64,000 nucleotides of DNA, taken from NCBI RefSeq assembly GCF_000284015.1, contig NC_016943.1, positions 2,955,541 to 3,019,540 on the forward strand, in the 5' to 3' direction. Position 1 is the stretch's first letter, and the number at the start of each line of letters is the position of its first letter. The stretch comes from Blastococcus saxobsidens DD2. GTDB lineage: Bacteria; Actinomycetota; Actinomycetes; Mycobacteriales; Geodermatophilaceae. The notes under the pieces were generated by a model that worked only from the letters and a program-made list of their open reading frames with translations, searched no databases and was not told the origin of the DNA. Position numbers and translations under genes: made by a program. Of the stretch, positions 1-64,000 are shown one piece after another.

Positions 1-120
1 CCCCCATCGGCCCGCACCGCCGCCGTCACCTCGCCGGGCGGTCGCCGCCCAGGCCGCGCAGGCGACCGCGGAGCACACCAGGCCCAGCATCAGACCGAAC
101 GGGCCGAGCAGGTGCCTCAT
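1..120 (-). CDS. ccmF: CcmF, cytochrome c maturation heme lyase subunit (N-terminal fragment)
   Basis: Only the first 40 codons lie in the window; the gene runs off the left edge. The ATG at 120-118 overlaps the ccmE stop by four bases (ATGA), which fixes the start. The visible part is one hydrophobic helix (LLGPFGLMLGLVCSAVACAAW) followed by a short charged stretch, as expected at the start of a polytopic membrane protein. The CcmF call rests mainly on its place after ccmABCDE: CcmF takes heme from CcmE and attaches it to apocytochrome c. No diagnostic CcmF motif is visible in this fragment. Confidence 0.6.
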   Translation of the reverse strand, partial: MRHLLGPFGLMLGLVCSAVACAAWAATARRGDGGGAGRWG

Positions 121-569
121 CCGCCGTCCTCCGCCGGGCGGGCGGCCCCGCCCACCGGAGCCCGGTACTCGTTGTCGTGCTTGACCAGGAGCACGTCGGA
201 ACGGAAGACGCCGTCGGCACCGAGGGTGCCCTCGACGACGGCGCCCTGCCCCTCCTGGAAGACGCCGCGCGGCTGCCCGCTGTTGACGACCGGCAGGTCG
301 TGCACCCCGTCGGTGAGTTCGAACCGGACTCCGTCCGCCGTCGTGGCGACGGACCCGGCCACCACGAGGCCGCCGAGCCGTACCCGCTCACCCACCAGTT
401 CCGGATCGGCGACCAGTTCGCTGGTCGTCCGGTAGTAGACGAGGCTGCCCTGCAGCCCCCCGACCGCCAGCACCCCGACGGCGACGAGGACCACGCCCGC
501 GACGAGCAGCAGCCGCACGGGCATCTGCCGGCGTGGACGCTCGGCGGTCTCGCCGTCGCTGCGGATCAC
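117..569 (-). CDS. ccmE: CcmE, periplasmic heme chaperone
   Basis: The protein has 150 residues: an N-terminal membrane anchor (about residues 17-40) and a small beta-barrel domain. It holds heme covalently between CcmC and CcmF. The conserved heme-attachment histidine and following tyrosine are present in LLVKHDNEY (His131, Tyr135), so this is the histidine type and not the cysteine variant. The GTG start at 569 overlaps the ccmD stop (GTGA); an internal ATG at 524 is the alternative but would break this coupling. It lies in the ccmABCDEF operon and overlaps ccmF at its end. Confidence 0.9.
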   Translation of the reverse strand: MIRSDGETAERPRRQMPVRLLLVAGVVLVAVGVLAVGGLQGSLVYYRTTSELVADPELVGERVRLGGLVVAGSVATTADGVRFELTDGVHDLPVVNSGQPRGVFQEGQGAVVEGTLGADGVFRSDVLLVKHDNEYRAPVGGAARPAEDGG

Positions 570-664
570 CGGGGTCCCCGCCCCGGCCGTGTCCAGTACC
601 AGTACGCGGTCCAGGTCGTCGCCGTGAGCAGGTAGCCCCCCACCACCCACTCCCAGCCGTTCAC
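566..664 (-). CDS. ccmD: CcmD-like small membrane protein
   Basis: This 32-residue protein (NGWEWVVGGYLLTATTWTAY, then a basic tail) has one membrane helix and sits exactly between ccmC and ccmE. It overlaps both by four bases through GTGA junctions. CcmD in known System I operons is a tiny single-helix protein that helps release holo-CcmE from CcmABC. Length, position, aromatic-rich helix and basic C-terminus all agree. Sequence conservation in this family is weak, so the call rests largely on context. Confidence 0.75.
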   Translation of the reverse strand: MNGWEWVVGGYLLTATTWTAYWYWTRPGRGPR

Positions 665-1416
665 CGGCGCGTCCTCGGGACGACGACGAGCGCCTCGGTC
701 GGTCCGAGGGCGGCTGCGCCCTGCGGCGGAGCACCCGCCGGCCCGGGGGCGGCGGGGGCGTCGGCCGAGGCGAGCACCCGCAGCCGGCGCCGCACCACCA
801 GCACCCCGGCCAGCGTGAAGGCCGCCACGGCCGCCCCCAGAGCGGCCGCCATCCACGGGTCCATCGGCGCCGGGTCCGGGGACAGCACGGTCGCCGGCTG
901 GTGCAGGGTGCGCCACCACACCACCGAGAAGTGCACGACCGGCACGTTGACGAACCCGACGATCCCCACGGCCGCCGCACGACGGGCCCCGGCGGCGCGG
1001 TCGTCCCCCAGGCCGCGGACCCCGAGGTAGCCCAGGTAGACGAGGAGCAGCACGGCGGTGGTGACCAGGCGAGGGTCCCAGACCCACCACACGCCCCACA
1101 CCGGCCGGCCCCAGATGCTGCCCAGCGCGATCGCCAACGCGGTCATGCCGACGCCGAGTTCCGCGGCGGCCTGAGCCCGACGGTCCCACCGCAGGTCCCG
1201 GGTCAGCAGATAGGCCACGCTCGCGCCGAGCACCGCCGCGAACGAGAGGTAGGCCAGCCACGCCGCAGGCACGTGGACGTACATCAGCCGCTGCGGTTCA
1301 CCCTGCACGGTGTCGGTCGGTGCCACCACCAGGGCGAGGATCACCGCGACCGCTGCAACCACCACGGCCGCTGCGCCGTGGATGCGGTCGGCCGTGCCGG
1401 CCGAGGGAGATGCCAT
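661..1416 (-). CDS. ccmC: CcmC, heme transfer membrane protein
   Basis: A 251-residue protein with about six membrane helices. It carries the tryptophan-rich signature of the CcmC/CcmF heme-handling family (WGVWWVWDPRLVTT, about residues 108-121). Histidines that could ligate heme axially flank this motif, in YVHVPAAW and PVVHFSVVW. In the family, CcmC presents heme to CcmE on the outer face of the membrane. The GTG of ccmD overlaps its stop, and ccmB ends four bases before its ATG, so the genes are cotranscribed. The C-terminus has an alanine/proline-rich extension of roughly 40 residues. Confidence 0.93.
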   Translation of the reverse strand: MASPSAGTADRIHGAAAVVVAAVAVILALVVAPTDTVQGEPQRLMYVHVPAAWLAYLSFAAVLGASVAYLLTRDLRWDRRAQAAAELGVGMTALAIALGSIWGRPVWGVWWVWDPRLVTTAVLLLVYLGYLGVRGLGDDRAAGARRAAAVGIVGFVNVPVVHFSVVWWRTLHQPATVLSPDPAPMDPWMAAALGAAVAAFTLAGVLVVRRRLRVLASADAPAAPGPAGAPPQGAAALGPTEALVVVPRTRR

Positions 1417-1420
1417 CCGA

Positions 1421-2080
1421 TCACTCCTCGAGTAGGACGGGGAACACCGCCCAGGCGGCCGTCAGCACAGCGCCCGCGTACAGGGTCATGAGGATGCCCC
1501 AGGGGAGCACAGCACTCGCGGAAACGGTCAACTGGGTCCCGGCGAGCAGCACGGGCAGGCCGGTGGGCAGCATCAGGGCCGCCAGCAGCCCGCCCCGGCG
1601 GGCACCGGAGTCGACGAGCACCCCGAACGTCGTCGTCAGCGCCGCGAGCGCCAGCGTGCCCAGGGCACCGCCGTAGATCGCCGCCGGAGGCACCGGGACC
1701 TCGAAGAGGACGGCGACGAGGGCGCCGGCCAGCACCCAGGTCAGGGCGAGCGCGCCCCAGGTCGCCAGCAGCTTGCCGGCGAAGAGCGCATTCGGGGCGA
1801 CCAGCCCGCGCAGCACGTCCCAGCTCTCCTCCGCCATCTCGGCGCCGGCCACGGTCCGGGCCAACGGGACCGTGGCGACGAGGACCGCCAGCCACACCGT
1901 CCCTCCGGCCGTGGCCGCCAGCTGCTGCGGCCCGGGTCCGAAGCCCAGGCCGGCCAGCACCACGAAGGCGGCGACGAAGGGCGCCGTGGTGACCAGCGCC
2001 TCGCGGCCGGCCCGCTCCACGGCCACCTCCCGGCGGAACACGGCCGCCGTCTGCGCCAGCACGGTGACCGGCTGCGTCAC
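1421..2080 (-). CDS. ccmB: CcmB, heme exporter ABC permease subunit
   Basis: A 219-residue integral membrane protein with about six helices that matches the CcmB permease layout. It has the N-terminal RREVAVERAGREAL segment and the internal LVAPNALFAGKLLATW loop typical of the family. It pairs with CcmA to form the ABC part of the CcmABCD complex, which frees holo-CcmE from CcmC. The start is the GTG at 2080, which overlaps the ccmA stop as GTGA. A longer upstream reading frame exists but would run through ccmA in another frame. Confidence 0.9.
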   Translation of the reverse strand: MTQPVTVLAQTAAVFRREVAVERAGREALVTTAPFVAAFVVLAGLGFGPGPQQLAATAGGTVWLAVLVATVPLARTVAGAEMAEESWDVLRGLVAPNALFAGKLLATWGALALTWVLAGALVAVLFEVPVPPAAIYGGALGTLALAALTTTFGVLVDSGARRGGLLAALMLPTGLPVLLAGTQLTVSASAVLPWGILMTLYAGAVLTAAWAVFPVLLEE

Positions 2081-2739
2081 CGCAGCACCACCCGTCCGTC
2101 GCCGACCACCAGGTGGCCGTCCGCGGCCGCCAGGAGGGCGTCCGGCTGGTGGGTGGCGACCAGGACCGTCCCGCCGTCGGCACGGATCGTGTCGAGGACG
2201 GTCACGAGAGCCTGCATGCCGTGGCTGTCCAAGGCGGCCGTGGGCTCGTCCAGGCAGAGCAGGGCCGGCCGGCAGGCGACCGCCGCCGCCAGGGCGGCAC
2301 GTACCCGCTCGCCGGCCGACAGGGTGCCGACCCGGCGGTGCGCCAGAGCCTGGAGACCGAGCAGCTGCACCGCGGCAGTCGCTGCTTCCCGCCGACCGGC
2401 CAACCCGGCGGTGACCGACACCGCGCCCAGGACGGTCTGCGCGCTGCGCAGACCTCCACCGCCGCGGACGTACAGCGCCCTGCCGGCGCACTCCCGGCCA
2501 CCGGTGCTCGGACGGGTCAACCCGGCGGCCAGCCGCAGCAGGGTGCTCTTGCCCGCCCCGTTCGGGCCGGTCACCACGGTGAGCGTCCCGGCGGCCAGGG
2601 CGAGGTCGAGCGGGGCCCACACCGGGGAGCCACCGTGGACCCGGCTGGCCCGCGTCAGCCGCAGCACAGGTGCCGCGGTGGCGGGCGACGGCCCGGCCGG
2701 GGAGCGCCACCCGTCCTCGACCCCAGGCCGCCCGAGCAT
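2077..2739 (-). CDS. ccmA: CcmA, heme exporter ABC ATP-binding subunit
   Basis: A 220-residue ABC ATPase, first gene of the ccm operon. Walker A is GPNGAGKST (about residues 52-60). The signature region is TLSAGERVRAALAAA and Walker B is ALLCLDEPTAALD, followed by the switch histidine in VATHQPD. The signature serine is kept but the following residues are AGE instead of GGQ. The ATG at 2739 is chosen because the recognisable ABC domain begins about 25 residues later. The upstream in-frame extension is low-complexity and lies in the intergenic gap. Confidence 0.9.
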   Translation of the reverse strand: MLGRPGVEDGWRSPAGPSPATAAPVLRLTRASRVHGGSPVWAPLDLALAAGTLTVVTGPNGAGKSTLLRLAAGLTRPSTGGRECAGRALYVRGGGGLRSAQTVLGAVSVTAGLAGRREAATAAVQLLGLQALAHRRVGTLSAGERVRAALAAAVACRPALLCLDEPTAALDSHGMQALVTVLDTIRADGGTVLVATHQPDALLAAADGHLVVGDGRVVLR

Positions 2740-2809
2740 GGCCACCAGCGTAGGGCGACCGAGGCCGGCCGACACCTCCCCCGGAGAAGCGCCTTCGGAC
2801 GACGGTTCG

Positions 2810-3331
2810 TCAACCGCGCAGCAGCGCCGCCACCCCGACGCAGGCCGCCGCCCACAGCGCGCTGGCCAGCGTGCCGACGATGAAGCGCTCGGCCGCGGCG
2901 GGGGCACGGAGCTCGGAGAACCGGCCCAGCCCCTTGACGGCCAGGATGACCGCCAGCCCCTCGGGCCAGCCGACGAGCAGCGTGCCGGCGATCGCGGCCC
3001 GCTCCAGGACCCCGATCCAGGCTCCGCCGCGGAGGATGTCAGGGTCCTGCGGTCCACCGGAGACCCCCGCGGCCGCCGGGTCGGCGGCGTGCAGCACCGC
3101 CGTCGCCACCGGACCGCCACCGGTCACGGCGGCGAGCACCGCGAGCAGCGCGCCGACCTGCACCGGCCCGGGTGTGCCTTCGGCCGGCCACGCGAGGCCC
3201 GCCGCCACCGCGAGTGCGCCCACCAGCGCGATGGCGCTCGCGCCGGATGGCCCGGGGCGGTCGCCGCGGACGGCGAGGGCCAGCCCGGTGACGGCCACCA
3301 GGCCGAGGACGACGAGAACGGCGACGGTCAT
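2810..3331 (-). CDS. Membrane protein related to the C-terminal part of DUF3307 proteins, SatD partner
   Basis: A 173-residue protein with four to five predicted membrane helices and no signal for catalysis. Its last third (GAWIGVLERAAIAGTLLVGW, then AVILAVKGLGRFSEL and AERFIVGTLASALWA) resembles the C-terminus of DUF3307 membrane proteins that are often encoded beside SatD-like proteins. The ATG overlaps the stop of the upstream SatD-like gene (ATGA), so the two are cotranslated and probably work together. Function is unknown. The family link is from memory of the motif and not from a search. Confidence 0.55.
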   Translation of the reverse strand: MTVAVLVVLGLVAVTGLALAVRGDRPGPSGASAIALVGALAVAAGLAWPAEGTPGPVQVGALLAVLAAVTGGGPVATAVLHAADPAAAGVSGGPQDPDILRGGAWIGVLERAAIAGTLLVGWPEGLAVILAVKGLGRFSELRAPAAAERFIVGTLASALWAAACVGVAALLRG

Positions 3332-3915
3332 CCGGCGGCCCGCCCGAGCAGCCGGGCCGCCGTGGGCCGCAGTTCCCGCTCCAGCTCCCAGGAGGCCGCG
3401 GCCAGCCGCTGGCCCACGGCCTGGCGCGAGACGCCGAGCTCGGCCGCGGCCTCCGCCTGGGTGCGTCCGCCCTCCAGCAGGTCGATCGCCTCCCACGCCT
3501 GGGCGCTGCGGCGTCCCACCAGCACGGCCAGCGCGCTGAGCACCGCCTGGGCGTCCCCTGCGTCGGGCGGCACCGCGCCACGGACGGCGAGCCTCATCGG
3601 CCGCTGCTTCGCGGCGTCGACGGCCCGGCGGGCGCAGAGGAACGCCGGCCCGGCGGCGGCGCGGGTGCTCGCCGGCAGCGGCGTCTGCACCGGGCCGGCG
3701 CCGATCCCGATGCTCCAGCCACCCAGTCGCACCAGCCGCATCGCGACGTCGACGACGGCCTCGGGCCCGTCGAGCACACCCTGGAACTCGTCACCCGCGG
3801 TACGCTCGAACGCGAGCAGCGCCCCCACCTCGGCGTTCAGCGGCGCCAGCACGTCGGCCACCCGGTCGGGGCCGCGCCGGCTCCCGCGCTGGTCGACGGT
3901 CAGCACGAACGGCAT
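3328..3915 (-). CDS. SatD-like protein with C-terminal helix-turn-helix
   Basis: A 195-residue soluble protein. The N-terminal half (MPFVLTVDQRGSRRGPDRV and TAGDEFQGVL) resembles the SatD family, named from a streptococcal locus. The C-terminal half has a sigma-70 region 4/LuxR-like helix-turn-helix (GGRTQAEAAAELGVSRQAVGQR, roughly residues 148-169), so it may bind DNA. It is coupled by ATGA to the membrane protein after it, which suggests a regulator or sensor acting with a membrane partner. The biochemical role is not known. Confidence 0.6.
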   Translation of the reverse strand: MPFVLTVDQRGSRRGPDRVADVLAPLNAEVGALLAFERTAGDEFQGVLDGPEAVVDVAMRLVRLGGWSIGIGAGPVQTPLPASTRAAAGPAFLCARRAVDAAKQRPMRLAVRGAVPPDAGDAQAVLSALAVLVGRRSAQAWEAIDLLEGGRTQAEAAAELGVSRQAVGQRLAAASWELERELRPTAARLLGRAAG

Positions 3916-3953
3916 GACGCAAGCCTCTCAGCTTTCTTCGATCAGAGCAAGGC

Positions 3954-4421
3954 TCAAAGCTTGCCAGCCACATCGGCGGGGAAACCGCCGGTGGCGATCG
4001 GACCCCACCCGGTCACCGTGATCCGCAGCAGGGACTTGCCCTGGCGCGTCATCGCCGCGCGGTACTCCTCCCAGTCGGGGTGCTCCCCGCTGATGGCGCG
4101 GTAGTACTCCACGAGCGGCTCCACGGCCTCGGGCAGGTCGAGCACCTCCGCTGCGCCGTCCAGCTGGACCCAGGGCCCGTCCCACTCGTCGGAGAGCACG
4201 CACAGGGACACCGCGGCATCCCGCCGGGCGTTGGCCACCTTGGCCCGCTGCGGATACGTGGACACCACGACCCGCCCCTCGGCGTCGATTCCGCACGTCA
4301 CCGGGGACAGCTGCACCCCACCGCCCTGGCGGCGGGTGACCAGCACGGCCCGGTGCCGCGGGCGGAGGAAGTCCAGGAGCGCATCGCGGTCGACCCGGTC
4401 AGCGCTGGCGATCTTCGGCAT
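3954..4421 (-). CDS. PPOX-class F420/FMN-dependent protein (pyridoxamine 5'-phosphate oxidase fold)
   Basis: A 155-residue single-domain protein with the split-barrel flavin/F420 fold: LLDFLRPRHRAVLVTRR, then a strand with GRVVVSTYPQRAKVANARRD and VSLCVLSDEWDGPWVQLDGAAEVLD. This pattern is typical of actinobacterial PPOX-class proteins (TIGR03618-like), many of which bind F420 and reduce or sense small molecules. The ATG at 4421 lies just before the first conserved helix. It is divergent from the AI-2E-type permease. The substrate cannot be told from sequence. Confidence 0.8.
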   Translation of the reverse strand: MPKIASADRVDRDALLDFLRPRHRAVLVTRRQGGGVQLSPVTCGIDAEGRVVVSTYPQRAKVANARRDAAVSLCVLSDEWDGPWVQLDGAAEVLDLPEAVEPLVEYYRAISGEHPDWEEYRAAMTRQGKSLLRITVTGWGPIATGGFPADVAGKL

Positions 4422-4498
4422 GCCACGAACGCTACGACGTGGGTGTGATGATCGTTCTCCGCCCGGTCCCGCCCCGGCTTCTGTGCTGAGATCTGTGC

Positions 4499-5797
4499 AT
4501 GAGGATCCGCTTGCCCGGTCGCACCGACCCGCCGCCGGACGAGACCCACGACGTCGAGCCCGACCAGCCCACCCGCGAGGTCGGTGTCCGGCCCGCCACG
4601 CACGCACCCGCCCCGACCAACCAGCGCGGAGAACGCCTCCGGCGGGCGAGCCGGTCGCTGGCCGTCGCCTCGGCGGAGCTGCTGCTCGTCGTCGGCGGGG
4701 TCATCGTCCTGGGCTACGTCCTGGGCAAGCTCTGGGTCGTCCTGCTGCCCGTCGTCCTCGGGCTGCTCATCACCACCGTGCTCTGGCCGCCCACCCGGTT
4801 CCTCAGGAAGCACGGCTGGCCGGCTGCCCTGGCGGCGGCGACCGTGCTGATCGCCTTCCTCGCGACATTCGGCGGCATCATCGCGCTGATCGCACCGCCG
4901 GTCGTGGGGCAGGTGGAGGAGCTCGGGGCAGGCGTCAGCGCGGGTCTGCAGCAGCTGCAGGCATGGCTGACGGGCCCACCGTTCAACCTGGGCGAGGAGC
5001 AGATCGGCGACGCCGTCGACGACGCGATCAACTCGATCCAGGGCAACGCGCAGAACATCGCCAGCTACGCCGTCACCGGCGCCGCGGCCATCGGCTCCGG
5101 ACTGATCAACCTCGTTCTCGCCCTCCTCCTGACCTTCTTCTTCCTCAAGGACGGGCCGCGCTGGGTGCCGTGGCTGGCCGCGCAGACGGGCCCGCCCGCT
5201 GCACCGCACGTGGCCGCGCTGTCCTACAAGACGTGGGCGACGCTCTCCGAGTTCATCCGCCAGCAGGCCATCGTCGGGTTCGCCGACGCCTTCTTCATCG
5301 GCCTGGGCCTGTGGATCCTCGGCGTGCCCCTCGTCCTGCCGCTGGCCGTGCTCACCTTCTTCGGGGCGTTCATCCCGATCATCGGTGCCTTCGTCGCCGG
5401 CGGTTTCGCGGTGCTGATCGCCCTGGTCGACCAGGGCCTCACCACCGCGCTCATCGTGCTGGGCATCGTCCTGCTCGTGCAGCAGCTCGAGGGCAACGTC
5501 CTGCAGCCGATCCTCCAGGGCCGTGGCCTGAACCTGCATGCCGCCGTGGTGATCCTGGCCGTCACCGCGGGGGCGAGCCTCGCAGGCATCATCGGCGCCT
5601 TCCTCGCCGTCCCGGTGACCGCGCTCATCGCCGTCTCCTATCGATACGCACGGGACCAGCTCGACGGGAAGTCGCCGGAGGTCCTTCCCGACGGCACGCG
5701 CGCGCAGATCGCCAGCGACGCCACCGGCGCCCACTTGACCCGGGAGCCGGTCACGACGCCGGAGGGCGACGGGGCGCAGGAGGGAGCGGCGCGCTGA
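4499..5797 (+). CDS. AI-2E family transporter
   Basis: A 432-residue membrane protein. A 60-residue charged N-terminus precedes about eight helices of the AI-2E (YhhQ/TqsA/PerM) family. Family features include the long extracytoplasmic segment (about residues 130-190) and the conserved LAVLTFFGAFIPIIGAF and LEGNVLQPILQGRGL stretches. Members have been linked to autoinducer-2 export or to Na+/H+ exchange; neither can be assigned here. The last 40 residues are acidic and disordered. A perfect GC-rich palindrome lies 39 bases past the stop. Confidence 0.85.
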   Translation: MRIRLPGRTDPPPDETHDVEPDQPTREVGVRPATHAPAPTNQRGERLRRASRSLAVASAELLLVVGGVIVLGYVLGKLWVVLLPVVLGLLITTVLWPPTRFLRKHGWPAALAAATVLIAFLATFGGIIALIAPPVVGQVEELGAGVSAGLQQLQAWLTGPPFNLGEEQIGDAVDDAINSIQGNAQNIASYAVTGAAAIGSGLINLVLALLLTFFFLKDGPRWVPWLAAQTGPPAAPHVAALSYKTWATLSEFIRQQAIVGFADAFFIGLGLWILGVPLVLPLAVLTFFGAFIPIIGAFVAGGFAVLIALVDQGLTTALIVLGIVLLVQQLEGNVLQPILQGRGLNLHAAVVILAVTAGASLAGIIGAFLAVPVTALIAVSYRYARDQLDGKSPEVLPDGTRAQIASDATGAHLTREPVTTPEGDGAQEGAAR

Positions 5798-5835
5798 GCC
5801 GGGCCGTCCGGGGCGACGGCGGCCCCGGCGGGAAT

Positions 5836-5855
5836 GCCGCGGCTCGAGCCGCGGC
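5836..5855. terminator. Perfect 20-bp GC palindrome downstream of the AI-2E gene
   Basis: GCCGCGGCTCGAGCCGCGGC reads the same on both strands and can form an eight-pair hairpin with a TCGA loop. It lies between the AI-2E gene and the PAC2 gene, which run in the same direction. It is probably a terminator for the first gene, though it has no T-run. A dimeric-protein operator cannot be excluded. Confidence 0.4.
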
Positions 5856-5904
5856 TGTACCGGAGGCGTGATCGTCAGCGCCCCACGAACCAGGAGGTCC
5901 CACC

Positions 5905-6858
5905 GTGCCGCAGCGACCGGAGGAACTCGTCGAGCTGCTCCCCGCGGCCGACCGCTTCCTCACCCGCGAGTCGGCCGTTGCCGACCCGTCGCAGCGCCGC
6001 GGGCTGGTGCTGGTGCACGACCTCGCCGGCGACTTCGACGCCGCGTCCGCCGGCACCCTGGCCGGCGCGCACCTGCTCGCCGCGCTGCAGCACGAGGTGA
6101 TCGCCCGCTTCGATGCCGACAGCCTCGTCGACTACCGGGCCCGCCGGCCCCGCATGACCTTCACCAGCGACCGGTACGAGTCGTTCAGCGCACCGGAGAT
6201 CTCGCTGTACGCCGTGGAGGACGACGCCGGCGAGCCGTTCCTGCTGCTGCACGGCGCCGAGCCGGACTACGCCTGGGAGCGGTTCGTCGCGGCGGTGCGC
6301 GGGCTCGTCGAGCGGCTCGGGGTGACCTCCGTCGTCGCCCTGCAGGCCATCCCGATGCCGGTGCCGCACACCCGGCCGGTCACCGTGACCGCGCACGCCA
6401 CGCGCCGCCAGCTGATCGAGCCGTATCCGGTCTACTGGGGCGAGATGCGCATCCCCGGCAGCGTCTCGGCACTGCTCGAGCTGCGCATGGGCGAGGCAGG
6501 GGTGGATGCCCTCGGGGTCGCCGCGCACGTACCGCACTACCTGGCCCAGGCCACCTATCCGGCCGCGTCGATCACCCTGATCGAGCATCTCGAGCGGCTG
6601 ACCGGCCTGCGCCTGCCCACGGAGGCGCTGCGGGAGGCCGCGGAGGCCAACCGGACCGAGATCGACGAGCAGATCGGGCGGTCGGCCGAGAACACCGCCG
6701 TCGTGGCGGCGCTGGAGCAGCAGTACGACACGTTCACCGCCGCGCGGGAGGGCACCGACCTGCTGGGGAGCGCCGGCGAGGTGCCCAGTGCCGAGGAGAT
6801 CGGCGCGGAGTTCGAGCGCTTCCTGGCCGACCAGGACCGCAAGGGCCCCCGCGACTGA
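5905..6858 (+). CDS. PAC2 family protein (proteasome assembly chaperone-like)
   Basis: A 317-residue protein of the PAC2 family that is widespread in actinobacteria. It shows LVLVHDLAGDFDAASAGTLA near residue 35, then FDADSLVDYRARRPRMTF and YPVYWGEMRIPGSVSALLE. In eukaryotes PAC2 helps proteasome assembly; the bacterial relatives have no settled function. The GTG at 5905 has a good ribosome site (AGGAGG, about eight bases upstream). The C-terminal 60 residues are helical and acidic. It faces the catalase gene, and two hairpins lie between them. Confidence 0.85.
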   Translation: MPQRPEELVELLPAADRFLTRESAVADPSQRRGLVLVHDLAGDFDAASAGTLAGAHLLAALQHEVIARFDADSLVDYRARRPRMTFTSDRYESFSAPEISLYAVEDDAGEPFLLLHGAEPDYAWERFVAAVRGLVERLGVTSVVALQAIPMPVPHTRPVTVTAHATRRQLIEPYPVYWGEMRIPGSVSALLELRMGEAGVDALGVAAHVPHYLAQATYPAASITLIEHLERLTGLRLPTEALREAAEANRTEIDEQIGRSAENTAVVAALEQQYDTFTAAREGTDLLGSAGEVPSAEEIGAEFERFLADQDRKGPRD

Positions 6859-6880
6859 ATCGGGGAGGCTCTTCCGCACC

Positions 6881-6937
6881 GAGATGCGCCTGCGGCCGGT
6901 CATCACCCCCCGTGGTGACCGGCCTCAGGCGCATCTC
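6881..6937. terminator. 24-bp-stem hairpin after the PAC2 gene
   Basis: Arms at 6881-6904 and 6914-6937 (GAGATGCGCCTG...CAGGCGCATCTC) pair over 24 positions with one mismatch and one G-T pair around a nine-base loop. It starts 22 bases past the PAC2 stop and lies between two convergent genes. It most likely ends the PAC2 transcript. No T-run follows, as is common in GC-rich actinobacteria. Confidence 0.7.
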
Positions 6938-6973
6938 GCCGACGTCACGGCCAGTGCCCTTGGTCCAGGCGAG

Positions 6974-7015
6974 GCAGCGGGCCGCGACCGGGAAGTCCCG
7001 GTCGCGGCCCGTTGC
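6974..7015. terminator. Terminator hairpin of the catalase transcript
   Basis: Arms 6978-6993 and 6996-7011 (GGGCCGCGACCGGGA / TCCCGGTCGCGGCCC core) are perfectly complementary with a two-base loop. The pairing extends outward to 6974 and 7015 with one G-T pair. It begins about 20 bases past the catalase stop on the minus strand. Together with the neighbouring hairpin it insulates the convergent genes. Confidence 0.75.
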
Positions 7016-7035
7016 CGTGCTGGTGGTGCGGTCGA

Positions 7036-8694
7036 TCAGGCGACGGTGACGTGCTCGTTCGGCACGCAGTGCGTCATCACCTTGCCGGTGACGTCGCGCG
7101 GGCCGTTCTTGCCGAGGTTGGCGGCGCGCTGCACCTCCTCCTCGGACAGGGTCTGCGACTGCAGCGGCGGCAGGCCACGGACGTCGTCCGCGGTGATGCC
7201 GACGCCCTCACCGACGCGCTGACCCAGCTCGTCCTCGCACATGAAGAAGTGCCAGACCATCCGCTCCTGGATCTCGCGGCGGCACTGCTGCAGCGCCCCG
7301 ACCAGGTTGGCCACCAGGTCGTCCTTCTCCCACTGCTCGCTGAGCAGGTACCGCTCACCGGCCTGCTGGTAGTCGTTGGTCCGCGGGATCCGCTTGCGGG
7401 TGAGCCGGCCGGTGACGACCGGGCCCTGCTCGTCGTGCGTCGGGTAGGTGGCCTCACGCAGGCCGCCGGTGATCGACGGCTCGTAGTTCACGTGCGGGTT
7501 CTCACCCACGTTGTCGCGGCCGTAGGACATCGGGCCGCCCTGCTGGTTGGTCCGGACGTCCACCTTGGGGCGGTTCACCGGCAGCTGCAGGTAGTTCGGG
7601 CCCACCCGGTAGCGCTGGGTGTCGGAGTAGGAGAAGGTCCGGCCGACCAGCATCTTGTCGTCGGAGAAGTCCAGCCCGTCGACCAGCACACCGGTACCGA
7701 AGGCGATCTGCTCGTTCTCGGCGAAGAAGTCGTCCGGCATCCGGTTCAGCGTCATGGTGCCGACCTTGCGGAGCGGGAAGACCTCCTCCGGCCACACCTT
7801 GGTGTCGTCCAGCGGGTCGAAGTCCAGCTCGGGGTGCTCGTCGTCGCTCATCAGCTGGACGTGCAGCTCCCACGACGGGAAGTCGCCGGCCGCGATCGAG
7901 TCGTAGAGGTCCTTGGTGTGGGACCCGGTGCTCTGCGCCTGGACGGCCGCACCGTCGGCGGCGGTGTAGGACTTCACGCCCTGCTTGGGCAGCCAGTGGT
8001 ACTTGACCAGGACGGTCTCACCCTGGGCGCTGACCCACTTGTAGGTGTTCACGCCGAAGCCCTGCATGTGCCGGTAGCTCGCCGGCAGACCGCGCGGGCT
8101 GAACACCAGCGAGACCATGTGCAGAGCCTCGGGGGACTGGCTGAAGAAGTCGAACGCGCGCTCGGCGACGTTGGCCTCGAAGGTGACCGGGTCCGGCTTC
8201 TGCGAGTGGATGAAGTCGGGGAACTTGATGGCGTCCCGGATGAAGAAGACACCCAGGTTGTTGCCGACGAGGTCCCAGTTGCCCTCCTCGGTGTAGAACT
8301 TCACCGCGAAGCCACGCGGGTCGCGGGCCACCTCCGAGGAGTCGCGGCCACCGGCCACCGTGGAGAACCGCAGCGCGATGTCGGTGCGCTTGCCCTTCTC
8401 CTGGAACAGCGCGGCGCGGGTGTACGTGCTGATCGGCTCGTCACCGACGGTGCCGTCGGCCTCGAAGTAGCCGTAGGCGGTGACGCCGCGGGCGTGCACC
8501 ACGCGCTCCGGGATGCGCTCCCGGTCGAAGTGGCTGATCTTCTCGAGGAACTGGTAGTTCTCCAGGGTGGCGGGGCCGCGGGCGCCCACGGTCCGCTGGT
8601 TCTGGTTGTCGTAGACGGGGTGGCCCTGACGGTTGGTCAGGACCGGCTTGCCGGCCTGGCTCGGCGCGGTGCCCTGCGATGCGACGTCGGTCAT
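7036..8694 (-). CDS. Heme catalase
   Basis: A 552-residue monofunctional heme catalase that splits hydrogen peroxide into water and oxygen. The distal histidine is His67 in [16 protein letters not shown]. The active-site asparagine is in [15 protein letters not shown] (about residue 145), and the proximal heme tyrosine lies in [19 protein letters not shown] near residue 345. The length is close to small- to mid-subunit catalases; the large-catalase C-terminal flavodoxin-like domain is absent. The ATG overlaps the stop of the upstream Fur-type gene (ATGA), so catalase is translated from a fur-led message and is probably under Fur/peroxide control. Confidence 0.95.
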
Positions 8695-9164
8695 GCTCCT
8701 GCTCCTCCTCGGATGTCGTGCTCGTGGATCTGCGCTGACTGGGTTGAGGCATCTGCCCGGCAGTCCCGGCAGAGACCCCAGAAGACGACCTCGGCCTCGT
8801 CGACGACGAAGCCGGCCGCCTCGGACGGGGTCAGACAGGGGGCTGCACCCAGGGTGCAGTCCACGTCGGCGACCGCGCCACAGGAGCGGCAGACCAGGTG
8901 GTGGTGGTTGTCGCCCACCCGCAGCTCGAACAGCGCCGGCGCACCGGCCGGCTCGATGCGGCGGGCGAGCCCCGCGGCGACGAACGCCTTGAGCACCCCG
9001 TAGACGGCCTGGGGCGACACCGACGGGTGCAGCTGCCGGGCCCCCGTCACTATCGTCTCGGCGTCCGCGTGGGGGTGGTCGGCCAGCACGCTGAGCACGG
9101 ACAAGCGGGGCCGCGTCACACGCAGCCCGGCGTCCCGCAGCTGCTGCGGCCAGGTCATCTCCAT
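8691..9164 (-). CDS. Fur family peroxide- or metal-responsive repressor (FurA/CatR-like)
   Basis: A 157-residue Fur family protein. An N-terminal winged helix ([22 protein letters not shown]) is followed by a dimer and metal domain with [17 protein letters not shown] and a second cysteine pair in LCRDCRAD, which form the structural zinc site. The family senses iron or peroxide. Its place directly before catalase, overlapping by four bases, matches the FurA/CatR-catalase pairs of actinobacteria, where the repressor controls itself and the peroxidase or catalase. The ATG at 9164 is the first of two close ATGs; the message may be leaderless. Confidence 0.9.
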
Positions 9165-9172
9165 CGGCGACC

Positions 9173-9201
9173 ACTCAACTCCGTTGTTTTGAGCTAGTCA
9201 A
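9173..9201 (-). promoter_or_regulatory. Candidate fur-catalase promoter and Fur operator
   Basis: On the minus strand a -35-like TTGACT (9201-9196) is followed after 17 bases by TTGAGT (9178-9173) and, eight bases later, the fur ATG. This predicts a leaderless message, as described for actinobacterial furA genes. The -10 match is weak. A 20-bp partial dyad, CTCAACTCCGTTGTTTTGAG (9174-9193), overlaps the spacer and is the obvious candidate for autorepression. Confidence 0.4.
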
Positions 9202-9277
9202 ATCAACGACACGCCCCTGTGGCCTGCGCCACCTCTCCGCACCCGTCCGTCGACGCTGCGTCGCCACTCCTTCTCCC

Positions 9278-9337
9278 GGCATTGGAAGCTATGCATACGG
9301 ATCGAGGGCCGCACCCACGGGCAAAGGTTCCTATGCC
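9278..9337. repeat. 60-bp palindromic element, diverged copy
   Basis: The left arm (9278-9300, beginning GGCATTGGAAGCTATGCAT) differs at two of 23 positions from the left arm of the perfect copy at 19059-19081. The right arm (9315-9337, ending TTCCTATGCC) is decayed but still matches at about 15 of 23 positions. The loop is 14 bases in both copies. The element lies 24 bases past the stop of the purU remnant, so it may have been that gene's terminator. Confidence 0.8.
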
Positions 9338-9361
9338 TGCGCCCGGGCAGGGTCCGGGACC

Positions 9362-9502
9362 TCAGGCGAAGACGACCGTGCGGTCGCCCTCGACGATCAC
9401 CCGGTCCTCCACCTGCCTGGTCACCGCCTGGACCAGCACCTGGCGCTCCACGTACCGGCCGGCCCCCCGCATGTCCCCGACGGTGGCGCGGTGGTGGTGA
9501 TC
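9362..9502 (-). pseudogene. purU: C-terminal remnant of formyltetrahydrofolate deformylase (purU)
   Basis: About 46 codons before the stop at 9362 translate to a recognisable PurU tail: RATVGDMRGAGRYVERQVL followed by EDRVIVEGDRTVVFA. Intact PurU ends in a similar run (an RDVExxVL helix, then EDRVxVxGxxTVVF). The frame is closed upstream by a TGA at 9505-9503 and no start codon precedes the homologous part. The rest of the roughly 280-residue enzyme is missing, and the ligD-type polymerase stop lies 19 bases away. The palindromic element just behind it may be its old terminator. Confidence 0.75.
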
Positions 9503-9523
9503 TCACCGGCGCCGGGGCCGTCC

Positions 9524-10441
9524 TCAGCCCTGGGGCAGCCGGGCCCGGCGCCGGTCGGCGATGTCGAACAGATCGCCCCACTCCTCCACCCGCTCCAGGA
9601 CCTCCTCGGTGCGGAAGCGCAGCGAACCCGGGTCCGCGCCGTCGCGGACGGCGTCGACCTCGTCCCAGCCGATGGGGGTGGAGACCGTGGCGTCCGGCCG
9701 GGCGCGCAGCGAGTACGGCGCCACCGTGGTCTTGGCGGTGTTGTTCTGGCTCCAGTCGACGAGGACCTTGCCGGGGCGCAGTGCCTTCTCCATCCGCCAG
9801 ACCACCTGGTCCGGCGTCTCCGCGGTGAGCGCCTGGGCCAGCTTCTTGGCGTACCGGCTGGGATGGTCGCGGTCGCCGACGCGGATGGGGGCGTACACCT
9901 GCATCCCCTTCGACCCCGAGGTCTTGACCACCGGGTCCAGCCCGTCGTCGACCAGCCGCACGCGCAGCCGTTCGGCCAGGTGGCAGCACTCGGTGATGCC
10001 GGTGTGCGGGCCCGGGTCGAGGTCCAGCACCAGCAGGTCGGGCAGCGCCGGCTGCCGCGTGCTGCCCACCTGCCACTGCGGCACGTGCAGCTCCAGCGCC
10101 GCGAGGTTCGCCGCCCACGCGAGGTCCGCGACCGTCTCGAGGATCACCATCTCCAGCGTCTCCCGGCCCTTGGAGCTGCCAGGGCTCGGCACGGTGACCT
10201 TGCGGACCCACTCGGGCGCGTGTCGGGCGCTGTTCTTCTCGAAGAACGCCTGCCCCTCCACGCCGTCGGGCCACCGGGTGAAGGTCACCGGCCGGCCCGA
10301 GAGGTGCGGCAGGAGGACCGGTGCGATCCGCACGTAGTAGTCGATCACCTGGGCCTTGGTGAACGACACCTCCGGGAAGAGCACCTTGTCGAGGTTGGAC
10401 ACCTCCAGCTGCCGCCCGTCGACCCGCACCCGCTGTCTCAC
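9524..10441 (-). CDS. ligD: LigD-type NHEJ polymerase/primase domain protein
   Basis: A 305-residue stand-alone LigD polymerase domain of the archaeo-eukaryotic primase superfamily. It adds (ribo)nucleotides at broken ends during non-homologous end joining. Catalytic acidic residues are in LLVLDLDPGPHTG. Other family motifs are VSNLDKVLFPE near the N-terminus, TSGSKGMQVYAPI and LVDWSQNNTAKTTVAPYS. The GTG at 10441 is chosen because recognisable homology starts within ten residues; upstream codons are low-complexity. It follows the ligase gene by 46 bases in a ku-lig-pol order. No 3'-phosphoesterase domain is present. Confidence 0.9.
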   Translation of the reverse strand: MRQRVRVDGRQLEVSNLDKVLFPEVSFTKAQVIDYYVRIAPVLLPHLSGRPVTFTRWPDGVEGQAFFEKNSARHAPEWVRKVTVPSPGSSKGRETLEMVILETVADLAWAANLAALELHVPQWQVGSTRQPALPDLLVLDLDPGPHTGITECCHLAERLRVRLVDDGLDPVVKTSGSKGMQVYAPIRVGDRDHPSRYAKKLAQALTAETPDQVVWRMEKALRPGKVLVDWSQNNTAKTTVAPYSLRARPDATVSTPIGWDEVDAVRDGADPGSLRFRTEEVLERVEEWGDLFDIADRRRARLPQG

Positions 10442-10487
10442 CGTGGCACCTGTGCCCGCGGAAGGCCCACTGCACGCCCCGGTCCGC

Positions 10488-11459
10488 TCACGGTTCCACC
10501 ACCACGTCGGCGACGTCGACGTCGGCCCGCAGGCCACGCCACGACGGGTGCCGCAGCCGCCCCTCCGCCGTCCAGCCGGTGAAGGCCACCTCGCCGACCA
10601 GCTCCGGCTCCACCCAGTGCGCGTCCCGGGTGATCTCCCGCGGCAGCGCGCCGGCGAACGGACTGGTGCGCCGGGGACTGAGCACCGCCTGCAGGTCGCG
10701 CAGCGCCTGGTCGGTGAAGCCGGTGCCCACGTGCCCGGCGTAGACCAGGCGGCCGGCGTCGTCGTGCACCCCGAACAGCAGCGAGCCGATCGTGCCCGTC
10801 CGCCGCCCGGCGCCGGGGCGCCACCCGCCCACGACGACCGACTGCGCGCGGACGTTCTTGATCTTGCGCCAGTCGGGGCTGCGCGCCCCGGGCTGGTAGG
10901 GCGAGTCGAGCCGCTTGGCGACGACGCCCTCGAGCTCGTTCTCCCGACTGGCGGCCTGCACCCGCTCGCCCCCGCCGCGGAACCACGGAGTGGTCACCCA
11001 GCGGTGCCCGCCGGGCGTCAACCCGTCCAGCAGGGACCGCCGCTCCGCATAGGGCAGGCCGGTGAGGTCCCGGCCGCCGTGCGCGAGCAGGTCGAAGACG
11101 AGGTAGGTGACCGGGCGGGCCGCGGCGAGCCGGACGACCTCCGGCCCCGTCCGGTGCATGCGGTTCTGCAGCGCGCCGAAGTCGGGCCGCCCCGCCTCGT
11201 CCATCACCACGATCTCGCCGTCGACGACCGTGCCCGGATCGTCCACCCCCGGGGGCAGCGCGGCGAGCTCGGGATAGCGCACGGAGATGTCACCGCCCTT
11301 GCGGGACCGCAGCTCCAGCCGGCCGTCCCGCACAGCGGCGACCGCCCGGACGCCGTCCCACTTGAACTCGTAACCCCAGGCGGCGTCCCCGGCCGACGGG
11401 AGCTGCCCCGCGACCGCCAGCATGGGCAGCGGGACCTCGCCCGGGCCGGGGGCGACCAC
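10488..11459 (-). CDS. ATP-dependent DNA ligase (LigD ligase domain)
   Basis: A 323-residue ATP-dependent ligase. The nucleotidyl-accepting lysine is in YEFKWDGVRA (about residue 33), followed by TVVDGEIVVMD (motif III), EGVVAKRLDSPY (motif IV) and WRKIKNV (motif V). The OB-fold follows in the C-terminal 110 residues. It seals breaks brought together by Ku. The start is the GTG at 11459, one base after the ku stop. It has only ligase and OB domains, so polymerase and ligase functions are separate proteins here, unlike the fused LigD of mycobacteria. Confidence 0.92.
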   Translation of the reverse strand: MVAPGPGEVPLPMLAVAGQLPSAGDAAWGYEFKWDGVRAVAAVRDGRLELRSRKGGDISVRYPELAALPPGVDDPGTVVDGEIVVMDEAGRPDFGALQNRMHRTGPEVVRLAAARPVTYLVFDLLAHGGRDLTGLPYAERRSLLDGLTPGGHRWVTTPWFRGGGERVQAASRENELEGVVAKRLDSPYQPGARSPDWRKIKNVRAQSVVVGGWRPGAGRRTGTIGSLLFGVHDDAGRLVYAGHVGTGFTDQALRDLQAVLSPRRTSPFAGALPREITRDAHWVEPELVGEVAFTGWTAEGRLRHPSWRGLRADVDVADVVVEP

Positions 11460-11460
11460 G

Positions 11461-12444
11461 TCAGGCGCTGCGGCGGGTCCGCTTGGCCGGCGGCTTGTCG
11501 CCCGCGGCGGCCTTCTTCGCCGGAGCCGCGGTCTTCTTCGCCGCCGGGGCCTTCCTCGCCGCGGCCTTCTTCGCCACAGGGGCGTCGTCGGCGGCGGCGG
11601 CCGGTGGCTTCTTCGCGGCGGCCTTCTTCGCCGGGGTCGCCTTCCTGGCCGGCGCGGCGGGGGCCTCCTCGCCGCCGCGGGCGCGCTCGACGCTGCGGCG
11701 CAGCGCGCTCATCAGGTCCACCACCGCGGCACCGCTGTCGGCGACCTCGGGCACCGGCTGCACCTCGCCGCCGGTCGCCTTCGCCTCCAGCAGGGCAGCC
11801 ATCGCCTCGCGGTAGTCGTCGGTGAACTCGGTCGGGTCGAAGTTCCCCGACATGGAGGAGATCAGCGCCTCGGCCATCTGCAGCTCCTGCGGCCGGACGG
11901 CGACGTCCTCGTCCAGGAAGGCGAAGTCGGGGCGCCGGATCTCGTCGGGCCAGCGCATCGTGTGCAGCACCAGCACGCCCTCACGGACGCGCAGGGCGGC
12001 CAGCGACTCCCGCTGCCGGATGGCGATCTTGGTGATGGCCACCTGGCCGGCGTTCTCCAGGGCGTCGCGCAGCAGCACGTAGGGGCGCGTCGCCGGGCCG
12101 TCGGGCTCCAGGTAGTAGGTCTTCTCGAAGTGGATCGGGTCGATCTGCTCCTGGTCGACGAACTCCAGGACCTCGATCTCGCGCCGGGAGGAGAGCGGCA
12201 GTTCCTCGAAGTCGGTGTCCGTGAGGATGACCAGCTGGCCGTCGGGCAGCTCGTAGCCCTTGGCGATGTCGCCGTACTCGACCTCGTCACCGTCGATCGA
12301 GCAGACCCGCTTGTACTTCACCCGCCCACCGTCGGTGGCGTGCACCTGGTGGAAGCGGATGTCGTGGTCCTCGGTGGCCGAGTAGAGCTTCACCCCGATG
12401 CTGACCAGGCCGAACGACACGGCGCCGCGCCAGATCGAACGCAT
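11461..12444 (-). CDS. ku: Ku, DNA end-binding protein of NHEJ
   Basis: A 327-residue bacterial Ku that forms a homodimeric ring on DNA ends and recruits the ligase. The conserved core runs from MRSIWRGAVSFGLVSIGVKL to about residue 255. The last 70 residues are a low-complexity lysine/alanine/proline tail with many AKKA units. Such tails in actinobacterial Ku proteins bind DNA and tune threading. The ATG at 12444 has a strong ribosome site (GAGGGAGGAG); an upstream ATG six codons earlier is less likely. First gene of the ku-lig-pol operon. Confidence 0.95.
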   Translation of the reverse strand: MRSIWRGAVSFGLVSIGVKLYSATEDHDIRFHQVHATDGGRVKYKRVCSIDGDEVEYGDIAKGYELPDGQLVILTDTDFEELPLSSRREIEVLEFVDQEQIDPIHFEKTYYLEPDGPATRPYVLLRDALENAGQVAITKIAIRQRESLAALRVREGVLVLHTMRWPDEIRRPDFAFLDEDVAVRPQELQMAEALISSMSGNFDPTEFTDDYREAMAALLEAKATGGEVQPVPEVADSGAAVVDLMSALRRSVERARGGEEAPAAPARKATPAKKAAAKKPPAAAADDAPVAKKAAARKAPAAKKTAAPAKKAAAGDKPPAKRTRRSA

Positions 12445-12584
12445 GCCGCTCCTCCCTCGCACCCGGTGGACCCGGGGACTCCCGGGTCAAGATCGCAGAA
12501 TAGGTCCGGACCGGCGCGTGCGGCACTCCGAACGGCGCGCCACCGCTCCCTCTTCCGGAGGACAGGCGCCCGCCGGCCCCGGAG

Positions 12585-13160
12585 TCAGGACTGCTCGTCC
12601 TCCTGGCTCTGCGCGGGAGCCAGCGCCCCGTTCTGGATCGAGTCGTAGACGAACTGCAGGACGTCTGAGCCGGCGACCGTGGTCATGGTGAGGGCGGCGA
12701 GGCGGGTCGCCCGCGGAGCGGAGACGTAACCGAAGACGAACGCCGTGCCCACCCACTGCGCCAGGCAGAACGGGCAGGTGAGCAGCTCGCCGACGGTGTG
12801 CTTCACCCCGCCGTGCTCCCGCACCTCCTCCTCGAGCTCCGCGGGGCCCGAGGCGCCCTGGAAAGCGGTGAACGGCGCCCGGATCGGGGCGGTCACCGGG
12901 TCCTTGGCCAGCCGGCGGGCGAGCCGGAAGGTCGCGATGGTGAGCAGGGCGGCGTCGCCGAAGGGGATGCGGTCGGGCAGCTGGCGACCCGACGCGCGCA
13001 CCGCCACCACACCGGCCACCACCAGGCCCGAGTACACGCCCATCGCACCGAGGGAGCCGCCCAGCGGGCGCGCCTCTCCCTGGGTGTACTCGCGCTTCTG
13101 GATCCGCGCCCACCGGAAGAGCGGTGCCCCGACCCGCTGGACCTCGTCTGCGATCGCCAT
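12585..13160 (-). CDS. DUF1360 family membrane protein
   Basis: A 191-residue protein with about three membrane helices. It shows the DUF1360 pattern: ATFRLARRLAKDPVTAPIRAPFTAF, then GELLTCPFCLAQWVGTAFV with the conserved Cys-x-x-Cys on the membrane face. In other bacteria these are sporulation- or stress-associated membrane proteins with no proven activity. It stands alone upstream of ku, on the same strand and 140 bases away, and is divergent from the acidic DUF5709-like gene. Confidence 0.8.
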   Translation of the reverse strand: MAIADEVQRVGAPLFRWARIQKREYTQGEARPLGGSLGAMGVYSGLVVAGVVAVRASGRQLPDRIPFGDAALLTIATFRLARRLAKDPVTAPIRAPFTAFQGASGPAELEEEVREHGGVKHTVGELLTCPFCLAQWVGTAFVFGYVSAPRATRLAALTMTTVAGSDVLQFVYDSIQNGALAPAQSQEDEQS

Positions 13161-13352
13161 CGTCCCCGGCTACCCCGCCGCGGGCCGGCCATGCGGTGCG
13201 CACCGGGGAGTGTGCCACTGCACACCGGCGCATGGCGGCGCACGACCCGGGTAGGGCGATGGTCCGACGCCGGTCGCGGAACCGGCTCCGGCGCCCGGCG
13301 ACGGACGCCACGAGAACGACGCGCGCACGCCGCGCAGAGACGGAGGCACCGC

Positions 13353-13766
13353 ATGACGCAGCCCGAGGGCCAGACCGCGCGCGACATCTTTCCCGAGGAC
13401 GAGGGCATCCCCGAGGTGTCGCAGGACGACTCGCCCACCATGGAGCGGGCGGAGGACCCCCAGTTCGAGCCGCTCCCTGGCGAGCGGGCCGGCGCCACCA
13501 CCGACTTCGGCACCACGGCGTTCGAGCAGTCCGAGGGCGAACCCCTCTCCGGCCGGCTCGACCGCGAGGTCCCCGACGACACACCGGATGTCCGCCCCGC
13601 CGAGGACCCGAACCGGGCCGGCGCCCAGCTCGAGCAGGACACCTCCACCACGCCCGACAGCGACTCGGGCACCAACCGCACGGCCGACGACGTCGAGGCC
13701 ACCGCCGACGTCCCGGTCGGTGGCGAAGGTCCCGAAGAGGGGGCCGTGCACATCACCGACGGCTGA
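13353..13766 (+). CDS. Acidic disordered protein, DUF5709-like
   Basis: A 137-residue protein, strongly acidic and rich in proline, threonine and glycine, with no hydrophobic core. The pattern (EDEGIPEVSQDDSPTMERAED, ..SGRLDREVPD..) resembles the actinobacterial DUF5709 family. It is probably intrinsically disordered. The ATG at 13353 follows GGAGGCACCGC. A weak SigF-like -10 (GGGTAG at 13249-13254) lies about 100 bases upstream, so a stress-linked role is possible. Function is unknown. Confidence 0.7.
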   Translation: MTQPEGQTARDIFPEDEGIPEVSQDDSPTMERAEDPQFEPLPGERAGATTDFGTTAFEQSEGEPLSGRLDREVPDDTPDVRPAEDPNRAGAQLEQDTSTTPDSDSGTNRTADDVEATADVPVGGEGPEEGAVHITDG

Positions 13767-14025
13767 CCGCGCACCGCTTCCGCCCCGCCGGCCCACCCCC
13801 CGCCGACACCCGCACGGGTGTGTCCCGGGGGGTGGGTTGGCGCGCGCGCGGTCGGTTGTCTACGTTGGGTCAGCGGTTGAGCAGCAAGCCGCCCGTGCCG
13901 GACCGGTGGTCCGACACGCACCCCGTTCGACACCGGCGGGACGGGACGTCGAGTCCCCGACCGCACCAGCGGTAGATTGTCCGGGCGGCCCGCCGTCCGG
14001 GTGCCGCCGAGAGGAGCCACTGTCC

Positions 14026-14424
14026 GTGACCACTTCCGACCTGCCCGCCGAGGGGCAGCCCGACGTGTCGACCGAGGGCACCGAGGCCCCCTTCGACGAC
14101 GTGATCACGCTCTCGACCTCCACCGACGAGGACGGCACGGTCACGGTCACGGTCGTCGGCGAGGTGGACACGTTCACTGCCCCGGTGCTCCGTTCCACGC
14201 TGGACAGCCAGCTCGAGGCGCAGCCGCGTGAGCTCGTGATCGACCTCTCCGGCGTCCAGTTCCTGGGCTCCGCCGGGCTCGCCGTGCTCGTCGAGACCCA
14301 GAAGTCGGCCCGCAGCCGCGAGGTCGCGCTGCGGCTGATCGCCACCACCCGTGCCGTCACCCGGCCGCTCGAGGTCACCGGCCTCATCGACCTGTTCACG
14401 ATCGCCGACAGCCCGGCGCGCTGA
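14026..14424 (+). CDS. STAS-domain anti-sigma factor antagonist
   Basis: A 132-residue protein. A disordered acidic N-terminus of about 25 residues is followed by an STAS domain. The phosphorylatable serine is in LSGVQFLGSAGLAVLVE (about residue 84). In the partner-switching scheme the unphosphorylated antagonist binds RsbW and frees the sigma factor; phosphorylation by RsbW-type kinases blocks this. The GTG at 14026 has GAGAGGAG upstream. It lies near the fused regulator and the rsbW-sigF pair and is the likely free antagonist of that circuit. Confidence 0.88.
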   Translation: MTTSDLPAEGQPDVSTEGTEAPFDDVITLSTSTDEDGTVTVTVVGEVDTFTAPVLRSTLDSQLEAQPRELVIDLSGVQFLGSAGLAVLVETQKSARSREVALRLIATTRAVTRPLEVTGLIDLFTIADSPAR

Positions 14425-14449
14425 GCGACGCCGGGTCCGTCCCGGCAAT

Positions 14450-14491
14450 CGACGAAGGCCCCCGCCGGATCACCGGCCGGGGCCTTCGTCG
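14450..14491. terminator. Bidirectional terminator between STAS and topoisomerase genes
   Basis: Arms 14450-14468 and 14473-14491 (CGACGAAGGCCCC...GGGGCCTTCGTCG) pair over 19 positions with a single mismatch around a four-base ATCA loop. It lies 26 bases past the STAS stop and four bases from the topoisomerase stop, so it can serve both convergent genes. Confidence 0.8.
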
Positions 14492-14494
14492 CGT

Positions 14495-15502
14495 TCAGGC
14501 CGACAGCAGCTGGCAGACCACCTGCTCGAGCACCTTCTGGGTGTCCCGGTCGGCTTCCGCGTCGTCGGCCGCCTGCAGCGCCTGCGCCACGGTCTCACCG
14601 TGCTCGAACCGGTCGACCACGCGCGGGTCGACGTAGCTGGCCCTGCAGACCGCCGGCGTGTTGCCCAGCTGCTCCGACACGGCCTTGTACGCCGCGCTGA
14701 TGACCTTCTTGCGCGCCGTCTTCGTCGCCGGCGGCGGCACCTCGGCCAAGGTGGCGGCCATCATCACCGTGGCGTTCCAGGTGCGGAAGTCCTTGGCCGT
14801 GATCTCTGCGCCGCTGATCTCCTTGAGGTAGGAGTTGATCTCGGCGCTGGTCACATCGTGCCACTCGCCGTCGTCGGTCTGGTACGCGAGCAGCTCCTCC
14901 CCGACTCCGGCCGGGCGCTCCAGCAGTTGGCGGACCACGGTGGCCGTGGGCCGGTCGGTGATCTCGACCTCGCGCTCGATGCCGCCCTTCGCGGTGTAGG
15001 AGTAGAAGGTCCGCTCGCCACGGACCGAGACGTGCGCCCGTTCAAGGGTCGCCAGCCCGTAGGTCCCGTTCTCCTCCACGTACTGCTCGCTGCCCACCCG
15101 GAAGGCGCCGAGGTCGAGCAGCCGGACCGCCGCGGCCAGCACCCGCTCCCGGTTGAGCCCACGCGTCCGCAGGGCAGCGACCACCGCGTCGCGGACGTCG
15201 GGCAGCTGCTGGGCGATCTCCAGGACCCGCTCGTGCTTCTCCGCGTCGCGCCGGGCGCGCCAGGCGTCGTGGTACCGGTACTGCCGCCGTCCGGCGGCGT
15301 CGACCCCCGTGGCCTGGATGTGGCCGTTGGGCCAGGGGCAGATCCAGACATCCTTCCAGGCCGGCGGGATGGCCAGCTCCCGGATCCGGTCGAGACGGTC
15401 GTCCTTGAGGAGCGCGCCGTCGGTGTCGTAGTAGGCGAAACCGCGCCCGGCCCGCCGGCGTCGGTACCCGGGGCCGTGCACGTCGCTACGCCGCAGTCTC
15501 AC
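14495..15502 (-). CDS. DNA topoisomerase IB
   Basis: A 335-residue poxvirus-type topoisomerase IB, which relaxes supercoils through a 3'-phosphotyrosine intermediate without ATP. The N-terminal DNA-recognition part has GPGYRRRRAGRGFAYYD and AWKDVWICPWPNGHIQATG. The catalytic domain has AFRVGSEQYVEENGTYGLAT (catalytic arginine), ITAKDFRTWNAT and, near the C-terminus, the nucleophilic tyrosine in VCRASYVDPRV. The GTG at 15502 is preferred because homology begins there; an in-frame ATG 18 codons upstream adds only low-complexity sequence. Confidence 0.9.
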   Translation of the reverse strand: MRLRRSDVHGPGYRRRRAGRGFAYYDTDGALLKDDRLDRIRELAIPPAWKDVWICPWPNGHIQATGVDAAGRRQYRYHDAWRARRDAEKHERVLEIAQQLPDVRDAVVAALRTRGLNRERVLAAAVRLLDLGAFRVGSEQYVEENGTYGLATLERAHVSVRGERTFYSYTAKGGIEREVEITDRPTATVVRQLLERPAGVGEELLAYQTDDGEWHDVTSAEINSYLKEISGAEITAKDFRTWNATVMMAATLAEVPPPATKTARKKVISAAYKAVSEQLGNTPAVCRASYVDPRVVDRFEHGETVAQALQAADDAEADRDTQKVLEQVVCQLLSA

Positions 15503-15559
15503 GGGCGGTGGGTGTGCACCGGAACCGTTCCGCAAACGCACCCGGCACAGCGTCACACC

Positions 15560-17380
15560 TCAGCGGAGGTCGACCAGACCGTCGAGCCCGCTGATCTCCA
15601 GGACGTGGCGGGTGACGCCGCCCTCGGGTGCGCGCACCACCAGCCGCCAGGTCTCGTCCCGCGCGATGCGGGCCATCGCCAGGACCACCCGCACGGCGGC
15701 ACTGCTGAACAGGCTCACCCCGGCGAGATCGAGCTCCATCGGGCTGGCGCCGCCGTGGCTCGCCTCCAGCATGCGGATCCGCAGCTGCTCGGCGGCCGTG
15801 GCGTCGACCGGTCCCCGGGCGCGCACGACCGGCCGCTCACCGTTCCGGTCGACCACGACGTCGGCGTTGTCGGGCAGGCGGCGCTGGTCGAGGTCCTCCT
15901 CCGGCGTGCGGCGGAGCCGGAAGCTCAACGTGACGGTGGTGCCGCCGTCCTCCTCCAGCGTGACGCCGTCGACGAGCTGACGCATGATCAGCAGGCCGCG
16001 ACCTCGGTCACCCGGGTCGCGGTCCGGCGGTCGCCAGGTCCCGTCGTCGCGGACGGTCACGGTCAGGACGCCGTCGACGTCGACCTGCGCGACCACCGAC
16101 ATCGGCCCCGGCTCGCTGCCGCGGTAGGCGTGCTCGACGGCGTTCGCGCAGGCCTCCCCGACCGCCACCATGACGCCGACCCGGTCCTGCTCCCCCATGC
16201 CGAGCCCGGTGAGCCAGGCGTTGAGCCGGCGGCGCACCCCCGGCAGCGCCGAGGGGACCGCGAGCTGGTCCATCCGGAGCGACTCCTGCGCGGTGGCCCG
16301 GCGGTGGGCCACCAGGACGGCGACGTCATCGAGCCACCCGTGCGGCCGCTGCACCCCTTCGGCGATCGCTGCGGCGAGCCCGACGGCGGTCTCCACGTCG
16401 AGGGCCCCGGGCGCCTCCAGCACCTCCCGAGCGACCTGGCCGAGCCGGTCCAGCGCATCCGCGGGTGCGATGCCGGTGCCGGCGAGGGCGCCGTTGGAGA
16501 ACAGGACGAGGGTGGCGCCCTGCGGCAGCGCCGCCTCGTGCACCGTGGCCTGGGCACCGGGGAGGCTGCCCAGCGGTGGCCGCGGGGTCACCGTGAGGAA
16601 GGACGTGCTCCCGTCGGGCAGCACCACCAGGGGCGCGGGATGCCCGGCCGCGCTGTATGCCAGCCGCCCGGAGGCGGCGTCCAGGACGCCGTAGAACACC
16701 GACGTGCCCTCGACGTCGTCCATCTGCGCGGCGAAGGCATCGAGCGCCGCGACCACGCCCGCCGGCTCGGAGTCGCGCAGCAACGTGGAGCGCATCGCCC
16801 CGCGCAGCCGGCTCATCGCGCCGGCCGCAGGCACCCCGTGCCCGACCGCGTCGCCCACCACGAGCGCGAGGCGCCCCTTGCCCAGGGAGACGGCGTCGTA
16901 CCAGTCACCGCCGGCGACGGAGAGGTCGCTGGCCTGGTGGTAGCTGCCGGAGAGGCAGACGTCCGGCAGCATGGGCAGCGACGGCGGCAGCAGGGACAGC
17001 TGCGCCCGGTGCACGTCGTCGGTGGCCAGCGCCTCGACGATCACCAGTGCGCCGGCTCGTCCGTCCACCGTCATGGGGCGGGCCGTCACCGTCGCCAGCG
17101 GGCCGCCCTGCCCGAGGTTCCCGTGCGCGGCCTCCGCCTGGCCGCTGCGGAGGGCGGTGTCGACCAGGTCGGCCACCGGACGCCCGGAGACCTCCGGCAG
17201 CCCGTTGCGGCCCACCTCCAGCAGCCGTGCGCGGGCGTTCGCCCACAGCGGTTCCGCGACGTCGGCAACCAGGCAGAAGATCGCGTCCGGAGCGCTCTCG
17301 AGGGCCGCGAGCACGACTGCGGAACCCTCGTCCCGAGGGAGATCGGGGCCGGGTGGCAGACTGTCGGAACTGGCGCTCAT
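15560..17380 (-). CDS. Fused stress regulator: PAS-like, SpoIIE/RsbU phosphatase, RsbW-like kinase and STAS domains
   Basis: A 606-residue protein with four modules. Residues 20-115 look like a PAS sensor. Residues 140-335 are a PP2C/SpoIIE phosphatase, with metal aspartates in AGGDWYDAVS, VVGDAVGHGVPA and WLDDVAVLVAH. Residues 355-475 form a GHKL ATPase with an intact N-box (GEACANAVEHAY) and glycine box (DRGRGLLIMRQL). The last 100 residues are an STAS domain with serines in LAGVSLFSSAAVRVVL. One chain thus carries counterparts of RsbU, RsbW and RsbV. It is divergent from rsbW-sigF and probably feeds that switch. Confidence 0.92.
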   Translation of the reverse strand: MSASSDSLPPGPDLPRDEGSAVVLAALESAPDAIFCLVADVAEPLWANARARLLEVGRNGLPEVSGRPVADLVDTALRSGQAEAAHGNLGQGGPLATVTARPMTVDGRAGALVIVEALATDDVHRAQLSLLPPSLPMLPDVCLSGSYHQASDLSVAGGDWYDAVSLGKGRLALVVGDAVGHGVPAAGAMSRLRGAMRSTLLRDSEPAGVVAALDAFAAQMDDVEGTSVFYGVLDAASGRLAYSAAGHPAPLVVLPDGSTSFLTVTPRPPLGSLPGAQATVHEAALPQGATLVLFSNGALAGTGIAPADALDRLGQVAREVLEAPGALDVETAVGLAAAIAEGVQRPHGWLDDVAVLVAHRRATAQESLRMDQLAVPSALPGVRRRLNAWLTGLGMGEQDRVGVMVAVGEACANAVEHAYRGSEPGPMSVVAQVDVDGVLTVTVRDDGTWRPPDRDPGDRGRGLLIMRQLVDGVTLEEDGGTTVTLSFRLRRTPEEDLDQRRLPDNADVVVDRNGERPVVRARGPVDATAAEQLRIRMLEASHGGASPMELDLAGVSLFSSAAVRVVLAMARIARDETWRLVVRAPEGGVTRHVLEISGLDGLVDLR

Positions 17381-17455
17381 CTCCGGCCAGGAAACAGCAG
17401 GGGCCCGGCGGGGGCAACCGCGCCCGGGCAGTGCGCACCCCGTGTGAACAGCCAC

Positions 17456-17482
17456 GTTTCCGTGACTGTCCCGCAGGGGTAC
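17456..17482 (+). promoter_or_regulatory. SigF-type promoter of rsbW-sigF
   Basis: GTTT (17456-17459) and GGGTAC (17477-17482) are 17 bases apart, matching the -35 and -10 of actinobacterial SigF/SigB promoters (GTTT, N15-17, GGGTA). The predicted start near 17489 gives a leader of about 115 bases before rsbW. This places the sigma factor under its own control, as in other rsbW-sigF operons. Confidence 0.75.
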
Positions 17483-17603
17483 GCAGCATTCTTGTGCAGC
17501 AGCCGGGATGCCGGTCCGCCCCACCTGTGGCCGGGCCGCCCGGCGCGACGAACCGCCGCGACTCGAGGGCCGAGCGCGCCGGCAACGAAGGAGCGGACGA
17601 CGG

Positions 17604-18101
17604 ATGGTCGACTCGAGGGGCACCCTCGCGCAGGACGGACGACGCGCGGAGCGGCTGGAGCTGCGGGTCCCGACCACGCCGACCCAGCTGCCCGCGGTGC
17701 GGGCGATGGCCGGTGACCTGGCGATGCGCATGGACTACGACCTGGACGCGGTGGAGGATCTCCGCCTGGCCGTCGACGAGGCCTGCGCGACGCTGACGTC
17801 GATCGTCCTGGGAGACGCCCCCCTCACCGTGGTCTTCGAGATCACCCGGGCCGGGCTGCACATCGACGCCTGGGTGCCGACCGCGACCGGCACGGAGGTG
17901 CCGACCGACGGCTTCGGCTGGGCGATCCTCGCCGCGCTCGTGGATGCGGTCGACGGCCGCCGCTCCAGTCAGCGGGAGGTTCCCGGCGGGCACGACTCCG
18001 ACGCGCCGGTCGCCATCATCTCCCTCGACAAGTACCTCCCTGGTCAACACCCGCCCGAGGTGGGCAGCGACTCGGGGCAGAGTCTCTCGGTGGCCCGGTG
18101 A
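17604..18101 (+). CDS. rsbW: RsbW/UsfX-type anti-sigma factor
   Basis: A 165-residue GHKL-fold anti-sigma factor expected to hold SigF inactive by direct binding. The fold shows in MDYDLDAVEDLRLAVDEACA and DGFGWAILAALVDAVDG. The N-box reads DEACATL, without the magnesium-binding asparagine seen in the fused regulator next door, and a clear DxGxG box is absent. It may therefore bind the sigma factor without strong kinase activity, similar to UsfX-type proteins. The ATG has a GGAGCGGACGACGG leader. Its stop overlaps the sigma gene start (GTGA), ensuring balanced synthesis. Confidence 0.88.
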   Translation: MVDSRGTLAQDGRRAERLELRVPTTPTQLPAVRAMAGDLAMRMDYDLDAVEDLRLAVDEACATLTSIVLGDAPLTVVFEITRAGLHIDAWVPTATGTEVPTDGFGWAILAALVDAVDGRRSSQREVPGGHDSDAPVAIISLDKYLPGQHPPEVGSDSGQSLSVAR

Positions 18102-19054
18102 CCCGGTCGGCTGCCACCGACTCCGTCGAGGAGGAGCCACTGGACGCCACCCACGAGGCGCCGACCGGCCCCTCGGACGAACCGGCCGTCGACCCGCCCG
18201 ACACGTCGCCGGCGGCGCCCGCCGCCGAGGCGGAGGAGCCGACGGTCGTAGCGGGCGCACCGGTGGTGGAGCCCGACGCGCCCCCGCTGTCGGAGAACCG
18301 GAAGCGGGCCGAGCGCACCGCACCGCTGTTCGCGGAGCTCGCGTCGCTGGAGAAGGACGACCCGCGCCGCGAGCGGCTGCGGGAGATCCTCGTAGAGGAG
18401 CACCTGCCCCTCGTCCGGCACTTCGCCCGCCGGTTCAGCAACCGCGGGGAACCGTTCGACGACCTGCTGCAGGTCGGCACCCTCGGCCTGATCGCCGCGA
18501 TCGACCGTTTCGACCCGACCCGCGGGGTGGAGTTCCTCTCCTTCGCGGTGCCGACGATCACCGGTGAGATCAAGCGGCACTTCCGCGACCAGGGCTGGTC
18601 GGTCCGCGTGCCCCGCCGCCTGCAGGAGCTGCATCTCTCGCTGAACGCCGCCGTCGGCGAGCTGGCGCAGAAGAACGGTCGGGCCCCGACCCCGAGCGAG
18701 CTGGCCGAGCACCTCGGCATCCCCCGCGCGGAGGTGCTCGAGGGGCTCGCCGTGGCCAACGCCTACCGCAGCAGCTCGCTGGACGAGCGGCTCTCGGGCG
18801 ACGACGACTCCCCCACCCTGGCGGCCACGCTGGGCGAGGAGGACGCCGCGCTGGAGGGCGTGGAGTACCGCGAGTCGCTGCAGCCGCTGCTGGCCACGAT
18901 CCCGGCCCGGGAGCGCCGCATCCTGATCCTGCGGTTCTTCGGCAACATGACCCAGTCCCAGATCGCGGCCGACATCGGCATCTCGCAGATGCACGTCTCC
19001 CGGCTGCTGAGCCAGACGCTGGCCAAGCTGCGCGAGGGCCTGCTCAAGGACTGA
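18098..19054 (+). CDS. sigF: Alternative RNA polymerase sigma factor, SigF/SigB family
   Basis: A 318-residue group 3 sigma factor. An acidic N-terminus of about 65 residues is followed by region 2 (LVEEHLPLVRHFARRF, DDLLQVGTLGLIAAIDRFDP, EFLSFAVPTITGEIKRHFRD), region 3 and region 4 (ERRILILRFFGNMTQSQIAADIGISQMHVSRLL). It directs stress or stationary-phase transcription from GTTT/GGGTA promoters, one of which stands before this operon. The GTG overlaps the rsbW stop. The long acidic leader is longer than in most SigF proteins and has no known role. Confidence 0.93.
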   Translation: MTRSAATDSVEEEPLDATHEAPTGPSDEPAVDPPDTSPAAPAAEAEEPTVVAGAPVVEPDAPPLSENRKRAERTAPLFAELASLEKDDPRRERLREILVEEHLPLVRHFARRFSNRGEPFDDLLQVGTLGLIAAIDRFDPTRGVEFLSFAVPTITGEIKRHFRDQGWSVRVPRRLQELHLSLNAAVGELAQKNGRAPTPSELAEHLGIPRAEVLEGLAVANAYRSSSLDERLSGDDDSPTLAATLGEEDAALEGVEYRESLQPLLATIPARERRILILRFFGNMTQSQIAADIGISQMHVSRLLSQTLAKLREGLLKD

Positions 19055-19058
19055 CCCC

Positions 19059-19118
19059 GGCATAGGAGGCTATGCATACGGTTTCGGCCGCCGATCCGTA
19101 TGCATAGCCTCCTATGCC
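19059..19118. repeat. 60-bp palindromic element, perfect copy
   Basis: Two 23-base arms (19059-19081, beginning GGCATAGGAGGCTATGCAT, and 19096-19118) are perfectly complementary around a 14-base loop. It begins four bases after the sigF stop and ends 23 bases before the stop of the convergent SPFH gene. The arms are unusually AT-rich for this genome and contain TATGCATA. It can work as a two-way terminator, but the second copy at 9278 suggests a dispersed repeat family. Confidence 0.85.
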
Positions 19119-19140
19119 TGCTGCGCCACGCGTCCCCGGG

Positions 19141-20358
19141 CTACCGCTGTGCGTCGCCGTTCGCGTTGAACTGCTCCCGAACGACGGGGTCGGCCGCGGG
19201 CCCGCTGTCCCGCACGTCCTCGGTCACCTGGGACAGCGGCGGCGGGGTGGGGATGGCCGGCGCGGTGTCGGTGATGCTGGACAGCGCGATCTTCGCTTCG
19301 GGTTGGTCGGCCGCCCGGGGAAGCTGCGACTCGAACCAGCTGCTGGTGTCCAGGCCGCCGCCGTCCGGTGAGCCGGCACCGGAGGCGCCTTGGGACGGGT
19401 CGACGTCCATCCAGGACTTGCCGCCTTCCGCGCCCCCGAGGCTGGCCAGCCCCTCCAGCGCCTTGCTGAACTCGCTCGGGACGATCCACATCTTGTTGGC
19501 GTCGCCCTGCGCGATCTGCGGCAGCGTCTGCAGGTACTGGTAGGCCAGCAGCCCCTGGTCGGGCTTGCCGTCGTGGATGGCCTGGAAGACCGTCTCGATC
19601 GACTTCGCCTGGCCCTGGGCCTGCAGGTACAGCGCCGCGCGCTCACCCTCGGCACGCAGGATCCGGCTCTGCCGCTCGGCCTCCGCCTCGAGGATCACGG
19701 ACTGCTTCTTGCCCTCCGCGGACAGGATCGCCGCAGCCTTCTCGCCCTCGGCCGACGTGATCGCCGCCTGCCGCTGACCCTCGGCGGTGAGGATGATGGC
19801 GCGCTTGTCGCGGTCGGCGCGCATCTGCTTCTCCATGGAGTCCTGGATGGACAGCGGCGGGTCGATCGCCTTGATCTCCACGCGGGCCACGCGCAGGCCC
19901 CAGGGGCCGGTCGTGCCGTCGAGCACGGAACGGAGCTGGCTGTTGATGCCGTCCCGGCCGGTCAGGGCGCCCTCGAGGTTCAGCCCGCCGACGACGTTGC
20001 GCAACGTCGTCGTCGTCAGCTGCTCCATGCCGGTGATGTAGTTGGCGATGCCGTACACCGCCAGCCGCGGGTCGGTCACCTGGAAGTAGACGACGGTGTC
20101 GATGCCGACCTGCAGGTTGTCGGCGGTGATGACCGGCTGTGGCGGGAAGGAGATGACCTGCTCGCGCAGGTCGATCGTCGCGCGCACCCGGTCGATGAAC
20201 GGGACCAGGATCGAGAGGCCCGGCGAGAGCGTCCGGCTGTACCGGCCCAGCCGCTCGACGACCTTCGCCTGGGCCTGCGGAACGATGGTCACGCTCTTGG
20301 CGATCACGACGATCACCAGCAGGGCGACGACGATCAGTGCGATGAGTGCCGCGTCCAC
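19141..20358 (-). CDS. SPFH/Band 7 (stomatin/paraslipin-like) membrane protein
   Basis: A 405-residue protein with an N-terminal membrane anchor (residues 2-22) and an SPFH domain (about 25-190; VPQAQAKVVERLGRYSRTLSP, RATIDLREQVISFPPQPVIT). A long coiled coil of repeated AEGE/AEGKK/AEAERQ units runs over residues 190-265. The last 100 residues are proline- and serine-rich. Such proteins form oligomeric membrane scaffolds and associate with NfeD, whose gene lies 77 bases upstream on the same strand. The start is a GTG at 20358. Confidence 0.92.
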   Translation of the reverse strand: MDAALIALIVVALLVIVVIAKSVTIVPQAQAKVVERLGRYSRTLSPGLSILVPFIDRVRATIDLREQVISFPPQPVITADNLQVGIDTVVYFQVTDPRLAVYGIANYITGMEQLTTTTLRNVVGGLNLEGALTGRDGINSQLRSVLDGTTGPWGLRVARVEIKAIDPPLSIQDSMEKQMRADRDKRAIILTAEGQRQAAITSAEGEKAAAILSAEGKKQSVILEAEAERQSRILRAEGERAALYLQAQGQAKSIETVFQAIHDGKPDQGLLAYQYLQTLPQIAQGDANKMWIVPSEFSKALEGLASLGGAEGGKSWMDVDPSQGASGAGSPDGGGLDTSSWFESQLPRAADQPEAKIALSSITDTAPAIPTPPPLSQVTEDVRDSGPAADPVVREQFNANGDAQR

Positions 20359-20435
20359 GGCGGGCTCCCTTCCTCGGGGGTCACCGGTGATCCTGCCCCG
20401 CCGGGTCCGCCGGGGTCATCACCCCTGTGGATCGA

Positions 20436-20873
20436 TCACTCCAGCGCGTCGCCGACGACGGCGGTGGCGCCGTCCACCTGGAGGATGCGCACCGTCTCGC
20501 CGACCGCGAAGAACTCCCCGCCGTGCTGGCTGCGGGCGCTCCACTCGTCGGCGCCCAACCGGATGCGGCCACCCGACGAGTCGACGTCCGTGGACACCTT
20601 CGCCGTCTTCCCGATGAGCGTGTCGACGCCGTCGAGCTGGAGGGGCGTCCGGTTGGTCAGGTGCTTGGTGGCGATGGGCCGGACGAGGGCGAGCAGCACG
20701 CCGGAGACGACGATGAACGTGACGATCTGCAGGATGGCCGCCCCGCCCAGCAGGGCGACGGTCATGCCACCGAGCGCACCGCCGGCCAGCATGAGCAGCA
20801 TCAGATCGAGGGTCATCACCTCACCGACGGCGAGCAGTCCCGCGCCGATCAGCCACAGCAACCAGGCAGCCAT
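20436..20873 (-). CDS. NfeD family membrane protein (short form)
   Basis: A 145-residue protein. Residues 1-65 form two to three membrane helices, and the C-terminal 75 residues form an OB-fold typical of NfeD (LIGKTAKVSTDVDSSGGRIRLGADEW, GETVRILQVDGATAVV). Short NfeD proteins lack the N-terminal ClpP-like protease and are thought to interact with SPFH proteins through the OB domain. The pairing with the stomatin-like gene immediately downstream supports this. Confidence 0.9.
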   Translation of the reverse strand: MAAWLLWLIGAGLLAVGEVMTLDLMLLMLAGGALGGMTVALLGGAAILQIVTFIVVSGVLLALVRPIATKHLTNRTPLQLDGVDTLIGKTAKVSTDVDSSGGRIRLGADEWSARSQHGGEFFAVGETVRILQVDGATAVVGDALE

Positions 20874-20935
20874 GTCCGGAGTCTGGCAGAGGGAGCGCCT
20901 CGGAGGGCTGCCGCGGCCCGACGTAGCCTCGATCG

Positions 20936-21673
20936 GTGCACGACTTCCCCGCCGGCCGGCTCGCCGTGTGGGCCACCGCCTGGCTCACCGGACGCACCTC
21001 CTACGACGAGGCCCTCCACGCCGTCACCGGGAACGCCGCCCACCGGGTGAGCGGGCTGCCGGGCACCGACGGCGCGGTTCCCCTCGGCGAGGCGCTCAGC
21101 GCCCTGCGCGGGCTGGGCGAGACCCGGTTGCGCCTGGTGCTCCCCGCCCCCGGCGACGTCCGCGGCCTCCCGGCGGTTCCGGGCCTGGCGCCGCTGGCCG
21201 TGGAGGCCGGTCAGGCCGCCGTCGGAGACCGGGTGGTCCTGGTGCCCGAGCCGCTCGGGCAGGGGGTCCTGCAGTGGACGGCGTTCCCGATCGACGGCGT
21301 CGCCCCGCCCCCTCCCCCGGCCGAGGGGACGCTGCGCGCCTCGTCCGGCGCGCTGGACCTGGCGATCACCGACTCCGCCCGCACCCTGGCCGAGCTCGAC
21401 CTGGCCCGCTGGCACCCGGAGGTACCGGAGCTGCTGGCCGGCCTCGCCCGCCCGAAGCCGGCCCCGGGCCTGCCGGACGACCACGAGCCGCTCGCGCTGT
21501 CGATCCTCGGCCGGGCGCTGCGGGTGGCCGCCGTCCTGGACCTGGCGATGGCCGATGCCCCGGGAGCGGCGGTCAACCACGCCCAGGCCGCACGCCGGGA
21601 CGCCGCGCTGCGGCCGCTCACCGCCGCCGTCCGCGAGGCGGTGACCGCCGCGTACAACGCGGTGCCGCGCTGA
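20936..21673 (+). CDS. Conserved actinobacterial protein of unknown function
   Basis: A 245-residue soluble protein. I do not recognise a named domain. It begins MHDFPAGRLAVWATAWLTG and has a leucine-rich middle (RLRLVLPAPGDVRGLPAVPG) with a proline run, then an alanine-rich helical C-terminus (AVNHAQAARRDAALRPLTAAV). The composition and codon use match the neighbours. The GTG at 20936 lies 62 bases from the divergent nfeD start. It ends 53 bases before argG and shares its direction, but argG appears to have its own promoter. Confidence 0.7.
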   Translation: MHDFPAGRLAVWATAWLTGRTSYDEALHAVTGNAAHRVSGLPGTDGAVPLGEALSALRGLGETRLRLVLPAPGDVRGLPAVPGLAPLAVEAGQAAVGDRVVLVPEPLGQGVLQWTAFPIDGVAPPPPPAEGTLRASSGALDLAITDSARTLAELDLARWHPEVPELLAGLARPKPAPGLPDDHEPLALSILGRALRVAAVLDLAMADAPGAAVNHAQAARRDAALRPLTAAVREAVTAAYNAVPR

Positions 21674-21688
21674 GCGACCCGACCCCCG

Positions 21689-23178
<1,490 letters not shown>

Positions 23179-23191
23179 GCCCAAAAAGTGC

Positions 23192-23240
23192 CGGCGCGAC
23201 CGCAGCGGCGCTGAGGAGCCCCGCTGTACCGGTCGCGCCG
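23192..23240. terminator. Bidirectional terminator between argG and hemH
   Basis: CGGCGCGACCG (23192-23202) pairs perfectly with CGGTCGCGCCG (23230-23240). The adjoining CAGCGG and CCGCTG extend the stem past a three-base bulge. It lies 13 bases after the argG stop and 41 bases from the convergent hemH stop. Confidence 0.7.
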
Positions 23241-23281
23241 AGTGGGGCCCGGAGGGTTCCGCGCAGGCGCGACGCAGCGGC

Positions 23282-24454
23282 TCAGCTCAGCTGGGGACGG
23301 CCGTTGGCCGCGGTGTCGGCCGGAGACCGACGATGTGATTGCACGAAGCAGCAGGACGCCGGGCAGTCCGTCCCCAGGCGGGGCAGGCCACCGGCCCGGC
23401 GCTCCTCCAACAGGCCCCGCATGGACTCGACGAACGCCGGATGCGTGCCCGCGGTGGCGGCGCGGGCGAAGGCCAGGCCGACCTCCTCGGCGGTCTGCTT
23501 CGCCTCGTTGTCGAGGTCCCAGATCACCTCCAGATGATCGCTGACGAAGCCCACCGGAAAGAGGACGACCGCGGTCTCGCCGGCCTGGGCGAGCACGCGC
23601 AGGTGGTCGTTGACGTCGGGCTCGAGCCACGGCACCGACGGCGGCCCGCTGCGGCTCTGCCACACCAGGTCGAACGGCCGGTCGGGAGCGACCTGGGCCA
23701 CCACCCGTTCGGCGGCGGCCATCAGCTCCGCCTCGTAGGCGTGCCCGTCCGGTCCGGCGACCGCGGCCATGGTGTCCGGGATGCTGTGCGCCGTCGCGAC
23801 CAGCCGGGCGCCGTCGCGGAGCTCGGCGGGCAGCGTGGCCAGGGCGGCGGCCAGCGCGTCGGCGTTGGCCTGCACGAAGCCCGGCGTGTCGTAGTAGTGC
23901 GGCAGCTTCTCCGCCGTCGGGCCACCTGGGCGGGCTGGGGAGGCCGTCGCGACCCGGGCCCGGGCGATGTCCTCGTGGTACTGCCGGCAGCCGGAGAAGG
24001 AGGCGTAGGCCGAGGTCGCCAGGACGTACACGTGCTCGATGCCGTCCTCGGCCATCCGCGCCCAGGTGTCCTCGACGTAGGGCGCCCAGTTCCGGTTCCC
24101 CCAGTACACCGGCAGGTCGCTGCCGGCGGCGGAGAGCTCCTTCTCGAGCGCCGCGATCAGCGCCTTGTTCTGGTCGTTGATCGGGCTGACCCCGCCGAAG
24201 TGGTGGTAGTGCTCGGCCACCTCCTCCAGCCGCTCCCGGGGGATGCCACGGCCGCGGGTGACGTTCTCCAGGAACGGCATGACGTCGTCGTGGCCCTCGG
24301 GACCGCCGAAGGACAGCAGCAGCAGCGCCTCACGGCGCCCGGCCGGGGCCGGCTCGGTGGACGGCGGCGCACCGCCGTTGTTGCGGACGGCGAGCGAGGG
24401 GTCCTCGTCGGGTCGCTGTCCCTCGGGCGTGATGTCGACGGTTGCGCGTGGCAC
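23282..24454 (-). CDS. hemH: Ferrochelatase (coproporphyrin-type, probably with a [2Fe-2S] cluster)
   Basis: A 390-residue ferrochelatase that inserts iron into the porphyrin late in heme synthesis. Actinobacterial members use coproporphyrin III. LLLSFGGPEGHDDVMPFLEN opens the domain at about residue 45. The metal-site histidine is in LVATAHSIPD and the second catalytic region is PVGFVSDHLEVIWDLDNEA. Four cysteines (one in FSGCRQYHED, three in DCPASCC near the end) match the cluster ligands known from actinobacterial enzymes. The GTG at 24454 gives a 40-residue leader; a later start is possible. Third in the fabG-inhA-hemH row. Confidence 0.92.
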   Translation of the reverse strand: MPRATVDITPEGQRPDEDPSLAVRNNGGAPPSTEPAPAGRREALLLLSFGGPEGHDDVMPFLENVTRGRGIPRERLEEVAEHYHHFGGVSPINDQNKALIAALEKELSAAGSDLPVYWGNRNWAPYVEDTWARMAEDGIEHVYVLATSAYASFSGCRQYHEDIARARVATASPARPGGPTAEKLPHYYDTPGFVQANADALAAALATLPAELRDGARLVATAHSIPDTMAAVAGPDGHAYEAELMAAAERVVAQVAPDRPFDLVWQSRSGPPSVPWLEPDVNDHLRVLAQAGETAVVLFPVGFVSDHLEVIWDLDNEAKQTAEEVGLAFARAATAGTHPAFVESMRGLLEERRAGGLPRLGTDCPASCCFVQSHRRSPADTAANGRPQLS

Positions 24455-24519
24455 AGCTGTTCTTCTCTCTCCGGACGTACGAAGGATGCACTCACAGCCC
24501 ACGGCGTGGCTCTGCGACC

Positions 24520-25295
24520 TCACACGCCTACGGCGTGGAAGCCCCCGTCGACGTGCACGATCTCTCCGGTGGTCGCCGGGAACCAGTCCGAGAGCAGGGC
24601 GACGACGGCCTTGCCGGCGGGCTCGGTGTCGGTGACCGACCAGCCGAGCGGGGCGCGGCCCTCCCAGGCCTCCTCGAACTGCTTGCTGCCGGGGATGGAC
24701 TTCATGGCCATGCTGCGCAGCGGGCCGGCGGCGACGATGTTGGACCGCACGCCGTCCGGCCCGAGCTCGCGGGCCACGTAGCGGGACGTGGACTCCAGCG
24801 CCGCCTTCGCCGCACCCATCCAGCCGTAGACCGGCCAGGCCACGGAGGCGTCGAAGGTCAGCCCGACCACCGAGGACGGGTTCGCCAGCAGCGGACGGCA
24901 GGCCTGCGTGAGCGAGGCGTACGACCACGCCGACACCTGGAAGGCCGTCGCGGCGTGCTCCCAGGCGACCTCCGGGAAGCCCTCGCCCATGGCCTCCTGC
25001 GGTGCGAAGCCGATGGAGTGGACGACGCCGTCGAGGCGGTCGAAGCCCTGCTCGCGCAGCCGGTCGGCCAGCGTCGCCAGGTGCTCGGTGTTCGTGACGT
25101 CGAGCTCGACGACGGCGGTCTCCTGCGGCAGCCGCTTGGCGATCCGCTGGCACAGCGAGAGGGCGCGGCCGAAGTTGGAGAGCACGAGGGTGGCGCCCTG
25201 CTCCTGGGCCAGCCGTGCCGTCGCGAAGGCGATCGACGCCTCGGTCAGCACGCCCGTCACGAGGACCTTCTTGCCCTCCAGAATGCCGCCGCTCA

Positions 25296-25296
<1 letters not shown>
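24520..25296 (-). CDS. inhA: Enoyl-ACP reductase (FabI/InhA)
   Basis: A 258-residue NADH-dependent enoyl-ACP reductase for the last step of the fatty acid elongation cycle. It has the divergent nucleotide loop GVLTEASIAFATARLAQEQGA, the active site AWPVYGWMGAAKAALES (Tyr, Met and Lys of the YxxMxxxK motif) and AAGPLRSMAMKSIPG. The overall pattern is InhA/FabI, the group inhibited by isoniazid adducts and triclosan. The ATG overlaps the fabG stop by one base (TGATG). Gene order fabG-inhA-hemH is the same as in mycobacteria. Confidence 0.93.
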
Positions 25297-26039
<743 letters not shown>

Positions 26040-26137
26040 CTAACCCGTGGCCGCAGGTCACACCCCCTACCGGCCGGTACGGCCGCAGTTCGCGACCGGG
26101 CGTCCCGGCGGACCAAGACGGCCCGCACGCGCGCCTG

Positions 26138-27052
26138 CTACCCGGGAACGAGCACCGACCAGGCGGCGGGCTCGACCCGCCACGTGCGCGCGCCCCCCAT
26201 CTCGCCCAGCTCTCCGTCCGCGTCGACGGCGACCGCGGCGCCCGAGATCCGGACCTCCCGGCCCCGCGCCACCAGGACGTCGGGCCGGTCGGCGTGCCGG
26301 CCGGTCGCCAGCGCCGCCCCGAACGCGACCCGGGCCGCCGGCCCGGTCGCGGTGCTGACGACGACGTCGAGCAGTCCGTCGTCGGGCTCGGCGTCCGGAG
26401 CCAGCGCCGACCCACCGCCGATGGTGCGGCCGTTGCAGACGCCGAGCATGAGGACGGCGCAGCTGCCGTCGGCCGCCCACTCCCCCGAGGTCGCGATGCG
26501 ACCGTCGATCTCCACGCGGAGGTTCCAGCCCGAACCCGACAGCCCGGCGATCGCGGCACCGAGGGGATACGCCGCCGCACCCAACCGCCCCTTCAGGCGG
26601 ACCGCCTCGGCGGCGGCCTCGGCCCCGACGCCGGCGTGGACGGCGTTGACGACGATGCCGCCGGCGTCGTCGCGGAGCAGGTCGATCCGGCGCGCGGTTC
26701 CCGCGAGGACCGCCGCGGCGCCCTCCACCGGATCCAGCGGCAACCCGAGGGAGCGGGCCAGGTCGTTGCCGGTGCCGCAGGCGATGATCCCGATCGGCTC
26801 GTGCGGGGCCAGCAGGCCCAGGCGGTCCAGGGCCGCCACCACGGCGTGCACCGACCCGTCGCCGCCCAGGGCGACGATCCGGCGGCCGTCGTTGCTCTTC
26901 AGGACGTCGTCGAGCTCGGTGGCGCTCCCGGTCGCGGCCACGACCACGTCGGCGCCCGTGCGCAGCTCGGTCAGCGCCGCCTCGACCGCGTCGTCCTGCG
27001 CCGTGCCCGCCGCGCGGTTCACGACCAGCAGCAGAGCGGGGGTGTCGCGCAC
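26138..27052 (-). CDS. Diacylglycerol/lipid kinase family protein
   Basis: A 304-residue member of the DAGK/YegS/sphingosine kinase family. The nucleotide region has ALLLVVNRAAG at the start, the GGDGS motif in VALGGDGSVHAVVAAL and the IIACGTGNDLARSLGLP motif. The C-terminal beta-sandwich has NAVHAGVGAEAAA and DGLLDVVV. Members phosphorylate lipids such as diacylglycerol; actinobacterial relatives act in phosphatidylinositol mannoside or general lipid turnover. The GTG at 27052 is the only sensible start. It is upstream of the fab genes but 137 bases away. Confidence 0.88.
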   Translation of the reverse strand: MRDTPALLLVVNRAAGTAQDDAVEAALTELRTGADVVVAATGSATELDDVLKSNDGRRIVALGGDGSVHAVVAALDRLGLLAPHEPIGIIACGTGNDLARSLGLPLDPVEGAAAVLAGTARRIDLLRDDAGGIVVNAVHAGVGAEAAAEAVRLKGRLGAAAYPLGAAIAGLSGSGWNLRVEIDGRIATSGEWAADGSCAVLMLGVCNGRTIGGGSALAPDAEPDDGLLDVVVSTATGPAARVAFGAALATGRHADRPDVLVARGREVRISGAAVAVDADGELGEMGGARTWRVEPAAWSVLVPG

Positions 27053-27312
27053 AGCGCCTCCTGCCTGTCGTCGGGAACCGTCGGAACGCCACGAGCCGGC
27101 CCCTCACTGCCCGAAACGCCCCGCAGCGAACACCTCTGTCACCCGACCGGGGCCACCGCCCCCTGCATCGGGGCATCGGCCACCTGCGGCACGGCGTCCG
27201 CCGGACCAACCTGCCGAGCGCGCCGGCACCGTGCGGTCGCCGACCGGAGGCGGGCAGAGGAAGGTGGGCCGCACATCAGCTCATGGCCGTGCGCGGCCGG
27301 GAAGGAGCAGGC

Positions 27313-28281
27313 GTGGGACGGGTCCACCTGCTGGCCACGGGAGGAACCATCGCCAGCCGGCAGGGGCCGGGCGGCCTCGCGGCTGCCACGCCCGCCGCAG
27401 AGCTGTTCGCCGCAGCCGGACCGCTTCCCGGACTCACCGTGACGACGAGCGACCTGGGCACCGTCGGCAGCTTCGCGTTCACGACGACGGACCTGCGGGA
27501 ACTGGTGGCCGAGGCCCGCCGGTGTCTGGCCGAGGGGGTGGACGGCGTCGTCGTCACGCAGGGCACGGACACCATGGAGGAGACCGCGTTCTTCACCGAC
27601 CTCGTGCACGACGATCCGCGCCCGATCGTCTTCACCGGGGCGCAGCGCCCGTTCGACGCCCCGGCCCCGGACGGTCCGGCCAACCTCGCCGATGCGCTGC
27701 GCGTCGCCGCCTCCCCGTCCGCCCGTGGTCTCGGCGCCCTGCTCTGCTTCGACGGCGTCGCCTTCGCCGCCCGCGGGGTGCGCAAGATCGACACCCTCCG
27801 CAGCGGAGCCTTCGGAGCGCCCGGGCGAGGGCCGGTGCTCCGGCTGGCCGGCGACTCGGTGCTGCCGCTGACCCGGCCGGTGCGCCCGGCCGCCCTGCCC
27901 CTCGACCTGGCCGCCGACCTGCCCCGCGTCGACGTCATCGCCTGTTACCTGGGGGCGGACGCCGGCCTCCTGCGCGCCGCGGTGGCCTGCGGCGCCGCCG
28001 GTCTGGTGCTCGAGGCGTTCGGCGCCGGCAACGTCCCCCCGGCGATCTCCGAGACGGTGGAGCAGCTCGTCTCCGACGGCGTCCCGGTGCTCGTCTGCTC
28101 GCGGGTGCCGTCGGGTCCGGTCGTCCCCCTCTACGCCGCAGGGGGTGCCCGTCTGGCGCGGGGCGGAGCCGTCTTCGCCGCCGACCTCAGCCCGTGGCAG
28201 GGCCGGCTGCTCCTGGCTGCGGCCCTCGCCGTCGCGCCGGAGGATCCGCGGCGCGCGCTGACCCAGCAACTCGCTCTCTGA
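27313..28281 (+). CDS. Asparaginase family amidohydrolase
   Basis: A 322-residue protein of the L-asparaginase I/II family, which hydrolyses asparagine to aspartate and ammonia. The first catalytic threonine is in [11 protein letters not shown] (residues 4-14) and the second in [16 protein letters not shown], with the lysine in the later [13 protein letters not shown] loop. There is no signal peptide, so it is cytoplasmic. The GTG at 27313 has a strong AAGGAG seven bases upstream and is preferred over the ATG at 27283. It runs with the deacetylase-like gene 55 bases downstream, so the true substrate may be another amide or imide. Confidence 0.85.
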
Positions 28282-28336
28282 TGCCTCGCCGCACCCGGCC
28301 CGGGCACGCGGCCCATCACCGGAAGGGACCGGAACG

Positions 28337-29224
28337 ATGAGCAAGGAGATCCTCGTGGCCTTCGGCGTCGACATCGACGCGGTCGGCGGCTGGCTCGGTT
28401 CGTACGGCGGGGAGGATTCCCCGGACGACATCTCCCGAGGCGTGTTCGCCGGCGAGGTCGGCGTTCCCCGACTCCTCGAGCTGTTCCAGCGCAACGGCCT
28501 GACCCAGACGTTCTTCTGGCCGGGGCACTCGATCGAGACGTTCCCGGTGCAGTTCGACGCCTGCGTCGCGGCGGGCCACGAGATCGGCGTGCACGGCTAC
28601 AGCCACGAGAACCCGATCGCGATGAGCCGGGAGCAGGAGCAGGCCGTGCTCGACCGCTGCATCGAGATCATCGGGACGAGGACCGGGCGGCGCCCCACCG
28701 GCTACGTCGCCCCCTGGTGGGAGTTCAGCGGCGTCACGAACGAACTGCTGCTCGAGCGCGGCATCACGTACGACCACTCGCTCATGCACCGGGACTTCGA
28801 GCCGTACTACGTCCGGGTGGGCGACTCGTGGACGAAGATAGACTACGCGCAGCCTGCGGACAGCTGGATGAAGCCGCTGGTCCGCGGGGACGAGACCGAC
28901 CTGGTCGAGATCCCGGCCAACTGGTACCTCGACGACCTGCCGCCGATGATGTTCATCAAGTCCAGCCCGAACAGCCACGGCTTCGTCAACCCGCGGGACA
29001 TCGAGCAGATGTGGCGCGACCAGTTCGACTGGGTGCACCGCGAGCTGGACTACGCGGCCTTCACGATGACCATCCATCCCGACGTCTCCGGACGCCCGCA
29101 GGTGCTGCTGATGCTCGAGCGGCTGATCGAGCACATCAACGGGCACGACGGCGTCCGCTGGGCCACGTTCGACGAGATCGCCGACGACTTCCTCAGCCGC
29201 TTCCCCCGCCCCGCGAGGCGGTGA
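28337..29224 (+). CDS. Polysaccharide deacetylase-like hydrolase (cyclic imide hydrolase/PgdA type)
   Basis: A 295-residue NodB-fold metal hydrolase of the cytoplasmic type. The metal motif is [15 protein letters not shown] (Asp) with [13 protein letters not shown] (His-x-x-x-His); [10 protein letters not shown] replaces the usual RPPx[16 protein letters not shown] carries the last catalytic histidine. Relatives include Helicobacter PgdA, allantoinase PuuE and cyclic imide hydrolases. No signal peptide is present, and the neighbour is an asparaginase-like amidase. An imide- or amide-degrading pair is therefore more likely than cell-wall deacetylation, but this is inference. Confidence 0.8.
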
Positions 29225-29260
29225 TCAGCCGCGCGGGCCAGCCGGACCGGTCCGGCCCTG

Positions 29261-29294
29261 CCGACGGCACCCGTCGACCGTCGGGTGCCGTCGG
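29261..29294. terminator. Bidirectional terminator hairpin
   Basis: CCGACGGCACCCG (29261-29273) and CGGGTGCCGTCGG (29282-29294) are perfect 13-base arms around an eight-base loop. They lie between the convergent deacetylase-like and PGPGW genes. Confidence 0.75.
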
Positions 29295-29299
29295 AACGG

Positions 29300-29755
29300 T
29301 CAGTCGGTGGCGGGCCGGGCGGCGCGGTAGGCGCCGCCACCGTCGAGGGGTGCCCCGGCGGGGCGGTGCGCCCGCTCCTCTTCCTGGTGCTCCAGCCGGC
29401 GCGCGAAGACCACCGTGCCGACGAGGAACAGGCCGGAGATGATCAGCACGACGGCGCTGAACGCGTTGACGAACGGCAGCTCCACGCCGATCAGGGCGAG
29501 AATGCCCAGCGCGACGAGCACGAGGGCGGCGAGAACGGCGCCGGCTGCCCGCCAGGGGCTCCTGCCGACCTCCTCGATGCCCTGCTCGGCCTTGTCCTTG
29601 GCGTAGTCCAGCGGCTTCCTGGCCCAGGAGAAGCGGGTGGCCAGCACGGCGAGACCCGCCGCCACGAGCACGAAGCCAGGTCCGGGCAGGACGAGTAGGG
29701 CGATTCCGGCGAGGGTCAGCAGGCCGCCCAGGACGGCGACGACAGCGGTCTTCAC
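29300..29755 (-). CDS. PGPGW/TIGR02611 family membrane protein
   Basis: A 151-residue membrane protein with a helical pair around LLVLPGPGFVLVAAGLAVLA (the PGPG hallmark) followed by TRFSWARKPLDYAKDKAEQG. A second helical pair follows at about residues 70-115, then a charged tail. The family is common in actinobacteria and has no known activity. The GTG at 29755 starts just before the first helix; an in-frame ATG 11 codons upstream (29788) is possible. A perfect palindrome lies between the two candidate starts. Confidence 0.8.
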   Translation of the reverse strand: MKTAVVAVLGGLLTLAGIALLVLPGPGFVLVAAGLAVLATRFSWARKPLDYAKDKAEQGIEEVGRSPWRAAGAVLAALVLVALGILALIGVELPFVNAFSAVVLIISGLFLVGTVVFARRLEHQEEERAHRPAGAPLDGGGAYRAARPATD

Positions 29756-29761
29756 CGTTCG

Positions 29762-29778
29762 GTTGTGCCCCGCACAAC
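29762..29778. promoter_or_regulatory. Palindrome in the PGPGW leader
   Basis: GTTGTGCCCCGCACAAC is a perfect seven-base inverted repeat with a CCC spacer, seven bases upstream of the GTG at 29755. It could be an operator or an RNA hairpin masking the ribosome site. If the upstream ATG is used it is simply coding sequence. Confidence 0.35.
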
Positions 29779-29841
29779 TGGGTTTCATGCAGCGGAGTCC
29801 GAGCGTCGAGCATGTGCGCGTCGCGGCACCGACCGCAGCGG

Positions 29842-31107
29842 TCACCGGGACGCCGGAGACCTCGTTCCGGCGCGGCGCCGGATCCGGCTGGCCTCGGCCA
29901 GCTCGGCCAGCATCCGCTCGGTCGTCGGGAGATCGACACAGGCGTCGGTGACGCTCCTGCCGTAGTGCAGCGACCCGGGGTCCCGGCGGTCCAGGTCCTG
30001 CCGTCCCGCCACCAGGTTGCTCTCCACCATCACGCCACGGATCGCCCGCTCGCCGGCCGCCACCTGCCCGGCCAGGTCCTGCACGACGTCGATCTGGCGC
30101 AGGTGGTTCTTCTGGCTGTTGCCGTGGGAGGCGTCGACCACGATCACCTCCGGCAGACCCCGCTCCGACAGCTGCCGCTTGGTGTCGGCGATGTGGGCCG
30201 CGGCGTAGTTGGGGCCGTCCTTGGTGCCACGCAGGATCACGTGGGCCGTGTCGTTGCCGGTCGTCGACAGCTGGGCGCTGACCCCGTGGTGGTCGACGCC
30301 CAGGAACTCGTGCGGCGCCCGGGCCGTCCGGACCGCCTGGATCGCCGTCTCGATGCTGCCCTCGGGCGAGTTCTTGAAGCCGATGACCGAGGAGAAGCCG
30401 GACACCCGTTCCCGGGCGGTCTGGTCGGTGACGTTGCGCGCGCCGACGCCGTTGTAGGTGACCAGCCCGTTGACGTACTGCGGCGTCAGCGCGTTCAGCG
30501 GCTCGGCCGCCACGGGTACGCCCAGGGCGGTGATGCGGCACATGAGCATCCGCGTCGCCACCAGCCCGACGCTGATGCGGCTGGAACCGTCCAGGAACGG
30601 GTCGTAGGCAAAGCCCTTCCAGTCGACCTCCGTCCGCGGCTTCTCGGTGTAGGTCCGCATCAGGATCTCCAGGTCATCGCCGTGCCGCTCCCGCATGCGG
30701 GCGATGAATTGGGCGTACTCGAGCGCGGCGACCGGGTCGTGGATGGAGCAGGGCCCGGCGATGACGACCAGCCGGTCGTCGGAGCCCTCGACGATGGCGG
30801 TCACCGCGCGGCGCCCGGCCCGGGTGGTGGCGGCGGAGGCGGCCGGCAGCCGGACGACGGTCGCGACCGCGGCCGGCGTGACGACGACGCTCAGGCCGGT
30901 GATCCGGGCGTTGACCAGGTCGGACAGGTCGACGTCGTTCGCCGGCTCGACGCCCAGTCGCTGCTGGACCTCGGGCAGCAGCCGGGCCAGCGTGGCATCG
31001 ATCTGCCCGTTGACCTGCGTCTGGACGGCCAGCAGCTGATCGGCGATCCGCGTCGCGACATCCAGGATCTCGTCAGCCGGAATGGGGGGCCTCCTCCGTC
31101 GTTGCAC
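29842..31107 (-). CDS. 3-deoxy-7-phosphoheptulonate synthase (DAHP synthase, AroF/G/H type I)
   Basis: About 421 residues. It condenses phosphoenolpyruvate and erythrose 4-phosphate, the entry to the shikimate pathway. Family motifs are VIAGPCSIHDPVAALEYAQ, RTYTEKPRTEVDWKGF, GFKNSPEGSIETAI, GVDHHGVSAQLSTTGND and DASHGNSQK. An N-terminal helical extension of about 100 residues precedes the barrel. The start is uncertain: the GTG at 31107 has no good ribosome site, while GGAGGAGG stands eight bases before an in-frame ATT at 31083. Most GC-rich actinobacteria use the unrelated type II enzyme, so a type I enzyme is worth noting. Confidence 0.9.
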   Translation of the reverse strand: MQRRRRPPIPADEILDVATRIADQLLAVQTQVNGQIDATLARLLPEVQQRLGVEPANDVDLSDLVNARITGLSVVVTPAAVATVVRLPAASAATTRAGRRAVTAIVEGSDDRLVVIAGPCSIHDPVAALEYAQFIARMRERHGDDLEILMRTYTEKPRTEVDWKGFAYDPFLDGSSRISVGLVATRMLMCRITALGVPVAAEPLNALTPQYVNGLVTYNGVGARNVTDQTARERVSGFSSVIGFKNSPEGSIETAIQAVRTARAPHEFLGVDHHGVSAQLSTTGNDTAHVILRGTKDGPNYAAAHIADTKRQLSERGLPEVIVVDASHGNSQKNHLRQIDVVQDLAGQVAAGERAIRGVMVESNLVAGRQDLDRRDPGSLHYGRSVTDACVDLPTTERMLAELAEASRIRRRAGTRSPASR

Positions 31108-31205
31108 CTTCCCGAGCCAACCACAGCTCCCGTGGGAGGGGGACGCCGACGAGCAGCCTGCCGCACGCGGGGGCCGCCGCGGGCGCCCTGTGCCAGGCTG
31201 GCAGC

Positions 31206-31415
31206 GTGTTCTTCCTCTTCGGCTTCGGGACCAGACAGAAGGATCTCGGCCCCGGCGAGGTCCGCACCTGCCCGCGCTGCGGCAACACCTCGCGGTGGAC
31301 GCGGATCCGGCAGTTCCGGCAGTTCTCGGTGTTCTTCGTGCCGGTGCTGCGGTGGAAGCGACGGCAGCTGGAGGTCTGCGGGATCTGCGGCACCGCGGTC
31401 CCGGTCGGCGGCTGA
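31206..31415 (+). CDS. Small zinc-ribbon protein
   Basis: A 69-residue protein with two Cys-x-x-Cys knuckles, RTCPRCGN and EVCGICGT, that form one zinc ribbon. A basic aromatic segment (RWTRIRQFRQFSVFFVPVL) lies between them. Proteins of this kind are common in actinobacteria and are of unknown function. The GTG at 31206 gives an N-terminus MFFLFGFGTRQK. It is divergent from DAHP synthase by 98 bases. Confidence 0.8.
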   Translation: MFFLFGFGTRQKDLGPGEVRTCPRCGNTSRWTRIRQFRQFSVFFVPVLRWKRRQLEVCGICGTAVPVGG

Positions 31416-31516
31416 CCCGCGCCGAGCCGTCGTTCGCGCCCGAGCCGGCGTCCGGCGCAGCTGACCTGACCGTCTCTCCGGGGCCTCCGACGGCAGAGTC
31501 GGATCCGCCCGGCCGG

Positions 31517-32326
31517 TCAGGGCCGGACCGGCGTCAGGGTGAACGCGCGGCCGGGCCGGTAGGGCTCCCGGTCGAGCGCCGCGGAGCGGATGCCCGGGTC
31601 GACGGCGCGCATGGCGGCCAGCACCGCGGAGACGACGTCCGGGGTGATCCGGGCGCGGTCGCCGTCCCCGACCTCGATCCGCACGTCGTCCTCCCGGAGG
31701 CGGCAGCGCACGACCGCCGCACCGGTCCGCGCGGTCAGCACGGCCTCCCCCACCTCGACGGCGTGCAGCCGGACCGCGGTCACCGCCGTGCCGGTGTAGA
31801 GCCGGCTGGCCAGGCAGGGGGACGCCGGGAGGTCGGCGTGCTCCAGCCCCAGGTCGCGGGCCATCGCCCGGACGTCGGCCTTGCCCGCCCCGATCTCGAC
31901 GTAGGGGTGCCGCACCCCGTGCTCGGCCGCGGCGCGCAGTCCGGGCCGGTACTCGCCGAGGTCGTCGACGTTCGCCCCGCTGAGCAGCGTGTGCGTTCCG
32001 CCCACCGCCTCGACGAGGTCGGACATGGCGTCGTAGAGGTGGGACTTGCAGACGAAGCACCGGTCGAGCGGATTGCTGAGGTACCGCCCGTCCTCGAACT
32101 CCCGGGACCGCACGATGCACAGGTCCCACTCCTCCGCTGCGGCCGCCTCCAGCACCCGCGCGGTGGCCGCGGCGGGCACCGCCGGCGTGACGCTGTGCAC
32201 GACCAGCGTCGTGCCCGGTCCGGCGCGGTGCGCAGCCGTGGCGAGGGTCAGGCTGTCGATCCCGCCGCTGCAGGCGATCGCCCGATGCGGCAGTGCGGCC
32301 AGCCAGCGCAGCAGCTGCGGCGTCAT
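31517..32326 (-). CDS. larE: LarE-like ATP-dependent sulfur transferase
   Basis: A 269-residue PP-loop protein of the LarE family, which donates sulfur to the nickel-pincer nucleotide cofactor of lactate racemase-type enzymes. The ATP loop is in AIACSGGIDSLTLAT (residues 17-31). Three cysteines, Cys90 and Cys93 in RCFVCKSHLY and Cys171 in ASPCLASRL, match the variant that carries a [4Fe-4S] cluster; the sacrificial-sulfur variant has only the last one. No larA, larB or larC lies nearby, so the client enzyme is unknown. It follows the LLM gene by 40 bases and may share its transcript. Confidence 0.85.
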   Translation of the reverse strand: MTPQLLRWLAALPHRAIACSGGIDSLTLATAAHRAGPGTTLVVHSVTPAVPAAATARVLEAAAAEEWDLCIVRSREFEDGRYLSNPLDRCFVCKSHLYDAMSDLVEAVGGTHTLLSGANVDDLGEYRPGLRAAAEHGVRHPYVEIGAGKADVRAMARDLGLEHADLPASPCLASRLYTGTAVTAVRLHAVEVGEAVLTARTGAAVVRCRLREDDVRIEVGDGDRARITPDVVSAVLAAMRAVDPGIRSAALDREPYRPGRAFTLTPVRP

Positions 32327-32366
32327 GCGGGAACCTCCCTCCAGCGGCCGAACGGGTCCGCCGTCC

Positions 32367-33308
32367 TCATCGCAGCACCCGGCCGAGCGGTTGCCGCTGG
32401 TCTCCGCCCCCGCGCTCCGGTCGTCGGCCTGCCGAGCCGTGCGCGTCCACCACCGTCGACAGCGCCGCGGCCGGGACGCCGCGGCCGTCGGGCCGCGGCC
32501 AGTGCACGCTGACCTCGTCGATCCCGGCCTCGGTCAGCCGGCCCAGCGTGTCCGCGTACCGCTCCCGGCTCTCGAACGGCCAGTGCATCTCCAGGCCGAA
32601 CTGCGCGCTGCGCCGGACTGCGTCGGCGGCACGCCCCTCGGCTGACAGCGCGTCGGTCAGCCGCCGCGACTGGTCGGCGACGGCGGCGAACCACTCCTTC
32701 GGCGCCACCGACGGGCCGTAGGGCCCGTAGGTCACCCAGCCCTGCCCGTACCGGGCGGCCAGCCGGAGCGCGCGCGGCCCGGTGGCGGCGACGGTGAACG
32801 GCAGCCGTGGCTGCTGCACGCAGCCGGGGAGCTGGTGGGCGTCGACCGCGGTGTACCGCGGTCCCTGCACCGTCGTCACCGGTTCGCGCAGCAGCTGGTC
32901 GAGGAGCCCGAGCCACTCGGCGAAGCGCTCGGCCCGCTCCGCACGGGACAACGGCTCCTCGCCCAGGACGAGCGCGTCCGGGCCCTCCGTACCGGCGCCG
33001 ACGCCGACCTCCAGTCGCCCGCCGGTGAGCTGGTCGAGGGTCACCAGCTCCTTGGCGAACGGCACGGGGTGCCGGAAGTTCGGGGAGGCGACCTGCGTGC
33101 CCAGCCGCACCGTCTCCGTGCACATCGCCGCGGCTGCCAGCAGCGGGACGGCGCCGTACCAGGGGCCGTCGGCGAGCAGTGGCCAGGTGAGGTGGTCGTA
33201 GGTCCAGACCGCCCGGACGCCGGCCCGCTCTGCCTCCTGGACGTCGGCGAGGAAGCTCGACACCGGATGCCGGTCGGGCAGCACCAGAGCGGCCAGGGTC
33301 GGCGTCAT
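32367..33308 (-). CDS. LLM-class flavin/F420-dependent oxidoreductase
   Basis: A 313-residue TIM-barrel protein of the luciferase-like monooxygenase superfamily. GVRAVWTYDHLTWPLLADG is the cofactor region and ETVRLGTQVASPNFRHP and LEVGVGAGT follow. The conserved C-terminal motif is ADTLGRLTEAGIDEVSVHW. In actinobacteria many such proteins use F420 and not FMN; the bulge and residues seen do not decide this. The last 25 residues are charged and disordered. The ATG at 33308 is the start nearest the first strand. Confidence 0.85.
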   Translation of the reverse strand: MTPTLAALVLPDRHPVSSFLADVQEAERAGVRAVWTYDHLTWPLLADGPWYGAVPLLAAAAMCTETVRLGTQVASPNFRHPVPFAKELVTLDQLTGGRLEVGVGAGTEGPDALVLGEEPLSRAERAERFAEWLGLLDQLLREPVTTVQGPRYTAVDAHQLPGCVQQPRLPFTVAATGPRALRLAARYGQGWVTYGPYGPSVAPKEWFAAVADQSRRLTDALSAEGRAADAVRRSAQFGLEMHWPFESRERYADTLGRLTEAGIDEVSVHWPRPDGRGVPAAALSTVVDAHGSAGRRPERGGGDQRQPLGRVLR

Positions 33309-33482
33309 CGCCGTCCCGCGTGGGTGAGGAGCTGACCGGATCGGCTGCCGCATCTCTCGGGGGAACGCACGCGGACAGTCTCGCCCACCAGTGTCGTCCC
33401 GGCCGCGCGATGTGCGGTGGCCCGCTCTGAAAGGGTGGCGCCGGCACACCGGCAGGTCGGGGAACGGAGCGACGGAACACCC

Positions 33483-34118
33483 ATGGAGACCACGGCGCTG
33501 CTGGTCCTCGACCTCTGCGGCACCTTCGCGTTCGCCCTCAACGGCGCCCTCACCGCGCTGCGCGCCACCCGGCTGGACATCGTCGGGGTGGTGACCCTCG
33601 GCATGATCACCGCCCTGGGTGGCGGCACGATCCGGGACGTCTTCCTCGACAGCCTGCCCCCGGCCACCTTCCTCGACGGGCGCTACCTGGCCGTGGCCGC
33701 CGCCGGCGGGCTGATCGCCTTCGTCGCCGGTTCCCACCTGGAACGGATCAACCGGACGATCAACGTCCTGGATGCCGCCGGGCTGAGCCTGTTCGCGGTC
33801 ACCGGCGCGCTCAAGGCGGTCGACCTCGGCTTCGGTCCCGCGCAGGCGGTGATCGTCGGCGTCCTCACCGCGGTGGGCGGCGGCACCCTCCGCGACGTGC
33901 TGATCCGGCGCGTCCCGTCGGTGCTCACCAGCGGGCTCTACGCCATCCCGGCGCTCGTCGGCGCCACGGCCGTCGTCGTCGTCGAGCTCCTGGATGCGCG
34001 GGGACCGATCGCCACCATCGGGGCCGCCACGCTGTGCTTCCTCATCCGCATGGTGGGGGTGCACTTCGACGTGCACGCCCCCGCGCCGCCGGGGAGCCCT
34101 CCGCCCGAGGAGGCGTGA
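33483..34118 (+). CDS. TRIC/UPF0126 family membrane channel protein
   Basis: A 211-residue membrane protein with seven helices arranged as a duplicated unit. Each half has a glycine-rich turn: TLGMITALGGGTIRDVFL and VGVLTAVGGGTLRDVLI. This is the hallmark of bacterial trimeric intracellular cation (TRIC) channels, formerly UPF0126/YicG. They conduct potassium and related ions. The C-terminus is a short proline-rich tail. Divergent from the LLM gene. Confidence 0.88.
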   Translation: METTALLVLDLCGTFAFALNGALTALRATRLDIVGVVTLGMITALGGGTIRDVFLDSLPPATFLDGRYLAVAAAGGLIAFVAGSHLERINRTINVLDAAGLSLFAVTGALKAVDLGFGPAQAVIVGVLTAVGGGTLRDVLIRRVPSVLTSGLYAIPALVGATAVVVVELLDARGPIATIGAATLCFLIRMVGVHFDVHAPAPPGSPPPEEA

Positions 34119-34128
34119 CGGATCCCGA

Positions 34129-34869
34129 TCAGCCGGCCGCCAGGTCGCGCGCCACGGCACCGGCGGCCGCGGCCAGCGCCCGGGTCCACTCCGGCAGTCG
34201 CTCGCGGGAGTACCGCGCCGTGGGCGCGGCGAGGGACAGCGCGGCACCGGGACATCCACCGGCGGGCGGCACGGCGACCCCGACGGCGGTCAGCCCGGCC
34301 TCGGTCTCCTGGTCGTTGACGGCGAACCCCCGACGCCGGACCGCGCGCAGGTCCCGCCCGAGCTGCGCCGCCGCGGCCTCGTCCAAGGGCTCCAGGACGG
34401 CGGCGAGCTCCGCATCGTCCAGGGTGGCGAGCACCGCCTTGCCGCCCGAGCTGAGATGGGCCGGCAGCGCCCGGCCGGTGCGGTCGCCCACCCGCAGCAC
34501 CTGATCGCTCTCGACCGTCGCGACGAACCGGACCTCCGTGCCGGCCAGGAGCATGACGTTGGCCGTCTCCCCCACCGCCTCGACCAGCCGGTGCAGGTGC
34601 GGCAGGGCGACCTCGCGCAGCCGGGTGACCGACGCCTGCTGCACCGGCCCGCGCCGCAGCACCGGCCCGGCGGCGTACCGGCGGTCGGGCAGCTGCTCGG
34701 CGAAGTCGCGGTAGACGAGCATCCCCAGCAGCCGGTGGGCCGTCGAGACGGACACCTCCAGGCGTGCGGCGACGTCGGTCACCCGCATGGCTCCCTCCTG
34801 CTGCAGCAGGCTGGCCAGGAGCAGGGCGGAGTCGACGGAGGCGATCGCGTACGCCGGTCGGTTCTTCAC
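34129..34869 (-). CDS. IclR family transcriptional regulator
   Basis: A 246-residue IclR-type regulator. The N-terminal winged helix is at residues 8-60 (ALLLASLLQQEGAMRVTDVAARLEVSVSTAHR) and the effector domain follows (LRVGDRTGRALPAHLSSGGKAVLA, FAVNDQETEAGLTAVGV). It is divergent from the aromatic FAD monooxygenase, the usual arrangement for IclR regulators of aromatic catabolism, where the protein responds to the substrate or an intermediate. The GTG at 34869 is preferred; an ATG 17 codons upstream would overlap the putative operator. Confidence 0.88.
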   Translation of the reverse strand: MKNRPAYAIASVDSALLLASLLQQEGAMRVTDVAARLEVSVSTAHRLLGMLVYRDFAEQLPDRRYAAGPVLRRGPVQQASVTRLREVALPHLHRLVEAVGETANVMLLAGTEVRFVATVESDQVLRVGDRTGRALPAHLSSGGKAVLATLDDAELAAVLEPLDEAAAAQLGRDLRAVRRRGFAVNDQETEAGLTAVGVAVPPAGGCPGAALSLAAPTARYSRERLPEWTRALAAAAGAVARDLAAG

Positions 34870-34900
34870 TGCAGAAAACCATATCCCCTGCCTGCAGAAA
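34869..34900. promoter_or_regulatory. Candidate IclR operator region
   Basis: CTGCAGAAA occurs twice (34869-34877 and 34892-34900), 23 bases or about two helical turns apart, between the divergent IclR and monooxygenase genes. The region is AT-rich against its surroundings. It is the natural binding site for the adjacent regulator. Confidence 0.45.
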
Positions 34901-34957
34901 TGCGGGACCGTCGGGATCACGAGGCACCGCAGTCACGGATGGCAGGGGACGGACGAC

Positions 34958-36883
34958 GTGCAGTTCTATCTCGACGGCTACCGGCCCGGCGACCCGTTCG
35001 TGGCGCAGCCGCACCCCTCGGTCGCGGACCGGCCGGACGACCTGCCCGAGGAGGTCGACGTCCTGATCGTCGGGTGCGGTCCCGCCGGCCTCGTCCTGGC
35101 CGCCCAGCTGGCCAGCTTCCCCGACATCAGGACCGCGGTCGTCGACCGCCGGGACGGGCCGCTCGAGGTGGGGCAGGCCGACGGGGTCGCCTGCCGCACG
35201 GTGGAGATGTTCGAGGCGTTCGGGCTGGCCGACCAGCTCGTCGCCGAGGGCTACTGGGTCAACGAGGTCTCCTTCTGGCGGCCCGACCCGGAGGACCGGT
35301 CGAAGATCGCGCGCACCGGGCGGATCCAGGACGTCGAGGACGGCCTGTCGGAGATGCCGCACGTCATCGTCAACCAGGCGCGGATGCTCGCCTACCTGCG
35401 CGGCTTCATGGAGCGGTCGGCCAGCCGGCTGCGGCCGCACTACGGCGTGCACGCCAGCGGGCTCGCCGTCGAGGCCGGCGGCGGGTCCGAGTACCCGGTC
35501 ACCGTCACGCTGCAGCACCTGGCGGACCTCCAGGAGACGGGACGGACCTCCACGGTCCGCGCCAGGTACGTCGTCGGCTGCGACGGTGCACGCAGCGGCG
35601 TCCGGACGGCGATCGGTCGCGAGCTGGTCGGCGACCTGACCAACCAGACCTGGGGCGTCATGGACGTCCTGGCCGTCACCGACTTCCCCGACATCCGCCT
35701 GAAGGCCGCCATCTCGGCGGATCAGGGCAGCATCCTGATCATCCCCCGCGAGGGTGGCTACCTGGTGCGTGTCTACCTCGAGCTCGACGCGGTCAGGGAC
35801 CGGGACATGCTGGAGAACCGCAGCGTCACGCCGGAGAAGCTCACCGCGGTCGCGAACCGGATCCTGCATCCGTACACCCTCGAGGTGAAGGACGTCGGCT
35901 GGTGGTCGGTGTACGAGATCGGCCAGCGGCTGTGCGACAAGTTCGACGACGTGCCCGCCGAAGAGACCGGCACGCGCGTCCCCCGGGTCTTCATCGCCGG
36001 CGACGCCTGTCACACGCACAGCGCCAAGGCCGGCCAGGGCATGAACGTGTCGATGGCCGATGCCTGGAACCTCGGGTGGAAGCTGGGCGCCGTCCTGCGC
36101 GGAACCGCCCGCCCCGAGCTGCTCGACACCTACTCCGCCGAACGCCAGGGAATCGCCCAGGAGCTCATCGACTTCGACCGCGAGTTCTCCCGGATGTTCA
36201 GCGCGGCCCCGAAGGAGTCCGGGCCGGCAGAGGGCGGCGGCGTCGACCCGGCCGAGTTCCAGCGCTACTTCGCCGCCCAGGGGCGGTTCACCGCGGGCGT
36301 GGCCACGACCTACGCGCCGTCGATGATCACCGCCTCTGCCGAGTTCCAGCACCTGGCGGAGGGTTTCCCCGTGGGGATGCGCTTCCACTCCGCCCCGGTC
36401 GTCCGGCTGGCCGACGCGAAGCCGGTCCAGCTCGGGCACGTGGCCCGGGCCGACGGCGCCTGGCGGCTCTACGTCTTCGCCGACCGCGCCGACCCGGCGA
36501 GCCCGGACTCGCGGGCCCGGGCGCTGTGCGACTTCCTGGTGTCCGAGAAGTCCCCGATCGCGCGGTACACGCCGGCCGGGGCCGACCCGGACTCGGTCAT
36601 CGACGTCCGCGCCGTCTTCCAGCAGGGTCACCGCGACCTGGCGGTGGACACGCTGCCGCCCGTGCTGCTGCCGCGGAAGGGCCGGTTCGGCCTGATCGAC
36701 TACGAGAAGGCCTTCTGCCCCGACCTCACGACCTGCGACGTCGTCGACCTGCGCGGGATCGACCGGAACGCCGGCTGCATCGTTCTCGTCCGGCCGGACC
36801 AGTACGTCGCCCACGTCCTCCCGCTGGACGGGCACGAGGAGCTGGCCGAGTTCCTGTCCGGCGTCCTGCTCGACGCCCAGTAG
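34958..36883 (+). CDS. FAD-dependent aromatic hydroxylase (phenol 2-monooxygenase/3-hydroxybenzoate 4-monooxygenase type)
   Basis: A 641-residue group A flavoprotein hydroxylase. FAD motifs are VLIVGCGPAGLVLAAQLA, the DG motif in VVGCDGARSGVRTAIG and the GD motif in RVFIAGDACHTHSAKAGQGM. A thioredoxin-like C-terminal domain (about residues 450-641) is present, as in phenol hydroxylase and MobA. The length equals that of these enzymes. They use NADPH and oxygen to hydroxylate a phenolic ring. The GTG at 34958 follows AGGGGACGG. It is probably a single-gene transcript under the divergent IclR regulator, since a hairpin follows it. Confidence 0.9.
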   Translation: MQFYLDGYRPGDPFVAQPHPSVADRPDDLPEEVDVLIVGCGPAGLVLAAQLASFPDIRTAVVDRRDGPLEVGQADGVACRTVEMFEAFGLADQLVAEGYWVNEVSFWRPDPEDRSKIARTGRIQDVEDGLSEMPHVIVNQARMLAYLRGFMERSASRLRPHYGVHASGLAVEAGGGSEYPVTVTLQHLADLQETGRTSTVRARYVVGCDGARSGVRTAIGRELVGDLTNQTWGVMDVLAVTDFPDIRLKAAISADQGSILIIPREGGYLVRVYLELDAVRDRDMLENRSVTPEKLTAVANRILHPYTLEVKDVGWWSVYEIGQRLCDKFDDVPAEETGTRVPRVFIAGDACHTHSAKAGQGMNVSMADAWNLGWKLGAVLRGTARPELLDTYSAERQGIAQELIDFDREFSRMFSAAPKESGPAEGGGVDPAEFQRYFAAQGRFTAGVATTYAPSMITASAEFQHLAEGFPVGMRFHSAPVVRLADAKPVQLGHVARADGAWRLYVFADRADPASPDSRARALCDFLVSEKSPIARYTPAGADPDSVIDVRAVFQQGHRDLAVDTLPPVLLPRKGRFGLIDYEKAFCPDLTTCDVVDLRGIDRNAGCIVLVRPDQYVAHVLPLDGHEELAEFLSGVLLDAQ

Positions 36884-36911
36884 GGACGTCCCGGAGCCCA
36901 GCAGGAGCCAG

Positions 36912-36942
36912 CCGGCCCGCCGTCCCCCGGGCGACGGGCCGG
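36912..36942 (+). terminator. Hairpin after the FAD hydroxylase
   Basis: CCGGCCCG (36912-36919) pairs with CGGGCCGG (36935-36942) around a 15-base loop that can pair partly. It lies 29 bases past the stop and separates this gene from the P450 operon. Confidence 0.5.
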
Positions 36943-36967
36943 TGTCCGTTCTGGACCCGCGCTTTTC

Positions 36968-36984
36968 ATTTACGCCTTGTAAAT
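36968..36984. promoter_or_regulatory. AT-rich palindrome upstream of the P450 operon
   Basis: ATTTACGCCTTGTAAAT is a perfect six-base inverted repeat with a five-base spacer, of the kind bound by TetR-type repressors. It lies six bases before the shared 18-bp motif and 150 bases before the P450 start. Binding protein unknown; the TetR gene at 52119 is one candidate. Confidence 0.45.
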
Positions 36985-36989
36985 CGACA

Positions 36990-37007
36990 TGACATGGTGC
37001 ACAGTGA
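36990..37007. promoter_or_regulatory. Shared 18-bp motif, P450 operon copy
   Basis: TGACATGGTGCACAGTGA here and TGACATGGTGTCCAGTGA at 48078-48095 differ at two of 18 positions. Both lie in the upstream region of an operon of the same catabolic island. Either a common regulator site or promoter element. Confidence 0.5.
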
Positions 37008-37134
37008 GTTCGTGACCGCGGGCACATCGCGTCGTCACCCTCATCGGGTCCGAGAAGCAGTTCGTCCGGCCGGGCAGCTGCCAGGAGCCGACCACCGCAG
37101 TGCCGACAGCGACGTCCGAACCCCGAGGTGGCCC

Positions 37135-38304
37135 ATGTCCGTCCCGACTTCTGCGATCGACCTCTTCGCCGACGAGGTGCTGGTCGACCCGTATCCGACC
37201 TACGCCGAGCTCCGCGACCTCGGCGGGGTCGTGCACCTGCCCGCGAACGGCGTCTACGCGCTCACCCGCTACGACGTCATCCGCACCGCGCTCGGCGACC
37301 CGGAGACGTTCTCGTCGCGGACGATCGGGTTCAACCCGATGGTCAACGAGGCCCTGCAGGGCACCTCGCTCGCCTCGGACCCGCCGGTCCACACCCAGCT
37401 CCGCGCGACGCTGACCGAGAACCTGTCCCCCCGGGCCCTGCGGGGTCTGAAGACGCAGATCGACGCCAAGGCCGCAACCCTGGTCGACGAGCTGGTCGCC
37501 CGCGGCTCCTTCGACGCCATCGACGCGCTCGCCCGCGTCTTCCCGCTCGAGGTCGTCGCCGACCTGATCGGCTTCACCGGCCAGGTCCGCGACAACATGC
37601 TCCGCTGGGGCCAGGCCGCGATGCAGGTCATCGGCCCGATGAACCAGCGGACCGCCGAGAACTTCCCCATCGCCGGCGAGCTGTACGCCTGGTGCTCGAG
37701 CGTCACCGCCGAGGACCTCGCGCCCGGCTCGGTGGGCCGCGGCATCTTCGACGCCGAGGCCCGCGGCGACATCCCGCCGAACACCGCGGGGCACATCATC
37801 CACCCGTACCTCGGGGCCGGGGTCGACACGACGGTCGCCGCCATCGGCAACATCGTCGCCCTCTTCGGGGCACACCCCGACCAGTTCGACCTGGTGCGCA
37901 AGGACCCCTCCCTCGTGCCGGCCGCCTTCGCCGAGGTGCTCCGGTACTGGGTGCCCATCCACGCCTGGGGCCGGCACGTGACGAAGGACGTCGTGATCGA
38001 CGGCGTCACCGTGCCCGCCGGCTCCCAGGTCGCCCTTCTCCTCGGTGCCGGCAACCGCGACCCGCGCCACTACCAGGACCCGGACGCCTTCCTGGTCGAG
38101 CGCAACCCCGTCGACCACCTCTCCTTCGGCTACGGCCCGCACGGCTGCGCCGGGCAGGGCCTGGCGCGGCTCGAGGCGCACGCCGTGATCGAGGCCCTGG
38201 CCACCCGGGTCCAGCGCCTGGTCGTGGGCGAGGAGATCCGCGTCCCCAGCAACATCACGCGCAGCATCGAGCAGCTGCCGGTCCTCGACGTGGTGCCGGC
38301 ATGA
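37135..38304 (+). CDS. Cytochrome P450
   Basis: A 389-residue soluble class I P450. The heme-thiolate cysteine is in FGYGPHGCAGQGLARLE and the ExxR motif is in EVLRYW. The I-helix oxygen-activation motif is LGAGVDTTVAA, with the acid-threonine pair. The N-terminal half (PYPTYAELRDLGGVV, SLASDPPVHTQLR, FPLEVVADLIGF) resembles bacterial P450s acting on small aromatic acids and ethers, such as CYP199-type demethylases; this is similarity of pattern only. It leads an operon in which the next two genes supply its ferredoxin and reductase. Confidence 0.95.
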   Translation: MSVPTSAIDLFADEVLVDPYPTYAELRDLGGVVHLPANGVYALTRYDVIRTALGDPETFSSRTIGFNPMVNEALQGTSLASDPPVHTQLRATLTENLSPRALRGLKTQIDAKAATLVDELVARGSFDAIDALARVFPLEVVADLIGFTGQVRDNMLRWGQAAMQVIGPMNQRTAENFPIAGELYAWCSSVTAEDLAPGSVGRGIFDAEARGDIPPNTAGHIIHPYLGAGVDTTVAAIGNIVALFGAHPDQFDLVRKDPSLVPAAFAEVLRYWVPIHAWGRHVTKDVVIDGVTVPAGSQVALLLGAGNRDPRHYQDPDAFLVERNPVDHLSFGYGPHGCAGQGLARLEAHAVIEALATRVQRLVVGEEIRVPSNITRSIEQLPVLDVVPA

Positions 38305-38348
38305 CCTCGACCGCAGCAGCGCAGGCCCCGACGAAGGGAAGGAACCCG

Positions 38349-38540
38349 ATGAGGATCGCCGCTGATCGCGACCGGTGCGAGGGCCACGGCCTCTGCGCCG
38401 ACACGGCGCCGGAGGTCTACGACCTCGACGACGAGGCGATCGTGGTGCTCCTCCACGAGGAGGTGCCGCCGGAGCTGGAGCGCAAGGCGGAGGCCGGGGC
38501 CCGGGTGTGCCCGGTCGCCGCGCTGCGCGTCGAGGCATGA
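38349..38540 (+). CDS. [3Fe-4S]-type ferredoxin, P450 redox partner
   Basis: A 63-residue ferredoxin with three cluster cysteines, in RDRCEGHGLCADTAP and RVCPVAAL, typical of the [3Fe-4S] ferredoxins paired with actinobacterial P450s. The ATG at 38349 has a strong GAAGGGAAGGAA ribosome site. An in-frame ATG at 38301 that overlaps the P450 stop would add a 16-residue low-complexity leader. Electrons pass from the reductase gene just downstream to the P450 upstream. The stop overlaps the reductase ATG (ATGA). Confidence 0.92.
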   Translation: MRIAADRDRCEGHGLCADTAPEVYDLDDEAIVVLLHEEVPPELERKAEAGARVCPVAALRVEA

Positions 38541-40024
38541 GCATGCGGCCGGGTCCTGCCGGGAGCATGCGGCCGGGTCCTGCCGGGAGCATGCGGCCGG
38601 GTCCTGCCGGGAGCATGCGGCCGGGTCCTGCCGGGAGCATGCGGCCGGGTCCTGCCGGGAGCATGCGGCCGGGTCCTGCCGGGAGCATGCGGCCGGGTCC
38701 TGCCGGGAGCATGCGGCCGGGTCCTGCCGGGAGCATGCGGCCGGGTCCTGCCGGGAGCATGCGGCCGGGTCCTGCCGGGAGCATGCGGCCGGGTCCTGCC
38801 GGGAGCATGCGGCCGGGTCCTGCCGGGAGCATGCGGCCGGGTCCTGCCGGGAGCATGCGGCCGGGTCCTGCCGGGACCGTGCGGGACGTCGTCGTCGTCG
38901 GCGGCTCCATCGCGGCGCTGACCGCGGTGGAGACGCTGCGGATGGAGGACTTCGACGGCCGAATCACCGTGCTCAGCGACGAGGACCTCCCGCCCTACAC
39001 CCGGGTGCCACTGTCGAAGGGCGTCCTCGCCGGGCGCGAGACCGCCGATGACGTGGTCCTGGCGCCCCTGTCCGCGGAGGTCGACCTGCACCTGCGCACG
39101 CCGGCCACCGGGTTGGACACGGACAACCGCGTCGTCCTCACCCCGGCCGGGCCCGTCCCCTATGACGGCCTGGTCATCGCCACCGGCGCGCGCGCCCGGC
39201 GCATCGGTACGCCGAACCAGGCCGAGCGGGTGCTGCGCAGCTACGACGACGGCCTGCGGCTGCGCGACCACCTCGGTCGCGCCTCCTCGGTCCTGATCGT
39301 CGGCGGAGGCTTCCTGGGGATGGAGATCGCCTCCACCGCGCGCGCCCTGGGCAGGGACGTGACCGTCGTCGACCTGGCTCCCCCGCTCGACCGCCTACTC
39401 GGGACGACGGTGGGCGGGCACGTCCGTTCCGTGGCCGAGCAGGCAGGGGTCCGCTTCGTCCTCACGCACGGCGGTGTCCGGCTCCTGGGCGCGCCCTTTC
39501 CGACGGCGGTCGAGACCGCCGACGGGCGACGGCTGGAGGCCGACCTCATCGTCTCCGCGGTCGGGGACGTGCCCAACGTCGAGTGGCTGGCGGGCTCCGG
39601 CCTGCCGGTCGCCGGCGGGGTGCTCGTCGACGAGCGCTGCCGGGTGAGCCCGCACGTGGTCGCCGCCGGCGACGTCGCGGTCTTCACCACCGGCGACGGC
39701 GGCCTCACCCGGATCCCCAGCTGGACCAACGCCGTGGAGCAGGCGCGCTGCGCGGCCAAGGCGCTGCTGCACGGGGACGACGCCCTCGCGTACCGGCCGT
39801 CCCGGTACGCCTGGACCGAGCAGTTCGGGCTCGACGTGAAGATGGTCGGCCCGGCGGACCCGCAGGGCGAGCCGGCCGTGCTCGACGGCTCGCTCGACGC
39901 CGGCTCGGCACTCCTGGCCTGGCCCGACGCCGGTGCGCCCCGGACCGTCGTCGCGGTCAACCACCACACCCCGCCCGCGAAGCTCAAGCGGCTCCTCAGA
40001 CCGGCTGCCGTGGCAGCCGCATGA
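38537..40024 (+). CDS. FAD-dependent ferredoxin reductase with a 14-copy N-terminal repeat
   Basis: A 495-residue protein as read from the ATG that overlaps the ferredoxin stop. Codons 2-113 are fourteen exact copies of an eight-residue unit (SMRPGPAG). The remaining 382 residues are a complete CamA-like NADH:ferredoxin reductase: FAD loop VVVVGGSIAALTAVETL, NAD loop VLIVGGGFLGMEIASTA, and VVAAGDVAVF near the FAD C-terminal contact. Typical members have about 390-410 residues and no repeat, so the repeat is an addition. Each copy has an in-frame ATG, so translation may begin within the array. Confidence 0.9.
   Translation: MSMRPGPAGSMRPGPAGSMRPGPAGSMRPGPAGSMRPGPAGSMRPGPAGSMRPGPAGSMRPGPAGSMRPGPAGSMRPGPAGSMRPGPAGSMRPGPAGSMRPGPAGSMRPGPAGTVRDVVVVGGSIAALTAVETLRMEDFDGRITVLSDEDLPPYTRVPLSKGVLAGRETADDVVLAPLSAEVDLHLRTPATGLDTDNRVVLTPAGPVPYDGLVIATGARARRIGTPNQAERVLRSYDDGLRLRDHLGRASSVLIVGGGFLGMEIASTARALGRDVTVVDLAPPLDRLLGTTVGGHVRSVAEQAGVRFVLTHGGVRLLGAPFPTAVETADGRRLEADLIVSAVGDVPNVEWLAGSGLPVAGGVLVDERCRVSPHVVAAGDVAVFTTGDGGLTRIPSWTNAVEQARCAAKALLHGDDALAYRPSRYAWTEQFGLDVKMVGPADPQGEPAVLDGSLDAGSALLAWPDAGAPRTVVAVNHHTPPAKLKRLLRPAAVAAA
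38540..38875 (+). repeat. Perfect tandem repeat, 14 copies of a 24-bp unit
   Basis: The unit begins AGCATGCGGCCGGGTCCTG and ends CCGGG. Fourteen copies span 336 bases with no mismatch I can find. Twenty-four is a multiple of three, so copy-number changes keep the frame. The array starts at the ferredoxin stop and ends five bases before the GTG of the TVRDVVVVGG core. There are no spacers, so this is not a CRISPR array. Confidence 0.97.
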
Positions 40025-40053
40025 CGACCGGACCCGAGAGGACCTCTGCACAG

Positions 40054-41031
40054 ATGAACGGCACGAGCCGACACGTCAACACGGTCCTCGGCCCCGTACC
40101 CGCCGACGACCTCGGCGTCGTCGCGGTCCACGAAGCGCTGCTCTCGGTCGTCCCCGGAGCGGAGCACGGCTACGACATCTCGATGGACCGCGCGGAGATC
40201 TTCGAGGTCCTCGCCGCAAAGCTCACCGCCTTCAAGGCGGCCGGGGGCGGGACCGTCGTCGACAGCACCGGCATGTTCCACGGCCGCGACACGAAGCTCT
40301 ACGAGGCCCTGTCCCGCGCCACCGGCGTGCACGTCGTCGCCTCGACGGGCATGGGCCCCGAGGAGAACCTCGGCGGCTACTTCCTCACCCCGCAGACCGA
40401 CCCGCCGACGCCGTGGCCAGCGGAGAAGTTCGCCGACCTCTTCGGCCGGGAGGTCACCGAGGGCATGGTGGTCCCGCGCGTGGAGCGTCGGTGCTCCGCC
40501 GGCCTGGTCGCCACCGCGGCGACCCGCGACGGGGTGACGCCCACCGACGAGAGCCTGTTCCGCGGCGCGGCCCGGGCGGCACTGGCCACCGGCGTCCCGG
40601 TCTCGATCCGTTACGGCGCCGACGCCGTCGCCGAGCTGCAGCTGGTCCTGGACGAGGGGCTGCCGGCCGACCGCGTCGTCGTCGGCGACCTCGACCGGAC
40701 CGAGGCCGTCGCGGCCGGCTGGCCCGCCGCCGTGGCCGAACGCGGCGCCTACGTCGCCGTCGACCACGTCGGCCTGAACGACTCGGACGACCACGTCCGC
40801 GACGCCGAGCGGGCCGCCCTGGTCGCCGAGCTCGTCGCGGCCGGGCACGCGGAACGCGTGCTGCTCTCGGGCAACGCGATCGGGGTCGCGAAGGGGCACC
40901 CCGCGTACGAGCTGCCCTACGCGCACGTGCTCACCGCCTTCGTCCCGCTCCTCGCGTCGCACGGGGTCGCGGACGAGGACATCCAGCGCGTCCTGGTCGC
41001 CAACCCGCGCGACCTGCTCGCGGTGCGCTGA
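40054..41031 (+). CDS. Phosphotriesterase-family protein with degenerate metal site
   Basis: A 325-residue TIM-barrel protein clearly related to the next gene over its whole length. Five of six metal-ligand positions are changed against the intact paralogue: HEA for HEH (Ala28), Ala153 for the carboxylated lysine, Arg186 and Asp212 for the two histidines, and Asn274 for the last aspartate. It cannot bind the binuclear centre in the usual way and is probably a structural or regulatory partner. The ATG at 40054 has GAGAGGA upstream; an ATG at 40021 overlaps the reductase stop and adds 11 residues. Confidence 0.88.
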   Translation: MNGTSRHVNTVLGPVPADDLGVVAVHEALLSVVPGAEHGYDISMDRAEIFEVLAAKLTAFKAAGGGTVVDSTGMFHGRDTKLYEALSRATGVHVVASTGMGPEENLGGYFLTPQTDPPTPWPAEKFADLFGREVTEGMVVPRVERRCSAGLVATAATRDGVTPTDESLFRGAARAALATGVPVSIRYGADAVAELQLVLDEGLPADRVVVGDLDRTEAVAAGWPAAVAERGAYVAVDHVGLNDSDDHVRDAERAALVAELVAAGHAERVLLSGNAIGVAKGHPAYELPYAHVLTAFVPLLASHGVADEDIQRVLVANPRDLLAVR

Positions 41032-41059
41032 GCCGGATCCCAGGAGAGAGGCGAAAGAC

Positions 41060-42028
41060 ATGTCCCGTGTGAACACCGTCCTGGGCCCGATCGCGGCCGA
41101 GGAGCTCGGCTTCGTCGCCGTGCACGAGCACATCGGCTACGGCATGCCCGGCTCGGAGCTCGACACCCGGTGGTGGAAGACCCCCGAGCAGCGGTACGAG
41201 GAGACCGTCCCGAAGCTGCGGCAGTTCGCCGAGCACAGCCAGCCCTACGGCGGCCCGACCTTCGTGGACGCCACCGGCATCTGCAACGGCCGCGACGTCG
41301 ACTACTACAAGTCGCTCTCGGCCAAGACCGGCGTGCACATCGTCGCGGCCACCGGCTTCGTCGGGGGTGACACCGCGCTGCGCTTCTTCGCCGACGCCCC
41401 CGTCGACTACCTGATGCGCCAGTTCGTCCACGAGATCACCGTCGGCATCGGCGACACCGGCAGCCTGGCGGGGATCATCAAGGTCGGGGTGAGCCGGGGC
41501 TTCCGGATGAAGGAACTGGACCTGCGCATCTACCGTGCCGCGGCCCGCGCCGCGCTGCTCACCGGGGTGCCGATCTTCACCCACCTCGCCGTCGACGTGG
41601 AGCCGGCGCTCGCCGTCTTCGCCGAGGAGGGCCTGCCGCTGGACCGGGTGCTCTTCGGGCACGCCGATGACGGCGTCAGCCAGGGCAAGGTCAACGAGGC
41701 CGCGATCCTCGGCGGCGGCGGCCGGATCGGCTTCGACACCTTCGGCTACGACCTCGAGCTGCCCGACCCGCCGTTCTGGGGCCGGCACCGCCGCGAGCGC
41801 CTCGAGCACTTCCTCCGGCTGGTCGGCGAGGGCCACGTCGACCAGGTGCTTGCCTCCGCGGACGCCAATTGCAGCCCGCTCGGCTGGCCCGGCGTCAAGG
41901 GCCACACCGTCAACTACATCTTCGAACAGCTCATCCCCGACCTGCAGGAGGAAGGCGTCGACGAGGCCACGATTTACCGGATCTTCGTCACCAACCCCGC
42001 CGACTTCCTGACCCTCACGACGAACTGA
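41060..42028 (+). CDS. Phosphotriesterase-like metal hydrolase (lactonase/esterase type)
   Basis: A 322-residue amidohydrolase-superfamily enzyme with a full binuclear metal site: His22 and His24 in AVHEHIGYG, Lys141 in GIIKVGVSRG, His175 in IFTHLAVD, His201 in LFGHADDG and Asp268 in LASADANCSPLGW. Such enzymes hydrolyse lactones, phosphotriesters or N-acyl compounds; the operon suggests a lactone or ester product of the monooxygenases. The ATG follows CAGGAGAGAGGCGAAAGAC, 28 bases after its degenerate paralogue. Possibly a heteromer with it. Confidence 0.92.
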   Translation: MSRVNTVLGPIAAEELGFVAVHEHIGYGMPGSELDTRWWKTPEQRYEETVPKLRQFAEHSQPYGGPTFVDATGICNGRDVDYYKSLSAKTGVHIVAATGFVGGDTALRFFADAPVDYLMRQFVHEITVGIGDTGSLAGIIKVGVSRGFRMKELDLRIYRAAARAALLTGVPIFTHLAVDVEPALAVFAEEGLPLDRVLFGHADDGVSQGKVNEAAILGGGGRIGFDTFGYDLELPDPPFWGRHRRERLEHFLRLVGEGHVDQVLASADANCSPLGWPGVKGHTVNYIFEQLIPDLQEEGVDEATIYRIFVTNPADFLTLTTN

Positions 42029-42040
42029 GAGAGCACAGCC

Positions 42041-43153
42041 ATGAACATCAAAGACCTGAAGATCGCCGTCGTGGGTGCGGGGTACGGCGGCGCTGCCGTG
42101 GCCAAGGGCCTGAGCCTGCACGGCGTCGACGTCACGGTGTACGAGCAGGCCGGCGGGATCGCCGAGGTGGGGGCCGGCATCGGCCTGCGCCCGTCGACCA
42201 TGGACCTCTTCCGCCGCTGGGGCATCTTCGACGCCATCGCCCGCGTCAGCTCGCCCAGCGACTACTTCGAGATCCTCACCGCCACCGGCGACCCGATCGC
42301 CAAGGACTCCTGGCCGGGCATGGACGACTACGCGGTGAGGACGCACACCCACCTCATCCACCGCGGCGACTTCATCGACGCGCTCACCGGCGTGCTGCCC
42401 GAGGGCATGATCCGGCTCGGCTCCAAGCTGGAGAGCGTCGAGGACCGCGGGGCGACCACCGTGCTCCGCTTCTCCAACGGCGAGACCGTCGAGGCCGACC
42501 TGGTCATCGGCGCCGACGGCATCAAGTCCACGGTGCGCCAGCAGCTGTTCGGCGACCACGAACCGGTGTTCGCCGGGGAGCACGCCTATCGCGTGGTCAT
42601 CCCCACCAGCGCGTGCCACGGCATGGTCGTCGACGACAACCTCCGCATGTACATCGGCCGCGGCACGAAGGTCTACCTGCTGCCGCTGCGGCACCGCGAC
42701 GGGCTGTCCTTCGACGTCACCGCCCTGGACGCCGACGGCACCTGGGCGCCGCAGGTGACCAAGGAGGACCTGCTGGCCAAGGTGGAAGGGTTCGACGAGC
42801 GGATCGTCGCCATCGCCCGCGACCTGGACCTCGCCACCGTGAACGTGCGCGCGGTCTACGACATCGATCCGGTCGACACCTGGCACACCGGCTCGGCCAC
42901 CCTGCTGGGCGACTCGGCGCACGCGATGCTGCACCACCAGGGGCAGGGTGCGAACTCGGCGATCATGGACGCCGGCGCGCTGGTCGACGCCCTGCTGGAC
43001 GCTGACTCCGTCCCCGCCGCGCTGGCCGCGTTCCAGGCCGAGCGGAAGCCGGTCACCGACGAGCTGCAGGCGATCTCCCGCTCCGGCTGGACCGACGACG
43101 AGCTCGACGATGCCTTCCCCGGCCAGAAGCCCGCGGCGCAGGCCGCCCGATGA
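42041..43153 (+). CDS. FAD-dependent monooxygenase (salicylate hydroxylase/NicC-like)
   Basis: A 370-residue group A flavoprotein monooxygenase. Motifs are IAVVGAGYGGAAVAKGL, VIGADGIKSTVRQQLFG and LLGDSAHAMLHHQGQGAN. The compact size and the HHQGQGAN helix match 6-hydroxynicotinate 3-monooxygenase (NicC) and related decarboxylating hydroxylases that act on aromatic or N-heterocyclic acids. It lies 12 bases after the intact phosphotriesterase-like gene and overlaps the next gene by four bases. Its substrate is not known. Confidence 0.9.
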   Translation: MNIKDLKIAVVGAGYGGAAVAKGLSLHGVDVTVYEQAGGIAEVGAGIGLRPSTMDLFRRWGIFDAIARVSSPSDYFEILTATGDPIAKDSWPGMDDYAVRTHTHLIHRGDFIDALTGVLPEGMIRLGSKLESVEDRGATTVLRFSNGETVEADLVIGADGIKSTVRQQLFGDHEPVFAGEHAYRVVIPTSACHGMVVDDNLRMYIGRGTKVYLLPLRHRDGLSFDVTALDADGTWAPQVTKEDLLAKVEGFDERIVAIARDLDLATVNVRAVYDIDPVDTWHTGSATLLGDSAHAMLHHQGQGANSAIMDAGALVDALLDADSVPAALAAFQAERKPVTDELQAISRSGWTDDELDDAFPGQKPAAQAAR

Positions 43154-44073
43154 GCCTGCACCCGCAGATTGCCGCAGCGCTGGCCTCCATGCCGGCGCCC
43201 CCGCCCGGGCCGCTGGACCCGGTGGCGATGCGCGCCGGCGAGGAGGCGCATGTCCTGCCCGTCGCCGAGCGTCTTCCCCTGCACGCCGTCCAGGACCGCA
43301 CGGTGCCGACGCCGGCCGGCGACGTGCCGGTGCGGATCTACACGCCTGCCGAGGCCGACTCGTACGGCCTGCTCGTGTACTTCCACGGCGGCGCGTTCTT
43401 CCTCGGCAGCCTGGAGACCCACGACCACGTCGCGCGGAACCTGGCGGCCGAGACGGGCCTCCGCGTCGTCTCCGTCGGGTACCGCCGGGCGCCGGAGGCG
43501 GCGTTCCCCGCGGGACTGCAGGACTGCTACGGCGTCGTGCGCTGGGCCGCCGAGCACGGCGCCGACCTGGGGTGGGACGGCGACACGCTCGCCGTCGCCG
43601 GTGACAGCTCCGGCGGCACCTTCGCCGCGGCGGTCGCCGCCATGGCCCACGACGACGGCAACGACACGATCACCCACCAGGTGCTCCTCTACCCGTCGCT
43701 GGACCTGGACTTCGACGTCGACCGCTACGCGTCTCTGCGGGAGAACGCGGAGGGCTACGGCCTGGAGACGGCGGGGCTGAAGCCGTTCAACGCCTTCTAC
43801 CTCGACAGCGGCGCCGACCCGGACGACCCCTTGGTCTCCCCGACCAAGCGGGCCGACCTCACCGGGCTGCCCCCGGCGCTGGTCGTCACGGCCGAGCACG
43901 ACCCGATGCGCGACGAGGGCGAGCTCTACGGCCGGCGGCTGGCCGACGTCGGGGTGCCGGTGACCGTCTCGCGATACGCCGGCGCCGGACACGGCTTCGT
44001 GCAGCACTTCTCGTGGATCCCGGAGTACGCCCGGGTGTACCGGGAGATCGCCGACTTCGTGCACGGGCGGTGA
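43150..44073 (+). CDS. Alpha/beta hydrolase, hormone-sensitive lipase family
   Basis: A 307-residue esterase. The oxyanion-hole motif is LLVYFHGGAFFLGSLE. The nucleophile serine is in VAGDSSGGTFAAAVAA, with the acid in TAEHDPMRDEGELY and the histidine in YAGAGHGFVQHF. Members of the HSL family hydrolyse short acyl esters in the cytoplasm. The ATG overlaps the preceding stop and its own stop overlaps the next GTG, so it is a fixed member of the operon. Confidence 0.92.
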   Translation: MSLHPQIAAALASMPAPPPGPLDPVAMRAGEEAHVLPVAERLPLHAVQDRTVPTPAGDVPVRIYTPAEADSYGLLVYFHGGAFFLGSLETHDHVARNLAAETGLRVVSVGYRRAPEAAFPAGLQDCYGVVRWAAEHGADLGWDGDTLAVAGDSSGGTFAAAVAAMAHDDGNDTITHQVLLYPSLDLDFDVDRYASLRENAEGYGLETAGLKPFNAFYLDSGADPDDPLVSPTKRADLTGLPPALVVTAEHDPMRDEGELYGRRLADVGVPVTVSRYAGAGHGFVQHFSWIPEYARVYREIADFVHGR

Positions 44074-45011
44074 CGGCGGTGGGCGTGCCGATCCACCCGC
44101 TGGTCTCGCCGTGGGGCCGGTTCGGGCTCTACAGCTTCTACATCGACGCCCCGGGACCGGCGATCGTCGACACCGGGATCGCCTCGTCCCCGGCCGAGGG
44201 CATGGCGCCCGCGCTGGCGGCCCTGGGCCGCCGGATCGAGGACGTGCGCTGGATCCTGCTCACTCACGGGCACATCGACCACGTCGGCGGGGCGCACGCC
44301 CTCTGGGAGCTCACCGGCCGGCGCGCGCAGGTCGTGATCTCCGAGGCCGACGCACCGCTGCTGCGCTCCCGGCGGGCACACGTGCAGAACTACCTGGACG
44401 TGCGCGCGCAGTACCTGGGCGATCCCGAGGCCGAGGCGAAGCAGACCGCCATGGCCGCCGGCGCGATCTCCGGCGAGATGGAGCCGCACGTGCTGGTCCG
44501 CGGCGGCGAGACGCTGTCCCTGGGCGGCGACGTCACCGTCTCGGTGCATGCCATCCCTGGCCACACGGCCGGGTCGGTCGCCTACGTGGTCGACGGCCAG
44601 GACGACGTCTTCGTCGGCGACGCCGTGCAGGTGCACGGGGCCGCCAACGGGTTCCCGGGATACGAGGACCCACGCTCCTACCGCGCGAGCCTGGAGCATC
44701 TGCGCGACGTCGTCCGTCCTCGGCACCTGTACCTGGGCCATCCGTACCGCACGGCCGAGGGCGTGCCGTACGGCGTCGAGCTCGACCGCGCGCAGGCGCA
44801 GGAGGCGCTGCAGGGCAGTTTCGACGTCGAGGCTCGCGTCGCTGCGGCGGCCGCCCGAGCGCTGGCCGACGGTCTGGAGCAGACCGATTCGCCGTACTCG
44901 CCGTTCGCCCGCGTCGCCGAGGAGGTCGGTTACGCCGGCGACCCCACCCTCGAACCGTCCCCGTTCTTCACCACCCTGCACGGCTACAAGGAGCTGCACT
45001 CACATGGCTGA
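44070..45011 (+). CDS. Metallo-beta-lactamase-fold hydrolase
   Basis: A 313-residue MBL-fold protein with the zinc motif LLTHGHIDHVGG (HxHxDH) and further ligands in AIPGHTAGSVAY, VFVGDAVQV and LYLGHPYRT. Glyoxalase II-like and lactonase-like enzymes look like this; the C-terminal 75 residues are a helical extension. The GTG at 44070 overlaps the preceding stop (GTGA). As the second possible lactone or thioester hydrolase of the operon it may act on a CoA ester or lactone. Confidence 0.9.
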   Translation: MTAVGVPIHPLVSPWGRFGLYSFYIDAPGPAIVDTGIASSPAEGMAPALAALGRRIEDVRWILLTHGHIDHVGGAHALWELTGRRAQVVISEADAPLLRSRRAHVQNYLDVRAQYLGDPEAEAKQTAMAAGAISGEMEPHVLVRGGETLSLGGDVTVSVHAIPGHTAGSVAYVVDGQDDVFVGDAVQVHGAANGFPGYEDPRSYRASLEHLRDVVRPRHLYLGHPYRTAEGVPYGVELDRAQAQEALQGSFDVEARVAAAAARALADGLEQTDSPYSPFARVAEEVGYAGDPTLEPSPFFTTLHGYKELHSHG

Positions 45012-46752
45012 CATCCGCCAGGTCCAGGCCGGCACGCAGACGATCGCCGTCCGCAAGGACCTCCGGGTCCCGATGCGCGACGGCGTCACGCTCGCCGCCG
45101 ACGTCTACTCCGGCGTCGAGGACACCCCGCGCCCGGCGCTCGTCGCGCTCAGCCCGTACGGCAAGGAGCTGCAGGCGCTCGCGCTCACCATGCCGCCGCA
45201 GCGCCGGCCCAGCCCGATGTGGGACGGCTGCATCGAGGCCGGCGACATCGCCCGCGTCGTCGGTGAGGGCTACGCCCACGTGATCGGCGATCTGCGCGGG
45301 TCGGGGGCCTCCGACGGCGCGCACATCGGCAACTACAACGCCGGCGGTGTGCCCTTGGGCCAGGACGCCTACGACGTCATCGAGTGGGTTGCCGAGCAGC
45401 CGTGGTGCGACGGCAACGTCGGCATGATCGGCATCTCCTACTACGGCTCGATGCAGGTGCTGGCCGCCGCCGAGCGCCCCCCGTCGTTGAAGGCGATCTT
45501 CGTCTCCGGCGGTCACTTCGACTTCTACGAGACCACCTACCACGGCGGGATCATGTGGTTCATGCCGCGCGCGGCCCGCGAGGGCCGCGGGGGCGACTCC
45601 GGCTGGGCGTTCACCGACCGGATCACCTCTCGCGTGCTCGAGACCTACTCCCCCGTGGACGTCGCGCAGCGGGTCGCCAAGCGGTTGCGGGACCCGGACG
45701 TCGCCGCCTGGCCGAACCTGGTGCACGTCCTGAACTACCCGAAGCACCACGAGGCGTGGTTCGACATCGTGCTCAACGAGCTCGACGGCGAGTGGTACGA
45801 GGAGCGCAACCCGGTCAACCTCGCCCGGAACATCGACATCCCGGTCTACCTGCAGATCGACCAGGGCCGCGGCTGGACCGTCGACGGCCACATCGAGCTG
45901 TTCGAGACCCTGACCGGTCCCAAGAAGCTCGTCATCGGCTCCTACCCGCCCATGCAGTCGCGCCCCTGGGTCGAGGAGCACGACGAGATGTTCCGCTGGT
46001 ACGAGTACTGGCTCAAGGGCGTCGACAACGGGGTCATGGACGAGCCCGCGGTGAGCGTGTTCGTGGAGGGCTCCCGCGAGGTGGTCACCGCCGGGCAGTG
46101 GCCGCCGAAGGACGTCGAGTACCGCTCGCTGCACCTGCGTCCGCGCCGGAAGCTCTCCTCTGCGCCGGAGCCGATGGGCCCCGAGCACGCCGCACCCGAC
46201 GGCTTCTACCAGGCCCCGCTGACCGTCACCGACAAGGTCGAGATCCTCAGCTGGAGCACCGCTCCGTTCGAGGAGCCCACGGAGATGATCGGGTCCGGTG
46301 CGGCGCACCTGTTCGCCGAGATCGACCAGCCGGACACCAACTTCATCCTGCGCATGTGGGACGTCGCCCCGAAGGGCAGCCGTCAGCTGATCACCACCGG
46401 CTACCTCAAGGCCTCGCACCGCGAGCTGGACGAGGAGCGGACCACCGAGGGGAACCCGTACCACCCGCACACCCGCGCGGTTCCGGTGGAGCCGGGCGCC
46501 ATCGAGGAGTACGTGCTGCGGCTCTACCCGTTCGCGGCCACGTTCCGGCCGGGGCACCGGCTGGTGGCGGAGCTGTCCTGCGACGAGCCGCTGGCCGACG
46601 ACCACAACTCCCTCTTGCCGCCGGACGCCTTCCACCTCCCGGTGGGCCGGCCGGTCACGCACAAGATCTACCGCGACGCGCTCCACCCGTCCCGGCTCGT
46701 GCTGCCGTTCACGACACAAGAAGCCACGACACAGGAGGCAAGGCATGTGTGA
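45004..46752 (+). CDS. CocE/NonD family serine hydrolase
   Basis: A 582-residue X-Pro dipeptidyl-peptidase-fold hydrolase. The nucleophile is in GNVGMIGISYYGSMQVLAA (about residue 154). It opens with VRKDLRVPMRDGVTLAADVY and has a C-terminal jelly-roll domain (about 400-575). Relatives are cocaine esterase and other acylases of bulky esters or amides. No signal peptide is visible. It overlaps the MBL gene by eight bases and the Tat-MBL gene by eight bases. A short direct duplication (ACGACACA, twice, 15 bases apart) lies at its 3' end. Confidence 0.92.
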   Translation: MADIRQVQAGTQTIAVRKDLRVPMRDGVTLAADVYSGVEDTPRPALVALSPYGKELQALALTMPPQRRPSPMWDGCIEAGDIARVVGEGYAHVIGDLRGSGASDGAHIGNYNAGGVPLGQDAYDVIEWVAEQPWCDGNVGMIGISYYGSMQVLAAAERPPSLKAIFVSGGHFDFYETTYHGGIMWFMPRAAREGRGGDSGWAFTDRITSRVLETYSPVDVAQRVAKRLRDPDVAAWPNLVHVLNYPKHHEAWFDIVLNELDGEWYEERNPVNLARNIDIPVYLQIDQGRGWTVDGHIELFETLTGPKKLVIGSYPPMQSRPWVEEHDEMFRWYEYWLKGVDNGVMDEPAVSVFVEGSREVVTAGQWPPKDVEYRSLHLRPRRKLSSAPEPMGPEHAAPDGFYQAPLTVTDKVEILSWSTAPFEEPTEMIGSGAAHLFAEIDQPDTNFILRMWDVAPKGSRQLITTGYLKASHRELDEERTTEGNPYHPHTRAVPVEPGAIEEYVLRLYPFAATFRPGHRLVAELSCDEPLADDHNSLLPPDAFHLPVGRPVTHKIYRDALHPSRLVLPFTTQEATTQEARHV

Positions 46753-47935
46753 CGTCATCGCCCAGGTGGCAGGGGATCCCTCCCTGCCCGAGTCCAACCG
46801 GCGTGCGTTTCTCAAGGTGCTCGGTACCACCGCCGCCGCGGGTGGCCTCATGGCGGCCGGGGTGAGGCCGGCGTCAGCCGGGGGCCCGCGGCAGCACGGC
46901 CGCGGACGCCTGGGGAGGACCCGCCTGGTCCTGCTCGGCACCGCGGGGGGACCGGGGTTCCTGGAGGGCGAGCGGTTCGGCATCTCGACGGCCGTCGCGT
47001 TCGACGACCGCGTGTACGTGGTCGACCTGGGACTCGGCTCACTCCTGCGCCTCCGGCAGAGCGGGCTGTCCGGCCCCACCGGCATGGCCACGGCGCTCAC
47101 GAACGTGCGGGGCATCTTCTTCACCCACATGCACAGCGACCACCTGATGGACTGGCCGGCCACCTACGCCACCGGGCCCATCAACACCGCCGGCCGTGAT
47201 CGAGCGGCTCCGCCCATCCGCGTATTCGGCCCCGGCGACCGGGGCACCCTGCCCGCCTACCGGGGCCTGGCCGGCGACGTGGCGCCGCCGCTGTTCCACC
47301 CGGAGGACCCCACCCCCGGGATCGAGGCCATGACCGGATACCTGATGAAGGCCTGGGCCGCCGACTTCAACGACCGCGCCCGCGACACCGCCTTCGCGCC
47401 GCCGCAGAACCTCTTCGACGTCCAGGACATCGATCTGACCGGGACGTGGGCGATCGACGAGGAAGGCGTGCCGCCCCGCATCGCGCCGTTCGAGGTGTGG
47501 ACCGACGACGAGGTCCGGATCACCGCCACGCTGGTCGACCACCGGCCCACGGCGCCGTCCTTCGGTTTCCGGTTCGACACCCCGGACGGCTCCGTCACCG
47601 TCTCTGGTGACACGACCGTGAGCCCGAACCTCATCGACCTCGCGAAGGACACCGACTACCTGGTGCACGAGGTAATCGATCCGCTCTGGGTCGAGCGCCT
47701 GGTGCAGACCCTTCCGCCGCACATCGGGGGGCCGCTCGGTGGGCACCTGATCGACAGCCACACGACGATCGAGCAGGTCGGTGCAGAGGTGGCCGAGCCC
47801 GCTGGAGCGAAAAACCTCGTGCTCACCCACCTGCTACCGGAAGGCAACCCCAAGGGCCGCTGGCAGCAGGCGCGGCGCGGCTACTCCGGCCGGCTCATCG
47901 TCGGCGAGGACCTGATGGAGCTCGGCGTGGGCTGA
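46745..47935 (+). CDS. Tat-exported metallo-beta-lactamase-fold protein (arylsulfatase/lactonase-like)
   Basis: A 396-residue protein with a twin-arginine signal (SNRRAFLKVLGTTAAAGG, then AGVRPASAGG as the likely cleavage region, near residue 46). The mature part is an RNase Z/arylsulfatase-like MBL domain with FFTHMHSDHLMDWPA, the metal aspartate in VTVSGDTTVSPNL and LVLTHLLP. It is thus an extracytoplasmic zinc hydrolase, perhaps acting on the compound before uptake. AGGAGGCAAGGC precedes the ATG. Last gene of the P450 operon; a strong terminator follows. Confidence 0.9.
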   Translation: MCDVIAQVAGDPSLPESNRRAFLKVLGTTAAAGGLMAAGVRPASAGGPRQHGRGRLGRTRLVLLGTAGGPGFLEGERFGISTAVAFDDRVYVVDLGLGSLLRLRQSGLSGPTGMATALTNVRGIFFTHMHSDHLMDWPATYATGPINTAGRDRAAPPIRVFGPGDRGTLPAYRGLAGDVAPPLFHPEDPTPGIEAMTGYLMKAWAADFNDRARDTAFAPPQNLFDVQDIDLTGTWAIDEEGVPPRIAPFEVWTDDEVRITATLVDHRPTAPSFGFRFDTPDGSVTVSGDTTVSPNLIDLAKDTDYLVHEVIDPLWVERLVQTLPPHIGGPLGGHLIDSHTTIEQVGAEVAEPAGAKNLVLTHLLPEGNPKGRWQQARRGYSGRLIVGEDLMELGVG

Positions 47936-47958
47936 CCGCGCGCCGCGGGCCCGCTCCA

Positions 47959-48002
47959 CTCCGGCCGGGACGTCCAGGAGGACCTGGACGTTCCGGCCGG
48001 AG
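47959..48002 (+). terminator. Strong terminator of the P450 catabolic operon
   Basis: Arms 47959-47978 and 47983-48002 (CTCCGGCCGGGACGTCCAGG and its partner) pair over 20 positions with one G-T pair around an AGGA loop. It starts 24 bases past the stop of the Tat-exported protein and separates the operon from the ABC transporter genes. Confidence 0.8.
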
Positions 48003-48065
48003 GCATGCCCGCCGACCGCCCTCCCCCGCGCCGTCGACGTCCCGCCGGACGGTTAGACGACTTGC

Positions 48066-48119
48066 TGACATGTCTGTTGACATGGTGTCCAGTGACCTGC
48101 CAACCTGTCATAACTGTTA
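48066..48119 (+). promoter_or_regulatory. Promoter and operator region of the ABC transporter operon
   Basis: Within a locally AT-rich stretch lie the GACATGTC palindrome (48067-48074), a -35-like TTGACA (48077-48082), the 18-bp motif shared with the P450 operon (48078-48095) and a TAACTGTTA palindrome (48111-48119). No good -10 is obvious. The overlap of motif and -35 suggests repression, or a shared promoter type. Confidence 0.45.
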
Positions 48120-48153
48120 GCTCCGCCACAACGACGTGCCGCAGGAGGCCGCC

Positions 48154-49188
48154 GTGCCCGCCGTACCCGCACCCGCCCCGTCGCCCGCTCCCGCGGCGCC
48201 ACCGGCAGCCCCCGAGGCCCCGGCCGCCCGCGTCAGCGGCCCGTCGGTGGTCGGCACGTTCGTCTCCCGCTTCGCCGTCATCGGCGTGTGGCTGGCGCTC
48301 ATCGCCCTCTACGGGATCCTCGAACCCGACCGCTTCCTCACCACCGGCACCTTCCAGACCATCTTCAGCAGCCAGCAGACGCTGGTCTTCCTGTGCGCGG
48401 CACTGCTGTGCACCATCTGCGTGGGCGAGTTCGTCGATCTTTCCGTGGCCTGGGTCCTCGGTCTGTCGGCCACGCTGCTGCCGGTCCTGGTGGTCGACCA
48501 CGGCTGGAACGTGTGGGCGGCCTCGCTCGCCGCGATCGTCACGGCCGCCCTGGTCGGGGCGGTGAACGGCTTCCTCGTCGTCCGGCTGGGCGTGAACACC
48601 ATCGTCGTGACCCTGGGCATGGGCACCCTGCTGCTCGGCGTGGCCCTGTGGCTGACCGACCTGACCACGGTGAGCGGCCTCCCCCGCGAGTTCGGCGAGA
48701 TCTCGCTGTACCGCGTCGCCGGGCTGCCGGTCTCCTTCTACTGGGGCCTGCTGGTGATGCTCGGCTTCGCCTACGTGCTCATGGCGACCCCGCTGGGTCG
48801 CAACATGCGCTTCGTCGCGGCCAATCGCGAGGTGAGCCGGCTCGCCGGCATCCGGGTCGACCGGATCCGCTTCGGCGCCTTCGTGTCGGCCGGTGTGATC
48901 GGTGGCCTCGGGGGCGTGCTGTCGGCCGCGGCGGTGGGGGGTTTCGACCCCGGCTCGTCGCAGACCTACCTGCTGCCGACGTTCGCGGCGACCTTCCTGG
49001 GCACCGCGATCCTCCTGCCGGGTCGCTTCAACCCGCTCGGCACCTGGATCGCCGTCTACTTCCTCGCCACCGGCATCCTCGGCCTCAACCTCCTCGGCTA
49101 CACCGGCTGGGTCACCAGCGTCTTCTACGGCGGCGTGCTGGTGTTCGCCGTCTCCGTCTCCACGCTGCTCCACCGCCGCACCGGCTGA
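48154..49188 (+). CDS. ABC transporter permease, ribose/autoinducer-2 (RbsC) type
   Basis: A 344-residue inner-membrane permease with about eight to ten helices after a proline/alanine-rich leader of 25 residues. Family motifs are EFVDLSVAWVLGLSATLLPV, NGFLVVRLGVNTIVVTLGMG and NMRFVAANREVSRLAGI. This class normally imports sugars, purine nucleosides or AI-2, but here it lies in a catabolic island and may take up its substrate. The GTG at 48154 has AGGAGG six bases upstream; a GTG at 48136 has none. Confidence 0.9.
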   Translation: MPAVPAPAPSPAPAAPPAAPEAPAARVSGPSVVGTFVSRFAVIGVWLALIALYGILEPDRFLTTGTFQTIFSSQQTLVFLCAALLCTICVGEFVDLSVAWVLGLSATLLPVLVVDHGWNVWAASLAAIVTAALVGAVNGFLVVRLGVNTIVVTLGMGTLLLGVALWLTDLTTVSGLPREFGEISLYRVAGLPVSFYWGLLVMLGFAYVLMATPLGRNMRFVAANREVSRLAGIRVDRIRFGAFVSAGVIGGLGGVLSAAAVGGFDPGSSQTYLLPTFAATFLGTAILLPGRFNPLGTWIAVYFLATGILGLNLLGYTGWVTSVFYGGVLVFAVSVSTLLHRRTG

Positions 49189-49252
49189 TCCGCCGTCCGG
49201 CACCCGTTCTCCTCCACCCCGGGCACCGACGCCCACGTCGAAAGGTCCACCC

Positions 49253-50419
49253 ATGCGCATCTGCCGCTCCACGATCGGCTCGACCGGCGCCGCCGTCCTC
49301 GCCGTCGCGCTGCTCGCCGCCTGCTCCCCCGGCACCACCGCCTTCGACTCCGAGAGCGCGTCCGGTGCGAGCGGAGCTGCCGACGGCGCCCTCGCGGACG
49401 TGCAGGCCGACGTCGAGGCGGCGATGGAGCCGCGGGACAGCTTCGAGGTGCCCACTGAGCCGGTCGACCCGTCGGCGCTGGCCGGACAGACCGTCTACTA
49501 CATCCCGCTGACCGCGCAGAACCGCGTCTTCCAGCTGTACGGCGAGAAGATCGGCGAGGCGCTGGCGACCGTGGGGGTCGATCTGCAGGTCTGCGACGGC
49601 GGCGCCAACCCCTCGCAGGTCGGCGGCTGCCTCGAGCAGGCCATCGGGGCCGGCGCCGCGGCGATCGTCACAGACTCCATCCCCTACGGGATGGCGGCCA
49701 ACGGCATCGAGGCCGCCCGCGCGGCCGGTATCCCGGTGATCATCGGCAACCAGCTTCCCAGCGACGAGCAGCCGGCCGACGAGACGCTCGCCTACGTCAA
49801 CGCCCCGACGTCGGAGATGGTGGCCACCGTCGCCGACTGGATGACCGTCGACTCCGGCGGCGACGCGACCGTCGTCCTCCAGAAGGTCACCGACAACCCC
49901 TCGACCATCGCCTTCGCCGAGGCCGGCGAGGAGGCGTTCGCCGAGAACTGCCCCGACTGCACCGTCGTCGTCAACGAGGTCTCCGCCTCGAACTTCCCGC
50001 TCATCCCCTCCTCGACCAGCGCGGCGATCCTGAGCAACCCCGACACCGGCTACGTGCTAAGCGAGTTCGAGGTCTTCGTGCAGCCCACCATCGCCGGCAT
50101 CCAGCAGACCCCGAACGCGGACCAGATCCAGATCGGCACGGCCGCCGCCTCCCTGGACGGGCTGCAGCAGCTCGCCGACGACCAGCAGCTGCAGGCCGAC
50201 GTCGCGCAGAACTTCCGCTACCAGGGCTGGGCCACCGCCGATGCCATCTTCCGGCTCGTGGCGGGCCAGGAGGTGCCCGAGTACGACGTCTCCTACCGCC
50301 TGTTCACTCCTGCGAACATCGGCGACATCGAGCTCACCGAGGAAGCCCAGGCTTCGGGCGAGTGGTTCGGCCCGACCGACTACGAGCAGGAGTTCGCCGC
50401 GCTCTGGGGCCAGAACTGA
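49253..50419 (+). CDS. ABC transporter substrate-binding lipoprotein (periplasmic-binding protein type I fold)
   Basis: A 388-residue lipoprotein: signal peptide with lipobox LLAACS (cysteine about residue 24), a disordered linker to residue 75, then a type I sugar-binding fold (VYYIPLTAQNRVFQLYGEKIG, AIVTDSIPYGMAANGIEAAR, VIIGNQLPSD). It hands the ligand to the permease upstream. The internal cysteine pairs (CDGGANPSQVGGC and CPDC) could form disulfides. The ligand is not predictable from the fold alone. Confidence 0.9.
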   Translation: MRICRSTIGSTGAAVLAVALLAACSPGTTAFDSESASGASGAADGALADVQADVEAAMEPRDSFEVPTEPVDPSALAGQTVYYIPLTAQNRVFQLYGEKIGEALATVGVDLQVCDGGANPSQVGGCLEQAIGAGAAAIVTDSIPYGMAANGIEAARAAGIPVIIGNQLPSDEQPADETLAYVNAPTSEMVATVADWMTVDSGGDATVVLQKVTDNPSTIAFAEAGEEAFAENCPDCTVVVNEVSASNFPLIPSSTSAAILSNPDTGYVLSEFEVFVQPTIAGIQQTPNADQIQIGTAAASLDGLQQLADDQQLQADVAQNFRYQGWATADAIFRLVAGQEVPEYDVSYRLFTPANIGDIELTEEAQASGEWFGPTDYEQEFAALWGQN

Positions 50420-50472
50420 GCCCGGCCGTCGCGGAGGCCCCGGCACCCGCCACGAGCGAGGAGGGCACGGGC

Positions 50473-52035
50473 ATGGTGCGCCTCAGCGTCGAGAAGGTCG
50501 CCAAGACCTTCGGTCGGTTCCAGGCGTTGCGCGACGTGCACCTGGACGTGGCGCCCGGGGAGATCCACGGGTTGATCGGGCAGAACGGGTCCGGCAAGTC
50601 CACGCTCGCCAAGGTCCTGACCGGGTACCACGCACCGGACGCCGGCGGCCGGGTGCTGGTGGACGGGGAGCCGCTGCGGCTCCCCGTCCACCCCCGCAAG
50701 GCCGCGGCGCGCGGGCTGGCGGTGGTCCACCAGAGCCTCGGCCTGGTCGACGACCTCACCGTGGTGGAGAACCTCCGGGTGGGCCGGTTCCGCGCGAACC
50801 GGCTCACCCGCGCCATCCGCTGGGACGAGGAGCGCCGCGACGCCTCCGCGGTGCTCGAGCGCCTCGGCCGGCCGGTTCCGCTGGACGCCCGGGTGGGCGA
50901 GCTCTCCGAGGAGGAGCGGGCCACGGTCGCCATCGCGCGGGCGCTGCAGGACGCGACCCCCGGGCGCGGGCTCATCGTGTTCGACGAGTCCACCCGCTCG
51001 CTCAGCCGCGCCGGCCTCGAGCACTTCTACGACATGCTCGAGGATGTCGTCGCCACCGGGACGGCCGCCCTGCTGATCAGCCACCACATGGAGGAGGTGC
51101 TGGAGGCGACCGACCGGGTGACCGTGCTGCGCGACGGCGTGGTGGTCGAGGCCGGGCTGCCCACGGCCGACCTGACGGAGAACGACCTGGTCCGCGCGAT
51201 CATGGGCCGCACGCTGGAGCAGGTCATCCGCCGGGCTCCCTCCGGGCCGGCTCCCACGGGATCCGACGGCGGAGTCATCGTCCGCGGGCTGCGCGGCGAG
51301 CTGGTGGCCGGCGTCGACCTGGAGCTGCACCCCGGCGAGGTGGTCGGGGTGACCGGCCTGAGCGGCTCCGGGCACGACGAGCTGCCCTACCTGCTGACCG
51401 GCGCCCGGCCAGCCCGGCAGGGCACCCTGCAGGTGGGCGAGGACCGCCACAACCTGGCGCGCTTCGACGTCGGGACGGCGATCGCGGCCGGCGTGGCGCT
51501 GGTGCCGGAGGGGCGCGAGCACGCGGGCCTGGCGCTGGAGCTCACCGTGGCCGACAACGTCCTGCTGCCGCGGCGCCGCACCCGCTCCGCAGTCCTCCCG
51601 GTCGAGCGGGCCGCGGAGACCGCCGTCGTCGGCGAGTGGGTGGAGCGGCTCGACGTCCGCCCCCCGGACCCGTCCCAGCTGGTCGGGAAGCTCAGCGGCG
51701 GCAACCAGCAGAAGGTGCTGCTGGCCAAGTGGCTGGCCACCGGCCCGCGGTTGCTCGTCCTGCACGAGCCCACCCAGGCGGTGGACGTCGGTGCCCGCCA
51801 GACCATCAGCGAGGCCGTCCGCCGGGCGGCCACCGAGGGCTGCGCGGTGCTCGTCGCCGGTACGGACGAGACCGAGCTGACCATGCTCTGCGATCGGGTC
51901 CTGGTGTTCCGCGACGGCCGGCCGGTTCGCGAGCTGACCGGGGACTTCACCCCGGACGAGGTGGTCGAGTCGATCTTCTCCGGCCACATCCGCAAGCGGC
52001 TCCGGTCGGCGACCCCGCCGGCCGCGAACGGCTGA
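50473..52035 (+). CDS. ABC transporter ATPase with two nucleotide domains (RbsA/MglA type)
   Basis: A 520-residue double ATPase. The first domain has Walker A GQNGSGKSTL, signature ELSEEERATVAIARAL and Walker B LIVFDESTRSLSR. The second has a weak Walker A (GLSGSGHDE), a good signature (KLSGGNQQKVLLAKWL) and a Walker B reading LLVLHEPTQAVDVGAR, with histidine in place of the aspartate. Reduced second sites are normal in this family, but LSEEE in the first signature is unusual. The ATG at 50473 lies 53 bases after the binding-protein stop. Works with the two genes before it. Confidence 0.9.
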   Translation: MVRLSVEKVAKTFGRFQALRDVHLDVAPGEIHGLIGQNGSGKSTLAKVLTGYHAPDAGGRVLVDGEPLRLPVHPRKAAARGLAVVHQSLGLVDDLTVVENLRVGRFRANRLTRAIRWDEERRDASAVLERLGRPVPLDARVGELSEEERATVAIARALQDATPGRGLIVFDESTRSLSRAGLEHFYDMLEDVVATGTAALLISHHMEEVLEATDRVTVLRDGVVVEAGLPTADLTENDLVRAIMGRTLEQVIRRAPSGPAPTGSDGGVIVRGLRGELVAGVDLELHPGEVVGVTGLSGSGHDELPYLLTGARPARQGTLQVGEDRHNLARFDVGTAIAAGVALVPEGREHAGLALELTVADNVLLPRRRTRSAVLPVERAAETAVVGEWVERLDVRPPDPSQLVGKLSGGNQQKVLLAKWLATGPRLLVLHEPTQAVDVGARQTISEAVRRAATEGCAVLVAGTDETELTMLCDRVLVFRDGRPVRELTGDFTPDEVVESIFSGHIRKRLRSATPPAANG

Positions 52036-52118
52036 GAGATGCCGATGTCGGACCCGTCGAGCCGGCACGCCTTCCGACGGCCGGCTCAGCGGCGTTCCGC
52101 ACTGCTTATGGTTGCCCG

Positions 52119-52703
52119 GTGAGCCTCCGCCAAGCCCAGAAGCGCCTGACCCGTGAGCTGCTGCTCAAAGAGGGTCTGGGCCTCTTCGAGGGAAAGGGCT
52201 ACGTGGCCACGACGGTCGACGACATCGCCGCCGCAGCCGGGACGACCCGCCAGACCTTCTACCAGCACTTCCCGTCGAAGGCCGCGCTCATGAAGGAGCT
52301 CATCACCGCCGTCGACGGCCTGCTGATCGCCGTCGACGACCCCCGGCTCTCGGCGGTCGTGGAGTCCGGGGACCGCGAGAAGATCCACGCCTGGCTGGGC
52401 AAGAAGATCGACCAGTGGCCGGCGATCAAGCCCTACGTGACGGCCGCGCACGAGGCGGCTGCGCACGACGCCGAGATCCAGGAAGCGATCGACGTCTGGT
52501 TCGAGAGCGCGATCAGCGACATCCACCAGGGCCTGGAGAAGGCGGAGCGGTTCACCCCGTCCTCGCGGCGGGTGCGGGGCACGCTGGCCTTCGGTCAGCT
52601 GGAGTTCGCCTCGGTCCGGTGGATGCGGCACGGCTGGGACGTCGACCGGGACGAGACCCACGCGGTGCTCACAGAGTCGTGGATGAACCTGCTCGTCGGC
52701 TGA
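52119..52703 (+). CDS. TetR family transcriptional regulator
   Basis: A 194-residue regulator. The N-terminal helix-turn-helix is clear (YVATTVDDIAAAAGTTRQTFYQHFPSKAALM, residues 28-58) and an all-helical ligand domain follows. It lies 83 bases after the ABC ATPase on the same strand and is the local candidate to control the transporter or the P450 operon. A TTATGG -10-like hexamer seven bases before the GTG suggests its own leaderless transcript. Ligand unknown. Confidence 0.88.
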   Translation: MSLRQAQKRLTRELLLKEGLGLFEGKGYVATTVDDIAAAAGTTRQTFYQHFPSKAALMKELITAVDGLLIAVDDPRLSAVVESGDREKIHAWLGKKIDQWPAIKPYVTAAHEAAAHDAEIQEAIDVWFESAISDIHQGLEKAERFTPSSRRVRGTLAFGQLEFASVRWMRHGWDVDRDETHAVLTESWMNLLVG

Positions 52704-52720
52704 CGGCGGGGCGGCGAGCG

Positions 52721-53122
52721 TCAGTCGTGCCGGGTGCGGCGCAGCCAGCCGCCACCGAGCAGCGCCCATAGCACGAGCACGGGCTGGAAGAACAGCCGGA
52801 CCAGGCGCTTGCGGTCGGTGTCGAGGCCGAAGGCATCGGTGCCCTCGAGGTACTGGGCGACGTTACCGGGGAAGATCAGCACGAAGAACGCCGCCAGTAG
52901 CGCACCGACCAGTCGCCGTTTCTCCGGCAGCGCGATGAAGGACGCGCCCAAGGCGATCTCGGCGACGCCCGAGCCCAGCACCGTCAGGTCCGCGTCGATC
53001 GGGAACCAGCCGGGCACCTGGGCCTGGAACTCCTTCCGCTGGATGGTGAGGTGCAGCGTGCCCGCCCCCACCATGGCTGCGCCGAGGAGCACGCGGGCAG
53101 CGGTACGGGCGGCCGAAGGCAT
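52721..53122 (-). CDS. DoxX-like membrane protein
   Basis: A 133-residue protein with four helices. ARVLLGAAMVGAGTLHLTIQRKEF and VLGSGVAEIALGASFIALPEKRR match the DoxX-like family, whose members often go with redox or quinone-linked functions. The ATG at 53122 directly precedes the first helix; the longer frame upstream would add 40 unlikely residues. It is convergent with the TetR gene, 17 bases apart, and has no clear tie to the sugar cluster behind it. Confidence 0.8.
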   Translation of the reverse strand: MPSAARTAARVLLGAAMVGAGTLHLTIQRKEFQAQVPGWFPIDADLTVLGSGVAEIALGASFIALPEKRRLVGALLAAFFVLIFPGNVAQYLEGTDAFGLDTDRKRLVRLFFQPVLVLWALLGGGWLRRTRHD

Positions 53123-53300
53123 GCCGGCACCGTAGACGGCCGGTCCCGTCGCACCGGTGGCCCGTCCGTCGTCGCCGGCGTCGACTTCGCCGACACCCAC
53201 CACCGGGAGGCGCAGCTGCCACACCTGGGGGTTGTGGGCCATGGAAGACGGACGCCAGTCCTTCGGTAATCAGGACGTCACATGGGCCAGGGCGTAGCCG

Positions 53301-54785
53301 TCATGCGCTGAGGATCCGCATCGCTGCCCCTCGCGCCCCGTACCGGTCCAGCAGCTCCGCCGCTCGCGAGTAGGCGCGGCGGAACCGCTCGTCATCGGCG
53401 AGATCGCCGAAGACCTCGCCCGACGTCAGGACGGCGAGCGGGTCCTCGTCCTGGAGACGCAGCAGCGGGGCCAGCCGATCGGAGCGGGCGTCCACCACGG
53501 GAATGGGGTTGCCGTCCTCGTCGATCCCTCCCGCGTACCGGGCCCATCCGGCCACGGCGAGCACCGCGAGGTCGCACGGGCCGCCGGCGGCGAGCTGCTC
53601 GCGGATCACCGGCAGCACGAACGTGGCGATCCGTTCCGACCCCTCCGCGCAGTTGCGGGCCAGGGTGTCGCTGACGGCGGGATTCGCGAAACGCTCGAGG
53701 AGGCTGCGCCGGTACTCCCCCAGGTCGGTGTCCGGCACCGGCGGCAGCGTGGGCGTGGCCTCGACCCGCATGTACCGCTCGACCAGCTCGGCGAAGAGCG
53801 GGTCGGCCATCACCTCGTCGACCCGGCGGTGCCCGGCCAGGTACCCCAGGTAGGACATCACCTGATGGCTGGCGTTGAGCAGCCGCAGCTTCATCAGCTC
53901 GTACGGGTGCACGTCCTCCACCAGCTGGACCCCCACCTCCTCCAGCGGCGGGCGCGCGTCGCTGAACCGGTCTTCCAGGACCCACTGCAGGTACGGCTCG
54001 GCCACCACCGGCCAACGGTCCACCAGGCCGGTCTCCGCCGTCAACCGCCCGCGGTCCTCGTCCGTGGTGGCCGGGGTGATCCGGTCGACCATCGAGTTGG
54101 GGAAGGCGACGGACGCGGCGATCCAGTCGGCCAGCCCGTCGCCGGTGCGCACCTCCTGCAACCGGGCGAACTCGAGCAGCGTCTGGCGCGTCAGGTCGCC
54201 GTTGCTCTCCACGTTGTCACAGGAGACGACGGTGAACGGCGGCGTCCCGGCTGCACGCCGCCGTCGCAGCGCCTCGGTGAGCAGCCCGAACGCGGTGCGG
54301 GGCCGCGGGCTGGTGAGGTCGGCGGCCAGCGCGTCGTCCAGCCGGAACAGACCGGTGGACTTGTCGGTGCTGTAGCCGCCCTCGGTGATGGTCATGCTGA
54401 CCAGCCGGGTCCTCGGCGCGGCCATCGCCGCCAGCACCGCCTCGGGGTCGTCGTCCAGCAGCAGCAGCTCCAGCAGCGAACCGACCACCGCCGGCTCGAT
54501 CGACCCGTCCGGCGCCTTCAGCACCAGGGTGTAGAGCCCGTCCTGGGCCCGCAGCGCCGCATGCAGCGGCCGGTCGGCGCCGAGCACCCCGACGCCGGTG
54601 ATCCCCCAGCCGGCGTGACCGAGGGCCAGCAACCGGTCGAAGTAGACCGCCTGGTGCGACCGGTGAAAGGCGCCGACGCCCAGGTGGACGACGCCACAGC
54701 CGGCCGAAGCGCGGTCGTAGGCCGGGCGCCGCACCGCTTCGGGAAGTACGGCCAGGCTCGATTCGCTCAACGGAACGGCAGTCAC
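53301..54785 (-). CDS. Mannitol dehydrogenase family polyol oxidoreductase
   Basis: A 494-residue long-chain NAD-dependent dehydrogenase (mannitol 2-dehydrogenase, fructuronate/mannonate reductase family). The cofactor domain starts VVHLGVGAFHRSHQAVYFD. The catalytic trio is in MKLRLLNASHQ, with lysine, asparagine and histidine at the spacing known from Pseudomonas mannitol dehydrogenase. VVSCDNVESNGD is also typical. It probably oxidises mannitol, arabitol or a similar polyol to the ketose. The GTG overlaps the lacI stop (GTGA), so it is third in the SDR-lacI-dehydrogenase operon. Confidence 0.92.
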   Translation of the reverse strand: MTAVPLSESSLAVLPEAVRRPAYDRASAGCGVVHLGVGAFHRSHQAVYFDRLLALGHAGWGITGVGVLGADRPLHAALRAQDGLYTLVLKAPDGSIEPAVVGSLLELLLLDDDPEAVLAAMAAPRTRLVSMTITEGGYSTDKSTGLFRLDDALAADLTSPRPRTAFGLLTEALRRRRAAGTPPFTVVSCDNVESNGDLTRQTLLEFARLQEVRTGDGLADWIAASVAFPNSMVDRITPATTDEDRGRLTAETGLVDRWPVVAEPYLQWVLEDRFSDARPPLEEVGVQLVEDVHPYELMKLRLLNASHQVMSYLGYLAGHRRVDEVMADPLFAELVERYMRVEATPTLPPVPDTDLGEYRRSLLERFANPAVSDTLARNCAEGSERIATFVLPVIREQLAAGGPCDLAVLAVAGWARYAGGIDEDGNPIPVVDARSDRLAPLLRLQDEDPLAVLTSGEVFGDLADDERFRRAYSRAAELLDRYGARGAAMRILSA

Positions 54786-55897
54786 GGCGGGGGCTCCTCT
54801 GCGAGCGACGGTGGGGTGCCGGGGGAACGGGTGCCGGTGTCCTCCGCTGCGGCCCCTGCCCGCGAGTCACCGGCCCCCGACCCCGGGCACGAGGACGGGA
54901 ACAGGGTCGACGCCTCCGCCGGCGACCAGCACGACCGGCGCTCCACGAGGCGGACGGGGAGGATCGTGTGCCGGCGGAACCGGCGGTCGGGCGCCCTGAG
55001 CCGCTCGACCACCCGCTCGGCGGCCAGCCGTCCGAGAGCGGCCGGGTCCTGGTCGACGACGGTCAGCGCCGGCGAGAGCATGTGCGCCATCGGGAAGTCA
55101 CCGAAGCCGACGACGGCCCAGCTGCTGCCGGCCAGCGCGGGGACGAGCGTCATCGTCGTCCGGGCGTCGCCGGTGATCAACGCCGTCGGTGGCGGCCCGG
55201 CCGACCGGAGCCGGGTGATCACCTGCTCCGCGCTCCCCCGGTCGACGGCACCGAACGCCACGAGCTCGTCCCTCGGCCGCAGCCCGGCGTCGGCCAGGGC
55301 CGACCGGTGGCCGGCGAGGCGGTCGACGGTGGTGGTCATCGCCGGGTCGTCCCCGATGAAGGCGATCTCCCGGTGGCCGTGGGCGATCAGGTGCTCGGTG
55401 GCGAGCCGGCCGCCCTGGTGGTCCTCCCCCGTGAAGGCGTCGGCGGTCAGCCCCCGGGGCGGACGGTCGACGAAGACGACCGGGAGCCGGGCGGCCCAGG
55501 TGCCGAGGTGGCCGTGGTCCTGGGACGTCGGCGCCACGACCAGACCGCTGAGTGATCGGCGCAGCAGCGAGTCGAGCGCCCCGGCCTCGCGCCGCGGGTC
55601 ATACCCGATGCTGCTCACCAGGACAGCCATGTCGGCACGCGCGGCGACCTCCTCCACCGCCTTGCCCATGACGGCGAAGAAGGGGTCGGCGAGGTCGGGG
55701 ACCGCCACCCCCAGCACCGGCGGGCGGCCGGTGCGGAAGGCCTGGGCCAGGGAATTGGGGACGTAGCCGAGCTCGCGCAGCGCGTCGGTCACGCGCGCCC
55801 GGGTCTCCGGCAGCACGTGCGGATCGTCGTTGAAGACCCGGGAGACCGTCTTGGCGCTGACCTTGGCGAGGGCGGCGACGTCCCGCATCGTCGTCAT
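54782..55897 (-). CDS. LacI family repressor of the polyol operon
   Basis: A 371-residue LacI/PurR-type regulator. The HTH and hinge are at the N-terminus (RDVAALAKVSAKTVSRVFND, LGYVPNSLAQAFRTG). The ligand domain follows (PDLADPFFAVMGKAVEEVA, AFIGDDPAMTTTVDR). The C-terminal 35 residues are a low-complexity tail beyond the usual end. It lies inside the operon it probably controls, and a LacI-type palindrome stands upstream of the first gene. It resembles the second LacI gene at 60495 closely in the HTH. Confidence 0.9.
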   Translation of the reverse strand: MTTMRDVAALAKVSAKTVSRVFNDDPHVLPETRARVTDALRELGYVPNSLAQAFRTGRPPVLGVAVPDLADPFFAVMGKAVEEVAARADMAVLVSSIGYDPRREAGALDSLLRRSLSGLVVAPTSQDHGHLGTWAARLPVVFVDRPPRGLTADAFTGEDHQGGRLATEHLIAHGHREIAFIGDDPAMTTTVDRLAGHRSALADAGLRPRDELVAFGAVDRGSAEQVITRLRSAGPPPTALITGDARTTMTLVPALAGSSWAVVGFGDFPMAHMLSPALTVVDQDPAALGRLAAERVVERLRAPDRRFRRHTILPVRLVERRSCWSPAEASTLFPSSCPGSGAGDSRAGAAAEDTGTRSPGTPPSLAEEPPP

Positions 55898-55935
55898 CGC
55901 GCTGCGCCGTCACCCGGCCGGACGGAACCCACGGG

Positions 55936-56664
55936 TCAGCGGGCGGTGTAGCCGCCGTCGATGGGCAGCGACACCCCGGAGATCATCGAGGCGCCGTCAC
56001 CGAGCAGGAAGACGATCGGAGCGGCGATCTCCTCCTCGGTCGCCCAGCGCCCGAGCGGCATCTGGTCGAGGAACGGCCCCTCGATGTCGGGCCGCCCCCA
56101 GTACCACGCCGACATCTCGGTCATCACCACGGTCGGGTTCACGCTGTTCACCCGGATCCCGTGCTTGCCGAGCTCTAGGGCCGAGACGCGGGTGATGTTG
56201 TCCAGCGCCGCCTTCGAGGAGCCGTAGGAGATGTGGCCGGACAGCGCCACCAGGCTCGCCTGGCTGGAGACGTTGACGATGGCACCGCCCCGACCCAGCC
56301 GGATCATCGACGCGGAGGCGTACTTGGTGACCAGCAGCGCACCGCGGGCGTTGACGCTGATGACCTTGTCGAAGACGTCGATGTCGGTCTCCATCGGAGT
56401 GGCGATCTCCCCGCCGAAACCGCCGCAGTTGACCACGCCCCACAGGTCCAGCCCCTCGAGCGCCGAGCGGACGCTGTCCTCGGAGGTGAGGTCGAACGCG
56501 AGCGGGCGGGCACCCGTCCCGGCGGCGAGCGTCTCGAGCGACTCGACCGAACGGCCGCTGGCGATGACGTCGGCGCCGGCGGCCAGGAGCCGGCGGACCG
56601 TGGCCCCCCCGATGCCGCCGGTGGCCCCGGTGACCAGCACGGTGCGGCCGTCGAAGTCGGTCAT
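55936..56664 (-). CDS. SDR oxidoreductase (L-xylulose reductase-like)
   Basis: A 242-residue short-chain dehydrogenase. VLVTGATGGIGGATVRRLLA is the cofactor loop. Catalytic residues are in NVSSQASLVALSGHISYGSSKAA and the C-terminus is SGVSLPIDGGYTAR. The sequence pattern (WGVVNCGGFGG, RVNSVNPTVVMTEM, PLGRWATEEEIA) resembles L-xylulose/dicarbonyl reductases, which interconvert ketoses and polyols. First gene of the operon with lacI and the polyol dehydrogenase. Divergent from the kinase, with a perfect operator palindrome between them. Confidence 0.88.
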   Translation of the reverse strand: MTDFDGRTVLVTGATGGIGGATVRRLLAAGADVIASGRSVESLETLAAGTGARPLAFDLTSEDSVRSALEGLDLWGVVNCGGFGGEIATPMETDIDVFDKVISVNARGALLVTKYASASMIRLGRGGAIVNVSSQASLVALSGHISYGSSKAALDNITRVSALELGKHGIRVNSVNPTVVMTEMSAWYWGRPDIEGPFLDQMPLGRWATEEEIAAPIVFLLGDGASMISGVSLPIDGGYTAR

Positions 56665-56753
56665 GGAAGCGCATCTCCTCGGCAGGTGCCATCGCGGTCG
56701 TGCACCGCCGCACGAGCGCCGGTCCGCCGACCGATGCAACCACATCCTGACCG

Positions 56754-56773
56754 CCATGTCACCGGTGACATGG
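56754..56773. promoter_or_regulatory. Perfect 20-bp LacI-type operator
   Basis: CCATGTCACCGGTGACATGG is fully palindromic with a central CG step, the signature of LacI/PurR operators. It lies 90 bases before the SDR start and 120 bases before the kinase start, on divergent strands, so one repressor could control both. Confidence 0.7.
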
Positions 56774-56892
56774 GCGGTCCCCCGCCCGCGTTGACGGCGC
56801 CGCCGAACCGTCTCTACCGTCCCCCGTGGCCCCGCTGCGGCCACCCCGCGCCGCAGCCGGCAGCCGGCAGCCGGATCGAGAGGACGTGGACG

Positions 56893-57588
56893 GTGCACGA
56901 GCAGGCTCCGCCCAGCGGGGGCTCTCCGCCGGTCGTCCGGGCGACGCTGCAGCAACTGGTCGACCGGGCAGCCGTCCTGGCGCGTCCGGGCACCCGGCGC
57001 ATCCTGGGGATCACCGGGGCGCCCGGCGCGGGGAAGTCGACCCTGTGCGCGGCGCTGCTCGGTGCGCTCGGTGCCCGCGCAGCCCTCGTCGGGATGGACG
57101 GGTTCCACTACGCCGACGTGGAGCTCAGGCGCCTCGGACGCGGCGACCGCAAAGGCGCGCCGGACACGTTCGACGTCGACGGCTATGTCGCCCTGCTCCG
57201 CCGGTTGCGGACGCCGCCCGCCGTGCCGGTCTACGCGCCGGTGTTCGACCGCGCCCTCGAGGAGCCGATCGGCAGCGCCGTCCCGGTCGCTCCGGACACC
57301 CCCCTCGTCCTCACCGAGGGGAACTACCTGCTCCTGGCGGAGCACGGCTGGTCGGCGGTGCGCACCTGCCTGGACGAGGTCTGGTACATCGACGTCCCGC
57401 CGGACGTGCGGGAGCGGCGGCTGGTCCGGCGGCGGCGGTCCTACGGCCACGAGCCGCAGGCGGCCGAGGACTGGGTGCGCTCCGTCGACGGGCGCAACGG
57501 CCGCACCGTCGAGACGTCGCGGTCGCGCGCCGACCTCGTCGTCCACCTGGACGTCCCGGAGACGCCCGGGGCCGACGTCGCCGGCTGA
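56893..57588 (+). CDS. PanK/uridine kinase-like carbohydrate kinase (FrcK-like)
   Basis: A 231-residue P-loop kinase. Walker A is ILGITGAPGAGKSTL. The DGFH motif (ALVGMDGFHYADVELRRLG) and the following KGAPDTFDVDGYVALLRRL are the hallmark of the nucleoside/nucleotide kinase family that includes pantothenate kinase-like proteins and the FrcK kinase found with frc fructose transporters. VLTEGNYLLL precedes the lid. It probably phosphorylates a sugar delivered by the neighbouring importer. The GTG at 56893 has GAGAGGAC upstream. A terminator follows. Confidence 0.85.
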   Translation: MHEQAPPSGGSPPVVRATLQQLVDRAAVLARPGTRRILGITGAPGAGKSTLCAALLGALGARAALVGMDGFHYADVELRRLGRGDRKGAPDTFDVDGYVALLRRLRTPPAVPVYAPVFDRALEEPIGSAVPVAPDTPLVLTEGNYLLLAEHGWSAVRTCLDEVWYIDVPPDVRERRLVRRRRSYGHEPQAAEDWVRSVDGRNGRTVETSRSRADLVVHLDVPETPGADVAG

Positions 57589-57606
57589 ACCCGGGCACGG
57601 ACGCGC

Positions 57607-57641
57607 GACGCCCCGCCCCTCTCGAGGAGGGACGGGGCGTC
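57607..57641. terminator. Bidirectional terminator between kinase and ABC operon
   Basis: GACGCCCCGCCCCTC (57607-57621) and GAGGGACGGGGCGTC (57627-57641) pair over 15 positions with one mismatch around a five-base loop. It lies 18 bases past the kinase stop and 15 bases from the convergent binding-protein stop. Confidence 0.8.
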
Positions 57642-57656
57642 GTGCGGCGCCGCGGA

Positions 57657-58646
57657 TCAGCAGTCGGACTGGTACACCGCGTCCTGGTTCTCGGCCAGGT
57701 TCTCCTGCGTGAGGATCGTGAAGCCGGTCTGGATCTCGGCCTCGGGCTCCTCACCGTTCAGCGCGGCGACGACCTGCTCCAGGCCCTGCCGGCCGATCTC
57801 GGCCGGCTGCTGGGCCACGAGCGCCTGCACGGTGCCGTTCTCCAGCGCCTCCACCTGGGCCGGGCCGGCGTCGAAGCCGACGACGGTCACCTGCTCCTCG
57901 GCGCCGGCCTGGCGCAGCCCCGTTGCGGCACCCTCCGCCGCGAACAGGTTCGTGCCGAAGATCCCGACCAGGTCCGGGTGGGCCTGCAGCGTCGAGGTGA
58001 CGATGCGGGCGCCCTCGGCGACCTGGTTCTCCGCGTACTGCGTGGGCAGGGCGGTGAACTTCGGGTCCTCGGCCAGCGCCTCCAGAAAGCCCTGGATCCG
58101 CAACTCATTGGTGCTGATCCCTGGCTCGTGCCCGACGACGAGGACCTTGCCGCCCTCGGGGTTGGCCTCCTGGATGGCCTGGAACGCCGCGGCCCCACCA
58201 CCCAGGTTGTCCGAGGCGACCTCGGTGACCGCCATGGACGGGTCCTCCAGGGTGGTGTCGACCAGGCCGACGGTGATCCCGGCGTCGGCAGCCGCCTGGA
58301 TCGGGCGCTCCATCGCGGTCACGTCGGTCGGGGCGATGAGCAGCCCGTCCGGCGCACTGGCCACGACGCTGTCGACGATCGGGGTCTGCAGCGCCGGGTC
58401 GAACTGCTGGGGGCCCTGGGTGGTGACCTCGACGCCGAGTTCCTCGGCCGCCGCCTCGATCCCGCACTGCATGGTGATGTAGAACTCGTCGCCGGCGACG
58501 CCCTGCACGAAGGCGACCTCGTAGGCCTCGGAGCCGCCCCCGCCCCCGCCCGCGCCACCGTCACCGGCGTCGTCACCGCCGCACGCGGCGAGGCCGAGGG
58601 CCAGTGCGGAGACGGTGGCGATCCTGGCAGTGATGCTTCTGTTCAC
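57657..58646 (-). CDS. Sugar ABC transporter substrate-binding lipoprotein
   Basis: A 329-residue lipoprotein with lipobox LAACGG (cysteine about residue 22), a glycine-rich linker and a RbsB-like fold: YEVAFVQGVAGDEFYITMQCG, DGLLIAPTDVTAMERPIQAA, VGIFGTNLFAAEGAATGLRQ. Such proteins bind monosaccharides (fructose, ribose, xylose). It is last in the lacI-ATPase-permease-binding protein operon. Its GTG overlaps the permease stop (GTGA). Confidence 0.9.
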   Translation of the reverse strand: MNRSITARIATVSALALGLAACGGDDAGDGGAGGGGGGSEAYEVAFVQGVAGDEFYITMQCGIEAAAEELGVEVTTQGPQQFDPALQTPIVDSVVASAPDGLLIAPTDVTAMERPIQAAADAGITVGLVDTTLEDPSMAVTEVASDNLGGGAAAFQAIQEANPEGGKVLVVGHEPGISTNELRIQGFLEALAEDPKFTALPTQYAENQVAEGARIVTSTLQAHPDLVGIFGTNLFAAEGAATGLRQAGAEEQVTVVGFDAGPAQVEALENGTVQALVAQQPAEIGRQGLEQVVAALNGEEPEAEIQTGFTILTQENLAENQDAVYQSDC

Positions 58647-59743
58647 TGTGCTTCCTTTCGACGTGCCCCTGAGGGGCGGGAGAACCGGGAGAACAAGGAC
58701 GTGCGGCTGCGCGCTCCGCGGGTTGCCGCAGCGCGGCGGACCTGGTCGACGTAGACCGCGGCGATGAGGAACGCACCGACGACGACCTGCTGCCAGAAGG
58801 GCTGGACGCCCATGATCACGAAGCCGTTCTGGAGGACGGCGGGGATGAAGAGGCCGATCACCGTGCCGGCGATCGTGCCGATCCCGCCGAAGAGGCTCGT
58901 GCCGCCGATGACGACACCGGCGATGACGTTGAGCGCGGTGTTCGACTGACCGGCGATCGTGGTCGACGAGAAGAAGGCGAGGTTCAGGATCCCGGCCAGT
59001 CCGGCGCAGAAGCCGGCCAGCGTGTAGACGAGGATCAGATGCCGGTCAGCCTTGACGCCGACCCGTCGCGCGGCCTCGTCGTTGGAGCCGACGGCGTAGG
59101 TGTAGCGGCCGAACCGGGTGCGGTGCAGGATCACCGCGCCGACCACGACGACCAGCAGCGCGATGAGCGACAGGTAGGGGATTTGGCCGAACAGCCGCCC
59201 GAACCCGATCGTGTCGGTCAGCACCGTGGGGGCGCCACGCAGGTCGATGCCGCCGGTGAGGATCTGTGCGGCGCCCAGGGCCATCCCGAGCGTCCCGAGG
59301 GTGACGATCAGCGGAGGCACCTTCAGGCGGGCGACGACCACGCCGTTGAACAGGCCCCACAGCGTGCCCGAGGCACAGGCGGCCAGGGCACCGGCGATCG
59401 ACACGCCGACGCCCTGCCCACCCAGGGCTGCCATGACCTTGGCCGCGACCACGCCGCTGAAGACCAGCACGCTGCCGACGGACAGGTCGATGCCCCCGGT
59501 GATGATGATGAACGTCATCCCGACGCCGATGATCGCCAGGATCGAGACGTTGACGACGACGTTGCGGAAGTTGTTCACCGACAGGAACGCGTCGGGCTCG
59601 GCGATGCTGAACAGCACGATCAGGATGAGCAGCACGCCGAGGATCTGGAACGCCTGGGCGCCCACGAGGCGCTGCAGCGGGGTCTTCGGCCGCTCCTCCT
59701 CGGCGGATGCGGCGTCCTGCTCCGGCTCGGTCGCGGTGGTCAT
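58643..59743 (-). CDS. Sugar ABC transporter permease (RbsC/FrcC type)
   Basis: A 366-residue permease with about ten helices. IIITGGIDLSVGSVLVFSG is the family motif; ARLKVPPLIVTLGTLGMALG and AARRVGVKADRHLILVYTL follow. Flanking regions are cytoplasmic and charged (40 residues at the start, 35 basic residues at the end). It forms the membrane channel of the importer with the ATPase upstream and the lipoprotein downstream. The ATG overlaps the ATPase stop (ATGA). Confidence 0.93.
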   Translation of the reverse strand: MTTATEPEQDAASAEEERPKTPLQRLVGAQAFQILGVLLILIVLFSIAEPDAFLSVNNFRNVVVNVSILAIIGVGMTFIIITGGIDLSVGSVLVFSGVVAAKVMAALGGQGVGVSIAGALAACASGTLWGLFNGVVVARLKVPPLIVTLGTLGMALGAAQILTGGIDLRGAPTVLTDTIGFGRLFGQIPYLSLIALLVVVVGAVILHRTRFGRYTYAVGSNDEAARRVGVKADRHLILVYTLAGFCAGLAGILNLAFFSSTTIAGQSNTALNVIAGVVIGGTSLFGGIGTIAGTVIGLFIPAVLQNGFVIMGVQPFWQQVVVGAFLIAAVYVDQVRRAAATRGARSRTSLFSRFSRPSGARRKEAQ

Positions 59744-60498
59744 GCCGCCTCCTGGCTGATTGCGCCGGTCATGGCCCCCACCAGTTCCTCCATCGAGGTC
59801 TTCTTGGCGTCGTAGGTCGCCACCCGCCGGCCCAGCCGCAGCACCTGGATGCGGTCGGCCACCTCGATCACGTGCGGCATCGAGTGGCTGATGAGGACGA
59901 CGGCGATGCCGCGGTCGCGCACCCGCCGGATCAGATCGAGCACGTTGCGGGTCTGCACGACGCCGAGGGCCGCGGTGGGCTCGTCGAGGAAGATCACCCG
60001 GCTGGCCCACGCGGCGGCTCGCGCGACGGCGATCTGCTGCCGCTGCCCCCCGGACATCGCGCCGACGGGTGCGCTGAAGTCGCGCACCGTCGCCCCGAGG
60101 TCGGCGAACGCCCGCTCGGTCTTCTCCTTCATCTCGGTGTGGTCCATGAACCCCAGCCGACCCAGCAGGCCGGACCGCATGACCTCCCGACCCAGGTACA
60201 TGTTCTGCACCGGGTCGAGGTGCGGGGCGAGCGCGAGGTCCTGGTAGACGGTCTCGATGCCCAGCGAGCGGGCAGCGGCCGGGGTGTCGATCGTGACCCG
60301 CTTCCCGTCGCTGCACAGCTCGCCCGAGTCGATGGCGAGCGATCCGGACAGCGCCTTGACCAGGGTGCTCTTCCCAGCGCCGTTGTCGCCGATGAGGGCG
60401 ACCACCTCGCCGGGGTCGACGTCGAAGTCGGCGCCGTCGAGGGCACGGACGTGCCCGAACTCGCGCCGGAGGCCCCGTGCCTCGAGGGCGGGGGTCAT
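59740..60498 (-). CDS. Sugar ABC transporter ATPase, single domain (FrcA type)
   Basis: A 252-residue single-domain ATPase. Walker A is GDNGAGKSTL, the signature is AMSGGQRQQIAVARAA and Walker B is VIFLDEPTAALG, followed by ISHSMPHV. Most RbsA-class transporters have a duplicated ATPase; the single-domain form is typical of fructose (FrcA) and related importers. The ATG overlaps the lacI stop (ATGA). Together with the permease and lipoprotein it makes one importer. Confidence 0.92.
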   Translation of the reverse strand: MTPALEARGLRREFGHVRALDGADFDVDPGEVVALIGDNGAGKSTLVKALSGSLAIDSGELCSDGKRVTIDTPAAARSLGIETVYQDLALAPHLDPVQNMYLGREVMRSGLLGRLGFMDHTEMKEKTERAFADLGATVRDFSAPVGAMSGGQRQQIAVARAAAWASRVIFLDEPTAALGVVQTRNVLDLIRRVRDRGIAVVLISHSMPHVIEVADRIQVLRLGRRVATYDAKKTSMEELVGAMTGAISQEAA

Positions 60499-61631
60499 GG
60501 CGGCCCCTCCTGTGCGTGCAGCGACGTCATGGTCGACGCTCTCCCTTCTGCTCCGTGGCGCACCATGTCCTGCAATCCGTCCTGCGCCAGGACGACGTCC
60601 TGGTCGTGCGGCCGACGCCGTCCCGATCCCGCCGGAGGCAGCTCGCCGGAACCCCGAGGCACCAGGCGGACGGGCACCGTGACCGTCTCCGCGGGGGCGT
60701 CCAGGTCGTCGAGCCGGCGGAACAGTCGCTCGGCGGCGGCGCGGCCGATGACCTCGGGATCGTGATCGATGACCGTGACCGCCGGGACGAGCGAGTCGGC
60801 CATCGGGAAGTCGTCGAAGCTGACCACCGCCACGTCGGTGCGCCCGAGGCCGTGCAGCAACGGCACGAGCCCCAGCGAGCAACGCATGTTGGAGGAGAAG
60901 ATCGCTGTGGGCGGCCGGGGGCCGGCGAGCAGCTGCTCGGCCGCCGCGCGGGCCTCACGGGCCGATCCGGCATCCACGGCCACGAGCGACCCGCCGTCGG
61001 CCAGGCCGCGTGCGGCCAGCGCCCGGCGGTAGCCGGCCAGACGCAGCCGGGTCGTCGGGTTGCGCAGCTCGGAGCCCAGGAAGGCGACCCGGCGGTGGCC
61101 GTGGTCGAGCAGGTGGCGGGTCGCCATCTCCCCGGCGGCGAGGTCGTCGACCAGGACGGCGTCGCTGACGATCCCCTCCGGCAGCCGGTCCACGAACACG
61201 ATCGGCGTCCGCCGGCCCGCTCCGGCGAGATAGGTGTGGCTCTGCGCCATCGGGGCGACGATGAGGCCGGCGACCTGCCGGACGAGCAGGCTCTCCACGA
61301 TCACCGATTCCCGCTCCGGCTCCTGGTTGCCGACGCTGGACACCATCACCGCCAGGCCCCGCTCGTGAGCCGCCTGCTCGACGGCGCTGGTGAGCCGGGC
61401 GAAGAACGGGTCGGCGAGGCTCTCGACGACCAGTCCCACCACGTCCGTGCGGCCCACGCGCAGCGACCGGGCAACCAGGTTCGGCTGGAAGCCCAGATCG
61501 GCGATCGCCTGTTGCACCCGTGCCCGCGTACCGGGAGTGACGTGCGCGTCCCCGTTGACCACCCGGGACACCGTCTTGGCGCTGACCGCCGCGATGCGGG
61601 CGACGTCACGCAGCGTGACGCGCTCACGCAT
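60495..61631 (-). CDS. LacI family repressor of the sugar importer
   Basis: A 378-residue LacI-type regulator. The HTH/hinge are RDVARIAAVSAKTVSRVVNG and LGFQPNLVARSLRVG; the ligand domain follows (ESLADPFFARLTSAVEQAA, VSFDDFPMADSLVPAVTV). The last 50 residues are a low-complexity tail, as in the other LacI protein here. The ATG at 61631 is chosen because the HTH begins within six residues. It leads the importer operon and is divergent from the isomerase gene. Confidence 0.9.
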   Translation of the reverse strand: MRERVTLRDVARIAAVSAKTVSRVVNGDAHVTPGTRARVQQAIADLGFQPNLVARSLRVGRTDVVGLVVESLADPFFARLTSAVEQAAHERGLAVMVSSVGNQEPERESVIVESLLVRQVAGLIVAPMAQSHTYLAGAGRRTPIVFVDRLPEGIVSDAVLVDDLAAGEMATRHLLDHGHRRVAFLGSELRNPTTRLRLAGYRRALAARGLADGGSLVAVDAGSAREARAAAEQLLAGPRPPTAIFSSNMRCSLGLVPLLHGLGRTDVAVVSFDDFPMADSLVPAVTVIDHDPEVIGRAAAERLFRRLDDLDAPAETVTVPVRLVPRGSGELPPAGSGRRRPHDQDVVLAQDGLQDMVRHGAEGRASTMTSLHAQEGPP

Positions 61632-61754
61632 GACTGCCGCCCCGCGGCACTCCCGCCGGCACGTCGCCCAGCGGGCGTCCGGTCGGAGCGGGAACGGGCA
61701 CGGCATGCACCTTTGCGGGTCGGGGATCGGTCGACGAGTGACCTGGGTCATGCA

Positions 61755-61788
61755 ACAACCGCGTTGTCATCGATGTCAAGCCATCGAT
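61755..61788. promoter_or_regulatory. Candidate LacI operator between importer operon and isomerase
   Basis: ACAACCGCGTTGT (61755-61767) has five-base inverted arms. Next to it CATCGAT occurs twice (61768-61774 and 61782-61788), 14 bases apart. The block lies midway between divergent lacI and the AGE-family gene and is the natural site for control by the adjacent repressor. Confidence 0.45.
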
Positions 61789-61877
61789 ATCTGCCCGAGA
61801 CCTGACTGCTGCAGCCAGCTAGTGTCGATCCACTGACCGCTCCGGCCGGCCGGTGCGGCCACCCCCCGAGGAGGACC

Positions 61878-63131
61878 ATGACGACGACCGGTGACTCCCC
61901 GCAGTCAGGCTCCTGGGCCTCGCTGCCCGCCCACCGCGCCTGGCTGGACGGGGAGGGAGAGCGGCTGCTCGCCTTCGCCGAGGCCGCCGCCGGCACCACG
62001 ACGGGATTCGCCTGGCTCGACGACGGGGGCCGCCCCGATCCCGGGCAGCCGCCCCAGTTGTGGATCACCGCCCGGATGACGCACGTCTTCGCCCTCGCCT
62101 GCCTGCGCGGGCGCCCCGGTGCCGGTCCGCTGGTCGACTCCGGGCTGGCCGCGCTGACCGGCCCTTTCCGGGATGCCGAGCACGGCGGGTGGTTCTCGTC
62201 GCTGACCGCCGACGGCGCGCCGGCCGCCACGGACAAGTCGGCCTACGACCACGCCTTCGTCGTCCTGGCCGCCGCCAGCGCCACCGCCGCCGGTCGGCCG
62301 GGGGCCGCGGAGCTGCTGCAGGAGGCGCTCTCCGTGGTCGAACGGCACTTCTGGTCGGGCGGCGAGGGCCGGTGCATGGAGAGCTGGGACCGGACCTGGT
62401 CGGAGGCGGAGCCGTACCGCGGCGCGAACAGCAACATGCACACGGTCGAGGCCTTCCTCACCGCAGCGGCCGTCACCGGCGACGACCGGTGGCTCACGCG
62501 GGCGCTCAGCATCGCCGAGCGGCTCGTGCACCAGGCGGCCCGCACGAACGGCTGGCGCCTGCCCGAGCACTTCGATCCGCAGTGGCAACCGCTCCCCGAC
62601 TACAACGACGACCGCAGGAACGACAAGTTCCGCCCCTACGGCTCCACCCCCGGCCACTGGCTGGAGTGGTCACGACTGCTGCTCCACCTGGAGGCCGCCC
62701 TCGGTGCCGACGCCCCCGACTGGCTGCTGCCCGACGCCCGCAGCCTGTTCGACGCCGCCGTCGAGGTCGGCTGGGCGCCCGACGGCGAATCCGGCTTCGT
62801 GTACACCCTGGACTGGCAGGACCGGCCGGTCGTCGCCTCCCGGCTGCACTGGGTGCTCACCGAGGCCATCGGCGCGGCAGCCGCGCTGGTCGCGCGCACC
62901 GGCGACGCGGACTACGAGCGCTGGTACCGCACGTTCTGGGACGAGGCCGCGACCCGCTTCATCGACCGGGAGCGCGGCAGCTGGGTGCACGAACTCCCCG
63001 TCGGGGACGCGGCGCCCGTGTGGTCGGGCAAGCCGGACGTCTACCACGCCTACCAGGCGACCCTGCTGCCGCAACTACCGTTGGCGCCGGTGCTGGCGGC
63101 GACCCTCCGGCAGGAGCTCGGTGACGACTGA
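61878..63131 (+). CDS. AGE family epimerase/isomerase (mannose isomerase/YihS-like)
   Basis: A 417-residue (alpha/alpha)6-barrel protein. The catalytic histidines expected for aldose-ketose isomerases are in STPGHWLEWSRLL (about residue 260) and KPDVYHAYQATLLP (about residue 395). FRDAEHGGWFSSLT and KSAYDHAFVVLAAA are also family features. The pattern is closer to YihS/mannose isomerase than to N-acylglucosamine epimerase, so mannose to fructose or sulfoquinovose to sulfofructose are candidate reactions. GAGGAGGA precedes the ATG. It ends five bases from the convergent aldolase stop. Confidence 0.9.
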   Translation: MTTTGDSPQSGSWASLPAHRAWLDGEGERLLAFAEAAAGTTTGFAWLDDGGRPDPGQPPQLWITARMTHVFALACLRGRPGAGPLVDSGLAALTGPFRDAEHGGWFSSLTADGAPAATDKSAYDHAFVVLAAASATAAGRPGAAELLQEALSVVERHFWSGGEGRCMESWDRTWSEAEPYRGANSNMHTVEAFLTAAAVTGDDRWLTRALSIAERLVHQAARTNGWRLPEHFDPQWQPLPDYNDDRRNDKFRPYGSTPGHWLEWSRLLLHLEAALGADAPDWLLPDARSLFDAAVEVGWAPDGESGFVYTLDWQDRPVVASRLHWVLTEAIGAAAALVARTGDADYERWYRTFWDEAATRFIDRERGSWVHELPVGDAAPVWSGKPDVYHAYQATLLPQLPLAPVLAATLRQELGDD

Positions 63132-63135
63132 GCAG

Positions 63136-63969
63136 TCAGCCGGCGAGCAGGCGGACCAGCCGCTCGACCTCCCGCGCAGTCGCCGTCCGGGCCGCCCCGA
63201 GGTACTTCCGGGGATCGACGAGCGAGGGGTCGACAGCGAGGGCCTCGCGGACCGCCCGGGTGAAGATGCCGTTCAGGTGTGTCGAGATGTTGATCTTCGT
63301 CATCCCGGCCGCGACCGCCTCACGCAAGTGGTCGTCCGGGACGCCCGACGATCCGTGCAGCACCAGCGGCACCGGTACGGCGGTCCGGATGGCGGCGATC
63401 AGGTCCAGGTCGAGCCGCGCCGTGCGCGTCATCATCGCGTGCGAGCTGCCCACGGCGACCGCGACCGCGTCGATCCCGGTCGCCTCGACGAACCGGGCGG
63501 CGTCCTCCGGCCGGGTGCGCACGCCAAGCGCGTGGACGCCGTCCTTGCCCCCGATCTCGCCGATCTCCGCCTCGACCGAGACGCCGCGGTCGTGCGCCCG
63601 GTCGACGACACCTCGAGTGGTGGCGAGGTTCTCCTCGACCGGCAGGGTCGAGCCGTCGAACATCACCGACGTGAACCCGAGCGCGAGGGCCTGCACCACC
63701 AGTTCGAGGTCGGTCGCGTGGTCCAGGTGCACCACGACCGGGACGGCGGCCGCGTCGGCGATGGCGAGCATGGCGCTGCCGACCGGCGCGAGGGCGCCGT
63801 GGTAGCGCACCGCGTTCTCGCTGACCTGCAGCACCGCGGGCCGGCCGGCCGCCTCCGCGCCGGCCACGATGGCCTCGGCGTGCTCCACCTGGATGACGTT
63901 GAAGGCGCCGAGGCCGCTGCGGTCGTGCGCGGCCGCGGCCAGGACGTCGGTCAGTGCTGCGCGTGGCAC
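63136..63969 (-). CDS. Class II (zinc) ketose-bisphosphate aldolase
   Basis: A 277-residue TIM-barrel aldolase of the fructose/tagatose-bisphosphate type (GatY/KbaY/IolJ). LGAFNVIQVEHAEAIV opens it. The zinc histidine and catalytic aspartate are in VVVHLDHATD; EAEIGEIGGKDG, LVLHGSSGVPDDHL and KINISTHLNG complete the site. It cleaves a ketose phosphate to dihydroxyacetone phosphate and an aldehyde, the last step expected of the sugar pathway encoded here. The GTG at 63969 has GAGGAGC upstream. Its operon may continue beyond the window. Confidence 0.92.
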   Translation of the reverse strand: MPRAALTDVLAAAAHDRSGLGAFNVIQVEHAEAIVAGAEAAGRPAVLQVSENAVRYHGALAPVGSAMLAIADAAAVPVVVHLDHATDLELVVQALALGFTSVMFDGSTLPVEENLATTRGVVDRAHDRGVSVEAEIGEIGGKDGVHALGVRTRPEDAARFVEATGIDAVAVAVGSSHAMMTRTARLDLDLIAAIRTAVPVPLVLHGSSGVPDDHLREAVAAGMTKINISTHLNGIFTRAVREALAVDPSLVDPRKYLGAARTATAREVERLVRLLAG

Positions 63970-64000
63970 GGAGTGCTCCTCGGGTCGGTCGTCGCCCGGC

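What the first reader, a model, noticed from the sequence alone, without database searches (positions are those of the whole stretch)
34129..52703. A dedicated P450-monooxygenase-hydrolase-importer island for an unidentified compound
Two regulators, two FAD monooxygenases, a complete P450 redox chain, two phosphotriesterase-like proteins, three other hydrolases of different folds (HSL, CocE, MBL), a Tat-exported MBL protein and an ABC importer are contiguous. Nine to ten genes (37135-47935) are translationally coupled or nearly so and end at one strong terminator. No ring-cleaving dioxygenase is present, so this does not match standard aromatic pathways I know. The gene set suggests oxygenation followed by hydrolysis of an ester, lactone or similar bond, with import and an extracytoplasmic pre-processing step. 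The pathway and substrate are inference.
Basis: partly seen in the sequence, partly recalled or inferred. Interest (0 to 1): 0.8.

Follow-up and report, generated by a model that had tools for sequence, protein, structure and literature searches.

The report
Mobile multi-hydrolase cassette feeding 3-hydroxybenzoate breakdown
Soil bacteria of distant groups share a fixed six-gene set of oxidising and hydrolysing enzymes, usually with a P450, that appears to break an unknown phenolic compound down to 3-hydroxybenzoate; I found no description of it, so its substrate is an open and testable question.

Summary
The window, from a Blastococcus-like genome, carries ten coupled genes (37135-47935). Their core, PTE1-PTE2-FAD monooxygenase-HSL-MBL1-CocE (40021-46752), is conserved: 78 of 80 retrieved actinobacterial and proteobacterial loci hold all six, 71 of these 78 in the same order and strand. 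It is rare: 1 of 395 other sampled phylum genomes has PTE2 at E 1e-60.

Two corrections. The 'phenol hydroxylase' is MobA-type, a 3-hydroxybenzoate 4-hydroxylase. PTE1 has lost five of six metal ligands while PTE2 keeps all six: a pseudo-enzyme beside an enzyme.

Two different 3-hydroxybenzoate hydroxylases, MobA and 3HB6H (with a gentisate operon), recur beside the cassette; 46 of 49 tested carrier genomes have at least one. A CoA-transferase/thiolase set also recurs. I infer that the cassette releases 3-hydroxybenzoate, probably with a 3-oxo acid, from an unidentified aromatic substrate.

The ABC importer is an occasional add-on (6 of 80 loci), the Tat-exported MBL a local one (0 of 80). Among the papers listed by ten searches I saw no description. 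The substrate is unknown.

The parts
34129..34920 (-). IclR-family regulator, divergent from mobA
   Evidence: PF01614/PF09339; 68% identical over 228 residues to the IclR beside a gentisate operon in locus L164
34787..36883 (+). MobA-type 3-hydroxybenzoate 4-hydroxylase; similarity to MobA begins at residue 58 of the called ORF, so the true start is probably near 34958
   Evidence: PDB 2dkh 862 bits over 633 residues; NF006144 1023 bits
37135..38304 (+). cytochrome P450, closest solved relatives CYP199
   Evidence: PF00067; 9g9q E 5e-74; relative of 55% identity or more in 45 of 80 cassette stretches
38301..38540 (+). single-cluster ferredoxin (Fer4_15)
   Evidence: PF13459; overlaps P450 by 4 bp
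38537..40024 (+). ferredoxin reductase, 495 aa if read from ATG 38537, with 14 in-frame SMRPGPAG repeats at its N-terminus (or 381 aa from GTG 38879)
   Evidence: PF07992; open frame; repeat array 38539-38884
40021..41031 (+). PTE1: degenerate phosphotriesterase-fold protein, five of six metal ligands lost; proposed pseudo-enzyme partner of PTE2
   Evidence: PF02126; ligand columns in 74 sequences; model matches PTE folds, TM 0.69-0.75 among the 50 listed
41060..42028 (+). PTE2: phosphotriesterase-family metallohydrolase with a complete metal site
   Evidence: PF02126; six ligands kept in 76-77 of 77
42041..43153 (+). group A FAD monooxygenase
   Evidence: PF01494; closest solved: tropone 2-monooxygenase 8rqh, then 6-hydroxynicotinate 3-monooxygenase
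43150..44073 (+). HSL-family alpha/beta hydrolase
   Evidence: PF07859; NF058653 318 bits, below its cut-off of 350
44070..45011 (+). MBL1, metallo-beta-lactamase-fold hydrolase
   Evidence: PF00753; HxHxDH and the other His/Asp motifs conserved in 71 sequences
45004..46752 (+). CocE/NonD-family hydrolase, the most conserved of the seven proteins compared
   Evidence: TIGR00976 242 bits; 300 of 582 positions at least 97% identical in 75 sequences
46745..47935 (+). Tat-type-signal MBL-fold protein; local addition
   Evidence: PF12706; N-terminal SNRRAFLK; 0 of 80 loci
47959..48002 (+). stable hairpin that may end or protect the transcript; no U-tract
   Evidence: fold; not found by terminator scan
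48247..49188 (+). ABC permease (BPD_transp_2); accessory
   Evidence: PF02653; 6 of 80 loci
49253..50419 (+). ABC substrate-binding protein (Peripla_BP_4); accessory
   Evidence: PF13407; 5 of 80 loci
50473..52035 (+). ABC ATPase with two ABC_tran domains; accessory
   Evidence: PF00005 two stretches; 6 of 80 loci
52119..52703 (+). TetR-family regulator; TetR relatives recur beside the cassette
   Evidence: PF00440; relatives in 58 of 80 loci in the ORF clustering

Best explanation
The region is a horizontally spread catabolic module for an unidentified aromatic compound, most likely a natural phenolic. SHOWN by sequence comparison: a fixed core PTE1-PTE2-FADmo-HSL-MBL1-CocE; a P450/ferredoxin/reductase that is usually but not always present; recurrent companions MobA or 3HB6H with the gentisate operon, and a 3-oxoacid CoA-transferase with thiolase; PTE1 without a metal site beside an intact PTE2. 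INFERRED: the P450 and the FAD monooxygenase oxidise the substrate; the PTE2/PTE1 complex, MBL1, HSL and CocE then cut ester, lactone or similar bonds one after another; one product is 3-hydroxybenzoate, which the window species turns into protocatechuate with MobA and other carriers into gentisate with 3HB6H; a second product is a 3-oxo acid (3-oxoadipate-like) that is activated by CoA transfer and thiolysed. PTE1 acts as a non-catalytic subunit or stabiliser of PTE2. Horizontal spread is inferred from the patchy distribution.
For: All six core genes in 78 of 80 loci, same order and strand in 71 of 78. MobA-like or 3HB6H in 46 of 49 searched carrier genomes: 26 with 3HB6H, 24 with MobA, 4 both, 3 neither. 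In a 396-genome phylum sample only 3 genomes have 3HB6H at the same E-value, one of which, G055, is the sample's only other cassette carrier. One of the two hydroxylases lies inside the fetched stretch (about 11-21 kb) in 27 of 80 loci, 8 genera, in differing arrangements. 13 of the 26 genome-wide 3HB6H genes were inspected: 13 of 13 lie with a gentisate dioxygenase and an FAH hydrolase, 12 with the isomerase. A P450 relative (E 1e-110, 51% or more) exists in the genomes of 19 of 30 tested loci that had none in the stretch, and lies beside the gentisate operon in L137 and L138. CoA-transferase A within the stretch in 21 of 80; thiolase and CoA-transferase directly after CocE in L068, L077, L083, L084, and in line with the gentisate operon in L154. 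Transporter related to the aromatic-acid/H+ symport family (TIGR00895, 325 bits, below its cut-off of 419) inside or beside the core in 4 of 80. PTE ligands.
Against: No enzyme has been assayed and the substrate is not deduced. Three tested carriers (G457, G486, G487) have neither hydroxylase at the thresholds used. MobA is common in some carrier genera (PMC12343579 passages: 185 mobA genes annotated in 142 Kocuria genomes) and no MobA background was counted, so its presence alone is weak evidence; the 7 remote MobA neighbourhoods inspected held no other cassette-linked gene that I labelled. The 3HB6H enrichment is stronger, but the phylum control scored only 4 candidates per genome against up to 36 and may undercount, and 15 of the 26 matches are only 47-53% identical. 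18 of the 21 local 3HB6H loci are Streptomyces and not independent. No P450 relative was found in 11 of 30 tested genomes lacking it locally, so it is not obligatory. Importers differ between loci, which does not single out an aromatic acid. MobA and 3HB6H share the FAD_binding_3 fold, so they are different enzymes but not unrelated ones.
Confidence: 0.6

Rival explanations
1. The cassette is a real pathway, but 3-hydroxybenzoate is not its product: MobA, gentisate and CoA-transferase genes are neighbours only because aromatic catabolic genes cluster in the same regions.
For: The L041 stretch also holds an intradiol dioxygenase and a muconate-lactonising-type enzyme, and L142 (same contig as L034) holds an AMP-binding ligase and other phenylpropanoid-type genes named by eye. 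MobA is widespread in some genera (PMC12343579 passages). The 7 remote MobA neighbourhoods inspected showed no other link.
Against: 46 of 49 tested carriers hold one of the two hydroxylases; 3HB6H is rare in the phylum sample (3 of 396, with the limits told above).
Confidence: 0.22
2. Detoxification rather than catabolism: the hydrolases and oxygenases inactivate an antibiotic or plant toxin.
For: FAD monooxygenase and HSL have sub-threshold similarity to tetracycline destructases and chloramphenicol hydrolase; EmrB-type MFS transporters (TIGR00711, 112 bits, below its cut-off) adjoin some loci (family f10, 24 loci).
Against: Ten coupled genes with mineralisation companions (gentisate pathway, CoA-transferase, thiolase) are more than detoxification needs; the resistance-type hits among the rows shown are below their curated cut-offs.
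Confidence: 0.09
3. Biosynthetic tailoring cluster for a natural product.
For: P450, FAD monooxygenase and hydrolases also occur in such clusters (general knowledge).
Against: No core synthase among the Pfam hits of the region's genes, presence across two phyla, and degradative companions. Five stretches (four Rhodococcus, one Streptosporangium) do hold a peptide-synthetase-like gene (named by eye), but it is not shared by the other loci.
Confidence: 0.04

Closest known systems
3-hydroxybenzoate 4-hydroxylase MobA (PDB 2dkh; Comamonas testosteroni) and the 3-hydroxybenzoate-to-protocatechuate route
   Same: Window protein 34787-36883 aligns over 633 residues at 862 bits; the MobA route and the alternative 6-hydroxylase route are described in PMC3572157 (passages seen).
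   Different: MobA alone acts on free 3-hydroxybenzoate; here it is tied to a P450-hydrolase cassette.
Gentisate pathway with 3-hydroxybenzoate 6-hydroxylase (PDB 4bjy)
   Same: Recurrent neighbour of the cassette in other carriers; f11 aligns with 4bjy at 398 bits; PMC4726752 passages name 4BJY as that enzyme.
   Different: Not found in the window genome at E 1e-75 (4 candidates scored).
CYP199 P450s (oxidation of substituted benzoates, recalled)
   Same: Closest solved P450s by sequence.
   Different: Own ferredoxin and reductase; subfamily and substrate untested.
Phosphotriesterase/lactonase family (PF02126)
   Same: PTE2 keeps the binuclear metal site.
   Different: PTE1 is a conserved adjacent paralogue without the site; a search for papers holding phosphotriesterase, pseudoenzyme and operon found none.
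Cocaine esterase CocE (PDB 1ju3, 3ida)
   Same: Same CocE/NonD family and GxSYxG nucleophile motif.
   Different: Matches in separate pieces only, best piece 68.5 bits of 107.5 in all; substrate unknown.

Membership tests
MobA 3-hydroxybenzoate 4-hydroxylase | FAD_binding_3 plus phenol-hydroxylase C-terminal domain, full-length similarity to MobA | tested here: met
MobA 3-hydroxybenzoate 4-hydroxylase | active-site residues D75, H135, K247, Y271 (numbering and roles recalled) | tested here: met
   all four aligned to the same residue, counted by hand in the printed alignment
MobA 3-hydroxybenzoate 4-hydroxylase | converts 3-hydroxybenzoate to protocatechuate | not testable with these tools
   needs assay
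Phosphotriesterase family, PTE2 | HxH, Lys, His, His, Asp metal ligands (recalled) | tested here: met
   H22, H24, K141, H175, H201, D268 in 76-77 of 77 sequences
Phosphotriesterase family as active enzyme, PTE1 | HxH, Lys, His, His, Asp metal ligands (recalled) | tested here: not met
   only the first His is kept, in 66 of 74; the other five are absent in 74 of 74
CYP199 | sequence identity above the CYP family threshold | tested here: inconclusive
   best PDB match is CYP199, E 5e-74, identity not computed
CocE/NonD hydrolases | above curated cut-off of TIGR00976 | tested here: met
   241.6 bits against 66.3
Group A flavoprotein monooxygenase | single-chain FAD_binding_3 with GxGxxG and GD motifs (recalled) | tested here: met
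Decarboxylating hydroxylase (salicylate, 6-hydroxynicotinate or vanillate type) | decarboxylative hydroxylation | not testable with these tools
   similarity only

The most novel reading that the evidence does not exclude
The core is an aerobic aromatic-ring-opening route that uses no ring-cleaving dioxygenase: flavin (and P450) oxygenation turns one ring of a two-part phenolic into a dearomatised or lactone form, which the PTE2/PTE1 pair, MBL1, HSL and CocE hydrolyse stepwise to a 3-oxo acid, releasing 3-hydroxybenzoate from the other part, with a phosphotriesterase-fold pseudo-enzyme as obligate subunit.
Probability: 0.15. Interest if true: 0.85.

Novelty: new variant of a known kind. Interest (0 to 1): 0.58.

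Why it matters
A fixed set of four presumably active hydrolases, one flavoenzyme and a conserved pseudo-phosphotriesterase, shared by distant soil bacteria, points to a substrate that, as far as I could see, nobody has assigned. The link to 3-hydroxybenzoate turns an open-ended substrate hunt into a small set of growth and metabolite tests, and PTE1/PTE2 would be a test case for pseudo-enzymes in the amidohydrolase superfamily.

Tried and rejected
Substrate guesses weighed from general knowledge and not supported by any search: tropolones, xanthones and benzophenones, urolithins, diphenyl ethers such as 3-phenoxybenzoate, salicinoids, benzoxazinoids, purine-type heterocycles. None accounts for all parts; none is claimed.

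Nineteen stretches around P450 copies outside the fetched cassette stretches were read to find the substrate. P450 was labelled in 18 of 19 (L136 gave no gene calls), a reductase in 13, the LysR gene in 13, 3HB6H in 2 (L137, L138), the CoA-transferase in 1 (L133, on the same contig as its cassette); no further shared enzyme appeared. Clustering of other neighbours gave mainly transporters, regulators and single-lineage genes. Twenty stretches around remote hydroxylases gave gentisate-operon genes for 13 of 13 3HB6H copies and nothing shared but a MarR-type gene (named by eye, 3 of 7) for MobA.

Ten literature searches: 17, 28 and 75 returned nothing; searches matched 729, 210 and 30,225 papers, of which 25, 20 and 15 were listed. 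I saw titles and abstract starts of the listed papers, and made term look-ups in PMC10986565 (none of five terms found), PMC12343579, PMC4726752 and PMC3572157 (passages); none described the gene set. Only open-licence PMC text was searched. The ARAGORN tRNA-Leu at 40721-40809(-) lies inside the PTE1 coding sequence and is taken as a false positive. The FAD monooxygenase structure job was interrupted and that line was dropped.
Full report
What is there. The window lies at 2955541-3019540 of a one-contig 4.88-Mb genome whose cassette is closest to those of Blastococcus and Geodermatophilus. Ten genes, P450 to the Tat-type MBL, are coupled by 4- or 8-bp overlaps or gaps of 12 and 28 bp. A very stable hairpin follows them, without a U-tract.

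The conserved unit. One scan of named bacterial genomes with PTE2 found 199 stretches encoding a relative and returned the best 80 loci; all counts 'of 80' are on these. All six of PTE1, PTE2, FADmo, HSL, MBL1 and CocE were found in 78 of 80; the exceptions are L039 (MBL1 and CocE not found) and L076 (stretch ends at a contig end). Order and strand are identical in 71 of those 78. They carry 30 genus-level labels, two of them MAGs without a genus name, including Streptomyces, Rhodococcus, Nocardioides, Microbacterium, Paraburkholderia, Caballeronia, Janthinobacterium, Paracoccus and Marinobacterium. In a 396-genome sample of the phylum, the window's own genome and one other (G055) have PTE2 at E 1e-60 (up to 5 candidates scored per genome), and 0 of 22 genus-mates have the FAD monooxygenase at that E-value. 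The cassette is therefore rare, patchy and broad, which fits horizontal transfer. In a midpoint-rooted tree of 72 loci plus the window, without support values, the five proteobacterial loci included form one clade; 8 of the 80 loci, five of them proteobacterial, were left out because too few of their proteins were called. A Caballeronia insecticola plasmid carries TetR-P450-ferredoxin-reductase-core-transporter as a compact unit.

What is not conserved. The Tat-type MBL protein has no relative in any of the 80 stretches at 30% identity and E 1e-20. The ABC importer is found in 6 of 80 for permease and ATPase and 5 of 80 for the binding protein; only L029 exceeds 51% identity. In Blastococcus tunisiensis (L029) the importer follows CocE without room for the extra MBL gene.

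The PTE pair. In 77 aligned PTE2 sequences (window plus 76) the six metal ligands are kept in 76 or 77. In 74 aligned PTE1 sequences only the first histidine is kept, in 66; the second histidine, the lysine, the next two histidines and the aspartate are absent in 74 of 74 (ligand roles recalled). PTE1 is present beside PTE2 in 80 of 80 loci, and its model (mean pLDDT 74, 26 sequences) still matches phosphotriesterases at TM 0.69-0.75 among the 50 listed, with low-confidence stretches at 110-132 and 148-160 among others. I read PTE1 as a non-catalytic partner of PTE2; physical contact is not shown.

The link to 3-hydroxybenzoate. The window's large FAD monooxygenase aligns with MobA (PDB 2dkh) over 633 residues at 862 bits, and the residues that I recall as active-site residues (D75, H135, K247, Y271) are identical. 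In other carriers the neighbouring genes include a relative of 3-hydroxybenzoate 6-hydroxylase (398 bits to 4bjy; 332 bits to NF006021, below its cut-off of 459; 4BJY named as that enzyme in passages of PMC4726752), a gentisate dioxygenase relative, a maleylpyruvate-isomerase-like gene (named by eye) and an FAH-type hydrolase. The two hydroxylases share a flavin-binding fold (PF01494) but are different enzymes with different products; both routes are described in PMC3572157 (passages). Within the fetched stretches one or the other is present in 27 of 80 loci and 8 genera; 18 of the 21 loci with 3HB6H are Streptomyces. Genome-wide, 26 of 49 searched non-Streptomyces carriers have 3HB6H at E 1e-75, 24 of 49 have a MobA-like protein at E 1e-150, 4 have both and 3 have neither. 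In the phylum sample 3 of 396 genomes have 3HB6H at that E-value, one of them the only other carrier of that sample. Fisher's test on 26/49 against 2/395 (G055 taken out; the window's own genome, a carrier without 3HB6H, left in) gives about 2e-26. That control scored 4 candidates per genome, carriers are related to one another, and no MobA background was counted, so the figure overstates the case; the direction is clear. MobA by itself is weak evidence, since passages of PMC12343579 report 185 mobA genes in 142 Kocuria genomes. Of the 26 genome-wide 3HB6H genes I inspected 13: 13 of 13 lie with a gentisate dioxygenase and an FAH hydrolase, 12 also with the isomerase; the IclR of one such operon (L164) is 68% identical over 228 residues to the window's IclR. 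The 7 MobA neighbourhoods inspected showed no further shared pathway gene.

A second product. A 3-oxoacid CoA-transferase (A subunit in 21 of 80 stretches, B in 19, thiolase in 13) follows CocE directly, thiolase first, in L068, L077, L083 and L084 and stands in line with the gentisate operon in L154. The gentisate route itself yields pyruvate and fumarate (PMC3572157 passage), so a second, 3-oxo-acid product is likely; whether it is 3-oxoadipate is not shown.

The P450. A relative of 55% identity or more lies in 45 of 80 stretches. Of the 35 loci without one, 30 were tested genome-wide and 19 have one at E 1e-110, in some cases just outside the fetched stretch (L034, L104). Of 19 such stretches read, 13 have the reductase and 13 the LysR gene, and two adjoin the gentisate operon (L137, L138). 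It is a frequent but not obligatory part. Its closest solved relatives are CYP199 enzymes, known to me as oxidisers of substituted benzoates.

How it most likely works. Uptake by varied transporters; oxidation by the P450 where present and by the FAD monooxygenase; successive hydrolyses by PTE2 (with PTE1), MBL1, HSL and CocE; release of 3-hydroxybenzoate and a 3-oxo acid; lower pathways: MobA to protocatechuate in the window species, whose genome has four intradiol-dioxygenase matches, two of them adjacent, or 3HB6H to gentisate elsewhere. The order of steps and the substrate are inference. I did not find a known compound that accounts for every part.

Novelty. Ten searches of open-licence PMC full text listed no paper that, by its title and abstract start, describes this gene set; three of them were capped lists of larger result sets, and subscription literature was not searchable. 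Catabolic operons are a known kind; this one is an undescribed variant as far as I could see.

Noticed in passing
38539-38884: Near-perfect 24-bp tandem repeat, 14.4 copies, exactly at the ferredoxin/reductase junction and in frame, giving the reductase 14 SMRPGPAG repeats. The exact unit was found in 2 of the 144 loci held, both from the window's own genome, and in L027 and L029 the reductase starts at or beside the ferredoxin stop. It could vary in copy number by slippage.
   Followed up: partly
L128:6363-6911(-) and L130:11205-11732(+): In both Georgenia P450 stretches a protein with an HtaA domain (PF04213) adjoins the LysR gene; possibly heme-related.
   Followed up: partly
L035, L036, L041: A CobW-type GTPase (PF02492 and PF07683 in the L041 copy) with a His-rich stretch lies just upstream of the cassette, a possible metal chaperone for PTE2 or MBL1.
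   Followed up: partly
L093:5400-7330: A second, diverged PTE1-PTE2 pair (36% and 44% identical) lies two genes upstream of the cassette in Microbacterium allomyrinae, perhaps a sister pathway.
   Followed up: no
40721-40809(-): ARAGORN reports a tRNA-Leu(cag) antisense inside PTE1; probably a false positive.
   Followed up: no
53301-61751: The downstream genes are a separate sugar-alcohol-type cluster: mannitol dehydrogenase, two LacI regulators, SDR, ABC importer.
   Followed up: no
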